From a virus: a DNA stretch of 64,000 nucleotides. Of this stretch, positions 1-64,000 are shown piece by piece. Within the stretch, counting starts at the first letter, position 1. The number at the start of each line of letters is the position of its first letter. The stretch covers positions 1-64,000 of the IMG/VR virus record IMGVR_UViG_3300025921_000697, one strand, 5' to 3'. Below the pieces are notes generated by a model, which was not told where the DNA came from, did not search any database, and worked only from the letters and a program-made list of their open reading frames with translations. Both the position numbers and the translations under genes were made by a program.

Positions 1-672
1 TTAAATTTTCCAATCAATCGGATTTTTCTGTTGCTTCATCAATATTTCATTTGTTTTTGAAAAATGTTTGCATCCAAAAAAACCATTAGATGCACTAAAG
101 GGAGAAGGATGTGCCGCTTTTAAAATAGAATGTTTTGTCTCATCAATAAGCGATTGTTTTTCCTGCGCAAATTTTCCCCACAATAAAAAAATAATTCCTT
201 CTTTTTCATTTGAGATTTTTTTGATAACCTCGTCTGTAAATTGGAGCCAGCCAATCTGAGCATGGCTTCCTGGTTCATTTTGGCGCACCGTTAAAGAAGC
301 ATTTAAAAGAAGCACACCTTGTGATGCCCATTTTTCAAGATTCCCGTTTTCTGAAATTTCAATCCCTAAATCGTTTTTCAATTCTTTGAAAATATTTAAA
401 AGAGAAGGAGGCTTTGGGATTCCATCCGGAACCGAAAAGCTTAAACCATGAGCCTGTCCCTTGTTGTGATAAGGATCCTGGCCTATAATAACAACTTTTA
501 TTTTTGAAAAGGGAGTTTGTTTAAAAGAATTAAAAATCAATGAACCCGGAGGGAAAATAATTTTGCCGGAAGCTTTTTCAGCTTTTAGAAAAGTAACGAT
601 GTGTTGAAAATATGTTTTCTCAAATTCATTTTTTAAAATTTCCTTCCAGCTGTCTTCAATTTGAATCTCCAT
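1..672 (-). CDS. ung: Uracil-DNA glycosylase, family 1 (host gene)
   Basis: Removes uracil from DNA to start base-excision repair in the cytoplasm. The protein carries the family-1 catalytic motif GQDPYH (about residues 64-69, with the water-activating Asp) and the C-terminal HPSPFSA loop that inserts into the minor groove, so both active-site signatures are intact. I chose the start at the ATG at 672 (MEIQIEDSWKE), which gives 223 residues, the usual family length; an in-frame ATG at 729 would add an atypical 19-residue extension running toward the tRNA fragment. This is a chromosomal housekeeping gene and lies outside the phage. Its stop codon is at the very edge of the window. Confidence 0.97.
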   Translation of the reverse strand: MEIQIEDSWKEILKNEFEKTYFQHIVTFLKAEKASGKIIFPPGSLIFNSFKQTPFSKIKVVIIGQDPYHNKGQAHGLSFSVPDGIPKPPSLLNIFKELKNDLGIEISENGNLEKWASQGVLLLNASLTVRQNEPGSHAQIGWLQFTDEVIKKISNEKEGIIFLLWGKFAQEKQSLIDETKHSILKAAHPSPFSASNGFFGCKHFSKTNEILMKQQKNPIDWKI

Positions 673-743
673 CATTATTTGTATTTCTTTTTTCGCAGAA
701 TATTTAAAGTAATTGGATAAAAGATGCAAAAAGAAGGAAACAG

Positions 744-790
744 TGACCCCGGCACGATTCGAACGTGCGACCCACAGCTTAGAAGGCTGT
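744..790 (-). other. Phage attachment site: 3' half of tRNA-Arg(TCT)
   Basis: On the minus strand this stretch reads as the 3' half of a tRNA: anticodon stem ACAGC/GCTGT with loop CTTCTAA (anticodon TCT, Arg), variable GGGTC, T-arm GCACG-TTCGAAT-CGTGC, acceptor CGGGGTC and discriminator A. No D-arm and no matching GACCCCG 5' acceptor strand are present upstream of the anticodon stem; that sequence is unrelated. A half tRNA between a host gene and phage genes is what remains at the distal end when an element integrates into a tRNA 3' end. The intact tRNA-Arg should sit at the other end of the element, beyond 64000. Confidence 0.85.
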
Positions 791-862
791 GTTCCTAAAC
801 TTCTCGTTTGCTCAAACTCAATCCCAGCAAGGCTTTTAATTTTTCACTTTTTCTAAAAACGT

Positions 863-1165
863 TCATTTTTTAGCGATTTTGGTAACGTTTTTGGTAACGG
901 CAATTTTCGTGTATTTAAGATCAAAAATCCAGTTGGCATCACGGTTATACACCAGGCACGCTTTGCGTATATGTTCAGGTGTGAAATGTTGCAGGCCAAT
1001 TTTCACATTCCTGATATTCTGTTTTTTAAATCCGATCGCATCACAAAATTCCTGAGTAAACCGAATCACTTCTGACTGTTTTAGAATATCAATAAGTTCA
1101 AGCATTCTTATGTCTGATATGAAATTAATTTTCTCCGGCATTAAATAAAAAGATTTAAAAATCAT
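863..1165 (-). CDS. Small HTH-type DNA-binding protein
   Basis: A 100-residue basic protein. The central part (about residues 35-75) has the layout of an XRE-like helix-turn-helix used by Bacteroidota phage regulators: a phenylalanine-cysteine helix, IGFKKQNIRNVK, then QHFTPEHIRKAC and the closing NANWIF-type strand (here RDANWIFDL). It is the most attachment-site-proximal phage gene and the last gene of the leftward operon, overlapping DUF4468 by 11 bp. It could be a second repressor or an excision-control protein; the sequence does not decide. The C-terminus (VTKNVTK) is encoded by two 11-bp direct repeats, TTTTGGTAACG, at 877-887 and 889-899. Confidence 0.6.
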   Translation of the reverse strand: MIFKSFYLMPEKINFISDIRMLELIDILKQSEVIRFTQEFCDAIGFKKQNIRNVKIGLQHFTPEHIRKACLVYNRDANWIFDLKYTKIAVTKNVTKIAKK

Positions 1166-1679
1166 TATTCTTATTCATTGCGTCCTTCAGGGAAATGATT
1201 AAATCCTGCATTTGGTCATTCACTTTATCTTTAGTTTCCTGGTAAGCAATGGCGCTCCATTTTTTAGTTCCAAACCATTGGTGGGTACTATTGCTTGTTA
1301 GAATTCCGATGTCAGATCTCTGGTCCCAAAACTCCAAAACGTCGAAATCAGAAAAGTCGTATTTATATTTTCCGTCTTTCACGCGGATATCCATTTTGAA
1401 TTCAATTGTCACCGGCACCATGTTTCGATCTTTACCCATATAACCGATTTCAAATTTCATAATTCCTTTCCCGGCCAATTCACCTGTTTCTTTATCATTA
1501 ATAGAAAGGACCGCTCTCATGTTTTTAAAGTTATTGTCGACCCAGGATCTGGCTCTGGAATATAAATTCATTTGCTGCACATTATTAACTTCAATACCTG
1601 TATAACTAATAGCGGTATCAGGTTGGGCTTTACAAAAAGTAAAGGAGAATAATAAAATGGATGTAAAAACTTTTTTCAT
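1155..1679 (-). CDS. Secreted DUF4468-like protein
   Basis: A 174-residue protein with a signal peptide (MKKVFTSILLFSFTFCKAQ, cleavage after KAQ). The mature region matches the layout of DUF4468, a Bacteroidota domain with a TBP-like fold: LYSRARSWVDNNFKN, then INDKETGELAGKG, then a beta-rich stretch ending at YDFSDF. The domain's function is unknown; members are exported or outer-membrane associated. It lies inside the leftward lysogeny operon, between the repressor and the small HTH gene, so it is probably expressed in the lysogen and may alter the host envelope. That role is inference from position and export signal. Confidence 0.7.
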   Translation of the reverse strand: MKKVFTSILLFSFTFCKAQPDTAISYTGIEVNNVQQMNLYSRARSWVDNNFKNMRAVLSINDKETGELAGKGIMKFEIGYMGKDRNMVPVTIEFKMDIRVKDGKYKYDFSDFDVLEFWDQRSDIGILTSNSTHQWFGTKKWSAIAYQETKDKVNDQMQDLIISLKDAMNKNNDF

Positions 1680-1734
1680 TTTTCATTTTTAATTTTATCA
1701 AATAAGGAAAGTTGCACGGGTCCAAACATTTGCA

Positions 1735-2220
1735 CTACCCTACCCTTCCTCTTTTGCTTGCGTAGTCCAAGCTTTTTGATCTCATGATTTCTAATTCCCG
1801 GTTTAATAAAGCATTTTCTTTTATCAAATATTTTAACTCAGTCTTTGTGCTTTCAAGTTCTTGTTTTAAATATTCTACCAATGGTGCTGAAGTTGTATTT
1901 ATTGATTCGTCTGATTTATCTGATTTATCTGATTCATTATTAGGCTGATTTAATTCAATCTTTATTTCAGATACATTCAATTGTTTTGAGGTAAGCTGAT
2001 CTATAGTCACACCTCCAGCTTTAGATATATTGGCTAATACCGCAAAGGGTGGCTGTGCTACTCCATTCTCCCAGCTCGAAACTTTTGATCTTATTTTTTT
2101 GATTTGTTTTGGATCAGATGTAGCTTTTTTCTCTCCAGGGATCACTAATTTCCCAAATTCATCCTGCGTCAGATTAAGCAAACCACGAATTAATTGAATA
2201 TTATTCGATAAAGCAGACAT
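1735..2220 (-). CDS. XRE-family phage repressor
   Basis: A 161-residue protein with an N-terminal XRE helix-turn-helix (about residues 1-75: IQLIRGLLNLTQDEFGKL, then VSSWENG and PPFAVLANISKAGGV), a low-complexity linker with SDKSDKSDES, and a C-terminal coiled coil (about residues 115-150, EYLKQELESTKTELK) that probably mediates dimerisation. No peptidase-type C-terminal domain is visible, so it is not a LexA/CI self-cleaving repressor. It is the first gene of the leftward operon and faces the rightward early genes across a 123-bp divergent region, the classic place for the lysogeny repressor. There is a small HTH protein (2344) on the other side. Confidence 0.8.
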   Translation of the reverse strand: MSALSNNIQLIRGLLNLTQDEFGKLVIPGEKKATSDPKQIKKIRSKVSSWENGVAQPPFAVLANISKAGGVTIDQLTSKQLNVSEIKIELNQPNNESDKSDKSDESINTTSAPLVEYLKQELESTKTELKYLIKENALLNRELEIMRSKSLDYASKRGRVG

Positions 2221-2343
2221 TTCTTAGATTTTATTTACTAATGTATGGACAATTTTTGATAAAAACTAAATTTTTATTTTTTCAATCAAATTCTTCAGAT
2301 TTATTTTGTTTTTTCTGATTAATCTGTTTAGCTTTACATCTGT
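2221..2343. promoter_or_regulatory. Divergent lysogeny/early control region
   Basis: This AT-rich region separates the repressor gene from the rightward early genes. An 11-bp direct repeat, TGTATGGACAA, occurs at 2242-2252 and again at 2341-2351, the second copy covering the start codon of the 2344 gene; these are candidate operators. A plus-strand promoter fitting the Bacteroidota pattern is visible: TTTG at 2305-2308, 20 nt, then TAGCTTTA at 2329-2336. Transcription would then start within a few bases of the ATG at 2344, so the first early message may be nearly leaderless. Confidence 0.55.
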
Positions 2344-2571
2344 ATGGACAAATATAACAAAGAAAATAACACTATTAAACCCAGGTCGGTAAAACTTACA
2401 ACAGATGAAAAAAAAGCTTTTAAAGCATGGATCAAAAAACAGGATTCATTTTCTGCTGCTGCAAGGACGCTTAGCATGACTCGGCAAACATTTTACTCTT
2501 TAAAAGATAAAGGAAATGGTAGCCTTGAGTCGGTGGAAAAAATAAGACAAGTGATATCGGCCGAACAATAA
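2344..2571 (+). CDS. Small HTH (Cro-like) protein
   Basis: A 75-residue protein whose residues about 25-65 (FKAWIKKQDSFSAAARTLSM, TRQTFYSLKDKGNGS) form a helix-turn-helix of the Arc/Cro or winged type: AARTLSMTRQTFYSLKDKG is the turn and recognition helix. As the first rightward gene opposite the repressor, it occupies the Cro position and may control the switch between lysogeny and lytic growth. Its start codon overlaps one copy of the TGTATGGACAA repeat. Functional assignment rests on position and the HTH pattern only. Confidence 0.65.
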   Translation: MDKYNKENNTIKPRSVKLTTDEKKAFKAWIKKQDSFSAAARTLSMTRQTFYSLKDKGNGSLESVEKIRQVISAEQ

Positions 2572-2582
2572 AAATTAATCAA

Positions 2583-2801
2583 ATGGAAACAAAATCATTT
2601 AGTGTCGAACTGGACGTTGATCCTGGCGGCAAATTATTCATCGAGGGAGTTGCAACAAAAGTTGGCAACAAACTCATTATCACGATTGAGTTCGCAGAAT
2701 ATTCCGGAGGTCCTCAAATCAAAAATTTACTGAACACATACGGTAATAAAAGAAAGATCAATTCAAAGGTCATAAGCATGTTCGGTAATAAAGCTGCGTG
2801 A
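2583..2801 (+). CDS. Small early protein, unknown
   Basis: A 72-residue acidic-to-neutral protein, MET KSFSVELDVDPGGKLFI onwards, predicted mainly beta-stranded in its first half. I recognise no family. It lies 11 bp after the Cro-like gene and its stop overlaps the possible GTG start of the next gene (GCGTGA), which indicates translational coupling in the early operon. Confidence 0.55.
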   Translation: METKSFSVELDVDPGGKLFIEGVATKVGNKLIITIEFAEYSGGPQIKNLLNTYGNKRKINSKVISMFGNKAA

Positions 2802-2992
2802 ATATGATTGATGAAAAAACCAGGAACGAATTGATTGAAATTAAGTCAATGGCAGAATTGGTTATTGAAAGAGTAGATCGTTTAATTCCTGATCAACAGC
2901 CTGTTCAGCGAAAGCGAAGAAGCAGGTTAAGCGCAAAAGCAAAATCAGAAATTTTAAATCGAAGAAAATTAATTCGTTTCGGTCATGGATAA
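2798..2992 (+). CDS. Small basic early protein, unknown
   Basis: A 64-residue protein with a helical first half (IDEKTRNELIEIKSMAELVI) and a strongly basic second half (QRKRRSRLSAKAKSEILNRR) that could bind nucleic acid. The start may be the GTG at 2798, overlapping the previous stop, or the ATG at 2804. It overlaps the following small ORF by 8 bp. No family recognised. Confidence 0.5.
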   Translation: MNMIDEKTRNELIEIKSMAELVIERVDRLIPDQQPVQRKRRSRLSAKAKSEILNRRKLIRFGHG

Positions 2993-3155
2993 AAAAATAC
3001 AAAAGCCAGAAAATTTAGGAGAACAAGGTCTTACAAAATATGACAATCCTTTTCGTCCTCTTGATGAAGAAGATCAGGAAAACAGTGATAGCATAGACGA
3101 AGAAAGAAGATTCTCAGAGGATGAAGATCTATGGCTTATGAGCCAGGAATTTTAA
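2985..3155 (+). CDS. Very small acidic early protein, unknown
   Basis: A 56-residue ORF beginning MDKKIQKPENLGEQGL, rich in Asp and Glu in its second half (PLDEEDQENSDSIDEE). It starts inside the end of the preceding gene and ends 11 bp before the next ATG, so it fits the overlapping early operon. Acidic phage early proteins often mimic DNA or bind host enzymes, but nothing here proves that. Confidence 0.45.
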   Translation: MDKKIQKPENLGEQGLTKYDNPFRPLDEEDQENSDSIDEERRFSEDEDLWLMSQEF

Positions 3156-3166
3156 AACCAATCAAT

Positions 3167-3307
3167 ATGAAAGGAATCCCAGCAATACCAATGGTTCGCA
3201 AGCTTATAAAGTTTGCTTCTGAAAACAACATTCCCATTAGAGTTTCTAATTGGAAAAATGTAAAAGAAGTTTTTTCAAAATACAGTGAAAAATTGACCGC
3301 AAAATGA
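3167..3307 (+). CDS. Very small basic early protein, unknown
   Basis: A 46-residue ORF, MKGIPAIPMVRKLIKFASEN onwards, with two short predicted helices. It overlaps the following ORF by an ATGA-type junction (stop 3305-3307, next ATG 3304), a sign of real coupled genes. No family recognised. Confidence 0.45.
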   Translation: MKGIPAIPMVRKLIKFASENNIPIRVSNWKNVKEVFSKYSEKLTAK

Positions 3308-3441
3308 TACTCGAAAAAATCGCTTTTGCCGTAGGAGCCGGCGTACTAATTATGGCCATAATAATTTATGTACAAGCATCGATCGAGGTTAATCAGGTGA
3401 GTAAACTCTATAAAGAAAAAAGAGAAAGTAATGGATTCTAA
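3304..3441 (+). CDS. Single-span membrane peptide
   Basis: A 45-residue ORF with one hydrophobic segment (about residues 7-24, FAVGAGVLIMAIIIYVQ) followed by a charged tail, so probably a small inner-membrane peptide. Its start overlaps the upstream stop and its end overlaps the next gene's start by 11 bp. Function unknown. Confidence 0.45.
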   Translation: MILEKIAFAVGAGVLIMAIIIYVQASIEVNQVSKLYKEKRESNGF

Positions 3442-3628
3442 AACGCATGAAGAAGAAGTTGAAAGATTGATTTGCATTACTCATATACATGAGGCTGCAA
3501 TCAAAGACCAGGAAATTAATCAAATGCTTTTGTCTTTTTATGATAAAGTGTGTGAGGTAGCAAAAGAAAAAGGCATCCGCGTTTCAATTGTCGATACGGC
3601 TTTGATATTTCCTGAAAATGGAAATTAA
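3431..3628 (+). CDS. Small early protein, unknown
   Basis: A 65-residue, mostly helical protein (MDSKTHEEEVERLICITHIH onwards). It is the last gene of the first early operon; a hairpin (3671-3693) and a strong terminator (3755-3791) follow. No family recognised. Confidence 0.5.
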   Translation: MDSKTHEEEVERLICITHIHEAAIKDQEINQMLLSFYDKVCEVAKEKGIRVSIVDTALIFPENGN

Positions 3629-3670
3629 GCGGATGAATTCAGTTTGGTTTCGGTTATTGGATATAGTCCC

Positions 3671-3693
3671 GCCACCGGGAACATACCGGTGGC
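3671..3693. other. Perfect 8-bp hairpin of unknown role
   Basis: GCCACCGG and CCGGTGGC flank the 7-nt loop GAACATA. The stem is GC-rich in AT-rich surroundings and lies between the early operon and its terminator, without a T-tract of its own. It may protect the 3' end of the early message or act as a protein-binding site. Confidence 0.5.
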
Positions 3694-3754
3694 AACTTGA
3701 AAATTCTAACTCAGCATAAATTTCAACCAGGTTAATCTGGTACCTATTGAATCA

Positions 3755-3791
3755 TAAAAAAAGCCTGGAGTTCACAGGCCAGGCTTTTTTT
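3755..3791. terminator. Bidirectional intrinsic terminator
   Basis: An A-tract, the stem half AAGCCTGG, a 10-nt loop, the complement CCAGGCTT and a T-tract form a Rho-independent terminator readable on both strands. It closes the first early operon (2344-3628) and isolates the following exported-protein gene. Confidence 0.85.
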
Positions 3792-3824
3792 AATTGTAAA
3801 ATTAATCTCATAATCACAAATTAA

Positions 3825-4340
3825 ATGGAAATGCTCAGTACAAATCCAATTCCTAAAATATTAAAATCGATCATTTTTATTTTGATCTGGCTGTTACCGT
3901 TGTTTTCCTTGCCACAACCTTTTTTTTCAATGGAAAGCGGAAATCGTTTAGGCATAAACGCCGGCTATCTTTTTAACAACAATCTTGTTTTCAAAGGTGG
4001 GGCTTTAATTACCTACACCCGGGCAACACAGGTTTCAAATATATCCTATGCTTCTACCGGTTATGAAATAAATATTTCGGGAGAAGATGATCAGAATTTT
4101 TACATCACTCCTCTTGTTGGCATATCACATTATCATGTTACAGACTTTTCAAAATGGGTTACCGGTGGTGATCCGATTGAAAAAAATAAAACAGTCTTGC
4201 TCGCCTCTTTAGAAATGGGTAAAAAGTTTTCAAATTATCAAGAGGTATTTGATTGGAAGGTTTACGGGAGCTACTATCTATTTATTACGAAAGCTAAAGA
4301 ATTATTCTATGGTGCAGGGTTAAGGCTCTTTATAAAATAG
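3825..4340 (+). CDS. Exported protein, probable outer-membrane beta-barrel
   Basis: A 171-residue protein with an N-terminal hydrophobic export signal (about residues 13-30, ILKSIIFILIWLLPLFSLPQ). The rest alternates polar and hydrophobic residues as in beta-barrels (LGINAGYLFNNNLVFKGGAL; SYYLFITKAKELFYGAGLRL). Barrel proteins of this size occur in Bacteroidota outer membranes. It has a private transcription unit between a terminator and the recombination block, and a leader resembling the repeated AAAATTTAATCTCA element (AAAATTAATCTCA at 3798-3810). Lysogenic conversion or surface exclusion is possible, but no sequence evidence proves it. Confidence 0.55.
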   Translation: MEMLSTNPIPKILKSIIFILIWLLPLFSLPQPFFSMESGNRLGINAGYLFNNNLVFKGGALITYTRATQVSNISYASTGYEINISGEDDQNFYITPLVGISHYHVTDFSKWVTGGDPIEKNKTVLLASLEMGKKFSNYQEVFDWKVYGSYYLFITKAKELFYGAGLRLFIK

Positions 4341-4364
4341 TATTCAGAACTCAAAAAATAAAAA

Positions 4365-5390
4365 ATGGAAACAATTACAACAAACAAAACTATCCCGCAA
4401 ACTAACGGTATTGAAGTTACCACCTGTGTGGCAGACTTCTTTGATGCTGATGCGTTGCGTGAGCCAAATTACAGGCTTATGCGAATTGACAGCAAAGGCT
4501 ATCGTTATTATTGCATTCAAGAAGAGGACGGCAATTACCGGTTCTTTATCAGTACCACTTCTTTGATCAACGCAACGACACCCACCAGTTCCTTTCTGAT
4601 TGAATGGATGATTTCAACTCCTAACCACAAGGAATATGCAAAAGAGCGTGCAGATTATGGCACCATGATGCACATTCTTTTTGGATGGTTTATGATTGAA
4701 AAATCAATTGATCTTTCAGAACTGGAAGATCGGCTATTAGAAGCTGCAGAACTGAAGGGCATTGATTACAAACATTATTGGACGGAAGATCTTAAATGTG
4801 ATCTGCTTTCCTTCGCTACGTTTATTCACGACCACAATGTAAAACCGCTCGCTATTGAGGTATCACTTGCCAGTCGTGATGGCTATGCCGGAACCCTGGA
4901 TCTGATATGCAAAATGGATGTAGAGGTAAAAGGATTTTTCGGTGAACTGTATGCATCCGGTCCAAGGAAAGGTGAACCAAAAGAAAGTAAATCAACAAAA
5001 CGCATCACAGCAATTGTTGATTTCAAATCTGGACGTAAATCGTTTTACGAATCAAACGAAATACAATTAGAAGCGTCCCGGCGCTTGTGCATTGAAAACT
5101 TCGATATCAATCCGGATATGGTTTTCAATTTTTCTCCTAAAGAATGGAGAACAGATCCTGACTATCATTTGAAAGATCAGTCTGACAGTATCGCTAAAGA
5201 AAAATTCAGACACCTGGTAGAGATCGCAAAGATTGAGAAGCTGATGGATGTGCGTTCGGTAAAAATATTTGAAGAGCAGCTTACCTATGGTGAACCGGTT
5301 ACCGATAAAAATTTCAGGTGCGTTGATCTTAATGAATATTTAAAACAAGCAAGAGCTGTAAAGGAGGAGCGCAATCATGTTACAGCTTAA
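4365..5390 (+). CDS. PD-(D/E)XK superfamily nuclease
   Basis: A 341-residue protein of the Cas4/RecB/lambda-exonuclease-like superfamily. Visible core: an early helix ERADYGTMMHILFGWFM (the YGT..H motif, near residue 100), the acidic strand AIEVSLASRDGYAGTLDLIC (Glu and the metal-binding Asp), the DFKSG motif near residue 220, and the helix EIQLEASRR with the conserved Gln. The order fits a complete nuclease. It overlaps the gp3-like gene by 14 bp and precedes a DnaQ-type exonuclease, so it probably supplies end resection for phage recombination. Confidence 0.75.
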   Translation: METITTNKTIPQTNGIEVTTCVADFFDADALREPNYRLMRIDSKGYRYYCIQEEDGNYRFFISTTSLINATTPTSSFLIEWMISTPNHKEYAKERADYGTMMHILFGWFMIEKSIDLSELEDRLLEAAELKGIDYKHYWTEDLKCDLLSFATFIHDHNVKPLAIEVSLASRDGYAGTLDLICKMDVEVKGFFGELYASGPRKGEPKESKSTKRITAIVDFKSGRKSFYESNEIQLEASRRLCIENFDINPDMVFNFSPKEWRTDPDYHLKDQSDSIAKEKFRHLVEIAKIEKLMDVRSVKIFEEQLTYGEPVTDKNFRCVDLNEYLKQARAVKEERNHVTA

Positions 5391-6396
5391 TGGCCGCTTG
5401 AAAACAAGCAACAACGTTTCTTCTGGCAAAATGCCGGTCATCGGGTATTTAAAAATAGGTGAGAAAAGAATAAATGCCCAAGGGAAAGAATATCCATCTT
5501 CAACGGATTACTTTGTTCCGCGTGGCAAATACGCAGATCTTTTTATAAAACAATTTGGCGATAAATGCAACCAGCTAACAATTGCATTCATTAGTGATAA
5601 TGTTTCTGAGGTATGTAATCAGCGATACGAATGGTGGCAAGGTGGCGTTCGTTATGGTTACGGTGATGGCCAGGATTTTTTCATTTATGATACTACTCGA
5701 AAAGAGTATGTTCCTTTCACTGGAACAGAATCTGAACGCGAACGGCTTGGCAATTGGGAGATGATGCTTACTCTTCGTTTCCTGGTAGTTGACATAACCG
5801 GGATAATTGGCGTATGGCAATTGGATACAAAGGCAAAGGCAAGCAGCATTCCTCAAATTGTTGAATCATTCGATTTTGTGATGCACAATGCTGGCCGCGT
5901 AAAGGGAATTCCTTTTGATCTTCAAGTGGAAAAGGTAAAGAGTTATAAGCCATCCGAAAGAGGTAAACCACAAAGCGTTTATCCAGTACTTAAATTGATC
6001 CCAAACATCAGCCAGGCTTCAATCGAAAAGCTTCAAAAATTTGCAAACTCAGAGGAATTAAATAAAACGATGTTGCTGACTGAGGCTAAAATAAAACAGA
6101 TTGAAGCTTCAGTAATAGAACACGATTTGATTGATAATCCACCCGGAGAAAAAATAGAGGAACCATTTGATGAAGACGAATTGGTTCAGGCGGATAAATT
6201 CAGAGGATACGTGGAATCGAATTATAATATTGGCACTTCACTAAAGGCTGATAAGGAACACCTGATCGCCCAACTTTCAAAATCAAAAATTAAGGACGAA
6301 CGATTATTAAACCAGGTGCGTCAATGGATTGATGCAAAAGCCGAGGAAATGAAATCAGCCAACATTAATAAACATTCTGGCACTTTAAATTTTTAG
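5377..6396 (+). CDS. gp3-like (RDF/DNA-binding) phage protein
   Basis: A 339-residue cytoplasmic protein. The N-terminal 200 residues (KIGEKRINAQGKEYPSSTDY, later YEWWQGGVRYGYGDGQDFF) resemble the family that includes phiC31 gp3, a recombination directionality factor, whose members are also found beside phage nucleases. The C-terminal third is helical and charged. It overlaps the PD-(D/E)XK gene, suggesting the two act together as a nuclease plus DNA-binding partner. Whether it controls integrase direction or annealing is open. The family call is from remembered pattern and only moderately sure. Confidence 0.45.
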   Translation: MLQLNGRLKTSNNVSSGKMPVIGYLKIGEKRINAQGKEYPSSTDYFVPRGKYADLFIKQFGDKCNQLTIAFISDNVSEVCNQRYEWWQGGVRYGYGDGQDFFIYDTTRKEYVPFTGTESERERLGNWEMMLTLRFLVVDITGIIGVWQLDTKAKASSIPQIVESFDFVMHNAGRVKGIPFDLQVEKVKSYKPSERGKPQSVYPVLKLIPNISQASIEKLQKFANSEELNKTMLLTEAKIKQIEASVIEHDLIDNPPGEKIEEPFDEDELVQADKFRGYVESNYNIGTSLKADKEHLIAQLSKSKIKDERLLNQVRQWIDAKAEEMKSANINKHSGTLNF

Positions 6397-6399
6397 CGA

Positions 6400-7134
6400 A
6401 TGAGACCAATTGTATTTATAGACGTAGAAACAACCGGCACGGATGTAACCGTTGACAGGATCGTACAGCTGGCAGCAATCAAGACTATTAATGGTATAAA
6501 TGAAATAATAGACGAAAAAAAAATTACGATCAATCCGGGTTGTCCTATTCCTTCCGCCGCTTCAGAGATTCATGGAATAACTGATGATGATGTAAAGGAT
6601 AAACCATCCTTTGCTCAATATGCAAAAGCTGTGTTCGATTTTTTTTACAATTGCGATTATGCTGGTTTCAATATCAGGTTGTTTGATATTCCAATTCTTT
6701 CAGAAGAATTCTCAAGATGTGGCTTAGCGTGGCCCGATCCTGATGCTCAAATCTTAGATGCATTTCATGTTTTCAGAGAAAAGGAAAAAAGAGACCTGGC
6801 ATCTGCATTCAAATTTTATTGTAATGAAGATCTGCAGGGCGCTCATGATGCCTTTGAAGATATAAAAGCTACTCGATTAGTAATGATTGCTCAGTGCAGC
6901 AAATATGATGATCTATGTACGATCGAGCAGTTTTTATCATTTTGTAAAATACCGAATGCGCTGGATTTGGCCGGCAAGATTGTACTCAATGATCAGGGCG
7001 AAGCTGTTTACAATTTTGGCAAGGATAAGGGAAAAGTGATAAAACAAAATCCTGGATTCGGTAAATGGATGCTTGGGCAAAATTTTCCTTCAAACACAAA
7101 AAATATTTTAAAAACAATTCTTCAAGACAATTAA
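6400..7134 (+). CDS. DnaQ-like 3'-5' exonuclease
   Basis: A 244-residue DEDD-family exonuclease. Exo I is IDVETTGTD (Asp8, Glu10), Exo II is AGFNIRLFDIPIL, and Exo III is the HDAFEDIKAT motif of the DEDDh type. A C-terminal piece (from about residue 195: NDQGEAVYNFGKDKGKVI, then GFGKWMLGQNFP) resembles the small DUF3820-type module found at the end of exodeoxyribonuclease X. It removes nucleotides from 3' ends of DNA or RNA. It starts 3 bp after the gp3-like gene. Confidence 0.85.
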   Translation: MRPIVFIDVETTGTDVTVDRIVQLAAIKTINGINEIIDEKKITINPGCPIPSAASEIHGITDDDVKDKPSFAQYAKAVFDFFYNCDYAGFNIRLFDIPILSEEFSRCGLAWPDPDAQILDAFHVFREKEKRDLASAFKFYCNEDLQGAHDAFEDIKATRLVMIAQCSKYDDLCTIEQFLSFCKIPNALDLAGKIVLNDQGEAVYNFGKDKGKVIKQNPGFGKWMLGQNFPSNTKNILKTILQDN

Positions 7135-7139
7135 AACTA

Positions 7140-8414
7140 ATGAAATACTTAAAAATCCAAAACAAAGGTGAATTAGATATTCGATTGGTAGCCTTAATGG
7201 GAGGCACTACCAAAGCAAAAGATAAATTTAAAATCGGACAATTTGGAACCGGACTAAAATACACACTCGCTTTTCTTTTCAGAAATAATATTGATTTTAA
7301 AATTTTGATAGGAAACGAAGAAGTAAAAATTGACATTGAAAAAGAATTAATCAAAGAAGAAACATTTGAGATCATCTGTATCAATGGCAATCGTACTTCT
7401 ATCACTACCAAAATGGGCGAAGATTGGGCTGCCTGGATGATATTAAGAGAGTTGTGGTGCAACGCGCTTGACGAAGGTGATGCAGTAAAAGAAATTACTG
7501 AAGAGGTTTCAGGAGAAGAAGGCAAAACAACTTTCTTTATTCAGGTTGACATGCAAATATCCAACGTACTTAAAGAATGGGATAAATATTTTATTCACGA
7601 CAACCAGCCAATATTTGAAAATGATAGGTATAAAATTTATCCTGGCGGTAACAAATTAAGAATCTATAAACAGGGAGTTCTTATTTACGAGGATGACACC
7701 GCTCCTGCTGTTTTCGCATATGACATAAAGAATGCCGACATAAATGAACTAAGAGAATTTAAAGGTCTACCGCGCTTTGAAATTGCTCACGCTCTTGCGA
7801 GTGCAAATGCAAAGGTTGTCCGGATATTCTTTGACACCTTAAGCGACAATCATTGTGAATCTAAAATGGATTGGGATTGGTATCAAATATTTGGCAAAGG
7901 TTGGACCGAAGCCATAGGCAGTGCCAAAATTATCACAGAAAAAACACTCAATACAATAAAGGATCGAGGCGGCAAACCTGATGAAGCGGCTTTAATAATT
8001 GTTCCAAAAGGTTTGTACGATATGCTTTGTAAACAGTTTGACGGAATTGGGGCTACAAGAGTAGCGTCTACAATAGGGGATTTTTATGAAGACTTCGATG
8101 AAAAGGTAGAATCAAAAATTAAACAAGGCCTTACAATTCTGGAATCATGCGACTATCTTTTTCATCCTGAATTAAAATTCGTATATGGCTTCTTTGAAGA
8201 TAAAACAACACTTGCAAAAGTGGATATCAAGACCAGGAAAGTTTATATCTCAAAAGGCCTTTTGCAAAAACCTTTATTTGCAATCGTTTCAATACTCGTT
8301 GAAGAAAACGAACATTTCAACACCGGTCTTTCTGACGAAACACGCGCCTTTCAGCAACATTTTATTGATCTATACACAAGACAACTCCTTGCAGGACATG
8401 AAATAGAAATTTAA
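7140..8414 (+). CDS. GHKL-ATPase-like protein, motifs in unusual order
   Basis: A 424-residue protein starting at the ATG at 7140 (MKYLKIQNKG), just after the DnaQ-like stop; an upstream in-frame ATG at 7065 lies inside that gene. Near residue 33 it has IGQFGTGLKYTLAFLFRN, resembling the glycine-rich ATP-lid motif of Hsp90/MutL/gyrase ATPases, and near residue 107 it has LRELWCNALDEGDA, resembling the N-box helix (ExxxNxxDA). In canonical members the N-box comes first. The C-terminal half (about 200-424) is unassigned. Function unknown; ATP binding is inference. Confidence 0.5.
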   Translation: MKYLKIQNKGELDIRLVALMGGTTKAKDKFKIGQFGTGLKYTLAFLFRNNIDFKILIGNEEVKIDIEKELIKEETFEIICINGNRTSITTKMGEDWAAWMILRELWCNALDEGDAVKEITEEVSGEEGKTTFFIQVDMQISNVLKEWDKYFIHDNQPIFENDRYKIYPGGNKLRIYKQGVLIYEDDTAPAVFAYDIKNADINELREFKGLPRFEIAHALASANAKVVRIFFDTLSDNHCESKMDWDWYQIFGKGWTEAIGSAKIITEKTLNTIKDRGGKPDEAALIIVPKGLYDMLCKQFDGIGATRVASTIGDFYEDFDEKVESKIKQGLTILESCDYLFHPELKFVYGFFEDKTTLAKVDIKTRKVYISKGLLQKPLFAIVSILVEENEHFNTGLSDETRAFQQHFIDLYTRQLLAGHEIEI

Positions 8415-8495
8415 TCGTGTCTTTTCAGAAATGTAATATAAATAATGAATAAAACAGAAGCAATATCAATTAGCACTTTTTTAAAATAAATTTTT

Positions 8496-8780
8496 ATGCG
8501 AGCAGATTATATCCATTCAGTAGAAAAATATAAAGATCATAAAGTGATTGTGATCGAAGATTTAAACCTGGGTAACAAGTCGGTCACAAACGATATCGAA
8601 AATGTGGTAAAAGATATTGAGATAATGGAAAAAATTGAAGCGAAGGATTGCCTGGTAGTGTACAAAGACAGCGAAGGAACTTTTGATGGCTGGAACGCAA
8701 AGCTTGAAAATTTTGTTTATCTGGGCCAGGATAATTGGCAATCCGCAGCGGATACTTATATAAACAGAATATCCGCATAA
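8496..8780 (+). CDS. Hypothetical protein
   Basis: A 94-residue acidic protein (DYIHSVEKYKDHKVIVIEDL start; WNAKLENFVYLGQDNWQSAA end) of mixed alpha/beta prediction. I do not recognise it. It starts 81 bp after the GHKL-like gene and heads the run of small genes before the ParB-like gene. Confidence 0.5.
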   Translation: MRADYIHSVEKYKDHKVIVIEDLNLGNKSVTNDIENVVKDIEIMEKIEAKDCLVVYKDSEGTFDGWNAKLENFVYLGQDNWQSAADTYINRISA

Positions 8781-8808
8781 AATCTTCCTTTAAAACATAA
8801 ATAAAAAA

Positions 8809-9102
8809 ATGTCAGATAACCATTCCAGAGAACCAATAAAGCATACTTGTCCAGATATTGATAAATATATCAAATGGATTAAGATGCAAATTTTAAAAGA
8901 CAGTGAATTGCAAAGGTTGAATGAAAAAGATTTATTCGATGCAGCTTCATCTATGTCAAGTCAATTAGAAGAGTGTATTGATTATTTGGAGGAATTAAGA
9001 AACGCAAATCACACTTTAAGAATGTGGGGAATCGAAGAAGCAGATGAAGTTGATCGGTTAAATGATCATGTTGAAGAATTAGAGGCAACAATGACCATAT
9101 GA
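8809..9102 (+). CDS. Coiled-coil hypothetical protein
   Basis: A 97-residue acidic, almost entirely helical protein; residues about 40-95 (LEECIDYLEELRNANHTLRM, EVDRLNDHVEELEATM) carry heptad-like leucines, so it probably forms a coiled coil. It overlaps the next small ORF by 4 bp. Function unknown. Confidence 0.55.
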   Translation: MSDNHSREPIKHTCPDIDKYIKWIKMQILKDSELQRLNEKDLFDAASSMSSQLEECIDYLEELRNANHTLRMWGIEEADEVDRLNDHVEELEATMTI

Positions 9103-9275
9103 CAAATTACTTAAAGGCAGCAATTATCGGTTATTGGAGATGCGGAGCAAAGCCTCATGAAATATCGCAGATCACCGATTTAAGTATGCAGGAAATAGAG
9201 GAAATAATTTTTAATTATAAAACGAAAAATCAAACATGGATCAAAAATCAACCTTCAAACATTGGTGCATTGTAG
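9099..9275 (+). CDS. Small HTH-like protein
   Basis: A 58-residue ORF, MTNYLKAAIIGYWRCGAKPH onwards, containing HEISQITDLSMQEIEEIIFN, which reads like a helix-turn-helix of the kind that follows a leading WRxG helix. It overlaps the upstream gene by 4 bp and the downstream gene by 40 bp. Too short to assign further. Confidence 0.45.
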   Translation: MTNYLKAAIIGYWRCGAKPHEISQITDLSMQEIEEIIFNYKTKNQTWIKNQPSNIGAL

Positions 9276-9655
9276 AGCTGTTTGGCCACAGCAAAATTGC
9301 CGGGCTTTGCACAGAAGAAAACATTGCCGGCACGAACATGCTTCGTGTCGATGTTCCGGAAACAAAAACACAACCGGCCTTTACAAAATATTACGGTTCA
9401 TCCGCTATTTATGCGATTAATCCGGTAGATGAACAAACCGCTATCATTTGCGCCCAAAGCTTACAGGTTGGGCAGGTCCAGGAATGGAATGCAGAAACTT
9501 TCATGAAAAAGTTTGCTGACAACAAATATTCGCTTCCAGCTCCGGAAACAATCTTGGGCGATGAACCACGGGATCAGTTTGGATTGGGCACCGACGATGA
9601 TGATGAGGATGATGATGGCTATCAAACCACCGCTCGTTCCGAAGGAAGTTATTAA
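9236..9655 (+). CDS. Hypothetical phage protein with acidic tail
   Basis: A 139-residue protein. The first 85 residues (WCIVELFGHSKIAGLCTEEN, DVPETKTQPAFTKYYGSSAI) are beta-rich and look like a compact domain often seen in Bacteroidota phages next to replication genes; the C-terminus is a polyacidic tail (TDDDDEDDDGYQ). Function unknown; an acidic tail can compete with DNA for protein binding. Confidence 0.55.
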   Translation: MDQKSTFKHWCIVELFGHSKIAGLCTEENIAGTNMLRVDVPETKTQPAFTKYYGSSAIYAINPVDEQTAIICAQSLQVGQVQEWNAETFMKKFADNKYSLPAPETILGDEPRDQFGLGTDDDDEDDDGYQTTARSEGSY

Positions 9656-9686
9656 CCAATTTTTCAAAAACTCAATACAAATTTTT

Positions 9687-10352
9687 GTGGCAAAAAAATC
9701 AGCTGACATTGATCAGCCAAAGAAAAAGACAACTTCAAAAAAACCGGTAACAAAAAAGCAACAGCTCACCGACGAAGATGACGATTTTAATGATCCCGTT
9801 TGGGTTGATCCTAATGAGCAGGCAAAGGCCGCGCTTACTTCAAAAAAACAGGACACAGAGCAGGAGCGGCCTGTTACAAAGGATGAAAAAGAATTCAATG
9901 TAGAAGTAACTAAGGCAAAAATCACAAATGATATTTTTCTCTCTGCCAGCTGGAAAGTTGTTAGCAAGGAAGATCGTGGAAGTTATGATAAGGACGGAGA
10001 AAATCCAATCCACGATGATCTTAAAAAGGCGTTCGAAGGATTAAACCATCACCTGGCCAGTATGAGCCAGCAATACAATAGCGACGGTAAGCTTGACACA
10101 TCCAGAATTGTTTGCCGTGGTTTTTCAATCGGAAGCAATGGTGAAGGCGTCACACTGCATGGTTCTCGTCATCTGAGCAATGGTAAAGCTTTCAACTTTA
10201 ATACTCCTTTTTACAAATGGGATAGTGAGCCTGGTGAACAGCTCTTTGAAGAAGAGAGCGAAAGTCTTAAAAAAGCTATTAATAAATGCCGCTCTGAAAT
10301 CATACAATATTTATTCAAACATAAGTACCAGGCGGAGGTTGTAACAGAATAA
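9687..10352 (+). CDS. Hypothetical phage DNA-metabolism protein
   Basis: About 221 residues from a GTG at 9687 (VAKKSADIDQPKKKTTSKKP); in-frame ATGs farther upstream (for example 9615) lie within the preceding gene. The N-terminus is Lys/Thr rich and disordered, then an acidic linker, then a folded domain (EVTKAKITNDIFLSASWKVV to the end) with SRIVCRGFSIGSNGEGVTLH. It sits directly before the ParB-like gene, 32 bp away. No family recognised; the start codon is uncertain. Confidence 0.55.
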   Translation: MAKKSADIDQPKKKTTSKKPVTKKQQLTDEDDDFNDPVWVDPNEQAKAALTSKKQDTEQERPVTKDEKEFNVEVTKAKITNDIFLSASWKVVSKEDRGSYDKDGENPIHDDLKKAFEGLNHHLASMSQQYNSDGKLDTSRIVCRGFSIGSNGEGVTLHGSRHLSNGKAFNFNTPFYKWDSEPGEQLFEEESESLKKAINKCRSEIIQYLFKHKYQAEVVTE

Positions 10353-10384
10353 TATTTCAAAACAAAAACAATAAAGCAACTTTT

Positions 10385-12130
10385 ATGACAGATTTTAAAA
10401 TGATTCCTTTATCGGAGATCCATCCGGATAAAAATCAGCCACGCAAATTTTTTGATGATGATTCATTAAAAGAATTAACTGAAAGCGTTCGTGAAAAAGG
10501 AGTACTACAGCCGATCATGGTTCGACCAAATGGAAACGGTTATATCCTGGTTTGCGGAGAAAGAAGATTCCGGGCATCGGTATCGGTCCAGGCGGCATTT
10601 AAAACGCGTAACGAAATTCCTGCAGTAGTAAGAAATCTTACTGATGAGGAAGCTTTGGAAATTCAATTTATTGAGAACATCCAGCGCTCAGACGTACACC
10701 CTATGGATGAAGCTACAACCTTTAAGCAAATGATGGAAAGCAAGGTGCACCCCTACTCTATTGCAGATATCGCGGCCAAGATCAATAAGCCGGAATCTTA
10801 TGTGGCACATCGGTTGGTTTTGAACAATTTACTTCCGTCCCTGCAGAAAGAATTTTGGGCTGGCAAATTTTTGATTGGCCAGGCTGTTTTGATCGCAAGG
10901 CTTTCACAGGAAGATCAGAAAACTATTGATAAAAATGCGCGAAGCTGGCAAACCAAAGAGATCAAATCAATAAGAGAATTGAGAGAATATATCGATTCAA
11001 ATATTACCAGAAAATTGTCAAGTGCTCCTTTTGATACAAAAGATGAAACCTTAAATCCAAAAATGGGAGCATGTTCAAATTGCGTATTTAGATCAGGCAA
11101 CAATCCTTCCCTTTTTTCTGACATAAAGGAAACGGATAGATGCTTTAATAAAGAGTGCTTTGAAAAGAAATGTTTGACCAGTCTAATCAGAAAAGTAAAA
11201 GATACGATTGAGAACAAACCGGATGTTCATCTTGTTCAATATTATAATGGTAGAGGTATTGATAAAGAGATTCTCGACGCTATTAAAGAAAGTGGTGCTA
11301 AAATACTTGTTGATGGCCGCGATTGCAGCATGTATAATGATTCGCGTTCTATAAAAGCTAAGGGGCTTTTACTTGATAGCAATGACAGGGGAAAAATAAA
11401 GGATATCTACATTCTTAATAAAAATAAAAGTGTTGTTTCAGAAGATGGAAAACCAGTTACATCCATTGACATGGATATTGCCGGCATAAAACAACGTACT
11501 TCCAGAGCTGCGGAGCTTGATGATGAAAAGGTTTGGACCCAGATTCATAACGAAATTATCTATGCCAAAAGTTCGAATGAATCAGGGATGAACCCAGATC
11601 TAATTACCAATAAAAAACTTTCGGCAATTGACACCGCTGCTTTGATTTACGCAATGTTTGAAAAAAGCTCTGCAAGTGGTAAAATTCTAAACGTATTTGG
11701 TTTCAAAGAAAATTCCGCTTACGGAGGTTATCTATACGGTAAAGAAAAATTCAAGGCGTCTGCCAAATTCCTTGCTGCTACACCAGAGCAATTCAACCAG
11801 GTGTGCAGAATCTTTGTCCTTTCTGTTTTAGATTCTACTGTCAGCTCCCATACAGCAAACGCCGGCCAGGGTTTATTAAAACAAGTTGCGGAACAATACA
11901 AAAAAGCTGAAATCGAGGCGATCGAGGCGGAACAAAAAGATAAGCGTGATAAACGCGAAGAACGTGCAGCTGCAAGAATAAAAGCACTCCAGGCAAAAAA
12001 GAAGGAACAAAAAAACGCTGGTAAGAAAACAGAAAAAAAGAAAACTCCGGGCAATACTTCCATAAAACAAGAGTCTAAGAAAAAGGCAGCAAAATCAAAA
12101 GGTAAGGGCATTAAAGCATTATTAAAATAA
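10385..12130 (+). CDS. ParB/RepB/Spo0J-family protein
   Basis: A 581-residue protein. Residues about 5-100 are a ParB N-terminal (CTPase-type) domain: PLSEIHPDKNQPRKFF, GVLQPIMVRPNGNGY, CGERRFRAS and FIENIQRSDVHPMDEA are its boxes. An HTH follows (YSIADIAAKINKPESYVAHR). A four-cysteine zinc-like cluster (CSNC ... CFNKEC, about residues 224-262) lies in the middle and the C-terminus is a lysine-rich tail. No ParA ATPase is encoded nearby, so DNA segregation is not the obvious role; it may bind phage DNA for replication or transcription. It overlaps the next gene at TAATG. Confidence 0.9.
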   Translation: MTDFKMIPLSEIHPDKNQPRKFFDDDSLKELTESVREKGVLQPIMVRPNGNGYILVCGERRFRASVSVQAAFKTRNEIPAVVRNLTDEEALEIQFIENIQRSDVHPMDEATTFKQMMESKVHPYSIADIAAKINKPESYVAHRLVLNNLLPSLQKEFWAGKFLIGQAVLIARLSQEDQKTIDKNARSWQTKEIKSIRELREYIDSNITRKLSSAPFDTKDETLNPKMGACSNCVFRSGNNPSLFSDIKETDRCFNKECFEKKCLTSLIRKVKDTIENKPDVHLVQYYNGRGIDKEILDAIKESGAKILVDGRDCSMYNDSRSIKAKGLLLDSNDRGKIKDIYILNKNKSVVSEDGKPVTSIDMDIAGIKQRTSRAAELDDEKVWTQIHNEIIYAKSSNESGMNPDLITNKKLSAIDTAALIYAMFEKSSASGKILNVFGFKENSAYGGYLYGKEKFKASAKFLAATPEQFNQVCRIFVLSVLDSTVSSHTANAGQGLLKQVAEQYKKAEIEAIEAEQKDKRDKREERAAARIKALQAKKKEQKNAGKKTEKKKTPGNTSIKQESKKKAAKSKGKGIKALLK

Positions 12131-12711
12131 TGCCTTACCGCAATGGAAATATTCCGCGTAATGCTACTGTGTGGACAGAGGACATGATCAGCTCTTTGAA
12201 AGAAAATTTTTATAAAAAAACAAATAAGGAGTTAGCTGAAATGCTTGGCCTTCGGCTAACTGTCACGAGAAATAAATGCGCGGAACTTGGCCTTAAAAGA
12301 ATGAGCATGGAATATTGGAATGAAGAAATGATTCAATATCTCAAGAATAATTACAAGATGAAAGGTGATGTTGAGATAATGGAATATTTCAAACAGAATT
12401 ATCCTAAACAGAAAGGCTGGAAAAGAAAACATTTTCAACAAAAAAGAAGATACCTGGGACTGATCCGTACTGAAGAGGAAATTCGTCGATTAGCTTCTCA
12501 AAATTCATCCCCGGGTGGAAGAAGCTTCACAATAGATAAAAATTCCTCTTCTAAAAATTTCCACCCCTCGTGGGTTGCGCAAAGGTTGGCCATTAAAGAT
12601 AAAGAGATGCAAGAGGAAATAAAGAAAGATCCCGGTCTGATTGAAATGGGAAAAGCTTTGATCAAATTAAACCGATCCATCAAAGATGCCAAAAAGAAGA
12701 AAACCAATTGA
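12130..12711 (+). CDS. Tandem-HTH protein, HNH-less paralogue of the next gene
   Basis: A 193-residue protein. Its first 120 residues hold two helix-turn-helix-like units (WTEDMISSLKENFYKKTNKE, ELAEMLGLRLTVTRNKCAEL; then WNEEMIQYLKNNYKMKGDVE) closely matching the N-terminus of the downstream HNH protein. The C-terminal HNH region is absent and replaced by a basic helical tail. It looks like a duplicated DNA-binding half of an HNH homing-type nuclease. It overlaps its neighbours by 1 and 26 bp. Confidence 0.6.
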   Translation: MPYRNGNIPRNATVWTEDMISSLKENFYKKTNKELAEMLGLRLTVTRNKCAELGLKRMSMEYWNEEMIQYLKNNYKMKGDVEIMEYFKQNYPKQKGWKRKHFQQKRRYLGLIRTEEEIRRLASQNSSPGGRSFTIDKNSSSKNFHPSWVAQRLAIKDKEMQEEIKKDPGLIEMGKALIKLNRSIKDAKKKKTN

Positions 12712-13408
12712 GTTCACTGAAATCCAGAAAAAATTCGTGATCGAAAATTACGATAAACTGAGTAATGCTACTATGGCTAAAATGCTGCACATGAAGTTTA
12801 CAACCTTCAGCGGAAAGGTTCATGATCTTGGATTATATCGGTTTAAAATTGAATCCTGGTGGACTGAAGAACAGAAAAAGTTTTTGATAGATCACTATAA
12901 GCAAATAGGAAACGTGGAGCTGGCAGAGATTTATAATTCAAAATGGCCACGGGGAAAAAAATGGACCATTAAACACATAGAGAAAAAGCTTACGCTGCTT
13001 AATCTGAGACGTACGAAAGAAGATCTGCGTAAAGTAAAAATCCGCAATATCGGACGTGGTTCATGGAAGAACATGAGCACATGGGATACGAGAGGCGCGA
13101 TTCCTACCGGTGCAATCAGGGTCTGGTATTTTGGCGGCAACAAAAGGTGGCCAAGTAAAGTTATCAAAACTGACGTCGGTTATCTCATCTATTCCCGGTA
13201 TCTATGGGAGAAGCATTTCGGAGCGATTCCAAAAGATCACATTGTGACCTTTAAAGACAGGAACCCATTGAATGTAACGATAGATAATTTGGTTCTGGTT
13301 GATCGATCAGCCAATGCAAGACGTGATCTGAGAAAATATCCGGAACAAGTGAGAAATGTTGAAAAGCTCTTAAAAAAATTTAATCAATTAATAAAGGAAA
13401 AATCATGA
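12686..13408 (+). CDS. HNH endonuclease with N-terminal HTH pair
   Basis: A 240-residue protein. Residues about 1-110 are two HTH-like units (IQKKFVIENYDKLSNATMAK; WWTEEQKKFLIDHYKQIGNV). Residues about 165-215 are an HNH nuclease core of the HNH_3 type: YSRYLWEKHFGAIPKDH, VTFKDRNPLNVTIDNL, giving the His-Asn-His ligands. Such proteins cut DNA with some site preference; in phages they act in homing, packaging or replication. It overlaps the upstream paralogue by 26 bp and the next gene by 4 bp. Confidence 0.8.
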   Translation: MPKRRKPIEFTEIQKKFVIENYDKLSNATMAKMLHMKFTTFSGKVHDLGLYRFKIESWWTEEQKKFLIDHYKQIGNVELAEIYNSKWPRGKKWTIKHIEKKLTLLNLRRTKEDLRKVKIRNIGRGSWKNMSTWDTRGAIPTGAIRVWYFGGNKRWPSKVIKTDVGYLIYSRYLWEKHFGAIPKDHIVTFKDRNPLNVTIDNLVLVDRSANARRDLRKYPEQVRNVEKLLKKFNQLIKEKS

Positions 13409-13671
13409 AAGAAGAACAAAACCAGCAGGATGAAAACAATGAGGATGTACAAAGTGCTATCTCATTGCAGAATATGATGTTCGCACAAATGCAACGCCTC
13501 TCAGATCCAACATTAGACCTGGATAAAGAAATAAAAAGAAGCCAGGCGCTATCCTCTGCAGGCACGGTAATTATAAACGCGGCCAAGGTCAGAATTGACG
13601 CGGTTCGCGTCTCGAAGCTGGTTCCAAAAAATTCTATTAAGAGTGGAAATCTGTTAGGCAATGGAAAATGA
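13405..13671 (+). CDS. Hypothetical protein
   Basis: An 88-residue protein with a charged disordered N-terminus (EEQNQQDENNEDVQ) and a helical rest (MFAQMQRLSDPTLDLDKEIK). ATGA overlap with the HNH gene and 11-bp overlap with the next gene mark it as part of the same operon. No family recognised; its small size beside HTH proteins suggests a partner subunit, which is a guess. Confidence 0.5.
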   Translation: MKEEQNQQDENNEDVQSAISLQNMMFAQMQRLSDPTLDLDKEIKRSQALSSAGTVIINAAKVRIDAVRVSKLVPKNSIKSGNLLGNGK

Positions 13672-14179
13672 TCTTTCACTTACTGATATCTACATGATCC
13701 AGGCTCTTCTTAAAAAGAATAGCTATGAGGAGATATCCGACCTGATTGATAAACCGGTCGGGCTCATAAAAGATTATGCGGACCAGTTTGCAAAGGATCA
13801 AAATAAAATTTCAAAGCAATCTATCATTGATAAAAAAGCGCTTGTAAAAAAGTCTAAGCAGGAACACCGCAGGAAAATCAATCAGGAAAAAGAAGATGAT
13901 AAAGCCCGGGAGCTTGCAATCAAAAAAAGAAAAATTGAAAACAGGCGTCAGCAATTACAAAAAACAAAGAGGGTTGAAAAAATTTATCAAACTCGGCAGG
14001 AGAATCTTTTGGACAAAATATGTGTAAAGATTGATCACAAAACCACAGTCTTCGTAAATCCGGGAACAAACATTCCTGAATTTAAAAAGAGGTTTTTAGA
14101 AAGGATGAATAAATCCAAAGAGATACTAAAGCCCAAAAAGAGTTATAGGGAGGTAAAAAAATTTAAACCACTAAAATGA
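13661..14179 (+). CDS. Basic helical protein, HTH-like N-terminus
   Basis: A 172-residue protein. Residues 1-45 (DIYMIQALLKKNSYEEISDL, IDKPVGLIKDYADQ) read as a helix-turn-helix; the middle is a long, very basic helix (SKQEHRRKINQEKEDDKARE), and the C-terminus is again basic. Probably a DNA-binding protein. It overlaps its neighbours by 11 and 4 bp. No named family. Confidence 0.55.
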   Translation: MENDLSLTDIYMIQALLKKNSYEEISDLIDKPVGLIKDYADQFAKDQNKISKQSIIDKKALVKKSKQEHRRKINQEKEDDKARELAIKKRKIENRRQQLQKTKRVEKIYQTRQENLLDKICVKIDHKTTVFVNPGTNIPEFKKRFLERMNKSKEILKPKKSYREVKKFKPLK

Positions 14180-14490
14180 TTTTGCAAATGTATATAGACA
14201 ATTTACTTATTGACACAGCCGAGCCAAATTTTTTGTTTGCTGATACGGTGAATAAAAGAGCTGAGGTTATTAATGACCTTAAAGCGTATCTGTACAAAGA
14301 AAATTTTGAGAAAGTGGTCTTCGCCGGAAAGGAGCCAATTTATATGCTGGTGGCCGAAAGTAAAGTGAGTGAAATTATTCGTGACGGAATCAATGAAGAA
14401 AATGTTTTAAAAGAGCTGATTTACGAATGTTCCAATGTACAAGCAGCTGAGAGAGCTTTCAAAAAATTAAATAAATGGGCTAAACAATAA
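14176..14490 (+). CDS. Hypothetical protein
   Basis: A 104-residue acidic alpha/beta protein (MYIDNLLIDTAEPNFLFADT start, SNVQAAERAFKKLNKWAKQ end). It overlaps the preceding gene by 4 bp and lies 7 bp before the helicase gene, so it may be a small helicase partner. No family recognised. Confidence 0.5.
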   Translation: MILQMYIDNLLIDTAEPNFLFADTVNKRAEVINDLKAYLYKENFEKVVFAGKEPIYMLVAESKVSEIIRDGINEENVLKELIYECSNVQAAERAFKKLNKWAKQ

Positions 14491-14497
14491 ATAAGCG

Positions 14498-16285
14498 ATG
14501 CAAATAGTAGAAACAGTAAAAGATTATGAAATTTCTTTCCCTTATGACGAACGAAAGGTGAAAGCGGTGAAAAACATTTCGGGTGCATGGTACCAAAAAA
14601 ATAATCACGTGTGGCATATTCCGCGTCACCGTCAGCGGGAAATTGAATCGCTGCGGAAAACCTTTAACGTAGTGGACCAGCGACAAAGAGATACCTATTT
14701 AATGCCGGAAATGATTGGCGAAATTGAGCCACTTCCGGATCTTGACATTCCGCTTGCTTTGTATAAGAAGCCGTACCCATATCAGGAAAAGGGAATTGCC
14801 TATTGCCGACGAAATAAAATGGTGATCATCGGTGATAAGCCTGGCCTTGGAAAAACGATTCAGGCTATAGGAACAATTTGCTCTTACGGAATGAATGAAA
14901 ACCGATATCTCAATGCCGGGCCAGGTCTTGTTATTTGTCCGTCATCATTAAAAATAAACTGGCAAACAGAATGGAAAGAAGTGGCCGGCCACCGGGCAAT
15001 GATTCTCTCTGATTCTATAAAAAGATCTTGGGTGCAATTTTATAAGGTTGGCATGTGTGACGTATTCATCACGAATTACGAAAGCCTCAAAAAGTTTTTT
15101 GTTCAACCTGGATGGAGTAAACCAAAAGAAGGTCGGTTCAGAATGGTTGATATTCCTTTCAATGAAAGCATAAACATTTTTAAATGGATCATCGTGGACG
15201 AGTCTCATAGATGCAAGGACATTTCTACACAGCAGGCAAAGTTTGTTATGGGAATTGCAAGAGGTAAAGAAATTGTTTTGGAACTAACCGGTACACCAGT
15301 GTTGAATAAAACAAAGGACCTTCTCTCACAGCTCTACGTGATCAATAAATTAAGAGATGTCGTTTCTCATTTGCCACAACCTGTTAACGATCGCGGTGTT
15401 CCTTGTGACAGCAGCGGTTATCAAAGATTTATTAACCGCTATTGCGGCGGAGGAAATGAATCTACGAACGTCAAGGAGCTAAACTATCGCTTGAATAAAT
15501 ATTGCTTCTTCAGCAGAGAGAAGAGTGAGGTTTTAAAAGATCTTCCTGAAAAGCTTCGCCAGGTTATCCGCTGTGATATTACCAACAGAGCGGAATATGA
15601 TATCGCCAAGGACAAATTCGCTGATTATTTGAGAAGCGTAAAAGGTTTCAGTAGCGCAGAAATTAAAAAATCCCTGAAAGGCGAGATCATGGTAAAAATG
15701 GGCATACTGAAGCAATTGTCTGCTCGCGGAAAAATGGAGGCGGCAAAGGAATACATTGATGAAATTGTTGACAATGGACAAAAGGTCGTTGTGTTTGTTC
15801 ACCATCATGTAATTGCTGATGGCTTGAAAGAAATGTACCCGGAGGCTGTGATGGTTACAGGCCGGCAAACTTCAGAGGAAAAAAACAGGGCGGTCCATGA
15901 TTTTCAAAAGTGTAAAAGATGCGGTGTGCGCTTGGAGGATCACAAGGATAAAGATCATGATCATGAACCGAGCGGCACGAATATAATTATTTGCAGTAGC
16001 TCAGGTGGTGAGGGATTGACGTTAACAGCAGCTTCAGAAACATTGATGATAGAGTTTCCTTGGACTTGGGGCAGGTGTGAGCAATATGAAGATAGGACAC
16101 ACAGGATCAGTCAGACGAATAATGTAAGGATTGGATATCTGTTAGGCCACAAAACAATCGATGAATATTGCTACTTCGATATCATTTTGAAAAAGAAAAA
16201 TTTAAGCGAAGAAGTTACCGGCGTGGAGGACAGCGCTGTAGAGGAAATGATTGATGATCTTTTAACGCTATTTAATCAGAAATAA
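14498..16285 (+). CDS. SNF2-family (HARP/SMARCAL1-like) DNA translocase
   Basis: A 595-residue superfamily-2 ATPase. The N-terminus (about 10-60: WYQKNNHVWHIPRHRQREIE) looks like the HARP module that binds forked DNA. Motif I is GDKPGLGKT (112-120), motif II is VDESH (near 234), motif III is LTGTP, and motifs V/VI are GEGLTLTAAS and EDRTHRISQ. It should rewind or remodel DNA at forks and likely serves replication. A Cys/His-rich insert (CKRCGVRLEDHKDKDHDH, about 470-488) lies between motifs IV and V and could bind metal. Confidence 0.88.
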   Translation: MQIVETVKDYEISFPYDERKVKAVKNISGAWYQKNNHVWHIPRHRQREIESLRKTFNVVDQRQRDTYLMPEMIGEIEPLPDLDIPLALYKKPYPYQEKGIAYCRRNKMVIIGDKPGLGKTIQAIGTICSYGMNENRYLNAGPGLVICPSSLKINWQTEWKEVAGHRAMILSDSIKRSWVQFYKVGMCDVFITNYESLKKFFVQPGWSKPKEGRFRMVDIPFNESINIFKWIIVDESHRCKDISTQQAKFVMGIARGKEIVLELTGTPVLNKTKDLLSQLYVINKLRDVVSHLPQPVNDRGVPCDSSGYQRFINRYCGGGNESTNVKELNYRLNKYCFFSREKSEVLKDLPEKLRQVIRCDITNRAEYDIAKDKFADYLRSVKGFSSAEIKKSLKGEIMVKMGILKQLSARGKMEAAKEYIDEIVDNGQKVVVFVHHHVIADGLKEMYPEAVMVTGRQTSEEKNRAVHDFQKCKRCGVRLEDHKDKDHDHEPSGTNIIICSSSGGEGLTLTAASETLMIEFPWTWGRCEQYEDRTHRISQTNNVRIGYLLGHKTIDEYCYFDIILKKKNLSEEVTGVEDSAVEEMIDDLLTLFNQK

Positions 16286-16286
16286 A

Positions 16287-16739
16287 ATGAACATAGAAAG
16301 CCAGGTTTGCAGCCTTGAACAAGCAAAAAAATTAAAAGATTTAGGGGTAAGCCAAAAAAGTATTTTCTACTGGCATCCAAACTTTGATAACCCTGTGTTC
16401 GGTGAACAATGGACAACAGTTGCGGGTAAGCAATACAAGAAGACACAGGTTTGTAATGATAAAAATGGATCTTATTCCGCTTTTACTGTTGCTGAATTAG
16501 GAGTAATGCTTTGCCATAAAATAAGAATTGGTAAGGCTTTGTACAAGTTCAGGGCGAATCTCGAAAAAAGCGGACTCTGGCATTTAAAGTTCCGGACTTT
16601 GAATGCCGGAGTTATGACACCCCTATGTATAACGCAAGGCAAAAACGAAGCGATAGCCAGGGCTGAAATGCTAATAAAGCTTTTGGAAAAAGGGTTTTTA
16701 AGAGTTACTCAGGTAACCGAAAGATTGAAACCAGAATAA
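16287..16739 (+). CDS. Hypothetical phage protein
   Basis: A 150-residue protein. The N-terminus (EQAKKLKDLGVSQKSIFYWH) and C-terminus (GKNEAIARAEMLIKLLEKGF) are of a type recurrent in Bacteroidota phages and mobile elements, but no function is known to me. It follows the helicase stop by one base, so it is cotranscribed with it. Confidence 0.55.
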   Translation: MNIESQVCSLEQAKKLKDLGVSQKSIFYWHPNFDNPVFGEQWTTVAGKQYKKTQVCNDKNGSYSAFTVAELGVMLCHKIRIGKALYKFRANLEKSGLWHLKFRTLNAGVMTPLCITQGKNEAIARAEMLIKLLEKGFLRVTQVTERLKPE

Positions 16740-16766
16740 ATCATCAAATTATTTAAAAATTAAAAA

Positions 16767-17429
16767 ATGCTTACAAAAATTAAAACCATAACACAGTCCA
16801 TATCGATGAATGTTTTTGGAAACAGTTTTCAAATGCGAGTTGAGCATGATAATGAGTTTGAGAATGGAAGGGTATTCCTGCAGGTAGTGTACCAGGCACC
16901 ATGCACAAAAACCGGTGAAACAAAAGAATGGCATGGCCGCAAATGGTATTTATCAAAACATATGACTGATGACGAAATAGTGAAAACCTGTTATGCAGCT
17001 TTCAAGGCAACTGTTGAACATGAAGTGATGGAAGGGTTTAAAATTGGCGGGGTTGTTTTATTCAATCCGCATGTGGATTACCAGGCTCTTTTAGATTGCT
17101 CTGCTAATGAGGTAAGTCGGGGTAAAACAGAGAAAGCAGAAGTCACAGACAACAATTTTTTAGAATTAGATCATCCGGTAAAAGGAAAAATTAAAGTTCC
17201 GGCTCGTCAATATATCATGAATGAACATCAGCAATTTGCTGTAATTGCTGTTGATTTTTCTGAAGGAATAGAGCTTGATGGACATGTGGGTTTCGTATAT
17301 GACTGCCTTGGTAAGCTTGAGAATCAGCAAATAATATTTAACTCACAAATTGTGAACTCTCTGATGAATGATGAATGGGATTTTGAAAAATATCCCAATC
17401 CGGAAATAGTAATCATAAATCAACTATAG
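16767..17429 (+). CDS. Hypothetical protein
   Basis: A 220-residue soluble protein. Residues 1-105 (MLTKIKTITQSISMNVFGNS, GRKWYLSKHMTDDEIVKTCY, GGVVLFNPHVDYQALLDC) form a domain seen in phage operons beside DUF5131; the C-terminal half is beta-rich. No function assigned. It lies 3 bp before the DUF5131 gene. Confidence 0.5.
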   Translation: MLTKIKTITQSISMNVFGNSFQMRVEHDNEFENGRVFLQVVYQAPCTKTGETKEWHGRKWYLSKHMTDDEIVKTCYAAFKATVEHEVMEGFKIGGVVLFNPHVDYQALLDCSANEVSRGKTEKAEVTDNNFLELDHPVKGKIKVPARQYIMNEHQQFAVIAVDFSEGIELDGHVGFVYDCLGKLENQQIIFNSQIVNSLMNDEWDFEKYPNPEIVIINQL

Positions 17430-17432
17430 ACC

Positions 17433-18419
17433 ATGTCAAAAAGTAAAATAGAGTGGACGGATAAAGTCTGGAACCCAGTAACCGGCTGCAATAAAGTAAG
17501 CCAGGGATGTAAAAATTGTTATGCAAAAACATTACATGATAAAAGGCATAAAGCTTTTCTGGCCGGCAAGCTTCAAAACGTGAAGCAATATTCAGTTCCA
17601 TTTGAAACAGTTATGCTTCATCAGAAAAGGTTAGCAGATCCGCTTAAATGGAAGAAACCTGCTATGATCTTCGTTAATTCCATGAGCGACTTATTTCATG
17701 AAGATGTGCCCTTCGAATTTATCTCTTCTGTGTTTTCTGTGATGAGTGATTGTGACCAGCATATTTTTCAAGTGCTTACCAAACGACCGGAAAGAATGCT
17801 CGATTTCTTCCAATGGAAATATCGGCAATTTGGTGTTCCATGGCGCCCCTCCGATAATGTTTGGATCGGCGTGAGCGTGGAAAATCAGGAAACAGCAAAT
17901 GAAAGGATTCATCATCTTAAGTACATCAACGCGTCTGTAAAGTTTCTTTCTTGCGAGCCATTACTTGGACCTATTGACTTTGAAAAAGCGATTGGCGATA
18001 GTTTAAAGTGGCATATCGGCGGTTTGAAAAATTGTATCAGCTGGGTAATCTGTGGCGGCGAAAGCGGACCGAATGCCAGGCCGATGCACCCGGATTGGGC
18101 CAGGTCTCTACGCGATCAATGTGCAGCTGCAGGAGTTTCTTTCTTTTTTAAACAATGGGGTGAATGGGCACCGGTAGAAGATGTAGATCCTTCGGGAGAT
18201 ATAGTTTGGTTAGATCATAAAAGTGATGAGCTGAAAGAAAGAAAAAAACCTATTCCGCACATCTGCATTAACCATGAAGATAAAACTTCACAGGCTGCAA
18301 ATGACGTGATCGGTTCTGGAGAAAAAAATCAAATCTTATACAGGTTTGGAAAACATATATCCGGCAGCACGCTGGATGGTAAACAACATTTAGAATTTCC
18401 TAAAAGATTTAAACCATGA
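17433..18419 (+). CDS. DUF5131 (phage Gp37/Gp68) family protein
   Basis: A 328-residue protein beginning with the family signature KIEWTDKVWNPVTGC and the cysteine cluster C19-X6-C26-X2-C29 (CNKVSQGCKNCY), then MIFVNSMSDLFHEDVP, FQVLTKRPERM, WIGVSVENQETANERI and WVICGGESGPNARPMHPDW. The three-cysteine cluster and barrel-like strand pattern suggest a radical-SAM-like iron-sulfur enzyme, but the substrate is unknown. The family is widespread in phages and mobile elements. It overlaps the HNH gene by 4 bp. Confidence 0.9.
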   Translation: MSKSKIEWTDKVWNPVTGCNKVSQGCKNCYAKTLHDKRHKAFLAGKLQNVKQYSVPFETVMLHQKRLADPLKWKKPAMIFVNSMSDLFHEDVPFEFISSVFSVMSDCDQHIFQVLTKRPERMLDFFQWKYRQFGVPWRPSDNVWIGVSVENQETANERIHHLKYINASVKFLSCEPLLGPIDFEKAIGDSLKWHIGGLKNCISWVICGGESGPNARPMHPDWARSLRDQCAAAGVSFFFKQWGEWAPVEDVDPSGDIVWLDHKSDELKERKKPIPHICINHEDKTSQAANDVIGSGEKNQILYRFGKHISGSTLDGKQHLEFPKRFKP

Positions 18420-18880
18420 TGACATATTCAGAAAAATTGAAAGATCCAAGATGGCAAAAGAAACGACTTAAAATATTCGAGCGAGATAAATTTACTTGTC
18501 AGAAATGTGCGGATAAAGAAACAACTCTGCATGTTCATCACCGTATTTATTTAAGAGGGAAGGATCCTTGGGATTATCCTGATAATTGTTTAGTCACGTT
18601 ATGTGAACCGTGTCATCAAATTGAAACTGATATTGCTTCGACCAACCAAAAAATATTAATTGATGAACTATTAAAGGTGGGTGTTTATAGTTCTGACATG
18701 GATTATTTTGGATACATAATTTCAGAAAGTATTAAATCAATCGGATATAAAAATTTTGAGTTCTTGCTTTATCGTTTACATACAGAGCTTGATCCCACAT
18801 TCCGCATTAAGGTGGTTTCGGACATAGATGAAGAAAAAGCGCGTCTTAAAAAATTAGATTCAGTTCATACAGACTTTTAA
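18416..18880 (+). CDS. HNH endonuclease
   Basis: A 154-residue protein with an HNH motif framed by two CxxC zinc pairs: RDKFTCQKCADKETTLHVHH, then PDNCLVTLCEPCHQIE. The metal-binding His pair is HVHH (about residues 42-45). The C-terminal half is helical and unassigned. Small phage HNH proteins nick DNA for packaging or homing; the sequence does not tell which. ATGA overlap with the DUF5131 gene. Confidence 0.8.
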   Translation: MMTYSEKLKDPRWQKKRLKIFERDKFTCQKCADKETTLHVHHRIYLRGKDPWDYPDNCLVTLCEPCHQIETDIASTNQKILIDELLKVGVYSSDMDYFGYIISESIKSIGYKNFEFLLYRLHTELDPTFRIKVVSDIDEEKARLKKLDSVHTDF

Positions 18881-18898
18881 TAAACAATATTTCATCGC

Positions 18899-19972
18899 TT
18901 GAATTACATAGAGCTTATAAATCAGTTTTGGCAGAAAGATATTGAGTTCGATTTCATTGATAAAGAAATTGCCCTCTACTTCTATCTTTTGAAAGTCAGC
19001 AATTCGATTGGTTGGAAAAACCCGTTTGGACTATCCAACTCTATGACTATTGCCAAATTCAATTGGGGGAAGACCTCTTTCGATAATGCTAAGAACCGCC
19101 TAAAAAAAGCAGGATTAATTGATTTTAAGCCAGGTGATGGCCGGGGAAATGTTTATCAATATGAAATAAAGGTGCTGGTAAAGGGTACTCAAATAAAACC
19201 CCTTTCCGATACCCTTTCCGATACCCTTTCCGATACCCTTTACAGTCAGAAATCGGAAACATCTATAAACATAAAGGATAAACATAAAAAGAAAATTGGT
19301 ATTGGGCTTGCGCCAACCGTGACCAAAAAAATTAAAGTTTTTAATCCTCCGGATTTAAAGGAAGTACAAGAATATTTCCTTAGTACCATCGGAAATACAA
19401 AAAAGCAGAATCCCTGGCCCCGCGACAAATGCATTAATGAAGCCGGCACGCTTCACGATCATTACATGGCTAATGGCTGGGTTCAAGGCCGCGGAAAGCC
19501 AATTAAGGACTGGCAGGCGGCATGCAGAAACTGGATCAGGAACGGAATTAAAGGATCATTTGAAAAAAAAGAAACAGTATTCAATAAATCAAATCCTGAG
19601 CCAGTTATCCATCAACAAAAGCCGGTGAGTAACCACGAAAAGATTTCAAAAGAAATCGATTATCTGTACGGGAGATTTCTTGAAGATGCGGTAACGATTA
19701 TTAGTATTGAGCCAATGCACTATAATTTCCTTAAGCAAAATTCATTAGTGCAATTTTCTGAAGAGGAAACAGAAGTTATTCGAACGAAATCAATTGACTA
19801 CATAAAAAATAATTCATTACAAAATGATGAGCAGCAGATTCTCCGATTTATGAAAAAGTTTGCGGTGATAGAATATTTCAAACGAAAAAAAGAAAAAAAT
19901 AAACACTATGCAATACAGCCCAAAATTGAAAAAAGCAATGGAGCAAATCAAGCAAATACTTCAGGAGAATGA
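18899..19972 (+). CDS. Putative replication initiator with winged-helix N-terminus
   Basis: A 357-residue protein that starts at a TTG (18899); no ATG occurs until residue 46, which would cut the domain. Residues about 1-95 form a winged helix (EIALYFYLLKVSNSIGWKNP, WGKTSFDNAKNRLKKAGLID, YQYEIKV) as in phage replication initiators. A threefold tetrapeptide repeat (LSDT) follows, encoded by 12-bp iterons at 19200-19241. The middle (PPDLKEVQEYFLSTIGN, NGWVQGRGKPIKDWQAACRN) resembles the DnaD/RepO-type C-terminal region. It probably opens the phage origin. The next gene overlaps by 65 bp. Confidence 0.65.
   Translation: MNYIELINQFWQKDIEFDFIDKEIALYFYLLKVSNSIGWKNPFGLSNSMTIAKFNWGKTSFDNAKNRLKKAGLIDFKPGDGRGNVYQYEIKVLVKGTQIKPLSDTLSDTLSDTLYSQKSETSINIKDKHKKKIGIGLAPTVTKKIKVFNPPDLKEVQEYFLSTIGNTKKQNPWPRDKCINEAGTLHDHYMANGWVQGRGKPIKDWQAACRNWIRNGIKGSFEKKETVFNKSNPEPVIHQQKPVSNHEKISKEIDYLYGRFLEDAVTIISIEPMHYNFLKQNSLVQFSEEETEVIRTKSIDYIKNNSLQNDEQQILRFMKKFAVIEYFKRKKEKNKHYAIQPKIEKSNGANQANTSGE
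19200..19241. repeat. 12-bp tandem iterons, candidate origin
   Basis: Three and a half head-to-tail copies of CCCTTTCCGATA lie inside the putative initiator gene just after its DNA-binding domain, the same arrangement as the iterons in lambda O. They encode LSDT repeats. The AT-rich DNA just downstream could be the unwinding region. Assigning origin function is inference from position. Confidence 0.5.
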
Positions 19973-20276
19973 TATCGCTGGGTTTGTGGTAATTCATACT
20001 CCCGGCTTCAGTGAGTATTTAAACAAGCTGGATACTTCTTATTCAGCTGCCAGGTTAGAAAACGACGGAATAAAATTTCGGATAAAATCGGCAGAGATCG
20101 GAAAAGAAAAAGCAAAACAAATGGCGACGGATACGGTCAATTTATTCACTCATTTGGCAAAACAGGTAGGTCATCATGCAATGTTTTACCTGGAGGCGGA
20201 AAAAATGCTAATCGAAAGATATAACCCGGAAGATTTTCCTGGGAATGAAACTTCTCATACAGAACAAAATAATTAG
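19908..20276 (+). CDS. Hypothetical replication-region protein
   Basis: A 122-residue helical protein (LKKAMEQIKQILQENDIAGF, then HTPGFSEYLNKLDTSYSAAR). Its start lies 65 bp inside the initiator gene and it ends 2 bp before the DUF1064-like gene. Position after an initiator invites comparison with helicase loaders, but no AAA+ motif is present, so I leave the function open. Confidence 0.55.
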   Translation: MQYSPKLKKAMEQIKQILQENDIAGFVVIHTPGFSEYLNKLDTSYSAARLENDGIKFRIKSAEIGKEKAKQMATDTVNLFTHLAKQVGHHAMFYLEAEKMLIERYNPEDFPGNETSHTEQNN

Positions 20277-20278
20277 CG

Positions 20279-20707
20279 ATGGGAACCAGGTGGACAATGG
20301 ACGATATAAAGGCACGCGGATTAAAAGTAGTCGGTGAAAGTTTACCTGTAACTAAACCGGCAGCTTCTCAGGAAAATTACCAGGCGCTTGGAAGAATGAA
20401 ATCAGGAAAGATGAATAAAACCGAAGCTGCTTATGGAAATTATTTGGAGGTCCAAAAAAGAATCGGTGAAGTATTATGGTTTGAATTCGAACCGATGAAC
20501 CTAAGGCTTGCTTATAAATGTTTCTACATGGTTGATTTCCTGGTACTGACAAAAGATTTTCAATTGGAAGTACACGAAGTGAAAGGTGGCCACATAACAG
20601 ATGATGCGTTGGTGAAGTTTAAAACGGCAGCCGAAAAATTTCCTTTTAAGTTTCGAATGCTTTGTCTGATAAAAGGCCAATGGATAGAAAAATATTCAAA
20701 CAATTAA
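20279..20707 (+). CDS. DUF1064-like phage nuclease
   Basis: A 142-residue protein with the DUF1064 layout: KMNKTEAAYGNYLEVQK, then FEPMNLRLAYKCFYMVDFLV and LEVHEVKGG. The Asp of YMVDFLV and the Glu-x-Lys of HEVKG form a PD-(D/E)XK active site, as in Holliday-junction or branch-cutting phage nucleases. Substrate not provable here. It follows the previous stop by 2 bp. Confidence 0.75.
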   Translation: MGTRWTMDDIKARGLKVVGESLPVTKPAASQENYQALGRMKSGKMNKTEAAYGNYLEVQKRIGEVLWFEFEPMNLRLAYKCFYMVDFLVLTKDFQLEVHEVKGGHITDDALVKFKTAAEKFPFKFRMLCLIKGQWIEKYSNN

Positions 20708-20730
20708 TTTAAAAATAAAAAACAGAAACG

Positions 20731-21021
20731 ATGTCAACAGTTTATTCCAGGTGCTATGCACTCTATAAAGAAAAAGAAATTGACTATATCCCGGAGCATA
20801 GCCAAATGATGCAAATCGGCCTTACAGTAATCAAAAAATTTAAGGACCAAAATAAAGGCCGCGGTCCTAAAAAGATTCAGGCCCCGGAGTATGTTGGAAA
20901 TTTCAAAATATCATTTTATCCGGCTTCTTTCTCACCACAAATTGACTGCTGTGTAAAAGATTTTGTATCTGGTAAGAAATTAAAAAATACCACGAAAATT
21001 AAAGCAACATGCCTGAAGTAA
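20731..21021 (+). CDS. Hypothetical protein
   Basis: A 96-residue basic protein (YSRCYALYKEKEIDYIPEHS, KFKDQNKGRGPKKIQAPEYV). It overlaps the next gene by 13 bp. No family recognised. Confidence 0.5.
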   Translation: MSTVYSRCYALYKEKEIDYIPEHSQMMQIGLTVIKKFKDQNKGRGPKKIQAPEYVGNFKISFYPASFSPQIDCCVKDFVSGKKLKNTTKIKATCLK

Positions 21022-21464
21022 CAACATTTGAGAAAATTCAAACAGCAACCGGTAAGAAACCGTCAGAGTGTGATTGCAATATCTGTAAAGCTCAATGCAA
21101 AAGAAGCCCGTGCCTGGGCACTCCGGAAGACATTCTAAAACTCATCATGTCCGGATATGGAGACAGGCTCAGTTTAACCGTTTGGGCTGCCGGCATGTTG
21201 ATGGGAGTCGTAGATCATCCGGTTGAAATTATAGCGCCTGTTTATGATAAGGAAAAAGGAGCATGCACTTTTTTCAATAATGGCCGGTGCGAACTACACA
21301 GCCTGAATTTAAAACCAACAGAAGGAAGACTCTCACACCATTCTTTAGTACGCGAAGATTTTGTCAAGGAAAAAAACCTGACATGGAACATCGTGAAAGA
21401 ATGGATGAATCTTGAGGTGTCCGAAATAAAAAATATTCTGGAAAAAATCTATCAAGAACTTTAA
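21009..21464 (+). CDS. Cysteine-cluster protein, YkgJ-like
   Basis: A 151-residue protein with CDCNICKAQCKRSPCLGTPE near residue 20 and GACTFFNNGRCELHSLNLKP near residue 88. The spacing resembles the YkgJ family of iron- or zinc-binding proteins, which have a first Cys cluster followed by a CxF..xGxC pair. The usual last cysteine after the second pair is missing here (LKPTEGRLSHHS). Function unknown; probably a metal-binding cytoplasmic protein. Confidence 0.6.
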   Translation: MPEVTTFEKIQTATGKKPSECDCNICKAQCKRSPCLGTPEDILKLIMSGYGDRLSLTVWAAGMLMGVVDHPVEIIAPVYDKEKGACTFFNNGRCELHSLNLKPTEGRLSHHSLVREDFVKEKNLTWNIVKEWMNLEVSEIKNILEKIYQEL

Positions 21465-21473
21465 ATCAGTATA

Positions 21474-21848
21474 ATGTTAGAATTTAAACCCGAAACAATT
21501 ATTGCACTGAAAGAGAGATATAAGGAGGCAATCGCGACAGCCTATAGCACAGAGCATATTTCAAAAAATCCACAGGAGCGTCCAGGAGCTAAACGTCAAC
21601 ACGTTTTTGATTTTGAAGATGGTATTAGAATCATTGTCAGCCGTGACCTATTAAAAGGCCAGGAGTTTTTGCATTTCAGCGGTAGTGCTATGCCATCAAT
21701 TTATAAAGGTTTATCTGATCACTCTTTATTAAGCAGGATGATTATAAACTTCGCAAAAATTTCAAATTATTCCGGAAAGGTGCAATTAGCCGGCTTTTCG
21801 AAAGAAGGTATTCCACATTTTTATATTAAGCTGGCGGACCTCAATTAA
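21474..21848 (+). CDS. Hypothetical protein
   Basis: A 124-residue alpha/beta protein (ERPGAKRQHVFDFEDGIRII, FAKISNYSGKVQLAGFSKEG). Spacing of 9 bp from the preceding gene indicates the same operon. No family recognised. Confidence 0.5.
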   Translation: MLEFKPETIIALKERYKEAIATAYSTEHISKNPQERPGAKRQHVFDFEDGIRIIVSRDLLKGQEFLHFSGSAMPSIYKGLSDHSLLSRMIINFAKISNYSGKVQLAGFSKEGIPHFYIKLADLN

Positions 21849-21878
21849 AAACATTATCAATTCAAAGTAAAAAAACTA

Positions 21879-22421
21879 ATGGATATTTTTAAAAGTGTAT
21901 TAGAGTATTTGACTAAAATGTTCCAATGGTGGATAATGATTCAACCGTGGGAATTAGGAATTAGGACCAGGTTTGGCAATAGGACGAAATTGCTTGAACC
22001 CGGAACTCATTTTAGAATTCCCTTTTTTGATATCATATATGTACAAACCATAAGGTTAAGAGTTGTGTCATTATGCCCTCAAACCATCACTACAAAAGAC
22101 GGAAAAACCCTTACTATTAGCTGTGCAGTCGGTTACTCCATTTCCGATATAATGGACCTGTTCAATACCCTGTTTCATCCCGAAGCTACGATTGGTTACA
22201 TGGTACAAGGCAATATTGGTGGATATATTTTTTCGCATGATCTAAGTGATTGCTCTCCTGAATTGATAGAGAAACATGTGATGAATAAACTTATTGAGGG
22301 AAACAATGGAATCAAATATGAATATATAAAAGTAATCAGTTACGCGGTTGTGAGGACTTATCGATTAATTCAGGATAGTTCCTGGTCTGAAAACAAGTTA
22401 GATATTAATGAGAAACGGTAG
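21879..22421 (+). CDS. SPFH/stomatin-like (Band 7) protein
   Basis: A 180-residue protein. A hydrophobic or amphipathic N-terminus (MDIFKSVLEYLTKMFQWWIM) precedes an SPFH-like domain: QPWELGIRTRFGNRTKLLEP, GTHFRIPFFDIIYVQTIRLR, then TITTKDGKTLTISCAVGYSI. These are the typical opening strands of stomatin/HflK-type proteins (E-x-G-I-R-x-R-F-G, L-x-P-G-x-H). It is shorter than cellular SPFH proteins and lacks their long coiled-coil tail. A membrane-linked role, perhaps exclusion or protection during infection, is inference. Confidence 0.75.
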   Translation: MDIFKSVLEYLTKMFQWWIMIQPWELGIRTRFGNRTKLLEPGTHFRIPFFDIIYVQTIRLRVVSLCPQTITTKDGKTLTISCAVGYSISDIMDLFNTLFHPEATIGYMVQGNIGGYIFSHDLSDCSPELIEKHVMNKLIEGNNGIKYEYIKVISYAVVRTYRLIQDSSWSENKLDINEKR

Positions 22422-22440
22422 TAACAAAAAAAATATATCG

Positions 22441-22989
22441 ATGTCGATAATGGATAGAAAAGCATTTGAGTTTTGGGGTAAAAGAAAAGCGCCTCCGGAA
22501 GTTTGCTATTATGTTCACAATGAACACACGTGGGGATCAGGCAGATGGGGAGCAGACAGAGACGATGAGCCAAAACCCTATTGGGAACCGGTGACATGGA
22601 AGGATGTTTTCCGGGAAAGAAAAGAAAATCAGGAAGTTCATATTTGGAGAAAAAGATTTTCTGAAAAAACGGAAACAAAACCATGCTTTATATGGGTTTT
22701 TCATGTTGATTGGTTTCTTTTTGGTGGTTACTGGCTTTATATCAAAACCCTTAAAAAAGATTATGGAATTACATTCCGGGAAGGTTATAACAAAAAGTTG
22801 ATTTTAAAAGTAATGGAACTTTTTCCTTGTGGTGTTTTTCCTGATATAGAAAACTTTGATCAGTGGGCAGAGAACTTTACCAAAACCTATCCACATAAGG
22901 GCTTTAAAAGAAAAAAGAAGCAAGGGTTAAAAAGATGTTTTTGTAAAGTATCATTTGGCGGTGATCTGAAAGATGTATTTATAAAATAA
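22441..22989 (+). CDS. Hypothetical protein
   Basis: A roughly 182-residue Trp-rich protein starting at ATG 22441 (MSIMDRKAFEFWGKRKAPPE); an in-frame ATG at 22408 overlaps the SPFH gene. Features include GSGRWGADRDDEPKPYW and the hydrophobic patch VDWFLFGGYWLYIKTL, and a basic C-terminus. Function unknown; the start is uncertain. Confidence 0.55.
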   Translation: MSIMDRKAFEFWGKRKAPPEVCYYVHNEHTWGSGRWGADRDDEPKPYWEPVTWKDVFRERKENQEVHIWRKRFSEKTETKPCFIWVFHVDWFLFGGYWLYIKTLKKDYGITFREGYNKKLILKVMELFPCGVFPDIENFDQWAENFTKTYPHKGFKRKKKQGLKRCFCKVSFGGDLKDVFIK

Positions 22990-22994
22990 AATCA

Positions 22995-23300
22995 ATGTTA
23001 GAATATCAAAAAGCGCTGGAAGAAATGATGAAGCTTGACACAATTGATCGACACATTGTGATAGTGGAACTGATAGAAAAAAAGAAAATTGACTTCGTGG
23101 AGCTCTCAGAATATTATGTAGCCTTTTTGAAAAAAGAACGCGAAAAACTAAGCTGTCAAATAATGCCTCTTGCAATGCATTTATCACTAGCAACAGAAGG
23201 TGTTTTAGACAAAGATGCGGCCAGGAAGCTTATTTATGAAGCAGGATATTTTAAAGACGCACCAATTGGCAAGAAGCTCGAAAAAGAATTTAAAAAATAA
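22995..23300 (+). CDS. Hypothetical helical protein
   Basis: A 101-residue, nearly all-helical protein (KALEEMMKLDTIDRHIVIVE, EYYVAFLKKEREKLSCQIMP). It begins 5 bp after the previous gene and ends 7 bp before the ASCH gene. No family recognised. Confidence 0.5.
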   Translation: MLEYQKALEEMMKLDTIDRHIVIVELIEKKKIDFVELSEYYVAFLKKEREKLSCQIMPLAMHLSLATEGVLDKDAARKLIYEAGYFKDAPIGKKLEKEFKK

Positions 23301-23307
23301 AAAATCA

Positions 23308-23880
23308 ATGAAAGTAATATCACTCCTTCAGCCCTGGGCGACGTTAGCTGTCATCGGCGCTAAAAAAATTGAAACACGATCCTGGAATACAAAATACCGG
23401 GGAGAGATTTTGATTCATGCCAGCAAAAAACTCACAAAACAACAGATTCTTTTAGGTCAAAATTTCAATAGCAAATTTGGTGTGGGATTGGGCTTTGTTG
23501 ATAGTCTGCCAACAGGCGCAATTATCGGAAAAGTAAATGTGATTGATACATTCCAGTTCGATGAGCAGACAAAAGATAGCCTGATTTATTACTATGATCA
23601 CGAAAACAAAATCGGTTGGGAATTAAACGAACAGGAGCTGACTTTCGGTGATTATTCTCCAGGCCGTTATGGGTGGCTTGTTTCTGATCCCGTGCAATTT
23701 GCAATACCAATCCCGGCAAAAGGAAAACGATCAATTTGGGAATATGATATGCCGGACCATTTCCATGTTCCAATTCCAGGAGGCGGACATGCAACCTTTC
23801 CTTCGCCGCCTAATCAAGACACACTGGACGCAATTAATATGTTGGTAGAAATAGGTAAAAAAATCAAAAACAATGAGTAA
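23308..23880 (+). CDS. ASCH-domain protein
   Basis: A 190-residue protein starting at ATG 23308; an upstream in-frame ATG at 23215 is inside the previous gene. The N-terminus, ISLLQPWATLAVIGAKKIET, followed by RSWNTKYRGEILIHASKK, is the diagnostic ASCH signature (beta-barrel of the PUA-like fold, with the QPWA and E-T-R-x-W motifs). GAIIGKVNVIDTF and YSPGRYGWLVSD fit the later strands. ASCH proteins bind RNA or act on modified nucleosides (some are N4-acetylcytidine amidohydrolases). Its substrate here is unknown. Confidence 0.85.
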   Translation: MKVISLLQPWATLAVIGAKKIETRSWNTKYRGEILIHASKKLTKQQILLGQNFNSKFGVGLGFVDSLPTGAIIGKVNVIDTFQFDEQTKDSLIYYYDHENKIGWELNEQELTFGDYSPGRYGWLVSDPVQFAIPIPAKGKRSIWEYDMPDHFHVPIPGGGHATFPSPPNQDTLDAINMLVEIGKKIKNNE

Positions 23881-24090
23881 AAATTCAGGCATTATCTACG
23901 ACTTAGGAAACGACAGATTTGGGTTGGCCATTCTGAACAATATCCGGAATTCACAAAATTTAAAAAAGTTTATCTGCATGTTTTTACAGACAGGCTTTGT
24001 ACAAAACCGGAACAGGACCCGAAAAGCGGAAAAAAATACGTGACTCTTAAAAACATTTCTCAAATAAAAGCAATCGGCTTTTCCGATTAA
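23873..24090 (+). pseudogene. Frameshifted small phage gene
   Basis: From ATG 23873 the frame reads MSKNSGIIYDLGNDRFGLA and then becomes implausible, stopping at 24043. The -1 frame from 23929 continues sensibly as HSEQYPEFTKFKKVYLHVF, then CTKPEQDPKSGKKYVTLKN and a natural end at 24090. The joined protein of about 73 residues matches a small Bacteroidota phage protein type I recall (IIYDL start, KYVTLKN, IGF.D end). No -1 slippery heptamer is present, so an indel near 23924-23930 or a sequencing error is most likely. It overlaps the ASCH stop by 8 bp. Confidence 0.55.
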
Positions 24091-24103
24091 CATACCGGAT
24101 ATT

Positions 24104-24502
24104 ATGATAACAGCAAACGGATATTCAAAAGATCCATCAATTCAGCCCGAAGGCATTGTTATAACTTTTGGAAAAGAGATGCTGCAGAATAATGGCGGCA
24201 CACGGGAAGTGATGAAATGTTTTTTAGAAACAATGGATAGTGAGAATGATTATTGGATGCATAAAATGTTACTGTGGCCAAAAATTGAAGTGACTGATGT
24301 TTATATCATCACAATGAACCGACTTTGGGGTCGCGCAAAATTCGGATGGTTTGAAAAAAACGCAACATTCGGATACTCCCCGAAAGGAAGAAAAGATATC
24401 GCTTGGCCACGCATGGTAATCGTAGGGCCGTTCGAACGTTGTCCTTTTAAAAGAGAGCTTCGCGGCTTCCAGGGGTTTCGCTACTCAACTAAATTATTTT
24501 AA
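24104..24502 (+). CDS. Hypothetical protein
   Basis: A 132-residue protein, basic and Trp-containing (KMLLWPKIEVTDVYIITMNR, LWGRAKFGWFEKNATFGYSP). The short spacing to the frameshifted gene (13 bp) and next gene (22 bp) keeps it in the operon. No family recognised. Confidence 0.5.
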   Translation: MITANGYSKDPSIQPEGIVITFGKEMLQNNGGTREVMKCFLETMDSENDYWMHKMLLWPKIEVTDVYIITMNRLWGRAKFGWFEKNATFGYSPKGRKDIAWPRMVIVGPFERCPFKRELRGFQGFRYSTKLF

Positions 24503-24524
24503 ATTCTCAAAAAATAAAAAGCAA

Positions 24525-24749
24525 ATGCAACAAACACACTTCATACACTTTAAAAGTGAAGACGGCTTCGGAGGCTTACTTGAAAGCCTGATAAATGATT
24601 GGCTCAGGAGCACCCAAAAGGAAGGCTACAAAATTATTGTTTTACAAATGGCATATACGACGGCAGAAAAAAGTGGAAGAACAGAATACAGTTGCGCACT
24701 CTTTTATGAGCGGATTCAGACTAGCCGTCCAGACGTTTCGAAAACTTAA
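24525..24749 (+). CDS. Small hypothetical protein
   Basis: A 74-residue alpha/beta protein (HFKSEDGFGGLLESLINDWL, KIIVLQMAYTTAEKSGRTEY). It is the last gene of the long rightward operon before a convergent minus-strand ORF. No family recognised. Confidence 0.5.
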   Translation: MQQTHFIHFKSEDGFGGLLESLINDWLRSTQKEGYKIIVLQMAYTTAEKSGRTEYSCALFYERIQTSRPDVSKT

Positions 24750-24764
24750 CTTTTAAATTAAGTT
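24743..24764. terminator. AT-rich hairpin between convergent genes
   Basis: AACTTAA and TTAAGTT form a 7-bp stem around an 8-nt loop, exactly between the rightward operon end and the leftward ORF stop. Its position suits a weak bidirectional terminator, though it lacks a GC-rich stem. Confidence 0.4.
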
Positions 24765-24945
24765 ATTTCAGCACGATTTCTTTCCCATGTAAATAAGCTT
24801 CGCCGAAGTCAATCATTTCGAGCAAATTAACAACACTTCTTTTGGTGTTGGATTGCCGGGCCTTCTGGACTAATTCGTCTTTTGGAATCGGATCAGGAGA
24901 TAACAAAGGAGACAGCGGGGTTAATTGAGCAGTGATAAGATTCAT
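24763..24945 (-). CDS. Small leftward hypothetical protein
   Basis: A 60-residue ORF, MNLITAQLTPLSPLLSPDPI onwards, Pro-rich at the N-terminus and helical later (DELVQKARQSNTKRSVVNLL). It is the only plausible minus-strand gene after 2220. It occupies an otherwise gene-free stretch and is convergent with 24525 and divergent from 25149, so it has room for its own promoter. No family recognised; a chance ORF remains possible. Confidence 0.4.
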   Translation of the reverse strand: MNLITAQLTPLSPLLSPDPIPKDELVQKARQSNTKRSVVNLLEMIDFGEAYLHGKEIVLK

Positions 24946-25044
24946 AAAATGGTTTTAGATTCTTGCAATAATAATTATGCCAAAAAGATAAACGCTAATT
25001 AAAAATAAATAACAAAAAAGCCACCATGCAAAGAGTTTCAGGCC

Positions 25045-25120
25045 AAAACTTTAACAAGAATAGTAAAAAATAATTTACTAAATATTTCGCAGTTCCAAGA
25101 GATTATTTAATTTTACATCA
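25045..25120 (+). promoter_or_regulatory. Early promoter block, copy A
   Basis: Contains the palindrome TAGTAAA-6 nt-TTTACTA (25061-25080), then TTCG at 25086-25089 and TAATTTTA at 25108-25115, spaced 19 nt after TTC, matching the Bacteroidota -33/-7 layout. About 75 bp is shared with copy B at 26835-26912 (AAAACTTTAACAAGAATAG and GCAGTT.AAGAGATT). It should drive the DUF932 gene at 25149. Confidence 0.6.
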
Positions 25121-25133
25121 TTAATTAATCACT

Positions 25134-25147
25134 AAAATTTAATCTCA
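25134..25147 (+). promoter_or_regulatory. 14-nt leader element, copy 1
   Basis: AAAATTTAATCTCA ends one base before the ATG of the DUF932 gene. Identical copies precede 27137, 27302 and 28332, with a fifth at 26769-26782. Confidence 0.55.
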
Positions 25148-25148
25148 A

Positions 25149-26123
25149 ATGGCACACAATTTAGAAATCAAAGACGGCAACGCATCATTCGTAAAAGTAG
25201 GAGAAAAAGCCTGGCATGGCCTCGGCACCTACGTTGAAAAGGCAATGACTTCCGAAGAAGCAATTAAACTCGGAAACCTCGATTACAGAGTATCAAAAAA
25301 GAAAATTCAGGTAGCAGGAGGCAAAGCAATTCCCGGATATTTCGCAAATGTCAGAAACGATAACGGCGATGCTTTAGGAATTGTTACTAATGATTACCAG
25401 ATCATTCAAAACACTGAAGCTTTCAGTTTCTTTGATTCCATCGTTGACAAGGGTGAAGCAATTTTCCACACTGCCGGCGTCCTTGGAAAAGGAGAAAAGA
25501 TCTTCGTCACTGCAAAATTACCTGAAGACATCCTGGTCCATGGTGAAAAAGTTGAAAACTGGCTTTTACTTACTTCTGGCCATGATGGAAAATCTTCAAT
25601 CCAGGTTGGCTTTAGCTCAATCGCTGTAGTTTGTGAGAACACTTTACAAGCTGCTTTGAGGGGCTTACAAAATAGGGTTTCTATTACTCATCTTGCAAAC
25701 GCAAAACAAAAACTGATCGAAGCCGCCCGGATAATGGGAATTGCTTCCAAATATGTTACCGAACTTAATCCAATTTTCAACAAAATGGCTTCTGTAAAAA
25801 TAACAGATCTTCAGCTCCGTTCTTACATCGAACAGGTGATGAAGCCAGCAAAGGAAACCATCAACAAAGAAACCCTGCAAAAAGAATTCAGCAAAGAATT
25901 CAGTAATAAAGTTGATAGCATTGTAGAATTTGCACACGATCACAGCACCCAAAACATTGACGGCAGAAAAAACACCGTGTGGGGCGCTTACAATGCAATA
26001 TCCGGTTACTATGGATATTTAAAAAATTACAAAACTCAGGAAGAAAAGATGAAGGATTTGTATTTCAAATCCGGCGCAAAGAAAATTGAAAGCGCTTTCG
26101 CCTTGGCTTGTGAATTAATCTAA
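25149..26123 (+). CDS. DUF932 phage/plasmid-type protein
   Basis: A 324-residue protein of the DUF932 (TIGR03299) family: GEKAWHGLGTYV at the start, NDYQIIQNTEAFSFFDSIVD, VTAKLPEDILVHGE and the later AYNAISGYYGYLKN segment are its landmarks. Family members are found on plasmids, phages and conjugative elements; no activity is established to my knowledge. It has its own promoter block and terminator, so it is a monocistronic unit and probably strongly expressed early. Confidence 0.9.
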   Translation: MAHNLEIKDGNASFVKVGEKAWHGLGTYVEKAMTSEEAIKLGNLDYRVSKKKIQVAGGKAIPGYFANVRNDNGDALGIVTNDYQIIQNTEAFSFFDSIVDKGEAIFHTAGVLGKGEKIFVTAKLPEDILVHGEKVENWLLLTSGHDGKSSIQVGFSSIAVVCENTLQAALRGLQNRVSITHLANAKQKLIEAARIMGIASKYVTELNPIFNKMASVKITDLQLRSYIEQVMKPAKETINKETLQKEFSKEFSNKVDSIVEFAHDHSTQNIDGRKNTVWGAYNAISGYYGYLKNYKTQEEKMKDLYFKSGAKKIESAFALACELI

Positions 26124-26138
26124 AAATCTGAAAACAAT

Positions 26139-26166
26139 AAGGGGGCCAGCTGTTCCCCTTTCTTTT
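26139..26166 (+). terminator. Intrinsic terminator after DUF932
   Basis: AAGGGG, a 10-nt loop and CCCCTT form a stem followed by TCTTTT, 16 bp after the DUF932 stop codon. Confidence 0.75.
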
Positions 26167-26192
26167 AAAAATCAAAAAGAATTATTTAATTA

Positions 26193-26669
26193 ATGGAAAA
26201 TTCACCTAAGAAAGTTAATTGTATAACCATAAATACTGATGCTTCTTTTCATCCTGGATTAAAAGTTGGCGGCTATGCTTTTTATGTAGTTTGCGACTTG
26301 TTTAAAATACAGAAAGGAGGAATGTTCAAATGCCAGCCACGAAGCCCAATAGAGGCCGAAATGATGTGCATGGCTAATGCTTTAACTGCACTGCTTCGTC
26401 AAAAAGAATTACCAACAGCTAAACTGATTGTAATAAATAGCGATTGTTTATGGTCGTTTTCTCAAATAGGAAGAAAAAAGCAGGGTGTAGGTAAGACGGT
26501 GGCAAAAATACTTAAACAAGTACGTCAAGAAATGGCATGGAAAGGTATTGTAATGCCTGAATATGAATTTCGGCACGTAAAAGCTCACAATGGCACTAAA
26601 GATGCAAGGAGTTGGGTAAATGATTGGTGTGATAGGGAGGCTAAAAAATGGACTGCGAATAGCAGCTAA
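26193..26669 (+). CDS. RNase H-type ribonuclease
   Basis: A 158-residue RNase H fold protein that would cleave the RNA strand of RNA-DNA hybrids. Catalytic acids are in place: Asp16 (INTDASFHPG), Glu56 (SPIEAEMMCMANAL), Asp84 (VINSDCLWS) and Asp144 or 147 (NDWCDREA); HVKAHNGTKDARSW is the substrate-handling loop with its His. Length matches RNase HI. It probably removes primers or R-loops during phage replication. It lies between two terminators, with read-through from the DUF932 unit or its own promoter. Confidence 0.8.
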   Translation: MENSPKKVNCITINTDASFHPGLKVGGYAFYVVCDLFKIQKGGMFKCQPRSPIEAEMMCMANALTALLRQKELPTAKLIVINSDCLWSFSQIGRKKQGVGKTVAKILKQVRQEMAWKGIVMPEYEFRHVKAHNGTKDARSWVNDWCDREAKKWTANSS

Positions 26670-26722
26670 AAACATTGAAATTAAACAAGAAAAACAATAA
26701 AGATCAACCCGGATAAAAATAA

Positions 26723-26752
26723 AAAAGCCTCACATGAATATGTGGGGCTTTA
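26723..26752 (+). terminator. Intrinsic terminator after RNase H gene
   Basis: AAAGCC.CACAT and ATGTG.GGCTTT form a long stem with a 2-nt to 4-nt loop, preceded by an A-tract and followed by TTTAAATTTT; usable in both directions. Confidence 0.75.
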
Positions 26753-26768
26753 AATTTTAACCTAAGCT

Positions 26769-26782
26769 AAAATTTAATCTCA
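26769..26782 (+). promoter_or_regulatory. 14-nt leader element, copy 2 (orphan)
   Basis: An exact copy of AAAATTTAATCTCA with no gene behind it; it lies between the RNase H terminator and promoter block B, suggesting a gene was lost or the element works apart from translation. Confidence 0.45.
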
Positions 26783-26834
26783 TTGCAAATATATTCCTAA
26801 TTATAAAAGCAGAAAACAAAATGTTTTTCTGTTG

Positions 26835-26912
26835 AAAACTTTAACAAGAATAGTAAAAAATATTTTACTAAAAACTTGGCAGTTCTAAGAGATTTCATAG
26901 TTTTACATTATC
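26835..26912 (+). promoter_or_regulatory. Early promoter block, copy B
   Basis: Palindrome TAGTAAAA-AATA-TTTTACTA (26851-26870), then TTG at 26876-26878, 19 nt, and TAGTTTTA at 26898-26905. Near-identical to copy A upstream of DUF932. The conserved palindrome immediately upstream of the -33 box is where an activator would bind. It should drive the small genes from 26938. Confidence 0.65.
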
Positions 26913-26937
26913 AAATTAATCAAAAAAAACAGAAAAA

Positions 26938-27108
26938 ATGCCTACAAATTTAATCAACCAATTACCAGAAGAATTTAAAAAAGCAATTAAAGAATTCGGC
27001 ATCACTGAAGCATTTTTCTTCAATGATGAATTTTACATCACTTCAAATTATCATTTACACTTTACACTGATCGAATCAATTGAAAAGTATTTAAGATCTC
27101 AACAATAA
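26938..27108 (+). CDS. Small ITEAFFFN-type protein, paralogue 1
   Basis: A 56-residue protein: MPTNLINQLPEEFKKAIKEF, then ITEAFFFNDEFYITSNYHLH. It is alpha then beta in prediction. A second gene at 27855-28013 has the same core. It follows promoter block B directly. No known family. Confidence 0.55.
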   Translation: MPTNLINQLPEEFKKAIKEFGITEAFFFNDEFYITSNYHLHFTLIESIEKYLRSQQ

Positions 27109-27123
27109 ACGCAAAACAACTAT

Positions 27124-27137
27124 AAAATTTAATCTCA
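27124..27137 (+). promoter_or_regulatory. 14-nt leader element, copy 3
   Basis: AAAATTTAATCTCA whose final A is the first base of the ATG at 27137. Confidence 0.5.
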
Positions 27138-27268
27138 TGGTACAGGTAATCATCTTAAAGGCAAACAAAAAAAGCCATCTCACTTTCCGATTTTCAAATT
27201 TTGAAACAGCAAGATCTTTTGTAAGCAAATATGATCTGGAAGATCAAATTGTAGATATCCTTTTTTAA
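27137..27268 (+). CDS. Very small hypothetical protein
   Basis: A 43-residue ORF (MVQVIILKANKKSHLTFRFS, NFETARSFVSKYDLEDQIVD) with beta-beta-alpha prediction. The repeated leader element touching its ATG supports that it is expressed. No family recognised. Confidence 0.5.
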   Translation: MVQVIILKANKKSHLTFRFSNFETARSFVSKYDLEDQIVDILF

Positions 27269-27282
27269 ATACTCAAACCAGC

Positions 27283-27296
27283 AAAATTTAATCTCA
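27283..27296 (+). promoter_or_regulatory. 14-nt leader element, copy 4
   Basis: AAAATTTAATCTCA five bases before the ATG at 27302. Confidence 0.5.
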
Positions 27297-27301
27297 AAAA
27301 A

Positions 27302-27844
27302 ATGACATCAAAAATTCTCATTCCTTCCACAGAAAAACAATTAGAAGGACCAGCAAAAACATTCCGAATTAAAATAAAAGACGCTGATGATACTTTAAGC
27401 TTCGGCGAATTCACCGGTACATTCACCGACACCAGTGTAGAAAATGCAATTAAAACTTGCAAAGAGTTTTACGCTATGGAGCTGGATACCTATCCAGACC
27501 AGATTGAAATTATTTCAATTGAAGAAATAGACTTAAAAAAAATTACCGCTCGCATGATCGAAATTGAAAAGATCAACATGCAGTACAGCAAGGAAACCAG
27601 TTTCGGTAACAATCCCAACGGCCAGGAAAAAGAAATAGAAAAACTTTTAGGCGAATGGGATGCACTGAAAATCAAAAGAAATCTTTTAAAGACAGGTAAT
27701 GTGATGTTTAATTCTTATGAAGAATATGAAACAGCTTATGTAAAAAAGTGGGAACAGATACACGGCGCTTTCTCACGCCCTGATTTTAACTGGGTGCGTC
27801 AAGATTGGGAAATGAGAATAGAAAAACCTGAATTGTACAAATAA
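27302..27844 (+). CDS. Hypothetical protein
   Basis: A 180-residue acidic protein. The N-terminal 80 residues are beta-rich (FRIKIKDADDTLSFGEFTGT), the middle has a helical charged stretch (LKKITARMIEIEKINMQYSK) and the C-terminus has YEEYETAYVKKWEQIHGAFS. No family recognised. Expressed behind the repeated leader. Confidence 0.55.
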   Translation: MTSKILIPSTEKQLEGPAKTFRIKIKDADDTLSFGEFTGTFTDTSVENAIKTCKEFYAMELDTYPDQIEIISIEEIDLKKITARMIEIEKINMQYSKETSFGNNPNGQEKEIEKLLGEWDALKIKRNLLKTGNVMFNSYEEYETAYVKKWEQIHGAFSRPDFNWVRQDWEMRIEKPELYK

Positions 27845-27854
27845 ATATATCACA

Positions 27855-28013
27855 ATTAAAAACTTAGTAAGCAAAATCAGTGATCAAAAATTAGTAAAAG
27901 ATTATAAGATCACAGAGGCGTTTTTCTTCAATGGTGAATTTTATATCACTTCTATCTGGCATTTAAATTTTGAAACAATTGCCAATCTTGAAAAAGAATT
28001 AGCCAGCTTATAA
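27855..28013 (+). pseudogene. ITEAFFFN paralogue 2 with ATT in place of the start codon
   Basis: The frame ITEAFFFNGEFYITSIWHLN, followed by FETIANLEKEL, closely matches the protein at 26938 at both protein and DNA level. No ATG, GTG or TTG exists in frame; the natural start position reads ATT-AAA-AAC (giving xKNLVSKISDQKLVKDYK). Either the start codon was lost or an ATT start is used, as in infC. Length would be 52 residues versus 56 for paralogue 1. Confidence 0.5.
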
Positions 28014-28038
28014 TAAATAACAATTAAAACATACTACA

Positions 28039-28221
28039 ATGAAAATTAAAACATTGCAAAACATGAGATCGTGCATTACGGACGGACAAAGGGTTATCCC
28101 GGCGGGGACTGTTATGGAAAAATTTGCAACTTGTTGCTCGTGGACATACTTCAAGGGCGCGGGATTTACATTGATTTTAATGAATTGGGCACAGTGGCAA
28201 AATGTAGAACAGATTAACTGA
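28039..28221 (+). CDS. Small hypothetical protein
   Basis: A 60-residue protein with two adjacent cysteines (FATCCSWTYFKGAGFTLILM) and an N-terminal MKIKTLQNMRSCITDGQRVI that reads like a small SH3-like beta-fold. No family recognised. Confidence 0.5.
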   Translation: MKIKTLQNMRSCITDGQRVIPAGTVMEKFATCCSWTYFKGAGFTLILMNWAQWQNVEQIN

Positions 28222-28316
28222 TGAGCTTTAAATAAGCGAAACGGCTTAGGCCGTCGCACGATTCAATTCACGCATGACGGAACCGCGGCCGGGCTTTTAT
28301 CTTATTTTCTAATACT

Positions 28317-28330
28317 AAAATTTAATCTCA
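28317..28330 (+). promoter_or_regulatory. 14-nt leader element, copy 5
   Basis: AAAATTTAATCTCA one base before the ATG at 28332. The preceding 110 bp hold a GC-rich island with the hairpin ACGGC-TTAG-GCCGT (28241-28254). Confidence 0.5.
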
Positions 28331-28331
28331 A

Positions 28332-28670
28332 ATGGATCAGATATTAACAAAGGAAGGAATAATCAATTTGAATAAATTGATGTCAGAAATTTATTCAATT
28401 CCAGGCAAGCAGGAACATAAAAGATTCCCGAACGGCTTCACCTCCTGGAATGAAACACACTTTGAAGTAGTGAGTGAAATTGCCGGGCTCCGGGAATCAG
28501 GCACCAATTCAAAAATCAAAGAAATAAATCAGACGCAAGGTACCGGTGGCTTCTACAAATTAGCTGAGCAGCTCACAGATGAATTTGAATCATTAAACAA
28601 AGGCCGTGAGTGGGATGGCGAATTTTTCGAAGAACTGGAAAGCTTTCTTCATGAACGCCTTGGATCATAA
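28332..28670 (+). CDS. Hypothetical protein
   Basis: A 112-residue acidic protein (GIINLNKLMSEIYSIPGKQE, GTGGFYKLAEQLTDEFESLN). Unrecognised. It lies behind leader copy 5 and heads a set of genes with ordinary A-rich leaders. Confidence 0.5.
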   Translation: MDQILTKEGIINLNKLMSEIYSIPGKQEHKRFPNGFTSWNETHFEVVSEIAGLRESGTNSKIKEINQTQGTGGFYKLAEQLTDEFESLNKGREWDGEFFEELESFLHERLGS

Positions 28671-28708
28671 AAAACAAAATCTTTTATCAAACTCAAAACA
28701 AAAAACAC

Positions 28709-28900
28709 ATGAAAGCAATAGTAGATTTTGCAGACGGTTCTTCATCATTGGCAATTGTAAATTTATCTTATGCAAGGGGCGGCGTTCACTATTATAATTT
28801 AACCCTTAATAGTTTAGAGACATTTTTAGATTTCTCACCTGGCATAACAAAAACTTTTACTAATAAAGAAGTTGTTAAATTAATATACGTAATGGGTTAA
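28709..28900 (+). CDS. Small hypothetical protein
   Basis: A 63-residue beta-rich protein (MKAIVDFADGSSSLAIVNLS, YARGGVHYYNLTLNSLETFL). No family recognised; an A-rich leader (CAAAAAACAC) precedes its ATG. Confidence 0.5.
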   Translation: MKAIVDFADGSSSLAIVNLSYARGGVHYYNLTLNSLETFLDFSPGITKTFTNKEVVKLIYVMG

Positions 28901-28946
28901 ACATAATTCAATCAATCAATCAATCATCATTTAAAACAAAAAACAA

Positions 28947-29315
28947 ATGAAAATTTACACAGGCAATTTCGGAAACGAAAAAAAATACCGGGCAGCTGGA
29001 ATGCAGCCGGTATCAATCGCAAGATTTAACCGCTGGTTCTCAGGACCTAAAATAATGGACCTGGCACCCACACCAGACATGCTCCACATGACGGAAAAAG
29101 AGTATACTCCTTTATTCGATAAAATCCTGGACAAACTCTCTCCGGCAGAAATATTGGAGAGGTTGGAAAAGCTTTCCGGAGGGAAAGATATCGTTTTGCT
29201 CTGCTATGAAAAAGTAGGTGAATTCTGTCACCGGCACCTGGTAGCAGACTGGCTTACAAAAAGCCTTGGTATTGAAATCAAGGAACTTGGAAAAATGGAA
29301 AACAACCTGTTTTAA
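28947..29315 (+). CDS. DUF488-like protein
   Basis: A 122-residue protein with the DUF488 layout: YTGNFGNEKKYRAAGMQPVS near the start, then LEKLSGGKDIVLLCYEKVGE followed by FCHRHLVADWL. The LLCYE....CHR-L pattern is the family's hallmark (putative metal or nucleotide site). Function of the family is not established. It lies 2 bp before the next gene. Confidence 0.75.
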   Translation: MKIYTGNFGNEKKYRAAGMQPVSIARFNRWFSGPKIMDLAPTPDMLHMTEKEYTPLFDKILDKLSPAEILERLEKLSGGKDIVLLCYEKVGEFCHRHLVADWLTKSLGIEIKELGKMENNLF

Positions 29316-29317
29316 TT

Positions 29318-29824
29318 ATGGCACAAAATAAATTTGCGCAACGCCGGTCGAGCCTCGAACAATTCTGGAACTGGAGGATAGATCTTTTTGAAAAAAGTGA
29401 TAAAGCTGAAGTGATCCAGGTTGCTGAAGAGATCATCGAAAAAGGTTTTTTGATGGAAGATGATTTTTCAAGAGAAGGAATCATCGCAAGAGAAATCGCA
29501 AAAACAACCTGGAAATCTTTTTGCAGATTTGGTGACCGCAAATCAGCGAGTGGAGCGTTAAGGCTTGTGTGGATAGACAGTCAAAAAGGAATGCCTCTTG
29601 ACACTCAGGCTTTATTCATCTCGGCACACTATGAAATGGATATCATTCCGGAGGAACTTGCGCAGTTTATGATTGAATATGATCACGGCAAAAGTTATTT
29701 CCCTGCTTACAGAGAATATGAAAATTTAAAAAAAATTTTTAAAAGTCTTGTTGGTTTCAATTGGAATCATACATTTGCTAAACAAATAATCCTTAAAAAA
29801 CAAATTGAAACAGGATTTTTTTAA
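29318..29824 (+). CDS. Hypothetical protein
   Basis: A 168-residue helical protein (LEQFWNWRIDLFEKSDKAEV, SREGIIAREIAKTTWKSFCR, MIEYDHGKSYFPAYREYENL). No family recognised. Its stop codon lies 25 bp before the tRNA-Gly. Confidence 0.5.
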   Translation: MAQNKFAQRRSSLEQFWNWRIDLFEKSDKAEVIQVAEEIIEKGFLMEDDFSREGIIAREIAKTTWKSFCRFGDRKSASGALRLVWIDSQKGMPLDTQALFISAHYEMDIIPEELAQFMIEYDHGKSYFPAYREYENLKKIFKSLVGFNWNHTFAKQIILKKQIETGFF

Positions 29825-29829
29825 TTTTA

Positions 29830-30390
29830 ATGATCTATTCAGTCAAAAGCGGTGGTAGTGTAGCGGTAGCACACGGCCCTTCCAGGGTTGAAGAGTGGTT
29901 CGAACCCACAACACCGCTCAAGATTTTACCTAATCTAAAACCTTCAATAGCCCTTGCATTTCGTAAAAGACATATCAAGGGCTTTATTGTTCCCGGAGGG
30001 TGCAATATTTATGTAGGTCTGCAACAAAAAGAACTCTTTGGTGTACTTGGTTTTAGTAATCCGGAATATGGAAATTTTGATCTTTTCATGAAGGCAGATA
30101 CAACACCTTCAGAGCTTGAATATTCCACAGATCTTTTACTTTATGTTATGCGGACAAAAGAAGTAAAATCAATACTCGAAAAAAAGTTCTGCAGAGAAAT
30201 AAAAACTGCTTATTCCCTTGCATTCTCCAGACACGACCAAATTAACCGCTATCGCAAACATGGCAAGCAAGTAAAAAAGCTGGCAATTGAAGGAGGCGGT
30301 TATAATCTCGGTTACATTTTTGAACTCGGAACCGTTCCATCGTTGAAAGCAGCAAAAGCGCTCTGGATGCAAAACCATAAAATCAAATGA
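29830..30390 (+). CDS. Unknown protein whose N-terminus overlaps the tRNA
   Basis: An ORF of 186 codons. The folded part from about residue 40 (SIALAFRKRHIKGFIVPGGC, LFGVLGFSNPEYGNFDLFMK, AYSLAFSRHDQINRYRKHGK, EGGGYNLGYIFELGTVPSLK) looks like a genuine alpha/beta protein, somewhat like GNAT or Mom-type modification enzymes. The only normal start in frame is ATG 29830, which makes the tRNA part of the reading frame; later in-frame ATGs would remove the core. The true start may be a rare codon near 29950. It overlaps the ParB-like gene by 4 bp. Confidence 0.5.
   Translation: MIYSVKSGGSVAVAHGPSRVEEWFEPTTPLKILPNLKPSIALAFRKRHIKGFIVPGGCNIYVGLQQKELFGVLGFSNPEYGNFDLFMKADTTPSELEYSTDLLLYVMRTKEVKSILEKKFCREIKTAYSLAFSRHDQINRYRKHGKQVKKLAIEGGGYNLGYIFELGTVPSLKAAKALWMQNHKIK
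29849..29918 (+). tRNA. tRNA-Gly(TCC)
   Basis: Cloverleaf: acceptor GCGGTGG/.CACCGC, D-arm GTGT-AGCGGTA-GCAC, anticodon stem CGGCC/GGTTG with loop CTTCCAG (anticodon TCC, reading GGA), T-arm GTGG-TTCGAAC-CCAC and discriminator T. The innermost acceptor pair is G-A, the outer T-stem pair is A-A, and the variable loop is short, so the molecule is somewhat divergent. No CCA is encoded. It lies within the start of the ORF 29830-30390. Confidence 0.7.
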
Positions 30391-31052
30391 TACAGGTAAG
30401 ATGCGAATACGTGTTTTTCCGGGACATTGAAGAAAGCCCGCTGAACGCTCAAGAAATGAGTATGGAAGATTTTAACCGATTGGTAAAAAATATCAAAGAA
30501 GACGGTTGCCTTACTTCCACACCTTTACTGATGGACCAGGAAGGGAAATCAAAAAAAATGTGTATCTCCGGACATCATAGAATTAAGGCCGGAATCAAAG
30601 CTGGATTGCTTGGTGCAGATTGCATGATCATTCCGCAAGTTCCTGAATCAACAAGAATCCGTCTTCAGCTTGCACATAATGATATCCATGGAAATCCAAA
30701 CGAAGAAATAATTGCAGAGCTTCAGAAACAATTAAACGAAGTGGATTTACGTTTAGTAGATTTCAAGGATATCGAAACGCGTCTGCAGGAAGCAAAAAAC
30801 ACGGATTATTCTGTTCCGGATTTTTCTTACTTACAAGTTTGTTTACTCACAGAGAGCCGTCAAGCCTTACAAGACATGATTGAGTTTTTCGACAAATCGG
30901 ATAGTGAGAAATGGTTAATAGAACATCCGGATTATGAAAAATTGAAAGATTTATTAACTCTTGCTTTCAGAAAAGGCTTTAAAACACCTGGAAGAGCATT
31001 CAGAAAGTTCCTGGATATCGTTGAAGAATACCAAACGCTTATCATAAAATAA
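30387..31052 (+). CDS. ParB-like N-terminal domain protein
   Basis: A 221-residue protein. Residues about 8-100 fit a ParB/sulfiredoxin-type domain: SPLNAQEMSMEDFNRLVKNI, then TSTPLLMDQEGKSKKMCISG and HHRIKAGIKAGL (the G-H-H-R box replaces the usual G-E-R-R). The rest is helical. It sits between an unknown enzyme-like gene and the small terminase, a place where Bacteroidota phages often have such a protein. A regulatory or DNA-modifying role is possible; no ParA is present. Confidence 0.7.
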   Translation: MIQVRCEYVFFRDIEESPLNAQEMSMEDFNRLVKNIKEDGCLTSTPLLMDQEGKSKKMCISGHHRIKAGIKAGLLGADCMIIPQVPESTRIRLQLAHNDIHGNPNEEIIAELQKQLNEVDLRLVDFKDIETRLQEAKNTDYSVPDFSYLQVCLLTESRQALQDMIEFFDKSDSEKWLIEHPDYEKLKDLLTLAFRKGFKTPGRAFRKFLDIVEEYQTLIIK

Positions 31053-31055
31053 CCA

Positions 31056-31574
31056 ATGGCTGGAAGAAAAACTTTATACGATCCGCTTAATTTTCCGCTG
31101 CTTGCTGAAGGATATGCACGTAATGGATTGAATGACATACAGATAGCAAAAAATCTTGGAATTAAGAAAGCAAGTTTTTATGAATATATGAAGCAATTTC
31201 CAGAATTTTCAGACGCTATTAAAAGAGGAAGAAAGCCTGTTGATATTGAAGTCGAGAATGCTTTGCTGAAAAGAGCGCTTGGATATGATTACGAAGAGAA
31301 AATAACGGAAGTTGAGCTGGATGCTCAAGGACAGCCAAGACCTTCAAAAATAAAGACTGTCAAAAAACATGTACCTGGTGAGGTTGGTGCACAGGCATTT
31401 TGGTTGAAGAACCGGAAGAAATCAGAATGGAAGGACCGGCATTCGCATGAAGTTGGCGGAGAAGATGGCAAACCTATTCCGATTAAAAGTGATCTTCAGA
31501 TTGACCTGTCAGGCCTGGATGAGAAATCCTTGGAAACAATATTGAAAGTATTCGATAATTCCAGCAATGAATGA
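31056..31574 (+). CDS. Terminase small subunit
   Basis: A 172-residue DNA-recognition protein for packaging. The N-terminus is an HTH typical of small terminases (PLLAEGYARNGLNDIQIAKN, LGIKKASFYEYMKQFPEFSD, AIKRGRK), then VENALLKRALGYDYEEKITE and QAFWLKNRKKSEWKDRH. It starts 3 bp after the ParB-like gene and overlaps the large subunit by 8 bp. Confidence 0.85.
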   Translation: MAGRKTLYDPLNFPLLAEGYARNGLNDIQIAKNLGIKKASFYEYMKQFPEFSDAIKRGRKPVDIEVENALLKRALGYDYEEKITEVELDAQGQPRPSKIKTVKKHVPGEVGAQAFWLKNRKKSEWKDRHSHEVGGEDGKPIPIKSDLQIDLSGLDEKSLETILKVFDNSSNE

Positions 31575-33057
31575 GCAGGCAACGACACTACTACAATCCC
31601 ACAGACAGGCAATTTATAATGCAGCCAAAGAGGAATTAATTAAACGACGCCGCAAAAGGTGCAAGGACCTGAAGAACTTCGTAAAAGAATTTTGGGATAT
31701 CATCGTTCCGAATGAACTGAAATGGAACTGGCACATGGATGTGCTTTGCGATGAGATTCAAGAATCTGATAGCAGGGTTTTCAAACGATTACCGAAGCTT
31801 TATGATTCCATCTTTAATGTGCCGCCAGGCGCAACAAAAACAATCATCCTTTCAATAATGTCCACGGCCTGGGAGTTTTCCATGATGCCGGAGATAAGAG
31901 TATTTGTAGGATCGTATTCAGATAGTGCAGTAATAGCCATTGCAGATAATATCAGGCTTTTGATGAAGTCTGAAAAATACCTGGAAACATTTCCGAACGT
32001 ACAGATCAGAAAGGACTTTGACACCAAACACGAATTCAAAACAGTTTCGAACGGCCATTTTTACGCCTTTACGGTTGGAGGTACGCTGACCTCGAAACAC
32101 GCGGATATACTAAAGATTGATGATCCGCTAAATCCAAAGCAGGCTGTATCACAGGCGCAGATTGAAACCGCAAACGCATTTTTTGATCTTACCTTACCAA
32201 CCAGGAAGGTAGATAAAGAGGTTACTCCTACTTATTTGATCATGCAGCGTTTGACAACAAATGATCCTACTGGCCATCTTTTAGAAAAAGACAAAACAAT
32301 AAACCACGTCTGTTTACCAGGAGAATTATCTAATGACGTAAAGCCCGAAAAATATAAGAAATTTTATACTGATGGATTGCTTGATCAACACCGGTTAAAA
32401 GCAAGTTCATTGAAAGCGCTTCATATTTCCCTTGGTAGTGCTGGTTATGCCGGACAGATACAACAGAGGCCAGTCCAGGAAGGTGGGTTGATCTGGAAAA
32501 AATGGTTTATTGAAATTGATGATGCGCTATTCCCTCCGTTAAAATCTTTGTCATTAGTGGGGACTGACTGGGATTTGGCATATACCGATGATGATGCAAA
32601 TGCCGCGAGCGCTTACATTACAGCCGGCCGGTTGAACAATAAAATGTTCATTGATGATGTAGGGGCTGTTTATCTTGAATTTCCGGAGTTAATCAAGTTC
32701 ATGAAAACAAGAAAGTCTCCGCACTATATTGAAGCCAAAGCTTCCGGAAAATCTGCAAAGCAAACTCTTGTAAAAAATGGCATACCAGCAATTGAGGTAG
32801 AAGTAAGCGGTGGCGACAAAGTTGCCCGGGCACGCTTTTCAACGCCCTATCCAGAAGCCGGCATGTGTTACATCCGCAAAAGTGTCGCTGATTTCCTGTA
32901 TAACGATAGCCGCCAGGGAATATTAAATTTCCCAAAAGGATCCCATAAGGATATTGCTGATGCACTCGCACAAGCTATACAACGAATTTTCCGAGGAGGC
33001 ATAAAGGTTGGCGGACCTGGTAATAGTATGCTGGATGATCTGGATTTCAACTCATAA
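31567..33057 (+). CDS. Terminase large subunit
   Basis: A 496-residue packaging motor and nuclease. The ATPase half has a Walker A-like motif PPGATKT (86-92) after the Q-like region NWHMDVLCDEI, Walker B ILKIDDPL (Asp185, Asp186) and the coupling motif LTLPTRK. The RNase H-like nuclease half begins with LVGTDWDLAYTDDDANAAS (near residue 330) and has further acids near YIEAKASGKSAKQ and KGSHKDIADALAQA (His-Lys-Asp). Length and order fit a full-length TerL. Confidence 0.95.
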   Translation: MNEQATTLLQSHRQAIYNAAKEELIKRRRKRCKDLKNFVKEFWDIIVPNELKWNWHMDVLCDEIQESDSRVFKRLPKLYDSIFNVPPGATKTIILSIMSTAWEFSMMPEIRVFVGSYSDSAVIAIADNIRLLMKSEKYLETFPNVQIRKDFDTKHEFKTVSNGHFYAFTVGGTLTSKHADILKIDDPLNPKQAVSQAQIETANAFFDLTLPTRKVDKEVTPTYLIMQRLTTNDPTGHLLEKDKTINHVCLPGELSNDVKPEKYKKFYTDGLLDQHRLKASSLKALHISLGSAGYAGQIQQRPVQEGGLIWKKWFIEIDDALFPPLKSLSLVGTDWDLAYTDDDANAASAYITAGRLNNKMFIDDVGAVYLEFPELIKFMKTRKSPHYIEAKASGKSAKQTLVKNGIPAIEVEVSGGDKVARARFSTPYPEAGMCYIRKSVADFLYNDSRQGILNFPKGSHKDIADALAQAIQRIFRGGIKVGGPGNSMLDDLDFNS

Positions 33058-33060
33058 AAT

Positions 33061-33092
33061 AAAAAAACCCACCAGGAGTTAGCCGATGGGTG
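33061..33092 (-). terminator. Leftward terminator downstream of TerL
   Basis: On the minus strand ACCCA...TGGGT is followed by a run of seven T, so it would stop transcripts coming from the right. On the plus strand the stem lacks a T-tract. Confidence 0.5.
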
Positions 33093-33104
33093 AAATGGAA
33101 ACAA

Positions 33105-33117
33105 TTCCGAATCGGAA
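33105..33117. other. Perfect short palindrome
   Basis: TTCCGA-A-TCGGAA, a 13-bp palindrome 45 bp upstream of the late control palindrome. It may be an operator. Confidence 0.35.
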
Positions 33118-33161
33118 CGTTTAGACAGCTAAAATAATTTATTTTTTTTAATAAATGCGCA

Positions 33162-33187
33162 AAAAGTAATTTATTTAATTACTTTTA
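33162..33187 (+). promoter_or_regulatory. Late control palindrome, copy 1
   Basis: Perfect 10-bp arms AAAAGTAATT and AATTACTTTT flank TATTT. The right arm contains TACTTTTA, a -7-like box (TAnnTTTG), while no TTTG is found 19 nt upstream. It lies 17 bp before the ATG of 33203. Copy 2 (45671) is its exact reverse complement. Confidence 0.6.
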
Positions 33188-33202
33188 TTCTAAAATTAAA
33201 AA

Positions 33203-34105
33203 ATGGAAAATTCTTTTAAACCTGATTATGTGTTCATAATCGAAACGCTGCAAACAGCAAAAGCCGGAATTGAATCAGTTACCAACCCGGAAATTCAGAT
33301 ACTTGTTACCCGGCTAAGGCTGGACCTGACAAAACATATTAACTTTTTAAAAGTCAGAATAGGTGATGCTCCTGATGCAGAATCCAGGCCGGCCAGAGAG
33401 CCGCTTAGAAAGATCTTCGGCATAGTCGTGCTGAATGATCATGGCCAGGCTATAAACCCTCAGCCAATCAAAACAACCCCGCGGGAATTGGAGATGGAAG
33501 AACTGAAGCAGAAGGTGGAGGACATTTACGGAAAGTTTGCAATCACAGAATCAGACCAACTTCTTGACACGCTCAGTGATATCGAAATCAGAGGTGTGGC
33601 AAAAAAAGCAGGATTACCGGTTACGGATAAAACGCCCAAAAGAATTGATATTTCTTTCATCGAAAAGATCAAGGAGGCAATTGTCAAACAACACTTAGCA
33701 GGTAATTTGGTTGTAGATGAATTGAATGATAAAATCACAGGCGGAGAAGGAAACAATGATGGAGATGATCTGGGAAAAGATGATCCGGATAATAAAGATG
33801 ATCCGGATAATAAAGATCAAAAATTTCTGGATTCACTGGATGCAGAAAAGATCAACGATGAAAACAAAAAAGTGTCAGATGAAGAAGGCGATGATCATGC
33901 ACAGGTAAATGGCAATCTTAAAATGTTGGACGAACTTTCTGCCCTGACAAACGCTGCAATTCTGGAAGCTTATGAAGAGAACCAAATTAAAGAATTTGCC
34001 ATGATGGCCAATCTTGAGGTAACTGACAAAACCAAAATCGACAGCAAATTTATCTCTCAATTGAAAGAAGCAATCAAAACACTGCATGCAGGTAACGATC
34101 AATGA
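33203..34105 (+). CDS. Acidic protein with two SAP/HeH-like repeats
   Basis: A 300-residue protein. A helical N-terminus is followed by a repeat near residues 115-155 (SDIEIRGVAKKAGLPVTDKT, then FIEKIKEAI) and a second near 255-298 (QIKEFAMMANLEVTDKTKID, then FISQLKEAI). The linker is acidic, with a tandem DDPDNK from an 18-bp DNA duplication near 33779-33814. The repeats resemble LEM/SAP/HeH-type nucleic-acid-binding helices. It is the first gene of the late region after terminase; it could be a head-associated or DNA-binding protein. Confidence 0.5.
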   Translation: MENSFKPDYVFIIETLQTAKAGIESVTNPEIQILVTRLRLDLTKHINFLKVRIGDAPDAESRPAREPLRKIFGIVVLNDHGQAINPQPIKTTPRELEMEELKQKVEDIYGKFAITESDQLLDTLSDIEIRGVAKKAGLPVTDKTPKRIDISFIEKIKEAIVKQHLAGNLVVDELNDKITGGEGNNDGDDLGKDDPDNKDDPDNKDQKFLDSLDAEKINDENKKVSDEEGDDHAQVNGNLKMLDELSALTNAAILEAYEENQIKEFAMMANLEVTDKTKIDSKFISQLKEAIKTLHAGNDQ

Positions 34106-34769
34106 TATTCAGTTTGATATTCCATTTGACACAGAACTGATTAAATTATCTGACTTTCTCGAGTGGCATAATCAATACGGTAAAAAACTAAACGAAGAGT
34201 TGAAACAGATCCTTGACGATAAAGATTTAAAGGATGTTGATAAAATGGTCCGATTGGAAGATTACCTGGACCGGGAAGCGCTATGCTGGTTTTGCTTCTG
34301 GACAAAAACAGATGAAGAGGAAGCAAGTAAACAACCAGGTATGGTTCAATTTCTTGATCGTTACCGTGTTTTAAAAACGCTTCTCAATGAGAACAATTAT
34401 GAATTTCCATATGAAACAGAGTGGCAGGGCGAACAATGGCAGATTGAAGCATTTACCTTGACCCCGGCAAGCGAAATGAATTTCAATGAAATCATCACTT
34501 CAAAAGAAGTAATGCGCCAGGTGTATAAGATCGGTGAAGACAATTGGACCGGACTCCCCTATCTGTGTTGTGTTTATTTCCGCAAGAAAGGTGAAGCATT
34601 TGAAGATTCAATGATTCACGAAGGAAGTGAACGAATGGAGTTGATGAATAGTTTACCACTGAAGCACGCGCTCGCTGTTGCTTTTTTTTTGAACATCTGT
34701 GTAAATATTTGGAGCAAAACTTTAGTGTCTTCTCAAGACGAAGTGGAGGAGACCGCAAGGCTGAACTGA
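34086..34769 (+). CDS. Putative tail-assembly chaperone, short form
   Basis: A 227-residue protein (TINDIQFDIPFDTELIKLSD, REALCWFCFWTKTDEEEASK, LTPASEMNFNEIITSKEVMR). Near its end (34682-34690) it crosses nine T residues, giving the slippery heptamer T-TTT-TTT in the reading frame. Ribosomes that do not slip end at 34769 after 26 more codons; those that slip -1 make a 292-residue product ending at 34963. This short/long pair is the hallmark of lambda G/GT-type tail chaperones. It lies 11 kb from the tape measure gene, farther than usual, so an alternative role is possible. Confidence 0.6.
   Translation: MQVTINDIQFDIPFDTELIKLSDFLEWHNQYGKKLNEELKQILDDKDLKDVDKMVRLEDYLDREALCWFCFWTKTDEEEASKQPGMVQFLDRYRVLKTLLNENNYEFPYETEWQGEQWQIEAFTLTPASEMNFNEIITSKEVMRQVYKIGEDNWTGLPYLCCVYFRKKGEAFEDSMIHEGSERMELMNSLPLKHALAVAFFLNICVNIWSKTLVSSQDEVEETARLN
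34682..34690 (+). promoter_or_regulatory. Slippery T9 sequence for -1 frameshifting
   Basis: Nine consecutive T between gct-gt-tgc and gaac. Zero-frame codons are GCT-TTT-TTT-TTG; one step back gives TTT-GAA. Homopolymeric T-TTT-TTT is a classical efficient -1 site. Confidence 0.6.
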
Positions 34770-34963
34770 TAGCATTCTATGAAGAGTGGGGCTGGGTAAA
34801 CTTTCTCAGTGCGATGGCCGAGACAAAGATTTTTGATATACCCGGAAGAGGACTTGACAGTATTGAGTGTGCAAAAATCGCGAAAGCATTTAACGTTTTG
34901 ATCTACGCCAGCCAGAGAAAAGATTATGCAATTGCGGAGTATGAAGCTTATAAAATCAAATAG
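34688..34963 (+). CDS. -1 frameshift extension of the tail-assembly chaperone
   Basis: The -1 frame from the T-run reads FEHLCKYLEQNFSVFSRRSG, then ELIAFYEEWGWVNFLSAMAE and ends at 34963. Taken alone this frame has only a TTG start (34709) and would begin in mid-helix, whereas the fused sequence continues the helix smoothly. I interpret it as the C-terminal part (about 91 residues) of the long form. It could instead be the result of a one-base T deletion in one gene. Confidence 0.6.
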   Translation, partial: FEHLCKYLEQNFSVFSRRSGGDRKAELIAFYEEWGWVNFLSAMAETKIFDIPGRGLDSIECAKIAKAFNVLIYASQRKDYAIAEYEAYKIK

Positions 34964-34990
34964 ATCATCATAAAGAAATCTTACAGAAAA

Positions 34991-35755
34991 ATGAAAAAAC
35001 AAGCTATAATAATGAATACGGTTTTGATTTTGGCGGTAGTTTCAGTAGTAATATCTGCTTATTGCATTTTCTTCGGAATATTTAATCAGATAGTGGTAAA
35101 GTGTCTTGCAGTTGTAGGGAGTATTCTTTTGGCATTTATTGCCGTTTTTTTTTATAGCAATTCAAAATACAATAAGTTACCGATTGCAATTATTCTTTGT
35201 CTTTTCTCCTTTTCATCATTTGCGCAAAATACCGATTCTGCTCTTGAGGCTGGAACTAAAAAGGCGACACAAGAAATGGTTCGATTAAAGGAACAAGGCA
35301 TACGTGAAATAAACAAATGGACGCTTCCTCCGCACATGTTGAAAGCGACAGTTAATGAATTTTCAATTAAACCGTTGATAGGCAAGAAAGATATTTTGAT
35401 CTATGCGATGCAGTTTGTCTCCGGTGCAGCAGACGGTATGAATCAGGCTCTTGTTTATCATCATGCCCTCGCTGGCCATTCTTTCTGGGATTACAATACC
35501 AGTTGGAAAAGAAAATATGTTGATTACGATAAAGGAGATACGCGGGCGGCTTTTCCCGGGGCTAAAACATGGCTTGTAGGAATAACGGATGGAAATCATT
35601 TAACAAGAATGATAAACAGATCTTTCTCCTTAGGGAGTGTGATGATTGCTATGAATGAGAGTAACAGCTGGGTAGAAATTTTCAAAAAAATTATAATCTG
35701 CTCACTGATCAACCGGGCTGGATTTGTCCTAATGTATGATCACATTTTAAAATAA
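34991..35755 (+). CDS. Membrane protein with a second, internal signal-like segment
   Basis: A 254-residue protein with two transmembrane segments (about 6-28, IMNTVLILAVVSVVISAYCI; 33-55, VVKCLAVVGSILLAFIAVFF) followed by a third hydrophobic stretch LPIAIILCLFSFSSFAQ (62-78) that looks exactly like a signal peptide with a SFAQ cleavage site. The remainder is probably periplasmic or outer-membrane: FVSGAADGMNQALVYHHALA, GHSFWDYNTSWKRKYVDYDK. The build resembles that of the protein at 62644. Function unknown. Confidence 0.5.
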   Translation: MKKQAIIMNTVLILAVVSVVISAYCIFFGIFNQIVVKCLAVVGSILLAFIAVFFYSNSKYNKLPIAIILCLFSFSSFAQNTDSALEAGTKKATQEMVRLKEQGIREINKWTLPPHMLKATVNEFSIKPLIGKKDILIYAMQFVSGAADGMNQALVYHHALAGHSFWDYNTSWKRKYVDYDKGDTRAAFPGAKTWLVGITDGNHLTRMINRSFSLGSVMIAMNESNSWVEIFKKIIICSLINRAGFVLMYDHILK

Positions 35756-35792
35756 AAAACATAGAAAATTAAATTTTACTAAAGTGAATGCC

Positions 35793-36077
35793 ATGATACA
35801 CATTTTTAAAACTAAAAACGGACAGTTCTGCGTGGTGACCAAAGCAAATAACGGCGAAATACTCAATGTTTCTGAAACCTTCACACAGAAACAAAATGCC
35901 TGGAAAAATATTGGAGCCGCTGCCGACAGTTTTGGTTCGAAAAAAGTTTTAGTTCAGGATGATTGTTTGAAGATAAAGTCAAAGGTATATGTGTGTCGTA
36001 TAGGAGATAATTTGAAAATGAATATAGCTGAGTCATGCATAGTGAATGCTGAGCCAAGGCATGTAAGCAAAAAATAG
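35793..36077 (+). CDS. DUF1508/YegP-like small protein
   Basis: A 94-residue protein from ATG 35793 (a GTG at 35784 is the alternative). IHIFKTKNGQFCVVTKANNG followed by EILNVSETFTQKQNAWKNIG has the YegP layout, a duplicated beta-hairpin-helix unit of unknown function, here in a single copy. Confidence is moderate. It precedes a 150-bp stretch in which I see nothing, and then the tRNA-Met. Confidence 0.45.
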   Translation: MIHIFKTKNGQFCVVTKANNGEILNVSETFTQKQNAWKNIGAAADSFGSKKVLVQDDCLKIKSKVYVCRIGDNLKMNIAESCIVNAEPRHVSKK

Positions 36078-36227
36078 TTCTTTACTCATCCATAAGCATC
36101 TGCTCGAATAAGCAGGCCGATATAAGCTGGTCACGTAGTTTATAATTGACTTGATACAACCAGAAAACTTTTTAGGGTTGCTGCGAACTAAGGCAGAAGG
36201 CTTTTGGGAAAATTTAAAATGAAAAAT

Positions 36228-36299
36228 CGCGTCGTAGAGCAGCGGTAGCTCGCTGGGCTCATAACCCGGAGGCCGCAGGTTCGAGTCCTGCCGACGCAA
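36228..36299 (+). tRNA. Initiator-type tRNA-Met(CAT)
   Basis: Cloverleaf: acceptor CGCGTCG/CGACGCA, D-arm GAGC-AGCGGTA-GCTC, anticodon stem CTGGG/CCCGG with loop CTCATAA (anticodon CAT), variable AGGCC, T-arm GCAGG-TTCGAGT-CCTGC, A73. It has the three marks of bacterial initiator tRNA: a C1xA72 mismatch, three consecutive G-C pairs in the anticodon stem and the A11-T24 pair in the D stem. No CCA is encoded. This is a phage-borne initiator tRNA, not an elongator. Confidence 0.8.
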
Positions 36300-36317
36300 C
36301 ATAAAACCATAGAGAAA

Positions 36318-36407
36318 GGTTGATGCTGAAATTAAGATAAGAGATTAGGTAAACGGATTAGCTAACCAGGAACCGAAATTGATTATCCTAACAAGTAGGC
36401 ATCAACC
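36318..36407 (+). ncRNA. Structured RNA candidate beside the tRNA
   Basis: A perfect 9-bp closing stem GGTTGATGC (36318-36326) and GCATCAACC (36399-36407) encloses about 72 nt that include TTAGG/CCTAA and a TTAGCTAA palindrome. No ORF of note. It is not a tRNA: there is no T-arm and no anticodon arm. It lies 19 bp after the initiator tRNA and may be released with it. Confidence 0.4.
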
Positions 36408-36431
36408 AAAGAAATTTTAAAATTGAATTAT

Positions 36432-36836
36432 ATGTTTGAAGAACAATTATCCGAAGAACAATTACAGAAAAAAATTGATGCTCTTAAAGCAGAATTAGAG
36501 CCATTAGAAAAACTGCAAAGGGAAAACTATATAAAAAAGGAAGATGAAGTTCAGCTAAAACTAAAGAGATGTAAAAGCAAACAAGACAAATTTGAATTGG
36601 AAGATCTTGTTTTTGCTGCTTTTTCTCGCTGTAATTGCGGAGCAGGTTTAGCATATCCCAAACATATAGGTATTCATGGGTACTGGATGTGCTCAGATAT
36701 TTTATTAGGAAGGGCAATTCCACATGGACAAGAAGGATCAAAAGAACATAGTGGTGAATTTCCATTTGCATTCTATGAAATAAAAAGTGATACTCAGCCT
36801 TCAGCACAGGGAAATACAACTCGTCCAAAAGAATAA
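36432..36836 (+). CDS. Coiled-coil protein with CxC patch
   Basis: About 134 residues from ATG 36432 (TTG 36423 is possible). Residues 1-55 are a charged coiled coil (EEQLQKKIDALKAELEPLEK); the middle has RCNCGAGLAYPKHIGIHGYW, which resembles a partial zinc site, and the C-terminus is polar. No family recognised. Confidence 0.5.
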   Translation: MFEEQLSEEQLQKKIDALKAELEPLEKLQRENYIKKEDEVQLKLKRCKSKQDKFELEDLVFAAFSRCNCGAGLAYPKHIGIHGYWMCSDILLGRAIPHGQEGSKEHSGEFPFAFYEIKSDTQPSAQGNTTRPKE

Positions 36837-36841
36837 AACCA

Positions 36842-37480
36842 ATGATCAAAGTAAATCTATATACAAAAAATGGAGAGCTGGTAATAACAGTAATGACACC
36901 TCCGTTTAACCCGATGCCTGATTGCATAGCGTGGGGCAGTCGCTTTTTCTTCAAAAACCCGGACTTTAAAAAGAAAGACGAATCCGGTTATTACGAAGGT
37001 CTTATCGTTGCTGCAATCAATGTTGTTACCCGGGAAACATCAATAAAAAGAGAGACAGACAAGAAAGAGTATGGAAATGATGATCTTCTGTTTGGCCTCC
37101 CAAATGATCTTGACGAAGCGGTAGAAACATTTCTTGAATTCTATAGCAAGTCAGAAGATTTTCAGCTGATTGATAATTGCACGGAGGACAAATTTCTCTG
37201 TGTCACTCATCATGCATCCGGACAGTTTATAAGAAACAGCTGGTATTTGTGGTGGCATGAAGATCATGGATCCGATTCATGGCCCAAGTCAAAACCGCAG
37301 CTGGTGCAGTGGTTTAATAACCTTGGCATTTATCACGCCGATGATATGAGTTCGATCATTATCAGATCCGCATACCGGCGTCATCACAAACAAGCAATAT
37401 TAATTGAAAAACAGGTAAGCCATTACAGAAAGTTTTGGAAAGAACAAGGCTTTGAAGATGGCATTTATAAACCCAGATAA
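36842..37480 (+). CDS. Hypothetical protein
   Basis: A 212-residue alpha/beta protein (TPPFNPMPDCIAWGSRFFFK, NSWYLWWHEDHGSDSWPKSK, YHADDMSSIIIRSAYRRHHK). It starts 5 bp after its neighbour. No family recognised. Confidence 0.5.
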   Translation: MIKVNLYTKNGELVITVMTPPFNPMPDCIAWGSRFFFKNPDFKKKDESGYYEGLIVAAINVVTRETSIKRETDKKEYGNDDLLFGLPNDLDEAVETFLEFYSKSEDFQLIDNCTEDKFLCVTHHASGQFIRNSWYLWWHEDHGSDSWPKSKPQLVQWFNNLGIYHADDMSSIIIRSAYRRHHKQAILIEKQVSHYRKFWKEQGFEDGIYKPR

Positions 37481-37483
37481 ATT

Positions 37484-37945
37484 ATGAAAATTCAAATAAC
37501 ACAACAGCAGCAACAAAGATTCCCTGATCTGCTCACAAAGGAACTGGAAAAAGTAACCATGTTCTGGGACAATGAATTGAGATTATGGCATCCGGTGGCC
37601 CTGGAAGCTTTACTCTTCGCCTCTGCTATTAGTTTGCAAATACCACAGGAAACCTTCATCCATTTGTTCGATACCGAAAAAAACGGCATTAATATGAATG
37701 TGGTGATGAGACTTTGCAACAACCTGGAAGCGCGAACAGCGATGGAGATGAATTACACGGCTAAAGACTGGGGTCATTTTCTCGTTACGAATGCAAACGT
37801 CGGCTATCGTTGGAATGCATTACAGCAGCCAATCCGGGAGAAGATCTTTAAACAGTTTGAGGAAGAGAATAATCAGGCCAGTATTCGGGCAAAGATCATG
37901 GGAAAAGGTCCAGGCGGTATGAAATTAGTAAAAGGAGAAGCATGA
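37484..37945 (+). CDS. Hypothetical protein
   Basis: A 153-residue helical protein (QQRFPDLLTKELEKVTMFWD, LEARTAMEMNYTAKDWGHFL). It overlaps the next gene by 4 bp. Position in the late region points to a virion or assembly protein, but no family is evident. Confidence 0.5.
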   Translation: MKIQITQQQQQRFPDLLTKELEKVTMFWDNELRLWHPVALEALLFASAISLQIPQETFIHLFDTEKNGINMNVVMRLCNNLEARTAMEMNYTAKDWGHFLVTNANVGYRWNALQQPIREKIFKQFEEENNQASIRAKIMGKGPGGMKLVKGEA

Positions 37946-38352
37946 TGATACAGACAATTTTCATAACAGCGTTGATCATTCTTTTTTTCCACGTGTGTAC
38001 GTGGCCGGGGATGGTTTTCTCTTTCGTATCGGAAGCTTTAAAAAACGTCCCAGCTTATTTAAAAAAACCTCTCTTTGATTGTCCGATTTGTATGTGTCCT
38101 TGGTGGGGGCCGACAGTCGTTGCATGCGGAATAGTGGGCAATGTTTGGCACGTTGACAATGTTTGGCAACTCGCGATCATTGTTGCATCAGCTGCCGGCA
38201 TTAATACGGTTTTGATCTATGTGATCAACCAAGGCAAGCAGCTGGCAAAAACTTTAAACGAATCTGAATGCAATTGTACCAGCAAGGAAAAGATAAGAGA
38301 CGAAAGATTAAAACGATTGGAAAGATTTGTTGATCCTTTAAAGTCAAGATAA
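37942..38352 (+). CDS. Membrane protein with CPICMCPWWG motif
   Basis: A 136-residue protein with transmembrane segments at about 3-18 (TIFITALIILFFHVCTW), 55-75 (GPTVVACGIVGNVWHV) and 78-98 (LAIIVASAAGINTVLIYVI). CPICMCPWWG (about 50-59) and CNC later could bind metal or form disulfides; the CP-C.CPWW pattern recalls DUF1360-type membrane proteins. Function unknown. One-base overlap with the next gene. Confidence 0.5.
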   Translation: MMIQTIFITALIILFFHVCTWPGMVFSFVSEALKNVPAYLKKPLFDCPICMCPWWGPTVVACGIVGNVWHVDNVWQLAIIVASAAGINTVLIYVINQGKQLAKTLNESECNCTSKEKIRDERLKRLERFVDPLKSR

Positions 38353-38546
38353 TGGAAAAAACAGTCGAAAAAACGGCAAGTCAAATGATTATGGAATTGC
38401 AGGACAAGAACGCTAAGCTCAGATTGGGATTAGGAAAGCTATTGAAGATTTGCGAAAATAATAAGATGCACATGAAAAGTGAAGTGTGGGACCAGCAGAT
38501 TGGATTTGCAAAGCAAATGTTCATAGAAACAGATCCAAATAAGTAG
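38352..38546 (+). CDS. Small helical protein
   Basis: A 64-residue, wholly helical protein (KTASQMIMELQDKNAKLRLG, WDQQIGFAKQMFIETDPNK). Overlaps the membrane gene by one base. No family recognised. Confidence 0.5.
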   Translation: MEKTVEKTASQMIMELQDKNAKLRLGLGKLLKICENNKMHMKSEVWDQQIGFAKQMFIETDPNK

Positions 38547-38565
38547 TTCAAAAAATAAATTAAAA

Positions 38566-39207
38566 ATGCAGGAACTCTTTTTATATGATGAAGAAAACGG
38601 CCTATTCAAGCAAATACTGAAAAAATCTTCAGTACTGAAGGGAAGCTATCATGTTTCTCCAAATCAGGGCAACGACCTGAACACATCCAACCTGGAAACT
38701 TATATAAAAGATCCGGCAAAAGGATTGATTGATTTTAAAAATTATCCTATCTGCGTTTGCTTCACGCCCAGAAGCAGGATAATTCCTATCAATGGTCAGG
38801 ATTTCGAGCAGTTCACATTTAATCTCTATTGGCTAACAACCACCTTCAGGAATAGTGACAATTCTGTAAAAATGAGAGACAAAGACACCGGCCAATCTGC
38901 ACATCATATTTGGTATGACTGGCAAGACATGAAGTCATGCGCAATGAATTTTTACAGTGTGCTTAACCAGGTCATCAAGTCCAAAAATGTTATGGTCGAT
39001 AGTGTCGCAGTTCCTTTGCGGTCCATGATAAACCTGGATAAAGGAAGTGTGATTTATAACCGCCTGTCAAAATTTTATAATGATTCTTTATCCGGAATAA
39101 GCCAGGCCTTTACGATGACTATGCAACCGCTTGAATGTGATCAGACAGAGTACGCTGATATAAATAGTATTACGATACCCTCACCAACTATACACGAAGA
39201 TGTTTGA
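38566..39207 (+). CDS. Virion-region hypothetical protein
   Basis: A 213-residue protein (GSYHVSPNQGNDLNTSNLET, PICVCFTPRSRIIPINGQDF, EQFTFNLYWLTTTFRNSDNS) with mixed fold. It lies in the neck/tail-completion neighbourhood and overlaps the next gene by 8 bp. Probably structural; no family named. Confidence 0.5.
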   Translation: MQELFLYDEENGLFKQILKKSSVLKGSYHVSPNQGNDLNTSNLETYIKDPAKGLIDFKNYPICVCFTPRSRIIPINGQDFEQFTFNLYWLTTTFRNSDNSVKMRDKDTGQSAHHIWYDWQDMKSCAMNFYSVLNQVIKSKNVMVDSVAVPLRSMINLDKGSVIYNRLSKFYNDSLSGISQAFTMTMQPLECDQTEYADINSITIPSPTIHEDV

Positions 39208-39472
39208 TAATAATAAACTTGAATTGAATTATGCCAAGCTGGTTCCGAATGAAATCAGAAAGATGATCATTGAAAAAAAAATGATTGGCACTGCCAGTGA
39301 ATTTTCAGATCAAAAGGGCACACCTATGGAATTCCTTTTTGATGTATATGAAGAGTTTTTGGATCCGTCGCAAAATATAGGTCCATTCAGTTGCCCTAAA
39401 TGCCGGCTGGAAGTATTGAATGTTTTCCGGAAGCTTGAACCTTATTTTTTACAATTAAATTCAAATCAGTAA
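39200..39472 (+). CDS. Small zinc-ribbon-like protein
   Basis: A 90-residue protein (KLVPNEIRKMIIEKKMIGTA, EEFLDPSQNIGPFSCPKCRL). One CxxC pair is present near residue 68; it overlaps both neighbours. No family recognised. Confidence 0.45.
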   Translation: MFDNNKLELNYAKLVPNEIRKMIIEKKMIGTASEFSDQKGTPMEFLFDVYEEFLDPSQNIGPFSCPKCRLEVLNVFRKLEPYFLQLNSNQ

Positions 39473-39753
39473 TGGGAATCCTATATGGACCACCGCGTCC
39501 AGAGAAAGAAGATTTCTCAATCGCAGAAAAGGAATACCGGACTAAAAAAGAAGAAGTATTGAGCAGATTCAGAAAAGAATTTGTTGAAAAATTCTACCTA
39601 TATAGCCCTGAAATGTACGCGATAGTACAACTTCTTATTAATGATGCGGATCCTTACGCTTTAATTGAGCAACTTATTGAGCAACTTCACAAAGTACAAT
39701 ATCTTAACTTAAAACTGCTAAGAGAAGGAATCAGGTTACCACAACCACAATAA
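39472..39753 (+). CDS. Small helical late protein
   Basis: A 93-residue helical protein (YRTKKEEVLSRFRKEFVEKF, AIVQLLINDADPYALIEQLI). One-base overlap (TAATG) with the previous gene. No family recognised. Confidence 0.5.
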   Translation: MGILYGPPRPEKEDFSIAEKEYRTKKEEVLSRFRKEFVEKFYLYSPEMYAIVQLLINDADPYALIEQLIEQLHKVQYLNLKLLREGIRLPQPQ

Positions 39754-39759
39754 TAAACA

Positions 39760-40257
39760 ATGGAAACAAACCCATCCATATTTGAACCGGCCAACAGATT
39801 AATTGTTGAAGATATTCGAACAGAGCTTCGACTGCAGGGGCATTATCTTACCGGGGCTTTGGAAGCTTCAATTCATGATGAAGAAATCCATGAGAATGGC
39901 GGCATTACGCTTACGGCTTCAGCGCTTGAATATTTGGAAGATCTCGAAACAGGCATTGCGGCCCCTCAAATAGAACTCTCATCCAGCAGGCTTACTGAAA
40001 TGACAAGATACGTGGAACTGCGAATGGGTTATCATGGAAAGAAAGCGACAAGTGTGGCTTATGCCATCATCAAGAAACAACAAAAGGAAGGAATGCCAAC
40101 ACACGGCTCTTATGCTTTTTCAAAAACAGGTTTCAGAACTGAGGTCATGGAGCAAACGTTTGACAAGAATCAGCCAAAATTTGTAAACTTAATCGACACA
40201 GCTGCATTTAATTCACTCGACAATATTTTTAACCAGGTTAAATCAGGAACAATATGA
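39760..40257 (+). CDS. HK97 gp10-like neck/tail-completion protein
   Basis: A 165-residue protein with the layout of HK97 gp10-type proteins: a helix ANRLIVEDIRTELRLQGHYL, TGALEASIHDEEI, then ALEYLEDLETG and a helix-rich C-terminus (TSVAYAIIKKQQKEGMPTHG). Such proteins terminate the tail tube or join it to the neck. The assignment is moderate; the G-x-L-x-x-S-I and LExG patterns are the basis. Confidence 0.55.
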   Translation: METNPSIFEPANRLIVEDIRTELRLQGHYLTGALEASIHDEEIHENGGITLTASALEYLEDLETGIAAPQIELSSSRLTEMTRYVELRMGYHGKKATSVAYAIIKKQQKEGMPTHGSYAFSKTGFRTEVMEQTFDKNQPKFVNLIDTAAFNSLDNIFNQVKSGTI

Positions 40258-40439
40258 CAGAGAAAAATTTAGCAGAAAAAATCACTGGCAAATTAAACGA
40301 AGCGTTGGGAAACAGTTTTGGCGGCTCAGAAGTACCGGTAAGTTATCCGAAATTAAAACTGGCGACTTCCATCTATGCTAAAAAGCAAAAACGTAATCGC
40401 ATGGCAAAGAAATCCAGGGCAATAAATCGTAAAAAATAA
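40254..40439 (+). CDS. Small basic late protein
   Basis: A 61-residue protein with a strongly basic C-terminus (AKKQKRNRMAKKSRAINRKK), which may bind DNA or RNA. It overlaps the gp10-like gene by 4 bp. Confidence 0.5.
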   Translation: MTEKNLAEKITGKLNEALGNSFGGSEVPVSYPKLKLATSIYAKKQKRNRMAKKSRAINRKK

Positions 40440-40467
40440 ATCTTATTACAGTCAAAAAATAAAACCC

Positions 40468-40743
40468 ATGAGTAAAGAATTATTGTCTCGTTCCATTTTC
40501 CTGGATCAAAAAATTGATCAGTTAAATAAAAACAAAAAATTGCTTTTTTGTTGCCTTGAAAAAGTTGATCCAAGGGAAAGCAAATTAATATTTAGACCAA
40601 CAGCAGACCTGAAAGAAGATGACGTTTACATTCCTTTGAGTAAAGATGAGTTTAAGCAAATTGCATTTTTATTGAACGAGATGAACGAAAAAAAATTAGC
40701 TGCAGCAGAAAGCGAATTCAAATCGATTTTTAAACAAGAGTAA
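40468..40743 (+). CDS. Small late hypothetical protein
   Basis: A 91-residue protein (LSRSIFLDQKIDQLNKNKKL, FKQIAFLLNEMNEKKLAAAE). Its stop lies 1 bp before the tail protein gene. No family recognised. Confidence 0.5.
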   Translation: MSKELLSRSIFLDQKIDQLNKNKKLLFCCLEKVDPRESKLIFRPTADLKEDDVYIPLSKDEFKQIAFLLNEMNEKKLAAAESEFKSIFKQE

Positions 40744-42327
40744 ATGCCAATAATATCCATCATAGAACAGCCCTCAGCAAACGCACTTAAAGCAGCTTAC
40801 CGTCCTATCGTTTTCGTGGTCAGAGCATCCAGAACCGATGGCAACGCAAAGCCTCCGATTGTTTATTGTGATATCTATATTGATGATGTATTCTATAAGA
40901 CACAGGAACGCACCATTTATAAAACGCTCAATTCAACAAATAGCGATTGGCAATTCGATATCATGGATGCAGTCCAGGAAGTTTTATCATCAACAATTCA
41001 ACAAAACGGCGGATCAGCAATAGTAAAAGATTCCCTGGCCATGCGTTCGGTTTATTGCAAATTCAGGTCCTCCGGATATGATGTAAATAGTTTCATTACT
41101 TCAGAAGGAACGGCCCCGGTTCAGGGAACAGGAACAGTAAATCCGGTAGCAGGCACCGGCACGCAATCGAACTCTTTTTTTGGGGTGATATCTACATTGC
41201 AGCATGAACAAAACCAGGATGCAGCAACGCATTTGGGTTATTATAAAACCGGTACCTGGGATGCAAACGTTTTTCCTTTGACGCACAGGAAACCCGGGTA
41301 TAAGGTTTGTAAAGGAGACAGTGATTATTTTCCGATCGTAAACCTGAGCAGCAAAGACCCTCTTTGTTTAAAATTATTTTATAAAAAAAGGGGTGATGCC
41401 GCTTACTCTTCAGTTCAACAGTGTGGATCTTCAACCTGTGCGGCTGTTTCTATTCCAACAATTTCATTTGCTGATGCGATCGTTGACACGCCTTATTCGA
41501 AAACAGTTCCCTTGGGCGGTACGGCGCCGTTTAACCTATCAAGCTTTTCGTCAACAGCTGCCTGGCTTCGTGCAGACATTGTCGGAAGTGATTTGGTTTT
41601 CAGCGGAACTCCGGCAGCCGGAGATGTAGGAACGAACAAAGCGGTAAATGTTATTGTAACAAACGCATGCGGATCTGCGAGCGCTTATAAATCGATCAGT
41701 GTAGTAAGTGGTTGTACTGCTGTGGGTATTTCCGGAACACCTTTGCTTCCAGATGCATATTCTGATCAGCCATATTCTGCTGCCGTCATTCTTACCGGCA
41801 CAGGACCATTTAATATAACAGTACAACCTGATGTGGCTTGGCTCGTGGCTGATATTTCAGATAACGAAGTAATTCTGACCGGCACACCTGGAATTGGAGA
41901 TGTGGGCACCGGTATTACTGTAGCTTTTACGGTTACAAACGGCTGCGGATCGGTTGATTATTCAGACACGATTGATGTCATTCAAAGTGGAACGAGGTTC
42001 GGTGATACAACTTTCAACGGCGGCGATGATTGGAACGAATCTGAAACTGCCAATATCATCGGCGGCCAGCCAGGAGCAACAATTACAATAACGCTCGACA
42101 CATTGACCAATACAAACGGCGGCCAGCTGAAAGTAAATGGCTTGCAAGCCTTCCAGGGATACACGTGGAATATTGTTTTGGATTCAAACGGTAACGGATC
42201 ACTCGATGTTGATATAGCTGGATTAGAGCACCCATCAACGTCTATCCTTGGACACTTCACAGTTACTTCTGTTACCGGCGGAACAATAGGAACGCCAAAC
42301 ACCTATCAAATATCAAAAGCTTTTTAA
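40744..42327 (+). CDS. Virion protein with tandem Ig-like domains
   Basis: A 527-residue protein. The first 225 residues (SANALKAAYRPIVFVVRASR, NSFFGVISTLQHEQNQDAAT) form a late-protein domain common in Bacteroidota phages. Two putative Ig/He_PIG-like repeats follow, each ending in VTNACGS or VTNGCGS with the G-T-P-x-x-G-D-V-G motif (about 235-335 and 340-420), then a beta-rich C-terminus. Ig-like modules in tail or head proteins usually bind surface sugars. Probably exposed on the virion. Confidence 0.65.
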   Translation: MPIISIIEQPSANALKAAYRPIVFVVRASRTDGNAKPPIVYCDIYIDDVFYKTQERTIYKTLNSTNSDWQFDIMDAVQEVLSSTIQQNGGSAIVKDSLAMRSVYCKFRSSGYDVNSFITSEGTAPVQGTGTVNPVAGTGTQSNSFFGVISTLQHEQNQDAATHLGYYKTGTWDANVFPLTHRKPGYKVCKGDSDYFPIVNLSSKDPLCLKLFYKKRGDAAYSSVQQCGSSTCAAVSIPTISFADAIVDTPYSKTVPLGGTAPFNLSSFSSTAAWLRADIVGSDLVFSGTPAAGDVGTNKAVNVIVTNACGSASAYKSISVVSGCTAVGISGTPLLPDAYSDQPYSAAVILTGTGPFNITVQPDVAWLVADISDNEVILTGTPGIGDVGTGITVAFTVTNGCGSVDYSDTIDVIQSGTRFGDTTFNGGDDWNESETANIIGGQPGATITITLDTLTNTNGGQLKVNGLQAFQGYTWNIVLDSNGNGSLDVDIAGLEHPSTSILGHFTVTSVTGGTIGTPNTYQISKAF

Positions 42328-42900
42328 ATGAGTAAATCAATTTATCATATTCCCTGCGGTCCTAAAAATTTAGCGACAATTTTCAATACGGTTGATTTTA
42401 ATCTGGTGACGGATTATTATCTGCAGGTTCAAGACGCTTCGAATAATGTCCTGGCCACGACACCGGGGTATAAATCAAATTGCTGTTGCCCGGATGATAA
42501 AATCAGATTGCACTTTTTAAACAGCGTTGGGGGTTGGGATGCGCTTAACTTTTTAAAACCAAGTGTAGTCCATGAAGATACGGCTGATCAATTTCAAAAT
42601 TCTCTGAATTATCCTTTGTCAAAAACTGATACGGGTATAGAAAGGTTTAACGTCAACAGTAATGATACATGGGAAGCAAGATCGAATTTAAAAGAAGAGG
42701 ACATGCCCTGGGTTCGTGAGCTGGCAGATTCTCCGAAGATCTTACTCGAATGGACAGGCATAGAAGGACAAGCTGATGACTACATCCCGGTAGTAAAGAT
42801 CGCTGGCAAATTTCCGAAGCTTAAAAACGATCAGGAATTTCAATATCAGTTTGTTATCCAGTTCATGTTTAGCAATGCGTATATGACAATCAGAAATTAA
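42328..42900 (+). CDS. Tail-region protein
   Basis: A 190-residue protein (SKSIYHIPCGPKNLATIFNT, SNCCCPDDKIRLHFLNSVGG, EFQYQFVIQFMFSNAYMTIR). Its adjacency (no gap) to the Ig protein suggests they act together in the tail. No family named. Confidence 0.55.
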   Translation: MSKSIYHIPCGPKNLATIFNTVDFNLVTDYYLQVQDASNNVLATTPGYKSNCCCPDDKIRLHFLNSVGGWDALNFLKPSVVHEDTADQFQNSLNYPLSKTDTGIERFNVNSNDTWEARSNLKEEDMPWVRELADSPKILLEWTGIEGQADDYIPVVKIAGKFPKLKNDQEFQYQFVIQFMFSNAYMTIRN

Positions 42901-42907
42901 AATAAGT

Positions 42908-42991
42908 ATGGAATCTTCAGCAGATATTTTAGTTGTAATAATATTGGTGTTTATAATGCTCGCATTGGCCTCAAATAGCAGCAACCACTAA
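42908..42991 (+). CDS. Tiny transmembrane peptide
   Basis: A 27-residue ORF (MESSADILVVIILVFIMLAL then ASNSSNH) with one hydrophobic helix. It lies 7 bp after the tail gene; its expression is not certain. Confidence 0.35.
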   Translation: MESSADILVVIILVFIMLALASNSSNH

Positions 42992-43002
42992 ACTTGAAAA
43001 GA

Positions 43003-43287
43003 ATGAAAGCAGATCAAAAAATTACAATAATAGGTTCCGGAATAGCGGCCAGGCAATTGAGAGAATATTATAAATCGCCTGTGGTAATAGTTAGTCCTCC
43101 GAAATTAACGGAAGATGAAAGAAAAAAGATGATTGATCAGCTTAATGGTTGTAGTGGAAGAGCGATGTTGACCATAGAGCAGCCAGAAATTGAATTCATT
43201 CCATTCGTCAGTCCGAAACATGCCCGGTTTATCAAATATGCGATGCCTAATAAAAAGCAGTACCAGGTAAGAACAAAAAAAATGTAA
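43003..43287 (+). CDS. Small late hypothetical protein
   Basis: About 94 residues from ATG 43003 (TTG 42994 possible). It starts with MKADQKITIIGSGIAARQLR, which has a glycine loop GSGIAA but is far too short for a nucleotide-binding enzyme. The C-terminus is basic. Unrecognised. Confidence 0.45.
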   Translation: MKADQKITIIGSGIAARQLREYYKSPVVIVSPPKLTEDERKKMIDQLNGCSGRAMLTIEQPEIEFIPFVSPKHARFIKYAMPNKKQYQVRTKKM

Positions 43288-43294
43288 AAGTACA

Positions 43295-45646
43295 ATGCCA
43301 CTTTCCCGATATTTAAAAGTAACAATTGGCGACAAACAGGTCCAGGTCACCAATCCGGAAGATCTTCCTATATCCATAGATTATGCTCTGGAAGATCCTG
43401 ACAACTTTCAAACAAAAACTTCCGCTCAGGCACTTTCGGTAAAGATACCGGCAACGAAACTCAATGATATTGCAGCAAACACTTTCCGCAATCCGGACAT
43501 GGTCGATTTAACAACTGACAATGTTTTTAAAAGCAATCAGCCGTTCAACATAGACGAAAATGGTTTTGAGATATTAACCGGCAAAGCTTTTTTAAAATCC
43601 GGGACTCACAACTTTCGTCCAATAGATTATACCTATGATTTTTACGGAGATAATGCAGACTGGAAAATTGACCTTGCTGATTCGACCTTATTTGACTTTT
43701 TAAAATACTTGAACTTTGATTTAACACCGGAAGAAATAATTGCATCATGGGATTTCGATGGAACAGATCCTGCCAAGCCGTATGTTTTTGCTCCGATCAG
43801 ATTCCGCGATCCCATGGGCGGTACTTCTTTAGATGATCAGGGTAAGGTAGTTGCTGACGATGTCAACATGCTACCGATCTACATGAAGCCATCCATTTCA
43901 AAATATTGGATCATCTTCAATGCATTCAAATCAATAGGCTACAGAGTGGTATCAGCTTTCATGGATAGCGATAAATTTCGCAGACAAGTAATGCCCTGGG
44001 CCTGGGGAAACTTTTTAGATAGTGATGGAACGCGGCTTAACACGCATTTATTCCTTGCCAAAAGCACGAAAGATGTTTATTACAGCTTCCCGAATGGGTA
44101 TAAAAATTTTATCTGGAATCTTGATGTAAGCAATGATAATGGAAGTGATGGATCAGGAGGGTTTGATAACAACAATGATTATGCATGGAATGCCGGCACT
44201 CTTTCAGGAGAGTGGACTTACAACACTCCGGATTACGGCGCCTTAGAAGCTACGTTCGATATGCAGATTGATGTAAATGCCCGGTTAAATGGTGAAAGTT
44301 CAAACATAAAGCTTGAAATCCTATGGTATAAAAACGGCGTGCTACAGCAGACAGATACGCCAGTTAATTTAGGCGGCACACTCATCGGAGGCCGGCAGGA
44401 TATCGATATCAAAGATGTTTTCTTCACTACAACTGTATCACAGGGTGATGTTGTTTCCGCAAAATACAGGTTATCAGGATCAGCTGCCAAATTAGGTTTT
44501 GCAAGCATCACAGCAAACGTTTTGGAATTTAAATTAGCTTACTTCAGGATTCCTTTAGGAGGTGTAATAGATTTTAATAATTATACCGGCCTGCAGAATT
44601 ATAAATTTTTGGATTTTTTTAAAGGAGTGATTGATGAATTCAACATGAGTTTAAAAGCAGATGCCAAAAATAAAATCCTGTACATTGAACCAACGCACGC
44701 CTATCCGGAAGGAGATGATTTTAGCGTGAAACAACCCGGTTATTTTAAAGAGGATTTCATTTCGTGGGATGGCAAAGAAGATCTTAGCCAAACATGGGAG
44801 ATGGATAATTATTCAGACTTCAATCGGGAACTGACTTTTAAATATAAGGATGACAGCAACGACGGTATTTTGAAACTTATTCAGGACCGCAACCTGGTAA
44901 CACTTGCTTCAGGGAAATATGTGTTCCCGAAGCGTTTCCAAACCGGCAAGTCATCGATAGAAAATTCTTTTTTTGCAGCAACAATGCATTATGAGGTTGA
45001 TCAGTGGAAAGGACTTGGAACGGGAAGCAATACCGGCATTTCTCCTCAAATGGTTTGCATGGTACCTGAAAACATTTCAAACACTTCAAAGGATTCAAGC
45101 CAAAATACTTTTATTCCCAAATCCTGCTATTACAAAGGAAATATTGAAGGCGTCGGCGCATGGAAATTTAACGGAGTAGTTTATCAAACATTTCCCTACA
45201 TGTTTTCCGTCAATTATAAACCGGGTGGCCAGAACGATCCAATACTTTCATACTCTGACGAAAAGATTTCCAATGGCACCGGAGGTTATGTGATCGGTAA
45301 AGGTTTACTAAAAAGATACTATTGGCAGCGCCTGGCCATTATCCGGAATGGCCAGTGGTATAACTGCTGGTTCAGACTTAAAAATGTTGATGTCGCAAAT
45401 CAGCTGCACCGGGAATACAAATCTTACAAAGGCCAGCTGTGGGAGTTGATCAACATAACCAACTATCAGCCATTAGCGGAAAAACCTTCGCAGGTTCTTA
45501 TGAGAAGATGGGCACCAGTCAGCCAGGAAGATTTTAATAACACTTATCCATCAAGCGCGAACGTTTTATCGAATAATTCTACTGATAAACTGGATATTAA
45601 GTACGCCCTGTTGAAGTGTTTGCCCAATGACATCCCAGTTTTATAA
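43295..45646 (+). CDS. Large tail (baseplate-like) protein
   Basis: A 783-residue, beta-rich protein beginning PLSRYLKVTIGDKQVQVTNP. Proteins of this opening are found directly upstream of the tape measure gene in Bacteroidota phages and are taken as distal tail or baseplate components. It has the acidic, aromatic composition of virion proteins (EWTYNTPDYGALEATFDMQI; YKPGGQNDPILSYSDEKISN). It starts 7 bp after the previous gene and ends the tail operon; the late palindrome copy 2 follows. Confidence 0.6.
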   Translation: MPLSRYLKVTIGDKQVQVTNPEDLPISIDYALEDPDNFQTKTSAQALSVKIPATKLNDIAANTFRNPDMVDLTTDNVFKSNQPFNIDENGFEILTGKAFLKSGTHNFRPIDYTYDFYGDNADWKIDLADSTLFDFLKYLNFDLTPEEIIASWDFDGTDPAKPYVFAPIRFRDPMGGTSLDDQGKVVADDVNMLPIYMKPSISKYWIIFNAFKSIGYRVVSAFMDSDKFRRQVMPWAWGNFLDSDGTRLNTHLFLAKSTKDVYYSFPNGYKNFIWNLDVSNDNGSDGSGGFDNNNDYAWNAGTLSGEWTYNTPDYGALEATFDMQIDVNARLNGESSNIKLEILWYKNGVLQQTDTPVNLGGTLIGGRQDIDIKDVFFTTTVSQGDVVSAKYRLSGSAAKLGFASITANVLEFKLAYFRIPLGGVIDFNNYTGLQNYKFLDFFKGVIDEFNMSLKADAKNKILYIEPTHAYPEGDDFSVKQPGYFKEDFISWDGKEDLSQTWEMDNYSDFNRELTFKYKDDSNDGILKLIQDRNLVTLASGKYVFPKRFQTGKSSIENSFFAATMHYEVDQWKGLGTGSNTGISPQMVCMVPENISNTSKDSSQNTFIPKSCYYKGNIEGVGAWKFNGVVYQTFPYMFSVNYKPGGQNDPILSYSDEKISNGTGGYVIGKGLLKRYYWQRLAIIRNGQWYNCWFRLKNVDVANQLHREYKSYKGQLWELINITNYQPLAEKPSQVLMRRWAPVSQEDFNNTYPSSANVLSNNSTDKLDIKYALLKCLPNDIPVL

Positions 45647-45670
45647 TAAATTAAATGGAAAAACGTTTGG

Positions 45671-45696
45671 AAAAGTAATTAAATAAATTACTTTTA
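45671..45696 (+). promoter_or_regulatory. Late control palindrome, copy 2
   Basis: Arms AAAAGTAATT and AATTACTTTT around AAATA; the sequence is the exact reverse complement of copy 1. It contains TACTTTTA at 45689-45696 and, 19 nt upstream, TTTG at 45666-45669, so here a full Bacteroidota promoter is visible. The tape measure ATG lies 25 bp downstream. Confidence 0.65.
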
Positions 45697-45719
45697 TTTA
45701 AAATTTCCCATTTTCCTAC

Positions 45720-48700
45720 ATGTCAGAGCCAATTATAAACCGCATTTATGACCTGAAAATCGCAGGTTATGATGATTCGATGGCCAAAGTGGAAGCGCTG
45801 ACAAACGCTTTCACGAAAATGGATGAGGTTAAGCGGAAATTAAATACGCAGCTTCAGGAAAAAGTCAATGCCGGTGACACGGATGCTGTCACACAACTCA
45901 CCAAAAAGATTGCCGATCTTGAAAACCAGATGGCAAACCTGAAAACTCAAAGAGATTCGGCTGCCAAGGAAGAGGCATTACTTGCTAAAGCAGAAAAGGA
46001 CCGTGCAGATGCCTTACTTAAAACTCAAAAAGCAGAGGAATCAGTTGCCAAAACAGAACAAATAAGAATAAACTCGACCATTGCACAGGAAAAGGAATTG
46101 GACCGGCAAATCGCTTTGGAAGAAAAGCAGGCTCAACAGCTGGCTAAAGAAAAAATATCCATCGACGCACTCGAAGGAAGTTACAACCGTCTGAAAGAAC
46201 AGCGCCTGCAACTGGAATCTTTCACTGCTAACAGCAATCCAGGTTCCACCTTCAATTTAAACGGAAGTCTGATCGGATATGATGAGGCGATTGCCAAAAT
46301 CAAGGAGATCAAGGGACAGGAGCAGCAATACCTGGATCAGCTAAAAATTGAAAAAGAAAGTCAGGCATCGATCATCAAAGGTCTTCAGGAAAAAATTACC
46401 CAGATAAAAATTGAGCGGCTGGAACTTGAAAAGGTTGTCAGCACATCACAAGCTGGTGAGTCTGTAACTTTTAAGGGTCAAACGATTAATTATACCGAAG
46501 CTATTGCTCAAATCAATGAACTCAAAGCAGCTGAGACACAATTAACGCAAGATCTTTCCTCACAAGGAGTTCAGACAAAAGAGCTTTCAAATAATTATTA
46601 CGGATTACTGGCAGCTCAGAGAGAAGCGATTAATTTATACCGCAATACTGATTTTAATTCTCCCATCTTCCAGGAAGTAAAATTGCAGGCCCAAGAAGCG
46701 ACAGACAAGGTACAGGCATTTAACCGGTCACTTTCTCCGGATGGTACCTTGGTTGGTGAATATAAAACAGGTATTATCAATGCCTTTAAAAACCTTGGCC
46801 TGACTGATGTTTTAAAAAATCAGCGAGCACAATTGCAGGCTGAGTTTGATCAATTAAAAAATCAAAATGAATCACTGGTTTCTGAATATTGGAAAGCAGG
46901 ATCAGCCGGCACGACAGCATTCAGGGATGTGGAAGCACAACTCAGAAGAAATGTTGAACAACAGGAACAAATCAGATCTTCTTTAAATAACCTGGATAAC
47001 TCTTTACGAAATACCGGGTCCGTGGGTGCGCAAATTTCTGAAGGTATCGCAAGCGGCTTCAAAAATGTCAAATCGCAGATCGGCCAGGTACTTGTTGCTT
47101 ACGTTGGCTTCCAGGCCATTTTTCAGGGAGCGCTTAATCTTTTGCATACGAATACAGAGTTAAGCGACAGTATCGCTCAATTGCAGATTTATATTCATGG
47201 TACTACAGAGGAAGCAAATAATTTGGTTGATGTCTTAAAAAAGATACCTACACGAACATCCTTGCCAAATCTTGTGGATATAGCTACAGCAGTTGCGCAA
47301 AAAGGAGTTGCAAAAGAAGAGATCGGTGAAGTAACACAGGCGTTTGACCAGCTCTTTACGGCACTGGGCAAAGATGCCGGTGATCCGCACCAGGGAGTGC
47401 TTACAATTGCGAAATTGATCAGTATTTTCCACGATGATCATGAAGTAACCGCTCAGAGAGTCAGGGAATTGGGAAATGCAATGTTTACCCTGCAAAGTTC
47501 AGGCCCGGTGTCAGGTGAATTTTTGCAATCATATGCTGAAAGAGTCGGCGCAGTAAGAAGTATAACCGGTGCGACTATCCCTCAAATTTTGGGTATGGGA
47601 GCCGCTTATCAGCAATTAGGCCAACGCGAAGAAGTTGCCGGCAGCGCCACAAGCATTTTACTCACCAAAATGATTTCAAATGTAGAGAAGTTTGCGTCAG
47701 TATCTGGCATCAGCGTGGAAAAACTTCGTGCAGTTATAAAAGCAAATCCGTTTGAAGGACTTTTGGAAGTTGCTGAAAAACTGAAAGAAAAAGGCAATGA
47801 TGGTGTAGAGGCAATGGTTAAACTGGTTGGTGATTTGGGTGTGAATAATGTGAGAGCAAAGGGCGCATTCTCTGAGTTGATCAATAATGCAGATTTGTTC
47901 AGGGCAAAAATGGAACTTGCAGGTAGTGCGCTTAGTTCCACATCAAGCTTGACAACCGCTTTCGAAGAAAAACAAAAAACGTTTGGCGCCACTATTGCCG
48001 AAATAGGAAAAGAACTCCAGATCGCTTTCAGTAATGAAAACTTTTTAAAAGTTTTGAATGGCGTATCGCTGGTATTACTAACAATCATCCGGGTGATTAC
48101 CGCTATTCCTTTTTCAGTGATAGTCGGAGGAATTACGGCCATGTCTGCCGCCTGGTTATTTTATAAAGGAAATCTGACCTTAACCCGTCTGGAACAAATG
48201 GCAAACAATGAAGCCACGCTTCTTGGGTATGTTCGTTTAAATATTCTAAAATCAGGTTTATTCGGTGCGGCCGCGGCAGAACAGGCGAGAGCAGCATCCA
48301 TCCAGAGAACGAATGCAGCGGTGGTTTTAAAAATAGCCTCCATCAATTCAGAAATAGCCGCTGAAAATGGCGCTATTGCTGCCCTGGAAGCAAGGGTGGC
48401 AGCTGATGCGGAACAATCAGTTGTTTTAGAAGGAGAAATTACTGCAAGACGTGCTCATGTACTGGCATTAGAAAGTGAGGTTGCTGCTCTCGACAGTGCA
48501 ACGCTTGCCACCGATGGTTTAAATGTTGCGACAAAAGCTTCTCCGCTTGGAATAATTCTCGGTATAATTGCTTTGGTTGTACCGGCAATTAGTGCCTTTG
48601 GAAAATCCACCAACAATGCAACTAAAGAAATTTCAGAACAAAATAAACAGCTTCGCCTGAATGAGCAAATTCAGGGAGAGGTTGCAAAAAGTGTGTCTGA

Positions 48701-51410
48701 TAGTACAGCATCACAAATTTCCCATGTTACCCAGTTAATAGCCGTTTTACAAGATCACACGAGTAAAACTTACCTCTTAAAAAAAGCATACGATGCATTG
48801 ATCAGTATTGCCCCAGAATTTGCAGGTGTATATGATGGTGAAAAAGTAAACCTGGAAAAACTCAATGAACTGTATCCGATCTACATTGCCAATCTGAAAG
48901 CTGTTTCAGAGGCAAAGGCACTCGCATCCATCCGGGATAAATATGCTCAGGAACAGGCTGATGCTGAAGTCGCTGCATTCCAAGCGAAGCTAAAAGCAGA
49001 TCAGGAGCAAAAAGAGAATGCTGAGATAGAAAAAAATAATAAAAAACTGGTGGCTACTCCGGCCTTCGGAAGCCCAGGAATCGGAGCATCAACCGCTGCC
49101 CTTCCTCTTGGTAAAACTTCAGATGTAGCACAGAAAAATTTTGAACAAAAACAAGCAGAGGTAAAAAAAGCAGCTGAACAAACCGCAGCCCTCGATGCTT
49201 ATCTGGCCGGCGATTTGAAGAGCAGGCAAAAAAGAATAGCAGATCTTACTGCTGAGCTATCAAAACTGAAGAAAGGCACTGATGAATACAATAAAATATA
49301 CACTGAGCTTGAAACACAGAAAAAAAGTTTGGAAGTTGTTTCCGGAATTCCCGATGCCGCTCCGCAGGCACCTGGAATCGGCGAAAGAACTATTGCTGAA
49401 ATAAAAGCAGACTTAAAAAAAGCGAACTCAGATTTTGAACATGCCATAAACGGTTCACCTGAGAAGGAGGAATTGAAAAAGAAGATAGCAGCATTGAAGC
49501 AGGAGTTAATAGATGCCGGTGGAGCGAAGCCGGCTCCCTACAAAGGCGCTCGTCTTTCCGGAGTTCAAAAAGATTTGTTTAAGGATATTGATGCGCAGAC
49601 CGATCAGGAGATCACTGAAGAAAAATTAAAATTCAAGCAACTGCAGGAAGATGAAGAGACTTATTTGACAAATGTGCTCAAGATCAATACCGATGCCGCT
49701 AATAAGAAAATTGCTGCACTCGATGGTAGTAATGCTGAGGAAAGAAAACAAATAGCGCAACAAAAACTCTTCATCATTGAGCAGGAAGAAGAAACGAATA
49801 AAAAGTTATTCGACCTGCAGAAAAAACAATTAGATGCAAATTTCGCCAGCATTATAAATCAGGCTAAACTCGCGTTAGAAAAAACGAATGAAGATCCTAC
49901 AAAAACGGATCAGGAGAAAAGGAAGGCAAAGGCCGATTTCCTGGCCGCCGAATATCTTCTTGAAGCAACATATGATTACCAGGTTGATCAGCTCGAAACA
50001 AAATACAATCAGCGGTCAGTTGAGAATGCACAAAAAAGAAAAGATGCATTGCTACAGATTTCTCATGATATCAGTAAGACAGACCTTGAAATCACGGTTG
50101 GCACTTTGCAGGCTATTGATGATTCCACAGGAAAAGCTGTAGCTGAAATAAAGTTGAAGTATGATAAGCTGATTCAGGATATTTTGAAAAGCAATCAAAG
50201 TCTTCAGAATAAGACGTCAGCAATAAAAATTCTTACTACCACTGAAGACGTGGAAACCGGCGGGGTGCAATTGAAAGGAGATGTAGCAAAAGTTTTGGTA
50301 GCAAAGCAACTTTTGGATTTTGGACTGATTACAAAAAAACAATTTGAGGAAATATATGCCGCTGCAAATGAAGGCCAGAAAAAACTGAATAATGCTATCC
50401 AGGAAGGGAAAACCAGCATTACCTCTATGAGCGCCGTTTTGGAGAAATCCCTTGGGAAATTATTTGGCTTTGGAAAAGAGAGTGGCCAGGCGCAACTTTT
50501 GGCTCAGACCATTACCGATGGGTTCGGAACTGCGAAAAATGCAATGGATTCTTATTTTGAGGCGGAACAGAATAATATCGAGCATAGCAATCAAATCACA
50601 CAGCAAAGGTTAGATATTGAATTGCAACAGGCGAAATCCAAAGCACAAAGCCAGGCTGAGCAGGATTCACTCGATCGGCAATTCCAGGCCAAAAAGGAGG
50701 CAGCGGATAAGGCAGCATTTGAGAAAAATAAAAAGCTTCAGATCGAACAGGCAAAAATTAACCTGGCAATTCAATTATCAAATTTGGCCGTGATTGCTTT
50801 TGCTCCAAACCCGTTGAACATTGCTACTTTGGGAGTCGCGGGCACAATCATGTACGCAATTCAGGCGGCGCTTGCCTTCGCCAATTATGCCCTCAATGTA
50901 AGTAAGATCAATTCGGCTCAATTTGCGGCAGCTGGTGGTGGTAAAGTTCCAAAACTTCCAAACGGAAAAGTTACAAATCCATCAAATATTCCTACACAGC
51001 CAAACGGCGACAACGTTTTGGCAACGGTAAAAACCGGTGAAGTGCTTCTGAATGAAGAGCAACAGCGGAAAGCTGGTGGTGACGAATTCTTTAGAAGGCT
51101 TGGTGTACCTGGATTTGCAGATGGCGGAAGGATTCAGGCTTTTGCGTCCGGAGGTTATGCCGGCATAGGAAGTGAAGAGTTGGGAGGATCATTAAAGGCT
51201 CCTATTAATCCACGATCTTTTTTGTCAGGCAATACATCAAATCTTTTTGAAGAAAACAGCCGTCAGATATCTGCATTAGCAGGACTGATTGAAGAAACAG
51301 GCCGGCAAGTTCATCAAAGAATTGACAAATTACAGGTTGTACTGGACCCGGCAAAGGTTGACCGGGCAAACAACAAAACTAAAAAAGCTACTGCAATAGG
51401 AAAATTATGA
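45720..51410 (+). CDS. Tail tape measure protein
   Basis: A 1896-residue protein. Coiled coils fill the first 320 residues (NAFTKMDEVKRKLNTQLQEK; LKAAETQLTQDLSSQGVQTK) and again about 1300-1530. A TMP-like region (VGFQAIFQGALNLLHTNTEL; MGAAYQQLGQREEVAGSATS) covers 450-700. Hydrophobic segments lie near 785-815 (VSLVLLTIIRVITAIPFSVI), 940-960 (LGIILGIIALVVPAISAF) and 1685-1720 (NIATLGVAGTIMYAIQAALA), then a Gly-rich tail with GFADGGRIQAFASGGYAGIG. Tape length suggests a long siphovirus tail (about 280 nm at 0.15 nm per residue, a rule-of-thumb value). Confidence 0.9.
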   Translation: MSEPIINRIYDLKIAGYDDSMAKVEALTNAFTKMDEVKRKLNTQLQEKVNAGDTDAVTQLTKKIADLENQMANLKTQRDSAAKEEALLAKAEKDRADALLKTQKAEESVAKTEQIRINSTIAQEKELDRQIALEEKQAQQLAKEKISIDALEGSYNRLKEQRLQLESFTANSNPGSTFNLNGSLIGYDEAIAKIKEIKGQEQQYLDQLKIEKESQASIIKGLQEKITQIKIERLELEKVVSTSQAGESVTFKGQTINYTEAIAQINELKAAETQLTQDLSSQGVQTKELSNNYYGLLAAQREAINLYRNTDFNSPIFQEVKLQAQEATDKVQAFNRSLSPDGTLVGEYKTGIINAFKNLGLTDVLKNQRAQLQAEFDQLKNQNESLVSEYWKAGSAGTTAFRDVEAQLRRNVEQQEQIRSSLNNLDNSLRNTGSVGAQISEGIASGFKNVKSQIGQVLVAYVGFQAIFQGALNLLHTNTELSDSIAQLQIYIHGTTEEANNLVDVLKKIPTRTSLPNLVDIATAVAQKGVAKEEIGEVTQAFDQLFTALGKDAGDPHQGVLTIAKLISIFHDDHEVTAQRVRELGNAMFTLQSSGPVSGEFLQSYAERVGAVRSITGATIPQILGMGAAYQQLGQREEVAGSATSILLTKMISNVEKFASVSGISVEKLRAVIKANPFEGLLEVAEKLKEKGNDGVEAMVKLVGDLGVNNVRAKGAFSELINNADLFRAKMELAGSALSSTSSLTTAFEEKQKTFGATIAEIGKELQIAFSNENFLKVLNGVSLVLLTIIRVITAIPFSVIVGGITAMSAAWLFYKGNLTLTRLEQMANNEATLLGYVRLNILKSGLFGAAAAEQARAASIQRTNAAVVLKIASINSEIAAENGAIAALEARVAADAEQSVVLEGEITARRAHVLALESEVAALDSATLATDGLNVATKASPLGIILGIIALVVPAISAFGKSTNNATKEISEQNKQLRLNEQIQGEVAKSVSDSTASQISHVTQLIAVLQDHTSKTYLLKKAYDALISIAPEFAGVYDGEKVNLEKLNELYPIYIANLKAVSEAKALASIRDKYAQEQADAEVAAFQAKLKADQEQKENAEIEKNNKKLVATPAFGSPGIGASTAALPLGKTSDVAQKNFEQKQAEVKKAAEQTAALDAYLAGDLKSRQKRIADLTAELSKLKKGTDEYNKIYTELETQKKSLEVVSGIPDAAPQAPGIGERTIAEIKADLKKANSDFEHAINGSPEKEELKKKIAALKQELIDAGGAKPAPYKGARLSGVQKDLFKDIDAQTDQEITEEKLKFKQLQEDEETYLTNVLKINTDAANKKIAALDGSNAEERKQIAQQKLFIIEQEEETNKKLFDLQKKQLDANFASIINQAKLALEKTNEDPTKTDQEKRKAKADFLAAEYLLEATYDYQVDQLETKYNQRSVENAQKRKDALLQISHDISKTDLEITVGTLQAIDDSTGKAVAEIKLKYDKLIQDILKSNQSLQNKTSAIKILTTTEDVETGGVQLKGDVAKVLVAKQLLDFGLITKKQFEEIYAAANEGQKKLNNAIQEGKTSITSMSAVLEKSLGKLFGFGKESGQAQLLAQTITDGFGTAKNAMDSYFEAEQNNIEHSNQITQQRLDIELQQAKSKAQSQAEQDSLDRQFQAKKEAADKAAFEKNKKLQIEQAKINLAIQLSNLAVIAFAPNPLNIATLGVAGTIMYAIQAALAFANYALNVSKINSAQFAAAGGGKVPKLPNGKVTNPSNIPTQPNGDNVLATVKTGEVLLNEEQQRKAGGDEFFRRLGVPGFADGGRIQAFASGGYAGIGSEELGGSLKAPINPRSFLSGNTSNLFEENSRQISALAGLIEETGRQVHQRIDKLQVVLDPAKVDRANNKTKKATAIGKL

Positions 51411-51886
51411 ACCTTCGACTTTCATATCAAACGCAGGACCCTGAAATTATTCGGGAAAACTTTAGGAAAATAAAAGAAGCTCTGGATGTTCCCGCAGGAA
51501 CTGCCGGCGCCGTGAAATTTAAGGGTACCTGGAACGCTAATACGAATATCATTACCAGTTCGGATGTTACATTGAATGGTAATCCTATCCCGGCAGCCGG
51601 CACCGGAAATGAGGGATATTATTTTGTAGTTGATACTGATGGAACTACAGACATTGCAGGAATTGCAGATTGGAAAGCAACTGACTGGATTGTTTCGACC
51701 GGAGCAACTTGGATAAAAGTCAATAATGCGGGTGGTGGTGGTGCGGCTATAGACGACACTACAACTTCTTTAACAACTGTTTATTCATCACAAAAAACAC
51801 AGGATGAAATAGATGTTCTTCAGGGAGAAATTGATGCTGTTAACCCAATAGGAAACAAACTTTTTAACTATTATAATTTTATTTAA
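51407..51886 (+). CDS. Tail fibre-like protein
   Basis: A 159-residue protein. GAVKFKGTWNANTNIITSSD, then EGYYFVVDTDGTTDIAGIAD and WKATDWIVSTGATWIKVNN form a small repeat domain common in phage tail fibres and baseplate proteins (F.GTW.A..N motif). A helical N-terminus (DPEIIRENFRKIKEAL) may attach to the tail. It overlaps the tape measure gene by 4 bp, in the place of receptor-binding or distal tail proteins. Confidence 0.6.
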   Translation: MNLRLSYQTQDPEIIRENFRKIKEALDVPAGTAGAVKFKGTWNANTNIITSSDVTLNGNPIPAAGTGNEGYYFVVDTDGTTDIAGIADWKATDWIVSTGATWIKVNNAGGGGAAIDDTTTSLTTVYSSQKTQDEIDVLQGEIDAVNPIGNKLFNYYNFI

Positions 51887-51888
51887 TC

Positions 51889-52116
51889 ATGGAAGAAGTA
51901 GATTACACAGACCTTATTAATGAAAACATTAAACAGGCCGTCTTAAACAATTACATGGCGACGGATGCCTATACTACAGCGTTCAATGCGGTATTACCTT
52001 CGCTGGGTTTAACAATAGAGAATTTCAACAAGTACTTGAATGAAGCTGTAGGACAAGGCATAGCCCCCGAAACTGCTATGAACTGTTATATGTTAACCCT
52101 TACAATGAAATCATAA
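51889..52116 (+). CDS. Small late protein
   Basis: A 75-residue acidic helical protein (EEVDYTDLINENIKQAVLNN, SLGLTIENFNKYLNEAVGQG). It lies 2 bp after the fibre-like gene and 1 bp before the next. No family recognised. Confidence 0.5.
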   Translation: MEEVDYTDLINENIKQAVLNNYMATDAYTTAFNAVLPSLGLTIENFNKYLNEAVGQGIAPETAMNCYMLTLTMKS

Positions 52117-52117
52117 A

Positions 52118-52537
52118 ATGTCAGCGAATACAGTACCTATATTTTTGATCAAACCGCGTTTAGAGTCTTGTAGAATCTCCGCTGCTAACGTGAACAGAGA
52201 CGGCTCCGGGACGCTGGTACCTTTATGGACTGCTGGAGCAAACGGAAGCCGTATTGATTACGTCATCTTTACTAACGCTTCGCCAGGTATTGGGTCGGCA
52301 GTTGCTAAAGTTTGGAGGATCTTTATATCAGATACATCCGGACTTAATCCAAGGCTGATAAATGAACAAAGCATTGCCGCAGCAACTTCATCTGCCACAG
52401 TACAAGGACAAACATCAACTGTAACCATGACCAATGGTAGATTCCTTCAGCCAGGGCAAATATTGTATGTAACTCAGTCTGTTTACTCTACCACAGCAGA
52501 CCAGACCGATGTTTTTGCGCAGGGAGGCGATTACTAA
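52118..52537 (+). CDS. Virion protein, beta-sandwich type
   Basis: A 139-residue beta-rich protein (SRIDYVIFTNASPGIGSAVA, KVWRIFISDTSGLNPRLINE, RFLQPGQILYVTQSVYSTTA). The pattern is that of small tail-associated proteins. One-base overlap with the next gene. Confidence 0.55.
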   Translation: MSANTVPIFLIKPRLESCRISAANVNRDGSGTLVPLWTAGANGSRIDYVIFTNASPGIGSAVAKVWRIFISDTSGLNPRLINEQSIAAATSSATVQGQTSTVTMTNGRFLQPGQILYVTQSVYSTTADQTDVFAQGGDY

Positions 52538-54276
52538 TGTACGGCTTTCCAACACAGCTATATCCAGTTCCACAAGGATTGTTCAGGGATCAAAGCGCTG
52601 GCTTTGGTGCGAGCATTAACAACAATATTTTTTATTCAATTAGAGATGGAAACTGGAGTGATCCAATGATGTGGGAAGTCGTAGGCGATAAAATTCTTGG
52701 AAGAACGCCAACGCAATATGATGATGTCTATGTAAGACATACAGTTAATCTGGATTCAGCAGAGCAAGCAACTCATAACTGTAATAATCTTTTTGTTTCA
52801 GGAACTCTAATCTTTACTTTTTATCAGACGACGTTAAATGTTTACGGTGATATAAAATGTACAGGATTGATTGATTTTAGCTTTGGAGGTTATTCCATCT
52901 GTGCGTTAAACTTTTATGGACGTTTAATAAACTCTAACTTGGATGACAATCATTTCTTGGCTGGTAATAATTGGGTAAGATACCAATATGTGGGCGAATG
53001 GATGGAAATTTTGCCTGTGACTTATTATAAGTTATCCTGTTCAGGATTTCAATATATTACCAAAGATCTTATAGTACTTAACAACTTTATGTTTGGCCAA
53101 TTCGACATGAGAAATAATTATTCATTCTTTGGTAATATACAAATAGACAATGCCAGGCACTTGTATAAATACAATGGAGGAACTATAATTATTGCCGGTA
53201 TTACTTCAACTTCAGGAGGATCAATTTTTACATTTGACGGAAACCCGGATATAGAGTTTAGAGGCAGTGAAGTCATGTTGTTAGGGACAAATTCAAACTT
53301 TGGTACAGGTGTTATTAAATTTAATACCAACAACCAAACTATGAGTCAGATGAGTCCTATATTCAACACCAATTTAATCATAGAAGATATTGTATTCACA
53401 ATTGGCAACGGATCTATCCAATTGGGTTCAGGAGCTAATTTCAACGGCATATCTGGTGCAAGTCAACTCGTGATAGCAAGCGGAGGGACATTGATTTTCA
53501 ACTGGGATGCGCCTTATCCCATGAGTACGGGTGTTTTTAATCACATGGCTAATGCTGGAAGTGCTATAGGTTATGGCATGACTACCAACTACACAATACC
53601 TTTGACAACTTTTCAAGGTCTTCAGCTTATAAACGGAGCTACTAAATCATTACAATCCGGCTCAGTAGTAAATGGAAATCTTGTAGCTACCATAACAGGT
53701 GTTGCTATATTAGGGAATGTTACTTTAATAGGACTTGTAAATATCAATGGCGCTAATTTTACATTAAACGGATATACAGCAGAGCTTAGAGGCGGATTTA
53801 CGAGTGGTTCAAGACCTCCCACTACTATATCTGCTGGCACTATACTATTTACAACCAACAGCCAAAATATATACAGCAATGTGATAAACGCAAACATATT
53901 AATATCCGGAGCAATCACAATAACTACTGTATATGGAGGTGAAAACATATCAATAACCTTAAAAGGCACGTTAAATGGAGATAATTCCTCAAGCAAACTT
54001 GTCAATACTCCAGGAGGTACATTTAACTACCAAAATGCTCAACAGCCAATGCTTACAGGGATTTTGGATTGCAGTACTAACGCAAACATTTTCAAATACA
54101 ATATGGCAGGAAATCAAGATGTGACAGGAACAACTTATAGAACTCTTGAATTTGGAGGCTCAGGCGTTAAGAAATTAATGGGAAACGTGGTAGTAAATGT
54201 TTCAGCAGGCGGTTCATGGAGCATCACAGGAACGGCAACTATTGATTATAATGGATTTACGATAACAACGATTTAA
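52537..54276 (+). CDS. Tail spike/fibre with parallel beta-helix
   Basis: A 579-residue protein. Near residue 35 it has the G8-like opening SIRDGNWSDPMMWEVVGDKI with DDVYVRHTVNLDSAEQATHN. The remainder is a run of short strands rich in Asn and Gly (LFVSGTLIFTFYQTTLNVYG, GGTIIIAGITSTSGGSIFTF, VVNGNLVATITGVAILGNVT), the signature of a right-handed beta-helix. Such proteins bind or degrade surface polysaccharides. The C-terminus ends in a beta strand. It is the probable receptor-binding protein. Confidence 0.65.
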   Translation: MYGFPTQLYPVPQGLFRDQSAGFGASINNNIFYSIRDGNWSDPMMWEVVGDKILGRTPTQYDDVYVRHTVNLDSAEQATHNCNNLFVSGTLIFTFYQTTLNVYGDIKCTGLIDFSFGGYSICALNFYGRLINSNLDDNHFLAGNNWVRYQYVGEWMEILPVTYYKLSCSGFQYITKDLIVLNNFMFGQFDMRNNYSFFGNIQIDNARHLYKYNGGTIIIAGITSTSGGSIFTFDGNPDIEFRGSEVMLLGTNSNFGTGVIKFNTNNQTMSQMSPIFNTNLIIEDIVFTIGNGSIQLGSGANFNGISGASQLVIASGGTLIFNWDAPYPMSTGVFNHMANAGSAIGYGMTTNYTIPLTTFQGLQLINGATKSLQSGSVVNGNLVATITGVAILGNVTLIGLVNINGANFTLNGYTAELRGGFTSGSRPPTTISAGTILFTTNSQNIYSNVINANILISGAITITTVYGGENISITLKGTLNGDNSSSKLVNTPGGTFNYQNAQQPMLTGILDCSTNANIFKYNMAGNQDVTGTTYRTLEFGGSGVKKLMGNVVVNVSAGGSWSITGTATIDYNGFTITTI

Positions 54277-54278
54277 AA

Positions 54279-54929
54279 ATGGCACTATCAGACATCATAG
54301 CTACAATCATTTCCAGATCAAAGGTGATCGAGATCTGCGATTCACTTCATGACGTGCAAAATTCAACAACAGAAGAGGAAGTAATTGAGGCCGGCTTGCC
54401 TCTGCTTGTATATTCCTACCAGGCAGGAATTATTGATGATAGTTTAATTGCCGATTTTACAGAATCAACATTAAACTCATACAACATTTTTACAACCGGT
54501 ACTTTCACGATCACCAACCCGGATAGTGAAGTTTACATCTTGAAAAATGCAATTGTAAGTCTTACTATTTCCGGTACCTGGAATGGCAAAATAAATGTGA
54601 TGGGAGCGGCCACGCTGAATTTAACTATCGGAGACACTTGTTTTGCAACTGTAAAAGTTTATGATAATGGAATTGCCAACGTGACAATTAATGATGATGC
54701 AATGGTAACGCTTGCTTGCAAGGAAAACAGCAACGTCACAGCGATCGTTAACACGAACGGAATTTTTCATCTGACTGCTTACAACTTCAGCGTTTGCGGC
54801 GTGACTACCAACAACAACAGCTATGCGAAAGCCACGCTTTTTCATAACAGTTCTATAACACCAGCAAACTATGACACTTCGACACTCCTTATAAATCTTT
54901 ATCAAAATGCACAAAGCATTTTATCATAA
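54279..54929 (+). CDS. Fibre protein, beta-solenoid type
   Basis: A 216-residue protein. After a helical N-terminus (RSKVIEICDSLHDVQNSTTE) it becomes a beta-solenoid (NIFTTGTFTITNPDSEVYIL, IVSLTISGTWNGKINVMGAA, TLNLTIGDTCFATVKVYDNG). Likely a partner or tail-tip piece of the preceding spike. Stop overlaps the next gene by one base. Confidence 0.6.
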   Translation: MALSDIIATIISRSKVIEICDSLHDVQNSTTEEEVIEAGLPLLVYSYQAGIIDDSLIADFTESTLNSYNIFTTGTFTITNPDSEVYILKNAIVSLTISGTWNGKINVMGAATLNLTIGDTCFATVKVYDNGIANVTINDDAMVTLACKENSNVTAIVNTNGIFHLTAYNFSVCGVTTNNNSYAKATLFHNSSITPANYDTSTLLINLYQNAQSILS

Positions 54930-55174
54930 TGGAAAACCAAAGGAGAAATACCGAACTTGACCGCCAGCTTCAGGAATTAGCATCTGAAGATTGGGAGAAA
55001 TTTGTAAAGCTGATGGGAGAAAAAAACATCATGGCTGCTAAAATTTGCATTCTCCGTGCAAAAGGAAAATCCTACAACCAAATTGCGCTTCGCGTCGGCA
55101 CCACCCAAAAAGTTGTCAGAAACCGAAGCCATAAATGTGAATGCACTGTAACGCCCGCCCAGCAATCACTTTAA
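54929..55174 (+). CDS. Small HTH protein at the end of the fibre operon
   Basis: An 81-residue protein with a helical N-terminus and a sigma-r4-like HTH (MAAKICILRAKGKSYNQIAL, RVGTTQKVVRNRSHKCEC). It lies in the late region just upstream of the third late palindrome, so it may be a DNA-binding regulator of late genes. That is inference from position. Confidence 0.55.
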   Translation: MENQRRNTELDRQLQELASEDWEKFVKLMGEKNIMAAKICILRAKGKSYNQIALRVGTTQKVVRNRSHKCECTVTPAQQSL

Positions 55175-55218
55175 TCAATTTCTGTAAAGAGAACACAATC
55201 TTTTTTATTTAAAAGGAG

Positions 55219-55233
55219 TGCCCGAAGCGGGCA
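55219..55233. other. GC-rich hairpin TGCCCG-AAG-CGGGCA
   Basis: A perfect 6-bp stem with 3-nt loop, 45 bp after the HTH gene and 22 bp before late palindrome copy 3. No plus-strand T-tract follows; on the minus strand an A/T-rich stretch does. It may end transcription or stabilise the fibre message. Confidence 0.45.
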
Positions 55234-55254
55234 ATGTTACTCGTGAAATAGTAA

Positions 55255-55280
55255 AAAAGTAATTGAATAAATTACATTTT
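55255..55280 (+). promoter_or_regulatory. Late control palindrome, copy 3
   Basis: Arms AAAAGTAATT and AATTACATTT around GAATA; one mismatch relative to copies 1 and 2. The right arm contains TACATTTT (55273-55280), -7-like. It lies 9 bp before the protease ATG. Confidence 0.6.
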
Positions 55281-55287
55281 TACACTC

Positions 55288-56472
55288 ATGAAGGCAACGC
55301 CGCTAATTGTTTTTAATTATTCAATAAAAAATCAGGCTGGTAGTAAGGCTGAAATTTTCATCGACGGCGATATCGTCGATGCTCCTACACAGGAGATATT
55401 GAAGGATTGGTTCGGCGACGATACTTCAGTTTCCTACAAATCATTCCGGGACCTGGTTAACGCTTCAGACGCACAAATTTTTGATGTTTATATCAACAGC
55501 GGCGGCGGACAGATGATTGAAGCCATGGCCATTCATGATTTGCTGGTGGAGATGCAGGAGAAGAAAGGCAAAACTGTAAATACCATAGGCCGCGGTATTG
55601 TGGCCAGTGCTGCTACTTACATTTTGATGGCAGGTAAAAAACCGGCAATGTCTTCCAACAGCTGGCTAATGATTCATAACGTTTCCGGTGGTATTTATGG
55701 TAGCGTAAATGAAGTTGAAAACTATGCAGCAACGATGCGCCGGTTCAACGATTCAGCCACAGGATTTTACCAAAAAGTTACCGGGTTAAGCAAAACGGTA
55801 ATTGCCAACATGATGGATGCCGAAACATGGATGACTGCTGAAGAAGCAAAAACAAAAGGCTTTATCAAAGAAACTACCGGTGAAGCTTCATTCTCACAAA
55901 TAATTAAACCTGAGCAATGGCCATTCAGCAATTCGGCTGTGCTCAACTCATATAATTCATTCACAAAAAAAAATGATCCTGTTATGGACACAACAAAAAT
56001 TACAGAAGCGATAAATAACGGCTTCAATTCTCTTTTAGAAAAGCTGGGTATTAGCAACAAAAAAGATGAAGCTGAAACCAAAAAAGCTTTCGAAGATTTT
56101 AGCAACAGCATTACCAATGCCATCGCTGCAAATACAGGCTCTTCCCTGGATGAAGAAGCAGTGAAAAAAATTGTCAACACTGCTTTGACCGATGCGTTGA
56201 AAACAATTCCCCAAAATTTTACTCAAGCGATAGCTGATTCACAAAAAGATTTTGTGAAGAAAGAGGACATAAAGGACCTGGTAAAAAAAGACGACGTAAA
56301 GGATGTGTTGAACAAAACTGACTTCAACGCTGAAATGAAAACCTTGAGAGAAGATCTGGTGCAAAAAATTTCAGGAGGTAAAACCGAAAACAACGCTGGT
56401 AATAAAAATAAATCAGGCGTAAACAGTAAATGGGCGTACGAAAATCTTTGGACAGAACCAGCTGCAAATTAA
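55288..56472 (+). CDS. ClpP-type prohead protease with scaffold-like tail
   Basis: A 394-residue protein. The first 210 residues are a ClpP fold: IFIDGDIVDA, DVYINSGGGQMIEAMAIHDL, then GRGIVASAATYILMAGKKPA with catalytic Ser107 and MIHNVSGG with His130. The rest (about 230-394) is Ala/Lys/Asp-rich and helical (AINNGFNSLLEKLGISNKKD; KEDIKDLVKKDDVKDVLNKT), like a scaffold fused to the protease. It matures the head by cutting scaffold and capsid tails. It follows palindrome copy 3 by 9 bp, starting the head operon. Confidence 0.9.
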   Translation: MKATPLIVFNYSIKNQAGSKAEIFIDGDIVDAPTQEILKDWFGDDTSVSYKSFRDLVNASDAQIFDVYINSGGGQMIEAMAIHDLLVEMQEKKGKTVNTIGRGIVASAATYILMAGKKPAMSSNSWLMIHNVSGGIYGSVNEVENYAATMRRFNDSATGFYQKVTGLSKTVIANMMDAETWMTAEEAKTKGFIKETTGEASFSQIIKPEQWPFSNSAVLNSYNSFTKKNDPVMDTTKITEAINNGFNSLLEKLGISNKKDEAETKKAFEDFSNSITNAIAANTGSSLDEEAVKKIVNTALTDALKTIPQNFTQAIADSQKDFVKKEDIKDLVKKDDVKDVLNKTDFNAEMKTLREDLVQKISGGKTENNAGNKNKSGVNSKWAYENLWTEPAAN

Positions 56473-56545
56473 ACTGAAAACGGAAACATTCACGGAATCA
56501 AAAATCAAATTTCAAACTCTTTTTTAAAAATAAAAATTCTCGATC

Positions 56546-57151
56546 ATGGAAGCCATTTCCAACAAAGACATACTGAATTACGACCAGCGGAAAAATTTAT
56601 TAAGCGCTGCGTTCACTTTCGCTTTCACCGGTGGTAGCGGATATACGTCAGCCCCGGCAGTTTCTTTCAGCGGAGGTGGTGGTACAGGAGCCGCTGCGAC
56701 TGCAATTGTTACCAATGGCCGCGTGACGGGCTTAACGATCACAAATGGTGGTACGGGATATACCACAGCGCCTACAATCGCTTTCAGCGGTGGTGGCGGT
56801 ACGGGAGCCGCTGCAACAGCAGTTCTTACTGCTCAAGTAGTTACTTCTGCAACGATCACAAGCGGTGGATCAGGACAAAAGATTGTCGTGACTGACAATA
56901 CAAATTACGGTACTGATTCCAGACTCGGTGTGAATGTGACTGCTGCCGATTCCAACGGAGTGGTTAAAGAATATCACATGGACGAAGCTCATAACAGTGT
57001 AACAATTGATCTGCTTGCTGATGGTTTGAATTCAGTTGATGGAATCGACCTGGCAGTAACTGTTACAAGTGCCGCCAGGATGACGAAGGACGGATCTGTC
57101 TTTGGCGTTGGAGATGCAAAAACAGATGGTTCATTCCTGATGGATAAATAA
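56546..57151 (+). CDS. Head decoration-like protein with [10 protein letters not shown] insert
   Basis: A 201-residue protein. Residues 1-28 ([20 protein letters not shown]) and 100-201 ([40 protein letters not shown]) look like a capsid-associated fold, interrupted by an approximately 75-residue glycine-rich repeat ([20 protein letters not shown]; then [20 protein letters not shown]). The same repeat sits in the protein at 58290. It lies between protease and major capsid genes, the usual place of decoration proteins. Confidence 0.55.
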
Positions 57152-57211
57152 AATTTTTTAACGGTAAATATTTAAAAACCAAAAAACAACTTCTTTTTAA
57201 AATTCAATACG

Positions 57212-58234
57212 ATGATCACTTTAACACCCTTCAGAGTAAACCCGAAATCAATGCATGAGCTGATAATCATGCCTGAATTTGCCGACGTTTTAGACGAAAA
57301 CGGCGATGTAACACAACCGTCCGACGAAGAAGGTGACTGGATGGTGATGGATAACGTAGTGACCAGCCGCCCGATCATTGACCTGTTCGGCAGCCAGAAT
57401 ATTTTGAAACGCAGGGACCAAACCTGTAAGTTGATTTATTCTACTGTTGGCCGTTTGGGAGCCCGCGAAATTCACACTACAAAAGTTTATGCTGCTGTAG
57501 AAGATTGTACAGAAGAATTTTACCAGGGTGCGTTCGCAGATTACGAAAGTGAAAACTTCGATCAATTTGCCAGCCAGGTGATGCCCTTAATGTCAAAAGC
57601 TGTTGCCACCGATTTATATACGAACAGATATTTTGGAGATACTTCACGTATATCCGATCCGGCTGGCGTATGGAGCTGGAACCGGTTCGATGGCGTATTC
57701 ACACAAATTTCAAAATACATCACTGCTGGCGTAATTCCATCCTCACAAACTTTTGCAATTGCCGGTGGAGCAATCACCCCCGCAGCTGCAAACACAGCTT
57801 TGGATAATGCGTACAATGCTCAGGGTGATATTATGGAGAATATGAACGATGAGGATAAATGTTTTTATGTTGATAAAAAGCTGGCTGAAGCTTACCACGA
57901 TTATTTGGTACAATCCGGTGTTACCGTTCTGTCAGAGAGGATGAGTGGAAAACCGATCTTATACAAAAAAGGAATCCTGGTCAAAGTGAAGAAATGGAAT
58001 CCAACTCTAAAATCGCTTAACAGTGGCACTGAAGCACATGCGATCATTTTGACGCTCAAAGGAAACTTTGTTTACGGTGCAGATACTACTTATGGTGGAG
58101 GTCCAAAACATAATGAAGCAATCCGCATCTGGTATTCAATGGATGATGATGTTTGGCGTCGTCAAATTCACTTGAAATCAGGTACCGAAATCGCTGCTCC
58201 GCAATTTATCGTGCTCGGTCTGACATCCTTTTAA
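57212..58234 (+). CDS. Major capsid protein
   Basis: A 340-residue protein with the gene position and composition of an HK97-fold major capsid protein: it follows the protease and decoration genes and precedes the portal. Landmarks include DNVVTSRPIIDLFGSQNILK, FYQGAFADYESENFDQFASQ, AAANTALDNAYNAQGDIMEN (a spine-helix-like segment), ERMSGKPILYKKGILVKVKK and a beta-rich C-terminus. No recognisable paralogue here. The call is by length and context. Confidence 0.75.
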   Translation: MITLTPFRVNPKSMHELIIMPEFADVLDENGDVTQPSDEEGDWMVMDNVVTSRPIIDLFGSQNILKRRDQTCKLIYSTVGRLGAREIHTTKVYAAVEDCTEEFYQGAFADYESENFDQFASQVMPLMSKAVATDLYTNRYFGDTSRISDPAGVWSWNRFDGVFTQISKYITAGVIPSSQTFAIAGGAITPAAANTALDNAYNAQGDIMENMNDEDKCFYVDKKLAEAYHDYLVQSGVTVLSERMSGKPILYKKGILVKVKKWNPTLKSLNSGTEAHAIILTLKGNFVYGADTTYGGGPKHNEAIRIWYSMDDDVWRRQIHLKSGTEIAAPQFIVLGLTSF

Positions 58235-58289
58235 TCAAATCAAAATTCCAGTTTAAAAATATTTTTTAAAAACTTATAAATTTTTCGAC

Positions 58290-59111
58290 ATGCTCGGCTG
58301 TAAAGTAAAAGGTTATAAAAGAAGTTGCTCTCCCACTGTTGGAGGTGCTTCAAGATTATTCGTTTCAGATGCAAACGATTTCGATTTCACTTCCGGTGCA
58401 CTGGATGCAAACGGAGATCCAACCGGATACGCTGCAATAGAACTTCGTGCAGGTGCCAGCACTGGTGGTTCCGGAGCTACAGCAACATCGACTTTAACGA
58501 GCGCTGCAGTCAGCGGCGTGACGATAACAGCTGGTGGTACCGGCTATACAACCGCCCCTACTGTAGTGTTTACCGGTGGTGGTGGTACAGGAGCGGCAGG
58601 AACTGCGACTGTATCCGGCGGAGCTGTGACCGGAGTAACGATAACCTCTGGTGGTACCGGCTATACAACCGCTCCAACTGTTTCTTTCGTGTCAACCGGA
58701 AGCGCCAATCTTTTTGAAATCGAAAGCCTTGAAGATACCATTAACGTGGTCATGAGCCAGGCAAATGCAGACGGATCAAGCTCAGCCTGGGATTATGCAA
58801 TCATCTGTAACATGGCTCAGTTCAGCCAGAACATGACAAACTTCAACACGAAGATTGATGCGGCCGCCGCATGTTGCCAGTTGCTTTTTGTATGGCAGCA
58901 AAATGATGGTAAGATCTTCACTGCAGGTGAAAAATATGTTGATAGCCTTTTGATTCCAAAATTCAAGTTGCGTCAGGATGGAAGTAAGATTGATATCGGA
59001 AAGAAATTCACCGATTTCAATGGTCAAAACCTTTCTATTAAAGGTTCTTACAGCCGCCCGGCATTTGAATTCACCGGAGGAATGGAATCCCTGGACTCAT
59101 TTATTGCTTAA
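58290..59111 (+). CDS. Capsid-associated protein with [10 protein letters not shown] insert
   Basis: A 273-residue protein. An N-terminal part ([20 protein letters not shown]) is split by the repeat insert (about 70-135: [40 protein letters not shown]) from a C-terminal part ([38 protein letters not shown]). A 25-bp DNA repeat occurs exactly twice in the insert (58531-58555 and 58648-58672). Its place between capsid and portal suggests a minor capsid or adaptor protein. Confidence 0.55.
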
Positions 59112-59150
59112 ATTTTTTTTTCGATCACTTTTCTTATAAATCTTTTTAAA

Positions 59151-59372
59151 ATGGCAGGAATTAAAGTAAAACCACAGTTCGCAAATAAAGTAATCGGGTT
59201 CAATCATAGCAGCTTGCCTCTCGGCCAGCGCGATGATTTGCATTTGTTGTATGAAAACGCAAAACGCAAAGGTCATAAAGCACATTTGAACATGTTTGAA
59301 GTGGACGAAGATGCCATCAGCGCTGAAAAATCATCAACTTTTTTGAAGAAACAGGACGATAAAAAATCTTAA
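59151..59372 (+). CDS. Small head-region protein
   Basis: A 73-residue basic protein (AGIKVKPQFANKVIGFNHSS, DDLHLLYENAKRKGHKAHLN) with a charged C-terminus. Context is head assembly; no family recognised. Confidence 0.5.
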   Translation: MAGIKVKPQFANKVIGFNHSSLPLGQRDDLHLLYENAKRKGHKAHLNMFEVDEDAISAEKSSTFLKKQDDKKS

Positions 59373-59408
59373 TTGATTTCATCAGGAACTTTTTATGAGT
59401 GACCGTTT

Positions 59409-60869
59409 ATGCATAATGAAAAAGCTTTTAAGTCTAAGAGGCGTCTTACTATTGCTAATAGTATAAAATTAAACCCCTCCAATCCGTTACCGATAACGTA
59501 TAATGGCAATTCATTCTTAACGGTTTTTGGGAAAAAATATATCCCAATTTTAAACCGGCGGAATAATCTCCCTACCCTGCTTCTCGAAGCCCGGTTAACT
59601 TCTCCAACTCAATCTGCATGCATTTCAAGTATCGCAAGCTCAGTGGTAGGTAACGGCCTTTCTGTCCTGGACAAAAACAATAATTCCATAGCACTTAAAA
59701 ATGTTGATCCGGATTTTGTCGATTGGATGAAATCGGTCAATAACGATCTTGAAAGCTTCGATGAAGTTTTGTTGAATATCATGGATGGGGAGCGTGAACA
59801 AGGCAACCAGTTCATCAGATTGATCAAAGGCAATTTGGGGAAAACCAAGTTTTTGAAAATAAAACTGGAACCGATGCAATTTTGCCGGTTTGCGGAATTG
59901 GAAGAGGGCCAAACCGAACCGACATCTGTTCTTATTTCCAGAGGATTTGTAAAAGGCGCCGGTACTAAAGGTGCTGGAGCTCTTAATATGGATGACGTTG
60001 AAGAGATTCCGCTTTACAGCCCTAACTCACTTGATCAAAACAAGGCCTGGAAAAAAGACAGCAACAACAACTATCATTCAATGCTTCATTTTAAAAACCA
60101 GGTACAGGGCGTTGAATTCTATGGTTTGCCGGCATCTGTTTCCGGATTGCGTTACCAGGTGCTGGAAGGAAAGACTGCTCAATCTAATATAGACAATTTG
60201 GAAAACAACATGGTGATGGGAGGAATGTTGGTTCTGAAGAGTGCCATGACGGAAGACGAGGCTAAAGAACAGGCAGACCGCATATTGGAATCTCATGTGG
60301 GCGATGGTAAGCGCGGAAGAATTGCAGTCGTGAGCAGTGAGTCAGGAATCGATGATGTGAAGTTTGAGAAATATGAAACGAAATCTGAAGGCAGTTACAT
60401 CGAGCTGGATGATAGGATCGTTCAAAAAATTATCGCGAGCAACAACTGGCACAAAGCGCTTTTAGGAATGCAGGAAGGAAACAGCGGCACTAGAAGTGGA
60501 AACGGAAGTGGTTACATCCGTTCGATCTGGGATACAAAAGAAGCATCACTGCTAAATCCACTCAGAAGAAAGCTAACTGATAAAGTTGTGATGCAGATCA
60601 TAAAAATATATGCCGATCATTTCGGGAAAAAAGATCTCTTGAATTATAATTTTTGGTTCAAAACTGCAATGCCTTTCTCATTCCTGGGTGATGTTAAACC
60701 CGAACAGTTTATGAAGGTAAACGAAGCCAGAGACCTGGCCGGTCTTGATAAAGATCCTGAGAAAGAAAATGTGTACCTGGCAGAAATGGCCGCTAAAACT
60801 AATTCAAATAACGCAGATATAAATCCAAACGAAAACGAAAATGTTCCGAATCAATCAGCTTCCGCGTAA
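59409..60869 (+). CDS. Portal protein
   Basis: A 486-residue protein that forms the dodecameric channel for DNA. Portal landmarks: SPTQSACISSIASSVVGNGL near the N-terminus, FDEVLLNIMDGEREQGNQFI, MVMGGMLVLKSAMTEDEAKE and the clip/stem region ASNNWHKALLGMQEGNSGTR. Length fits the small siphophage portal class. The first ATG used is 59409; the end overlaps the connector gene by 29 bp. Confidence 0.85.
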   Translation: MHNEKAFKSKRRLTIANSIKLNPSNPLPITYNGNSFLTVFGKKYIPILNRRNNLPTLLLEARLTSPTQSACISSIASSVVGNGLSVLDKNNNSIALKNVDPDFVDWMKSVNNDLESFDEVLLNIMDGEREQGNQFIRLIKGNLGKTKFLKIKLEPMQFCRFAELEEGQTEPTSVLISRGFVKGAGTKGAGALNMDDVEEIPLYSPNSLDQNKAWKKDSNNNYHSMLHFKNQVQGVEFYGLPASVSGLRYQVLEGKTAQSNIDNLENNMVMGGMLVLKSAMTEDEAKEQADRILESHVGDGKRGRIAVVSSESGIDDVKFEKYETKSEGSYIELDDRIVQKIIASNNWHKALLGMQEGNSGTRSGNGSGYIRSIWDTKEASLLNPLRRKLTDKVVMQIIKIYADHFGKKDLLNYNFWFKTAMPFSFLGDVKPEQFMKVNEARDLAGLDKDPEKENVYLAEMAAKTNSNNADINPNENENVPNQSASA

Positions 60870-61539
60870 TGTTTTAATTACTCCTGATGAAGTAATTGCT
60901 CAGGCGAATGTGGCTCAAAACCCGGGCGAAGACGTGATCCTGAAATCTATTCAGACAGCGGAAGAACGGTTTATAAAGCCAGCTATTTGCCGGGACCTTT
61001 ATGACTCGTTCCGGAACCAAAAAAATGAGGAAATAACTGATGTGAACAAAGCTCTTTTGGAAGGAGAGGAATATTTTAATACGCCGCTGGAGATTGGTGA
61101 GATAGCAAATGCGATAGAGTTTGTGGAAGATGAATGGCTGGTAAAGCTTTGGAAAGAACACTTATGGAAACTTACAGCGGAGGCAGTTATTTATATAGCG
61201 ACGATTCCAAACTGGAGCCGGTTCTCAGCTGCCGGAGAGATGATTAATAATCCGAAAACAATAACTGAAGGATCAGGATCGGCAAGCGCTGACCTGGCAG
61301 AATTGAAATTCAAACTAACGAAGCAACAACAGGATATTATTGATCCACTAATTGCAAGCATGAAAGAGTTTCTGATTTTAAATCAAGGGCATTATCCGCT
61401 GTTCAATTGCCACCGGGAGTTATACGATTCGGATGACAGCAAGGGCATTAGTGTTTCGAGAAAAACAGCATGGGTGCATGTATATGAAAGAAGGAGAAGA
61501 GGAAATCATGACTGCGATTGCGATTATGATCATTATTAA
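60841..61539 (+). CDS. Head-tail connector-like protein (DUF6712-type)
   Basis: A 232-residue protein (ITPDEVIAQANVAQNPGEDV, ILKSIQTAEERFIKPAICRD, EHLWKLTAEAVIYIATIPNW). It follows the portal gene with a 29-bp overlap and resembles the DUF6712-type proteins that sit directly downstream of portal in Bacteroidota phages; these are thought to be head-closure or adaptor proteins. The C-terminus contains a DCDCDYDHY acidic run. Confidence 0.6.
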   Translation: MFRINQLPRNVLITPDEVIAQANVAQNPGEDVILKSIQTAEERFIKPAICRDLYDSFRNQKNEEITDVNKALLEGEEYFNTPLEIGEIANAIEFVEDEWLVKLWKEHLWKLTAEAVIYIATIPNWSRFSAAGEMINNPKTITEGSGSASADLAELKFKLTKQQQDIIDPLIASMKEFLILNQGHYPLFNCHRELYDSDDSKGISVSRKTAWVHVYERRRRGNHDCDCDYDHY

Positions 61540-61547
61540 AAAAAACC

Positions 61548-61745
61548 ATGGACAGACCAAGACTTTTTCAAGATGAAGACATAGTAAAATTATCGCAGGC
61601 ATGCGGAGTATCACATGATCTTGCCGAAATCATGCGGGAAAATTTCAAGGCCTCCGAACAGGATAAAAGACTAGCCGGCCACCTGGATTTTATAACAAAA
61701 ACACTGGAACAAATTATTAATAAACACGAAAACACAGCGCAATAA
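61548..61745 (+). CDS. Small late protein
   Basis: A 65-residue helical protein (RPRLFQDEDIVKLSQACGVS, HDLAEIMRENFKASEQDKRL). It lies 8 bp after the connector gene and ends before the membrane gene at 61775. No family recognised. Confidence 0.5.
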   Translation: MDRPRLFQDEDIVKLSQACGVSHDLAEIMRENFKASEQDKRLAGHLDFITKTLEQIINKHENTAQ

Positions 61746-61774
61746 ATTGACAACTAATCAACCCGAAATGAAAA

Positions 61775-62092
61775 ATGCTAAGATCACAATTACAAAGTAC
61801 CCTGAAGGATATAAAAAATCCGGAACGGCGCCTGTTTTATTTGGTGTCAATTATTGCGATATCGGTTCTTTTTTCAATCCTCATTAACGTGCTTTCTACA
61901 AGTTCAAACAACTACAAAGGTAAAAATGAGCAATTGCAAAATGAACTAAATGAAACCGTGACAAGAGATAATAAAATAATTGACAGCCTGAAAGACAAAA
62001 TTTTTAATGACAAACTAAATTATTATATCGAAAAAGATAATTATTCGAAACAGCTCGATTCTTTAATAAACAAACTACAAAAAATAAAATGA
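61775..62092 (+). CDS. Membrane-anchored coiled-coil protein, i-spanin-like
   Basis: A 105-residue protein with one transmembrane segment (about 22-42, YLVSIIAISVLFSILINVLS) and a long coiled coil after it (NEQLQNELNETVTRDNKIID, DNYSKQLDSLINKLQKIK). That architecture and its position fit an inner-membrane spanin subunit of a lysis cassette. The next gene starts in an ATGA overlap at its end, as for paired spanin genes. Confidence 0.5.
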   Translation: MLRSQLQSTLKDIKNPERRLFYLVSIIAISVLFSILINVLSTSSNNYKGKNEQLQNELNETVTRDNKIIDSLKDKIFNDKLNYYIEKDNYSKQLDSLINKLQKIK

Positions 62093-62628
62093 AAAAAGCC
62101 CTAACTTTTTTACTGATTTTTTGCCCAATATTCTATCCGCCACAGAACGGGCATTCACAGGATTCAACTGCCGTTACAAAAGCAGATGCCCGGGTTCTGA
62201 ATCTTAAAGACTCTGTAATAAGCGCAAAAATTGACAGCCAGTTAATAACAGCAAAACAGGAGGTAAAACGAATTGAAAATAAAAAAACCGAAAGGATTGT
62301 CCTGTTCAGAACGAGGATAAAAAATCATGTAAGAACGGACAGTTTTTATGTTTATCTCGACACTTGTTTTGGTAACAACGTCATTACTACTATCCCGGAT
62401 ACGGTCTGGATGGAAAGGAATAAGCCGAGGTTAAAAGAATTTTTCAAAAATCTTTTTCATAAAAAGAAAAACCGGGAAATACATAATCAAAAAGATGAAA
62501 AAAAAGCTTGGCCTGTGAAAAACAGATTGTTAGGGATATCCTGTCCGACCCCTTTCAATCAACACGCTATGGCACACCTGGTATTTTCATGCCGGGTGGT
62601 TTTCTTGGTCACTAAAACTTTTACATAA
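62089..62628 (+). CDS. Exported coiled-coil protein in the lysis region
   Basis: A 179-residue protein with a signal peptide (ALTFLLIFCPIFYPPQNGHS, cleavage before QDST) and a helical, charged mature region (KIDSQLITAKQEVKRIENKK). No clean lipobox is present. Near its end, eight A at 62498-62505 (A-AAA-AAG) precede a C-terminus that looks out of frame (SCRVVFLVTKTFT); the -1 frame instead reads LACEKQIVRDILSDPFQSTR, then YGTPGIFMPGGFLGH and stops at 62615. Either a -1 frameshift or a recent indel is implied. Possibly an o-spanin partner. Confidence 0.45.
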   Translation: MKKALTFLLIFCPIFYPPQNGHSQDSTAVTKADARVLNLKDSVISAKIDSQLITAKQEVKRIENKKTERIVLFRTRIKNHVRTDSFYVYLDTCFGNNVITTIPDTVWMERNKPRLKEFFKNLFHKKKNREIHNQKDEKKAWPVKNRLLGISCPTPFNQHAMAHLVFSCRVVFLVTKTFT

Positions 62629-62643
62629 ATAAAAAAAACAATC

Positions 62644-63435
62644 ATGCAAAAAACAAAAAAATGGTCCCAGTCCAAAACAATCTGGGGAATTGTCATCACG
62701 GCAATCGCTTTTTTCGCGCAATCCTATTTGCAGGCGGATATTACAGTCCCGGCAAATCCTGACTTCACACAACTTCAGAACATTGCAGCACAGGTCAAAG
62801 CTGCTCATTCTGATATTTCCGGGATGATTACAGCCGCAATCGCTGGCATAGGCGTTATTATGGGAATCATTGGCCGGGTGAAATCTGATACGAAGATAGC
62901 GGCGCCAAAGCTGCTTGCAAAACTTCGCAGACCGAAGACAGCAATGTTGATCGGCTTCATGTTTATTGCTTCCATCGCGGGAGCACAAATCCAGGTAAAG
63001 ACAAACATTTTTCATCCTGTTCCAAAACCAGATAAGCTGAATACAAGCTTTTTTAACCCTGTTACGAGGCCAGACATTTCTGCAAAAACACTCTCAATTG
63101 GTGGCTCTACTTTGGTTACATGGAGGATGACACCAATGGCCGGTTACAATATCAATACGAAGGCAGTGATGGCTGGAATTGGTTATGGCCCGCAATGGAT
63201 GAAGTATGTTGACTCTCTTCAGAAGTGGAAAACAACATTCTCATTGCAGATAGTAGGATGGGTACAAGGTTCAACAGACCCGTCTCTAAACCCGCCCAAT
63301 TTTACAAGTTTCGGTGTCAGCGCCGGACTTAAAAATCAGTTGTTCATTGTTGGAGCTGCCTGGACGCCACCTACTAATTTAACCAAGGGAACCGTGGGAT
63401 TTGTTGTACAAATCGGTTTCGCCGAAAATAATTAA
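62644..63435 (+). CDS. Holin-like N-terminus fused to an outer-membrane-type domain
   Basis: A 263-residue protein. The first 80 residues have two transmembrane helices (about 11-30, TIWGIVITAIAFFAQSYL; 59-79, ISGMITAAIAGIGVIMGIIG) and the SKTIWG...GRVKSDTK pattern of phage holins. A third hydrophobic segment (about 97-115, KTAMLIGFMFIASIAGAQ) looks like a signal peptide, followed by a beta-rich region ending VGFVVQIGFAENN. Thus it may be a holin with an outer-membrane module attached. It lies 4 bp before the peptidase-like gene. Confidence 0.55.
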   Translation: MQKTKKWSQSKTIWGIVITAIAFFAQSYLQADITVPANPDFTQLQNIAAQVKAAHSDISGMITAAIAGIGVIMGIIGRVKSDTKIAAPKLLAKLRRPKTAMLIGFMFIASIAGAQIQVKTNIFHPVPKPDKLNTSFFNPVTRPDISAKTLSIGGSTLVTWRMTPMAGYNINTKAVMAGIGYGPQWMKYVDSLQKWKTTFSLQIVGWVQGSTDPSLNPPNFTSFGVSAGLKNQLFIVGAAWTPPTNLTKGTVGFVVQIGFAENN

Positions 63436-63439
63436 TCAC

Positions 63440-64000
63440 ATGGCAAAGAATTTATTTAATTACAAATTAGGCAAGCTGCCTGCAAGGTTCGATCCCAGGA
63501 CCTTGCAGTTTGCTAAATACTATGTTGCGCCATCCTATCCACCTTCCAGGAAATGGAGTTCACCACTGAGCAAATTAGGCATGATGGCCAATGATCAGAT
63601 TGGAGACTGCACGATGGCAACTTCCGGGCATCATGTTCAGGTATGGAGCGCAAATAATGGCAACCAAATTATTATTCCTGATTCATCAATCATTAAAGCT
63701 TACTCTGATGTCAGTGGTTATGATCCTGATAGCGGACTGAATGACAACGGATGCGTTGAATTGGATGTGCTCAATTATCTGAGAAAAACAGGTATTGACG
63801 GCCGCAAGATTTTCGCTTTCACACAAGTTGATTTACACAGGATCGATTTGATCAAAGCTGCAATTGATCGCTTTGGCGGCATAAGACTTTGCGCACGTTT
63901 GCCTCTTTCTGCACAAGGACAAAAGAAATGGTTGGATCCCAAAGGAAATTTTTCCGGCAGAAACAAACGTGGAAGTTGGGGCGGGCACAGCTTCCTTGGT
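63440..64000 (+). CDS. Papain-like cysteine peptidase, probable endolysin (partial)
   Basis: An open frame of 187 codons running off the right edge. MAKNLFNYKLGKLPARFDPR begins it; the motif MANDQIGDCTMATSGHHVQV near residue 50 carries the likely catalytic Cys (GDCT) and resembles papain-like or C39-type peptidases. GGHSFLG at the edge could hold the catalytic His. Its place right after the holin-like gene makes it the lysin candidate, but no cell-wall-binding part can be judged from the visible piece. Confidence 0.55.
   Translation, partial: MAKNLFNYKLGKLPARFDPRTLQFAKYYVAPSYPPSRKWSSPLSKLGMMANDQIGDCTMATSGHHVQVWSANNGNQIIIPDSSIIKAYSDVSGYDPDSGLNDNGCVELDVLNYLRKTGIDGRKIFAFTQVDLHRIDLIKAAIDRFGGIRLCARLPLSAQGQKKWLDPKGNFSGRNKRGSWGGHSFLG

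Follow-up and report, generated by a model that had tools for sequence, protein, structure and literature searches.

A palindrome at late promoters of a temperate Bacteroidota phage is a candidate dispersed operator of a small HTH protein from the lysogeny module

A palindrome with the 17-bp core GTAATT-N5-AATTAC is located at promoters of the phage analysed here, recurs at the late units of unrelated phages, and covaries with the recognition helix of a small HTH protein encoded in the lysogeny module. The palindrome is probably a dispersed operator of this protein, through which late promoters would be blocked. The analysis thus provides a concrete site, a concrete candidate protein and a recognition-helix code. 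If this reading is true, prophages use a small protein dedicated to the direct silencing of their late genes, and late promoters could be recognised in many uncultured phages from the sequence.

The stretch of DNA analysed, referred to as the window, comprises 64,000 nucleotides and is part of a parent record of 76,287 bp of the phage, which is designated G000. A 50-bp sequence in tRNA-Arg near the left end of the window is identical to positions 71660-71709, and this identity shows that the record represents an integrated prophage. An intact tRNA-Arg adjoins the integrase gene, and the host ung gene is present at the left end of the record. The length of the integrated prophage is about 71 kb. 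The genes for tRNA-Gly (29849-29919) and tRNA-Met (36228-36300) are phage-borne, the latter being located inside the late region. The attachment core, the palindrome copies and the genes behind them are as follows:

741..790, no strand: attL core, 50 bp, in tRNA-Arg
33162..33186, plus strand: candidate operator copy 1, AAAAGTAATT-TATTT-AATTACTTTT, exact; right arm forms the -7-like TACTTTTA
33203..34105, plus strand: 300-aa gene of unknown function that opens the unit behind copy 1
45671..45695, plus strand: candidate operator copy 2, exact; -7-like TACTTTTA
45720..51410, plus strand: 1896-aa ORF behind copy 2, tape-measure-like by size and position
55255..55279, plus strand: candidate operator copy 3, 17-bp core unchanged and a single outer-arm mismatch; -7-like TACATTTT
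55288..56472, plus strand: Clp-type head maturation protease, following copy 3
70298-70322 of the parent record, outside the window: candidate operator copy 4, exact

The consensus of the repeat is AAAAGTAATT-N5-AATTACTTTT, and its 17-bp core is present in four copies in G000. A preliminary description of the window had reported the palindromes starting at 33162, 45671 and 55255, the third with one mismatch, and had placed them just upstream of unit starts. Both statements were confirmed, since the copies end 16 nt before the ATG at 33203, 24 nt before that of the tape-measure-sized ORF and 8 nt before that of the head maturation protease. The 5-nt spacers of copies 1 and 2 are reverse complements of each other. 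With up to three mismatches, 0.05 matches were expected by chance, and none of 100 shuffles reached three. When the full phage was searched for further copies, the fourth, exact one was found at 70298, downstream of the integrase gene and upstream of a minus-strand 118-aa ORF (69912-70268). This ORF is not an obvious late gene, so that the earlier view that all copies precede late units does not extend to copy 4. The next-best match in the whole parent record has five mismatches; a match at 63447 was dropped, as it is located in coding sequence. The 300-aa gene behind copy 1 shares 37% local identity with a gene of another phage contig, G003. Another element, about 90 bp long and present in three copies, contains AGTAAA-N6-TTTACT and was identified at 25036-25124 and 26826-26914 of the window and at about 65908-65990 of the record (L005). 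The first two of its copies are 83% identical, each copy is located a short way upstream of a gene, and the element has the appearance of a promoter or regulatory family in its own right.

The same core was identified in a second virus contig of 45.4 kb, G001, where it occurs seven times. In a scan of all hexamer inverted repeats, for which no motif was supplied, GTAATT-N5-AATTAC was ranked top in both G000 and G001. The sites in G001 are the following:

5143: before the small HTH gene
13291: before a tail gene
27710: before a capsid-like gene
32400 and 32418: before the portal-side gene
32558: further site
34648: before the terminase small subunit gene

G000 and G001 have no recognisable structural gene in common, and only two shared proteins were identified with confidence, the HTH protein (G001 5228-5518, 50%) and the integrase (35%). 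The gene order of both is alike and consists of repressor, middle gene, small HTH gene, attachment site and integrase; the middle gene codes for a DUF4468 protein in G000, and its counterpart in G001 is without a significant family match. A similar gene order was found in Riemerella phage RAP44. The search beyond this phage revealed the same core at the late units of unrelated phages.

In G000, the lysogeny/integration module includes the following minus-strand genes:

863..1165, minus strand: 100-aa lambda-repressor-like HTH protein, proposed binder of the palindrome
1155..1679, minus strand: DUF4468 protein, overlapping the gene for the 100-aa HTH protein
1735..2220, minus strand: XRE-family (HTH_3) regulator, likely prophage repressor

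The gene for the 100-aa protein is located between the repressor genes and attP/integrase. The AlphaFold2 model of this protein, with a core pLDDT above 90, contains helices at residues 16-30, 37-44, 49-55, 63-73 and 77-81, and thus predicts a five-helix lambda-repressor-like (XRE) fold. The recognition helix of the model comprises residues 49-55, with K48 just before it, and opens with the sequence KQNIRNVK (residues 48-55). SinR, P22 c2 and lambda cI were identified as solved-structure matches with Z values of 6-7, which are common for the HTH fold and support the protein class rather than a function. For P0001 and P0002, used in a curated HTH profile test, there was no Pfam match; the matches obtained were to phrog_9710, the function of which is unknown, and, weakly, to PHROGs of transcriptional repressors. 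No site is present upstream of the HTH gene itself in G000. Among possible binders, the preliminary description had named a different HTH protein, encoded at 54929. That protein has no match in G001 and a weak one (24%) in a structural relative without sites, so that the 863-1165 protein is the better candidate.

For the comparison of helix and site, 25 viral contigs with relatives of the HTH protein, including G001, were sorted by their recognition helix ahead of a whole-contig scan; this analysis was exploratory and not preregistered. The contigs with a KQN helix (G000, G001, G701, G702 and G709) contain 20 GTAAT-N7-ATTAC sites versus 0.83 expected, and 9 versus 0.43 remain when the discovery phages G000 and G001 are left out. 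In all other contigs with HTH relatives (1.12 Mb), 5 sites were found versus 4.3 expected. The GTAAT site thus covaries with the recognition helix of the small HTH protein, which is the sole G000 protein matched in every other KQN contig. G701, G702 and G709 have homologous late genes in common and are therefore not fully independent tests. In a later search of about 790 further genomes for additional HTH loci, the top palindrome family of G1374 (QN helix) consisted of four related GTAAT-type palindromes, including one exact GTAAT-N7-ATTAC; two GTAAT-type palindromes were present in G1328 (QN helix). At the two loci with other helices, G1427 and G871, no GTAAT-type palindrome was found.

Within the KQN contigs, the sites recur at corresponding genes. 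A site directly precedes the gene for the head maturation protease, or a gene probably homologous to it, in G000 (55259), G702 (28049) and G709 (54109), and the other site of G702 is located ahead of the terminase. In G701 (21854) and G709 (54701) a site is found beside the same small gene, and in G001 (34648) and G709 (31386) behind the same phrog_503 gene; one GTAAT site of G709 (63620) lies within coding sequence. Structural kinship was considered as the source of the sites and was rejected, since G003, with a terminase identity of 56%, has neither the palindrome nor the HTH protein. G709 (L255-L258) seems to hold the late modules of two phages side by side, one at 0-18 kb and the other at 30-64 kb, and the two modules differ in palindrome type.

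An association by hitch-hiking was also considered, in which the palindrome would be the operator of another protein, such as the integrase, a CI-type repressor or a host regulator. The integrase is likewise common to G000, G001, G709 and, more distantly, G701, and isolated exact copies of the site exist in some host genomes. However, G702 has sites without a matching integrase, and in G717 the integrase (35%) goes together with another palindrome. No similarity exists between the CI-type proteins of G000 and G001, although the sites of the two are identical, and no site is present in the regions upstream of repressor genes, including that of the XRE-family gene at 1735..2220, where the GTAAT palindrome is absent. 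In the viral collection, the 14-base core gave mostly single chance matches, with a second copy in none of the 155 other loci (1.46 Mb). Genome matches to the 20-base form are isolated sites in varied phyla, and the eight Bacteroidota genomes with such a match all lacked the HTH protein. The covariation of site and helix also speaks against ownership by another protein, which is improbable.

For Bacteroidota, the sigma-A -7 box TAnnTTTG is located at -12 to -5 (PMC9723704). The overlap of the palindromes with -7-like boxes, as described earlier, was confirmed for the boxes TACTTTTA, TACTTTTA and TACATTTT; at all four copies of G000 the box is one base off TAnnTTTG, with the final G missing. 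When the box is taken at -12 to -5, the core spans about -26 to -10. It also proved correct that in the window only copy 2 has a TTTG at -33 (45666-45669, 19 bp upstream of its box), and the element is absent at three of the four copies in G000. Boxes without the final G, three of them without the -33 TTTG, point to possibly weak promoters which need help. Among the 20 sites of the KQN group, a perfect TAnnTTTG overlaps or abuts the right half at 10, versus a background of 1.25%. The centre of the palindrome relative to the -7 box varies, being at about -18, -21 or -24, and at 54109 of G709 the palindrome is located downstream of the -7 box TACATTTG, right before the ATG.

The location of the site on or beside the -7 box suggests that the bound HTH protein would block RNA polymerase. 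A dimer of the 863-1165 protein may bind GTAATT-N5-AATTAC and cover the -7 box of late promoters, by which the virion genes, including the head protease, would be kept silent during lysogeny or in the early phase of infection. The variable register and the site downstream of the -7 box favour repression by occlusion, since a polymerase-contacting protein would not easily tolerate them. Of the phage-specific late activator proposed in the preliminary description, the regulator at late unit starts is supported by the recurrence at the late units of unrelated phages, while the activating role is less favoured, as the register in which the site overlaps or adjoins the -7 box is not constant and one site follows the box.

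A role of the same protein and site in activating late promoters which lack a -33 element, by analogy to P1, is the main alternative to repression, though a rather unlikely one. P1 has palindromes at its late promoters, where an inverted repeat with its centre near -22 precedes a good -10 box. These promoters depend on Lpa and the host SspA, and their likeness to the present ones is that a good -10/-7 box adjoins an inverted repeat while the upstream element is missing. Lpa-dependent late promoters (PMC8201110) provide a precedent, and the position of the sites at late unit starts as well as the TTTG missing at three of four copies would agree with it. However, the site sequence is a different one, and the single fixed repeat position of the Lpa type was not found here, as the register differs between sites. 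The missing -33 TTTG was the strongest point for activation, but the element is also missing at most TAnnTTTG promoters without a palindrome in the same genomes, where it is present in 1 of 12, so that its absence says little; with 3 versus 12 promoters, this comparison is too small to decide the regulatory sign. Also, the 863-1165 gene is located in the lysogeny module and not in an early lytic operon.

A different palindrome is found in an activator-like position. As for other SPECIFICITIES, the palindrome TTATTTAGAATCATTCTAAATAA is present in contigs with QTVSK-like helices, and 18 copies of it in 11 flavophage-type contigs are separated by a near-fixed, activator-like distance of 12-14 bp from a downstream TACATTTG, which reads TATATTTG in one case. 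These copies precede a gene of about 220 aa in a terminase-small-subunit-like position and a large late gene, and the TTATTTAGAATCATTCTAAATAA-TACATTTG arrangement is a conserved late-promoter architecture of its own. It occurs at no more than two late units per phage, for example at L247 5079, L250-L252 and L262-L264. In many contigs, more copies of TTATTTAGAATCATTCTAAATAA were found directly before the repressor or HTH gene, without a TACATTTG box.

The proposed blocking of late promoters by the 863-1165 protein can be compared to several known repressor systems. Lambda, P22 and 434 resemble the present case in the five-helix HTH fold and in an operator that is a palindrome of 17 bp and overlaps promoters, but there the operators are clustered at early promoters, whereas here they are scattered singly at late ones. 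The operators of P1 C1 are asymmetric. They have been mapped (PMC8201110), and like the sites described here they are dispersed over the genome with several operons controlled, but they belong to the master repressor. The stoperators of mycobacteriophage L5 are dispersed operators of a temperate phage, and the likeness extends to many dispersed copies at promoters and intergenic gaps and to their binding by a lysogeny-region HTH protein (PMC9283540). However, the L5 sites are asymmetric 13-mers to which the immunity repressor itself binds as a monomer, whereas here the candidate binder is a separate 100-aa protein and the site is a palindrome of 17-25 bp in 4-7 copies, its near-perfect symmetry differing from the asymmetric, transcription-oriented L5 type. 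Dispersed operators as such are thus already known from L5 (PMC9283540) and P1 C1 (PMC8201110); new are the site, the candidate protein, its location in the lysogeny module and the covariation of helix and site in Bacteroidota phages. In the library searched, no paper on late-gene control in temperate Bacteroidota phages was found, which is not proof of absence.

A function of the palindrome in RNA, as a 5'-UTR hairpin or the transcript-processing site suggested in the preliminary description, is very improbable. Folding energies of -6.6 and -6.2 kcal/mol were obtained for copies 1 and 2, which is better than for shuffled sequences, but the stem is almost entirely A-U, and copy 3, which keeps the core and loses outer pairs, reaches a non-significant -3.7 kcal/mol. 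The arm sequence is conserved beyond pairing across unrelated phages, no compensatory change was seen, and with a -7 box in the right arm the palindrome itself would not be transcribed.

A further palindrome was identified in G717 (L259-L261), the HTH protein of which has another helix. Here, AAATACATA-N3-TATGTATTT is present four times, at 13802, 17279, 17369 and 35307, in three cases with a TATTTTTG box overlapping the right arm. These palindromes are found at a ParB/methyltransferase gene, the portal gene and a 599-aa gene. The TTATTTAGAATCATTCTAAATAA and G717 palindromes are a pattern parallel to the GTAAT sites; binding by the same protein is not claimed. It is an even question whether temperate Bacteroidota phages widely carry a second small regulator in the lysogeny module, the helix of which co-evolves with a phage-specific late-promoter palindrome. 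Such regulators might, with about equal chances for and against, constitute a modular switch for late genes that is distinct from the CI-type repressor and the specificities of which, of the GTAAT, TTTAGA and ATACATA type, can be exchanged. RAP44 was examined as a further candidate for the GTAAT family and was rejected, as it has a 40% HTH homologue adjoining the integrase, yet no GTAAT family. In RAP44 (L193), AACCCATTGATAAACAATGGGTT is present three times, at 13590, 31606 and 45316, one copy being located between the gene for the HTH homologue and the integrase gene.

Follow-up and report, generated by a model that had tools for sequence, protein, structure and literature searches.

Recoding in tail-chaperone genes has long been known. 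In phage lambda, a low-level ribosomal -1 shift yields gpG and gpGT, in which the G part binds the tape measure and the T part binds the tail tube; by comparison with A_AAA_AAG, U_UUU_UUU is a poor slip site in E. coli (PMC5009743). Thermus dnaX and IS elements are described as using transcriptional slippage on runs of nine A or T, and it is at this length of A or T that a large proportion of bacterial genomes show evident selection against slippage (PMC1088944). Here we describe a gene pair in a stretch of 64,000 nucleotides (hereafter the window), which is part of a 76,287-base IMG/VR virus record. The pair carries a run of nine T's (T9), which we regard, with a probability of roughly 0.8, as a site of programmed -1 recoding in the gene of a tail-assembly chaperone, giving a short and a long product. 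The pair is carried by a Bacteroidota phage, probably one of Chitinophagales.

The T9 run occupies positions 34682-34690 of the plus strand, where frame 0 reads GCT TTT TTT TTG. Within it, T_TTT_TTT (34682-34688) is in phase and fits the slippery heptamer pattern X_XXY_YYZ. The pair and its upstream neighbour are arranged as follows:

33203..34105, plus strand: conserved upstream neighbour of 300 aa, overlapping the start of the pair
34086..34769, plus strand: short-form ORF, G-like, 227 aa, with its N part homologous to relatives
34688..34963, plus strand: -1-frame extension, T-like, 91 codons and a stop, forming the C-terminal end of the long form

The upstream neighbour had no match in Pfam. 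Residues 1-201 of the short-form ORF are common to both products and residues 202-227 make up the 0-frame tail, while the -1 frame runs to its stop at 34961-34963, giving a long form of 201+91 = 292 aa. An earlier note on this DNA had placed a T9 at 34682-34690 and proposed forms of 227 and 292 residues, with a -1 frame of about 91 residues that lacks its own ATG. The window sequence bears out the run, the ORF and its shifted translation return the same numbers, and the first start codon listed for the -1 frame, a TTG, lies past the run, at 34709. In the clade to which the window belongs, the conserved parts of the extension are FFF[E/D] and EWGWxNFL...SIECAK.

Synonymous-codon shuffles of the window genes gave an expectation of 0.68 T runs of at least nine (sd 0.76), against two observed. 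Since the shuffles already produce 0.68 on average, a lone T9 is only mildly unusual and counts as weak evidence; the case for recoding rests instead on the conservation of the run across relatives. The second T9 of the window (35145-35153, within ORF 34991-35755) reads GTT TTT TTT TAT, like the marine slip site described below, and was not counted as a recoding site, its -1 frame being only 48 codons long and its gene being found in none of the relatives searched. For shorter runs in the coding regions of the window, A runs of at least eight were rarer than in synonymous shuffles (11 vs 17.5), and T runs of at least eight were not (4 vs 2.3).

The short form alone, used as a query, found no match in viral contigs or in phages, and a two-sequence profile found none in genome contigs. 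After the short-form queries had drawn blank, a first relative (L002) was reached through the neighbouring terminase gene, TerL, and its gene was split as in the window, with an identical T9. Later profile searches brought in further contigs and then 43 loci plus three bacterial genomes with homologues of the pair, namely a Flavihumibacter MAG, Chitinophaga tropicalis and Taibaiella lutea. A marine-type profile yielded 80 further loci, and L068-L070 and L152-L154 came from searches of whole genomes. Comparison by hhalign showed homology between the window-type and marine-type profiles across 232 columns (97.7%, E 2e-12). The relatives include a cultured phage, Nonlabens phage P12024L, in which the T9 lies in gp40 and gp41 is its -1 extension; gp40-gp41 correspond to phrog_32199, for which no function is named, and were deposited as two hypothetical genes. 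The separate deposition of gp41 (NC_018272; 8525-8692 in locus L060) means that the public annotation misses the recoding.

The earlier note had proposed a search for a similar pair in related phages. Such pairs were found in more than 100 related phage sequences, down to very low protein identity, with the T run and the -1 split in the same place, and every frame-shifted relative examined carried a T9 or T10 there. None of these more than 100 frame-shifted loci had a T7 run, a T8 run or another slippery heptamer. Within the window clade, the site reads GCT or GGT TTT TTT TTG in 13/13 loci listed, and the -1 split with T9 recurs in 12 diverged lineages, as it does in prophage L068. The marine clade has xTT TTT TTT T.. 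at its slip site (26 loci); among the marine loci scored together by script, the -1 relationship was present in 82/82, with T9 in 78 and T10 in 4. T9 is found again in the very diverged, separate deep clades L069/L070, L153 and L154. A run of at least nine T's therefore occurs in either of two codon phases, xxT TTT TTT TTR and xTT TTT TTT Txx.

Across the 12 diverged lineages, 39 amino-acid columns are invariant and the codon varies in 35 of them; the codon-invariant columns are the three Phe codons of the T run and one GAT, with no others. In the overlap region both frames are open and both are partly conserved. No common RNA fold was found downstream of the site among the relatives (z-scores -2.5 to +1), and a shared stimulator structure was rejected on that ground. 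A tRNA was the sole Rfam match around the slip site. Judged by this comparison across relatives, the T run is a real selected signal, neither a mutation nor a sequencing error, and a selected -1 recoding event joining the two frames is very well supported.

One clade appears to have replaced the slip site with two genes. In the Taibaiella lutea prophage (L008 = L022 = L059), L023 and L024, the long form is encoded in one frame with no T run, and about 1.2-1.6 kb past this gene each of them carries an additional, shorter homologue. The fused forms constitute one clade (96/93 in the tree), as do the short paralogues (83/95), which have long branches. The grouping of the three T9-less loci as one clade points to one replacement event and not three. 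Where recoding was lost, a short gene was gained, which suggests that both products are needed.

This clade bears on two readings that would do away with recoding altogether. The frame break could be a random mutation or a homopolymer sequencing error, given that homopolymers are prone to errors and that an uninterrupted frame exists in one clade, and the earlier note had taken relatives of this kind as a sign of such an event. They do exist, yet they imply no error, as the short form has a separate gene there, and the same T9 and -1 split occur in independent records, a cultured phage as well as isolate genomes and metagenomes among them. The comparative data thus refute this reading and leave it a negligible probability. 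It is also very improbable that the -1 frame is a separate, unfused downstream gene with an internal start, which is how P12024L is annotated, the ATG of gp41 overlapping the stop of gp40: conservation in the -1 frame sets in at the T run itself, upstream of internal start codons, and the two-gene clade encodes the fused form directly.

Downstream of the pair, the window contains the following genes of the tail block:

38566..39207, plus strand: predicted tail terminator, from its predicted fold (model mean pLDDT 79.1)
39760..40257, plus strand: tail completion / Neck1-like gene, from weak matches of its homologues in relatives
40744..45646, plus strand: three conserved genes without assigned function (40744, 42328 and 43295), between the pair and the tape measure
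45720..51410, plus strand: tape measure protein, 1896 aa (PF10145 PhageMin_Tail, E 9.3e-11, above its cut-off)

Foldseek matches of the 38566 model were mostly tail terminators or neck proteins, among them those of A-1(L), 7-7-1 and NF5, T5 p142, lambda gpU and T4 gp15 (best E 2e-4, with modest TM-scores), and in relatives that lack the cargo a homologue of this gene follows the pair immediately or almost so. The 39760 protein of the window itself had no tail completion / Neck1 match; it is homologous to its L059 counterpart, and members of this family in relatives matched phrog_5 (L059, 2.6e-4; L018, 0.028). In P12024L, gp43, two annotated genes past gp41, had a tail completion match at 4.2e-4. 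The conserved order of the block is pair, tail terminator, tail-completion-like gene, structural genes and tape measure.

The distance from the pair to the start of the tape measure gene is 4.6-7.8 kb in relatives and 10.8 kb in the window. Positions 34991-37480 of the window hold non-conserved genes and a tRNA-Met (36228-36300, also matched by Rfam) and resemble inserted cargo; the genes at 34991 and 36842 were found in none of the relatives searched. This stretch accounts for part of the extra length in the window, and the 11 kb that had been called unusual in the earlier note is the family norm plus the insertion. The wider region (31056-60869) has an unusual module order of terminase, tail genes, tape measure, Clp-type protease (55288), capsid candidate (57212) and portal (59409). 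Upstream of it, ARAGORN predicted a tRNA-Gly at 29849-29919, within ORF 29830-30390.

The gene neighbourhood and the two-product logic make a tail-assembly chaperone role likely. The "probable tail chaperone pair" of the earlier note gains support from the tail-terminator fold, the tail-completion matches in relatives and the tape measure, together with the same two-product logic. The predicted structure of the L059 long form is mostly helical (mean pLDDT 90.9). This model had no meaningful fold match in the PDB, its best viral structure matches were uncharacterised phage proteins, and in BFVD there were very weak fold matches to annotated tail chaperones (E 0.46 and 1.3). No entry in Pfam, PHROG or NCBIfam names the protein a tail chaperone, and hhalign against lambda G was not significant. 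The lack of a link, by fold or by sequence, to known tail chaperones, and the position of the gene before the tail terminator and far from the tape measure, would suit a protein whose recoding is real but which acts at a different step of the virion (neck, connector or head) instead of chaperoning the tape measure. We consider that unlikely, as short and long forms made through a -1 shift in the tail block are typical of tail chaperones, and the very weak matches in BFVD, such as they are, point the same way.

Under the tail-chaperone reading, most products would stop in frame 0 as the G-like form of 227 aa, and a minority would go on in the -1 frame to a GT-like form of 292 aa, whose C terminus carries an additional helical domain. 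If lambda is a guide, the tape measure may be coated by the short form and tail-tube subunits recruited by the long form, with the shift frequency setting the short:long ratio. The molecular step would be slippage dependent on run length. Both frames and their -1 relation, the conserved run and products, the two-gene replacement and the tail setting can be read directly from sequence; the slippage itself, its rate and the chaperone role are inferred.

Either the RNA polymerase or the ribosome may slip. A T9 is approximately as long as the RNA:DNA hybrid, and the invariant run length makes polymerase slippage a serious candidate. We give slippage of the polymerase on T9, with T10 transcripts as the outcome, about an even chance, which puts it slightly ahead of ribosomal tandem slippage on U_UUU_UUU, at somewhat under even odds; the two routes yield the same fusion protein and may operate together. 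Ribosomal -1 frameshifting on U_UUU_UUU could also be the sole mechanism, the two extra T's being due to coding constraints in both frames. It fits this account that every relative has the heptamer in phase, that the chaperone shifts in a published review are ribosomal, sometimes weak and stimulator-free (PMC5009743), that a conserved downstream structure is neither required nor seen, and that both frames are constrained in the overlap, where coding may keep the extra T's. On the other hand, no relative has turned to another heptamer although U_UUU_UUU is poor, and T7 and T8 are missing while both codon phases sum to nine. Moreover, A/G/T/Y are tolerated before the Phe pair in window-type sequences and Y/W/S/C after it in marine ones, so T8 runs look allowed by coding. 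A ribosome-only mechanism is therefore possible, though we would bet modestly against it.

That the total length stays constant in both codon phases speaks for a process that depends on length, although two-frame coding constraints may also produce such constancy. A T7 heptamer combined with these constraints can yield a T9, so run length alone is no proof of polymerase slippage. The third Phe codon of the run is TTT in 12/12 lineages vs 45% elsewhere; as a sign of an excess over the heptamer this was given lower weight, since 0-frame coding may keep the T. Taken as a whole, the proposal that a deeply diverged Bacteroidota phage family sets its chaperone ratio by slippage of the polymerase and not of the ribosome, and that one clade has switched to duplication, is tentative and falls a little short of an even chance.

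A literature search returned no description of this family, of a uniform T9, of the position before the tail terminator or of the two-gene replacement. The pair represents a tail gene family of Bacteroidota phages that lacks annotation and whose only recoding signal is the strictly kept T9; gene callers split or truncate its genes. With the T9 pair one could cleanly test whether slippage of the polymerase can take over from ribosomal frameshifting in fixing a chaperone ratio, and the clade that has two genes instead of the slip site would serve as a natural control.

The window pair resembles lambda gpG/gpGT in having a -1 shift late in the first frame, two products with a common N-part of which the second is longer, a place in the tail gene block and no conserved stimulatory RNA structure. 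The two differ in that no homology between them was detected, in that the site in the window family is always T9 (rarely T10), and in that lambda G-T directly precedes the tape measure gene H, whereas the window-type pair sits ahead of the tail terminator and 4.6-10.8 kb upstream of the tape measure. Direct adjacency to the tape measure, which is usual but not strictly defining for lambda-type chaperones, was found in none of the members measured. Of the lambda G/GT layout recognized in the earlier note, the two -1-joined frames, the common N-part, the heptamer and the tail block stand, and a place directly upstream of the tape measure does not. With the genes that use slippage on 9A or 9T, the pair has in common a selected run of at least nine identical bases and predicted short and long products; unlike them, the window run also holds an in-phase ribosomal heptamer. 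P12024L gp40-gp41, where the recoding is unannotated and the run has the other codon phase, is a homologous pair with the same T9 and the same -1 shift.

Follow-up and report, generated by a model that had tools for sequence, protein, structure and literature searches.

Single initiator-type tRNA genes have been reported in phiLM21-like Sinorhizobium prophages, which carry one internal tRNA-fMet or tRNA-Met(CAU) gene and are inserted at a different host tRNA gene (Lys, Ser, Leu or Pro); the report offers no explanation for the tRNA (PMC12429752). The prophage described here is likewise temperate, with an internal initiator tRNA and insertion at another tRNA gene, but the Sinorhizobium phages and their hosts are unrelated to it. 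Phage initiator tRNAs are therefore already known, and the gene reported here is one more. Phages with tRNA-dependent lysogeny (PMC10865867) are also temperate and have a tyrosine integrase and a tRNA of their own, although in our prophage the tRNA isotype differs from that of the attachment-site tRNA, and the latter is reconstituted. In a third group, phage tRNA genes make up for a tRNA depleted by nucleases of the host (PMC10264068; PMC11555353). Phage tRNAs can rescue from tRNA-depleting defences even by supply alone, and E. coli tRNA-Tyr expressed from the phage promoter also rescued (PMC11555353), while changes in the anticodon loop have been proposed as a means of evasion (PMC10264068). 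The known defence-evading tRNAs are elongators (Tyr, Lys and others), whereas the copy described here is an initiator without a loop mutation.

An initiator tRNA reads start codons only and decodes no elongation codon, so the usual account of phage tRNAs as matching codon use is inapplicable and codon compensation does not explain the gene. Phages in which an initiator is the only or the best tRNA thereby isolate the question of what phages gain from having tRNAs. A search of the literature for phrases such as 'phage-encoded initiator tRNA' returned no paper, and the class-level pattern presented below appears to be undescribed in the literature that could be searched.

Identification of an initiator tRNA gene

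The stretch analysed (hereafter the window) is the first 64,000 nucleotides of IMG/VR record IMGVR_UViG_3300025921_000697. The tRNA gene in it had been put down as phage-encoded, which holds for its place inside the phage gene region, but the 76,287-base source record is an integrated prophage flanked by host DNA on both sides (Table 1). ARAGORN calls a tRNA-Met(CAT) at 36228–36300, and the gene matches Rfam RF00005 over its full length (65.2 bits, E=6.7e-12). C1xA72 is unpaired in the acceptor stem and is followed by G2:C71, C3:G70 and G4:C69; the D stem (GAGC/GCTC) gives A11:U24; and the anticodon stem has the pairs C27:G43, U28.G42, G29:C41, G30:C40 and G31:C39 below a loop, CUCAUAA, that is unaltered relative to the host. 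Every determinant listed in a review of bacterial initiators (PMC7949028) is thus present by sequence and Rfam alignment, namely a weak 1:72 position, three G:C pairs in the anticodon stem, the formylation determinants G2:C71, C3:G70 and A11:U24, and CAU within CUCAUAA. These features support identification as an initiator, and they bear out the initial annotation, which had proposed one from the C1xA72 mismatch, GGG:CCC stem, A11:U24 and CAT anticodon. A codon-compensating tRNA would decode elongation codons used more by the phage than by its host, and we rejected this assignment since the determinants imply a non-elongator (PMC7949028). We infer that the tRNA is expressed, processed and formylated.

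The gene has no encoded CCA and reads ACATAA at its 3′ end. This is normal for the family, as CCA is encoded in just six of 31 Chitinophagaceae initiators sampled, and such hosts must therefore add CCA routinely.

Table 1. Features of the prophage and its flanks. Positions are those of the window unless the record is named.
Feature	Position	Strand	Basis
Uracil-DNA glycosylase gene of the host, to the left of the prophage	1–729	-	PF03167
Left attachment repeat, 50 bp, matching the 3′ portion of tRNA-Arg(TCT)	741–790		Exact repeat
Terminase small subunit	31056–31574	+	PHROG 309, 1e-49
Terminase large subunit	31567–33057	+	PHROG 38, 5e-62
Accessory insert with tRNA and small ORFs	34991–38546	+	Genes on both sides conserved in relatives L121 and L136, insert missing there
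Initiator tRNA-fMet(CAU), nucleotides 1–73	36228–36299	+	ARAGORN, Rfam, sequence
Acceptor stem 5′ strand, CGCGTCG	36228–36234	+	Sequence; determinants per PMC7949028
Anticodon arm, CTGGG-CTCATAA-CCCGG, 3GC pairs	36253–36269	+	Sequence, ARAGORN
CAT anticodon	36260–36262	+	Sequence, ARAGORN
Acceptor stem 3′ strand, CGACGCA, and discriminator A73	36292–36299	+	Sequence
Intergenic structured stretch 3′ of the tRNA, 10-bp closing stem	36317–36410	+	Fold z=-5.1
Tail length tape measure protein, late region	45720–51410	+	PHROG 25337, 1.2e-31
Head maturation protease, late region	55288–56472	+	PHROG 94, 5.5e-56
Portal protein, late region	59409–60869	+	PHROG 12, 7e-8
Tyrosine integrase	Record 70347–71567		PF00589
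Right attachment repeat, partner of 741–790	Record 71660–71709, beyond the window		Exact repeat, 50 bp

The gene lies ~3 kb past the large terminase gene and ahead of the tail and head genes, with one strand used throughout. A scan upstream of it with a Bacteroidota-type promoter consensus gives one weak site (36150–36180), but the window as a whole has 204 matches against 208 expected, which leaves the site uninformative. The structured stretch just downstream is possibly in the same transcript; none of 200 shuffled sequences folds as stably, there is no match to it in Rfam, and a search with its 5′ arm found no other viral contig. A search for relatives of the neighbouring ORF at 36423–36836 found none.

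Initiator tRNAs in other phages

We searched IMG/VR with a strict 31-base pattern for the initiator core in which the acceptor stem is unconstrained, and at least 119 contigs match. The initiator core also matches 167 GenBank phage records, 121 of them from mycobacteriophages, and in many GenBank phages the core match falls on an annotated tRNA-Met gene. Among the matches listed, none of 87 distinct phage copies has G:C at 1:72 and 14 have any pair there, with weak A:U-type pairs present and strong pairs absent, while G2:C71 is kept in 86 of the 87. Other tRNAs in the same stretches are paired at 1:72 in 225 of 229 cases (p=7e-52 against the initiators).

The remark in the initial annotation that phage tRNA sets seldom include initiators is correct as a proportion, with three initiators among ~96 phage tRNAs in a T-arm-based sample; in absolute numbers they are common, as the count above shows, and the wording misleads in that most of those found are the sole tRNA of their phage and so lie outside any set. 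Exactly one tRNA match is present in 35 of 48 initiator records searched whole (among the matches listed), these having been picked mainly for stretches that showed a single tRNA. Judged by stretch, 75 of 119 initiator loci have a single tRNA against 21 of 117 comparison loci found with a T-arm pattern, among the matches listed; the two sets were sampled differently, and the figures are an indication and not a rate. The carriers are diverse, since at E 0.001 no counterpart of this prophage's terminase turns up in 46 of the 48 comparison records. That initiators are widespread and often the only tRNA suggests that phages need to keep translation starting during infection.

Among the neighbours of lone initiators (67 non-redundant cases) the most frequent families are terminase, major head protein, head maturation protease, portal and tail sheath, and beside other lone tRNAs integrase is the leading family; these tallies are counts of families in which distinct proteins are not separated, and we claim no rate from them. 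The initiator is next to terminase or head genes in loci L319, L324, L334, L338 and L095, and in the isolate Janthinobacterium phage Donnerlittchen it directly follows the terminase gene, with no other tRNA annotated in the stretch covered. Members of one clade have an identical tRNA although their flanks are ~74–80% identical.

Several other tRNA-like features were noted in passing. Four members of the clade with the identical lone initiator (L002, L009, L012 and L057, in records G002, G007, G010 and G039) have a sub-threshold tRNA-like match of 22–27 bits directly upstream of it. The sequenced isolate Bordetella phage vB_BbrS_PHB09 has an unannotated tRNA-Met (MN103401.1, ~15175–15249) with T1xT72 and GGG:CCC, together with an elongator-like C11:G24 D stem and the loop TTCATAC. 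At 10076–10151 of L131 there is a phage tRNA-Met(CAT) with T1:A72 and an A11-type D stem, without the three G:C anticodon-stem pairs, which is possibly a relaxed initiator.

Anticodon loop changes and possible function

A second scan, in which loop positions 32, 33, 37 and 38 were left free, shows that the anticodon loop is altered in 32 of 119 phage initiator loci (27%), with 24 of the 32 changed at A38. Examples of altered loops are TTCATAT, CTCATTC and CCCATAA (IMG/VR loci L316–L347, and L359), and 1:72 is again without G:C in all 32 except one misregistered case. By comparison, all 74 chromosomal copies from Bacteroidota (11 + 63) have the canonical loop (Fisher p=4e-8), a contrast to be read with the viral loci taken irrespective of host and without dereplication (24 distinct altered sequences), and with the host control drawn from one phylum. 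The sole altered copy in 247 Bacteroidota genomes (L359, genome G500) is in a prophage, just after the major head protein gene, and its host has a canonical-loop copy as well.

VapC of enteric bacteria is reported to cleave initiator tRNA between A38 and C39 (PMC4105405). The pattern in the class runs counter to a published statement that, where VapC targets tRNA-fMet, phages generally avoid encoding it (PMC10264068), and its components (a lone gene, a late-region position, retention of the 1:72 rule, and VapC-adjacent loop changes confined to phage and prophage copies) make it testable why phages have tRNAs. The loop in the window, CTCATAA, is unchanged near the cut site, so the argument from loop evasion covers the class and not this copy.

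We consider it probable that the window encodes a functional initiator tRNA, whose gene is accessory and lies among the late genes of a temperate prophage of the Chitinophagaceae. Its likeliest benefit would be to maintain the supply of fMet-tRNA in late infection, as the host's own pool is depleted or becomes limiting. On induction the tRNA would be transcribed with the late packaging, head and tail genes; RNase P of the host and 3′ processing would trim the transcript, and a host enzyme would add CCA. MetRS would then charge the tRNA, formylation would follow, and IF2 would use it for protein starts, which would sustain the fMet-tRNA pool while a tRNA-targeting defence depletes that of the host, or where the pool is limiting. 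That the tRNA might stand in for the host initiator or answer attack by defence nucleases, as was first suggested, is plausible. With moderate confidence we prefer supply in late infection, and we infer that tRNA-targeting defence is the main selective reason. A broader reading, which we offer tentatively, is that the lone initiator is a dedicated late-region translation-rescue gene in many kinds of phages, kept as hosts attack initiator tRNA; the A38 changes, so far seen in phage and prophage copies only, would then represent escape from VapC-like enzymes, and canonical copies would act by supply.

The strongest competitor is a pure dosage effect unrelated to defence, in which an extra initiator lifts initiation capacity for the late protein burst. 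The canonical loop of the window copy agrees with this, as do its late-region position and the terminase, head and tail neighbours in many other lone-initiator phages, but dosage does not account for the loop changes next to the VapC cut in about a quarter of the comparable phage copies, changes that chromosomal Bacteroidota copies lack, and we regard it as rather unlikely.

Divergence from host initiators

Initiators of Chitinophagaceae hosts share the same determinants, have an identical D arm and anticodon loop, and mostly lack an encoded CCA. The gene is nearly identical across five related host genomes, whereas the window copy differs at 12 of 72 positions (5, 6, 27, 28, 43, 47, 50, 59, 60, 64, 67 and 68 in tRNA numbering), chiefly in re-paired positions of the acceptor, anticodon and T stems. 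Eight of the 12 changes make up four compensated swaps that are still paired (5:68, 6:67, 27:43 and 50:64); another converts 28:42 to U.G, three are in loops, and all 12 leave the initiator determinants untouched. Because the swaps are compensated and all determinants kept, selection for initiator function is indicated, and the divergence points to probable drift under initiator constraint, unlike decay.

This bears on the possibility that the tRNA is a neutral passenger, drifting since a chance capture of the gene from a host. Such an origin would suit its location, as the 34991–38546 segment is an accessory insert: relatives L121 and L136 keep the flanking gene order, and the 3.6 kb around the tRNA is absent or replaced in them. 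No initiator was found in the terminase neighbourhoods of relatives with 53–56% TerL identity, and a TerL-based search found no close relative of the prophage with the tRNA. A passenger would not, though, be expected to accumulate compensated pairs without losing a determinant, to follow a 1:72 rule common to the 87 distinct phage copies among the matches listed, or to remain identical in a clade whose flanks have diverged, and we think this explanation quite improbable. Recent capture from a host was rejected, as the sequence is present in no sampled Chitinophagaceae genome (best 83%). The closest viral tRNA by anticodon arm, L195, was considered as a relative and set aside; it belongs to an unrelated phage.

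Prophage boundaries, attachment site and host

The prophage is integrated at tRNA-Arg(TCT). An intact copy of that gene adjoins the tyrosine integrase gene at one junction and its 3′ part is repeated exactly at the other, and the host flank beyond the right repeat contains an OmpA-family gene and htpG. The site is empty in G368, a related genome in which htpG, ompA, tRNA-Arg(TCT) and the glycosylase gene are neighbours without an intervening prophage. Since the attachment site is tRNA-Arg(TCT), the initiator gene is not the attachment site.

The initiator could alternatively be an attachment-site remnant or a misread provirus edge, that is, a tRNA of the host included in the viral contig by error, and the record does hold host DNA, with a tRNA-Arg of the host at the right end. 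However, the gene is mid-prophage (bounds 741 to 71709) amid phage genes and its sequence is that of no sampled host; the mapped boundaries and the empty site in G368 rule this reading out, and its probability is minimal. The prospect that the phage initiator makes good the loss of a host initiator gene disrupted on integration, as in tRNA-dependent lysogeny (PMC10865867), is practically nil despite the integrase and the phage-borne tRNA, as the mapped attachment site excludes it for the initiator: attB is a tRNA-Arg(TCT) gene and not of the same isotype, the repeat is 50 bp with tRNA-Arg intact at one junction where that system has a short core and does not rebuild the host tRNA, and the initiator is ~35 kb from both prophage ends.

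HtpG is 87–88% identical to its counterparts in the best-matching genomes of the family to which Taibaiella lutea belongs, and a Taibaiella prophage terminase is 53% identical to the one here; these identities place the host in this family, the Chitinophagaceae. We also note a weak tRNA-Gly(TCC) match in the window at 29849–29919 (35.9 bits, with mismatches at 7:66 and 49:65), which overlaps the start of an ORF at 29830–30390 whose GNAT-like domain begins downstream of the overlap. In a similar position in the Taibaiella lutea prophage L136, just before the small terminase gene, is a tRNA-like gene (9120–9192) with an 8-base anticodon loop (aacc) that is possibly a frameshifting Gly tRNA.
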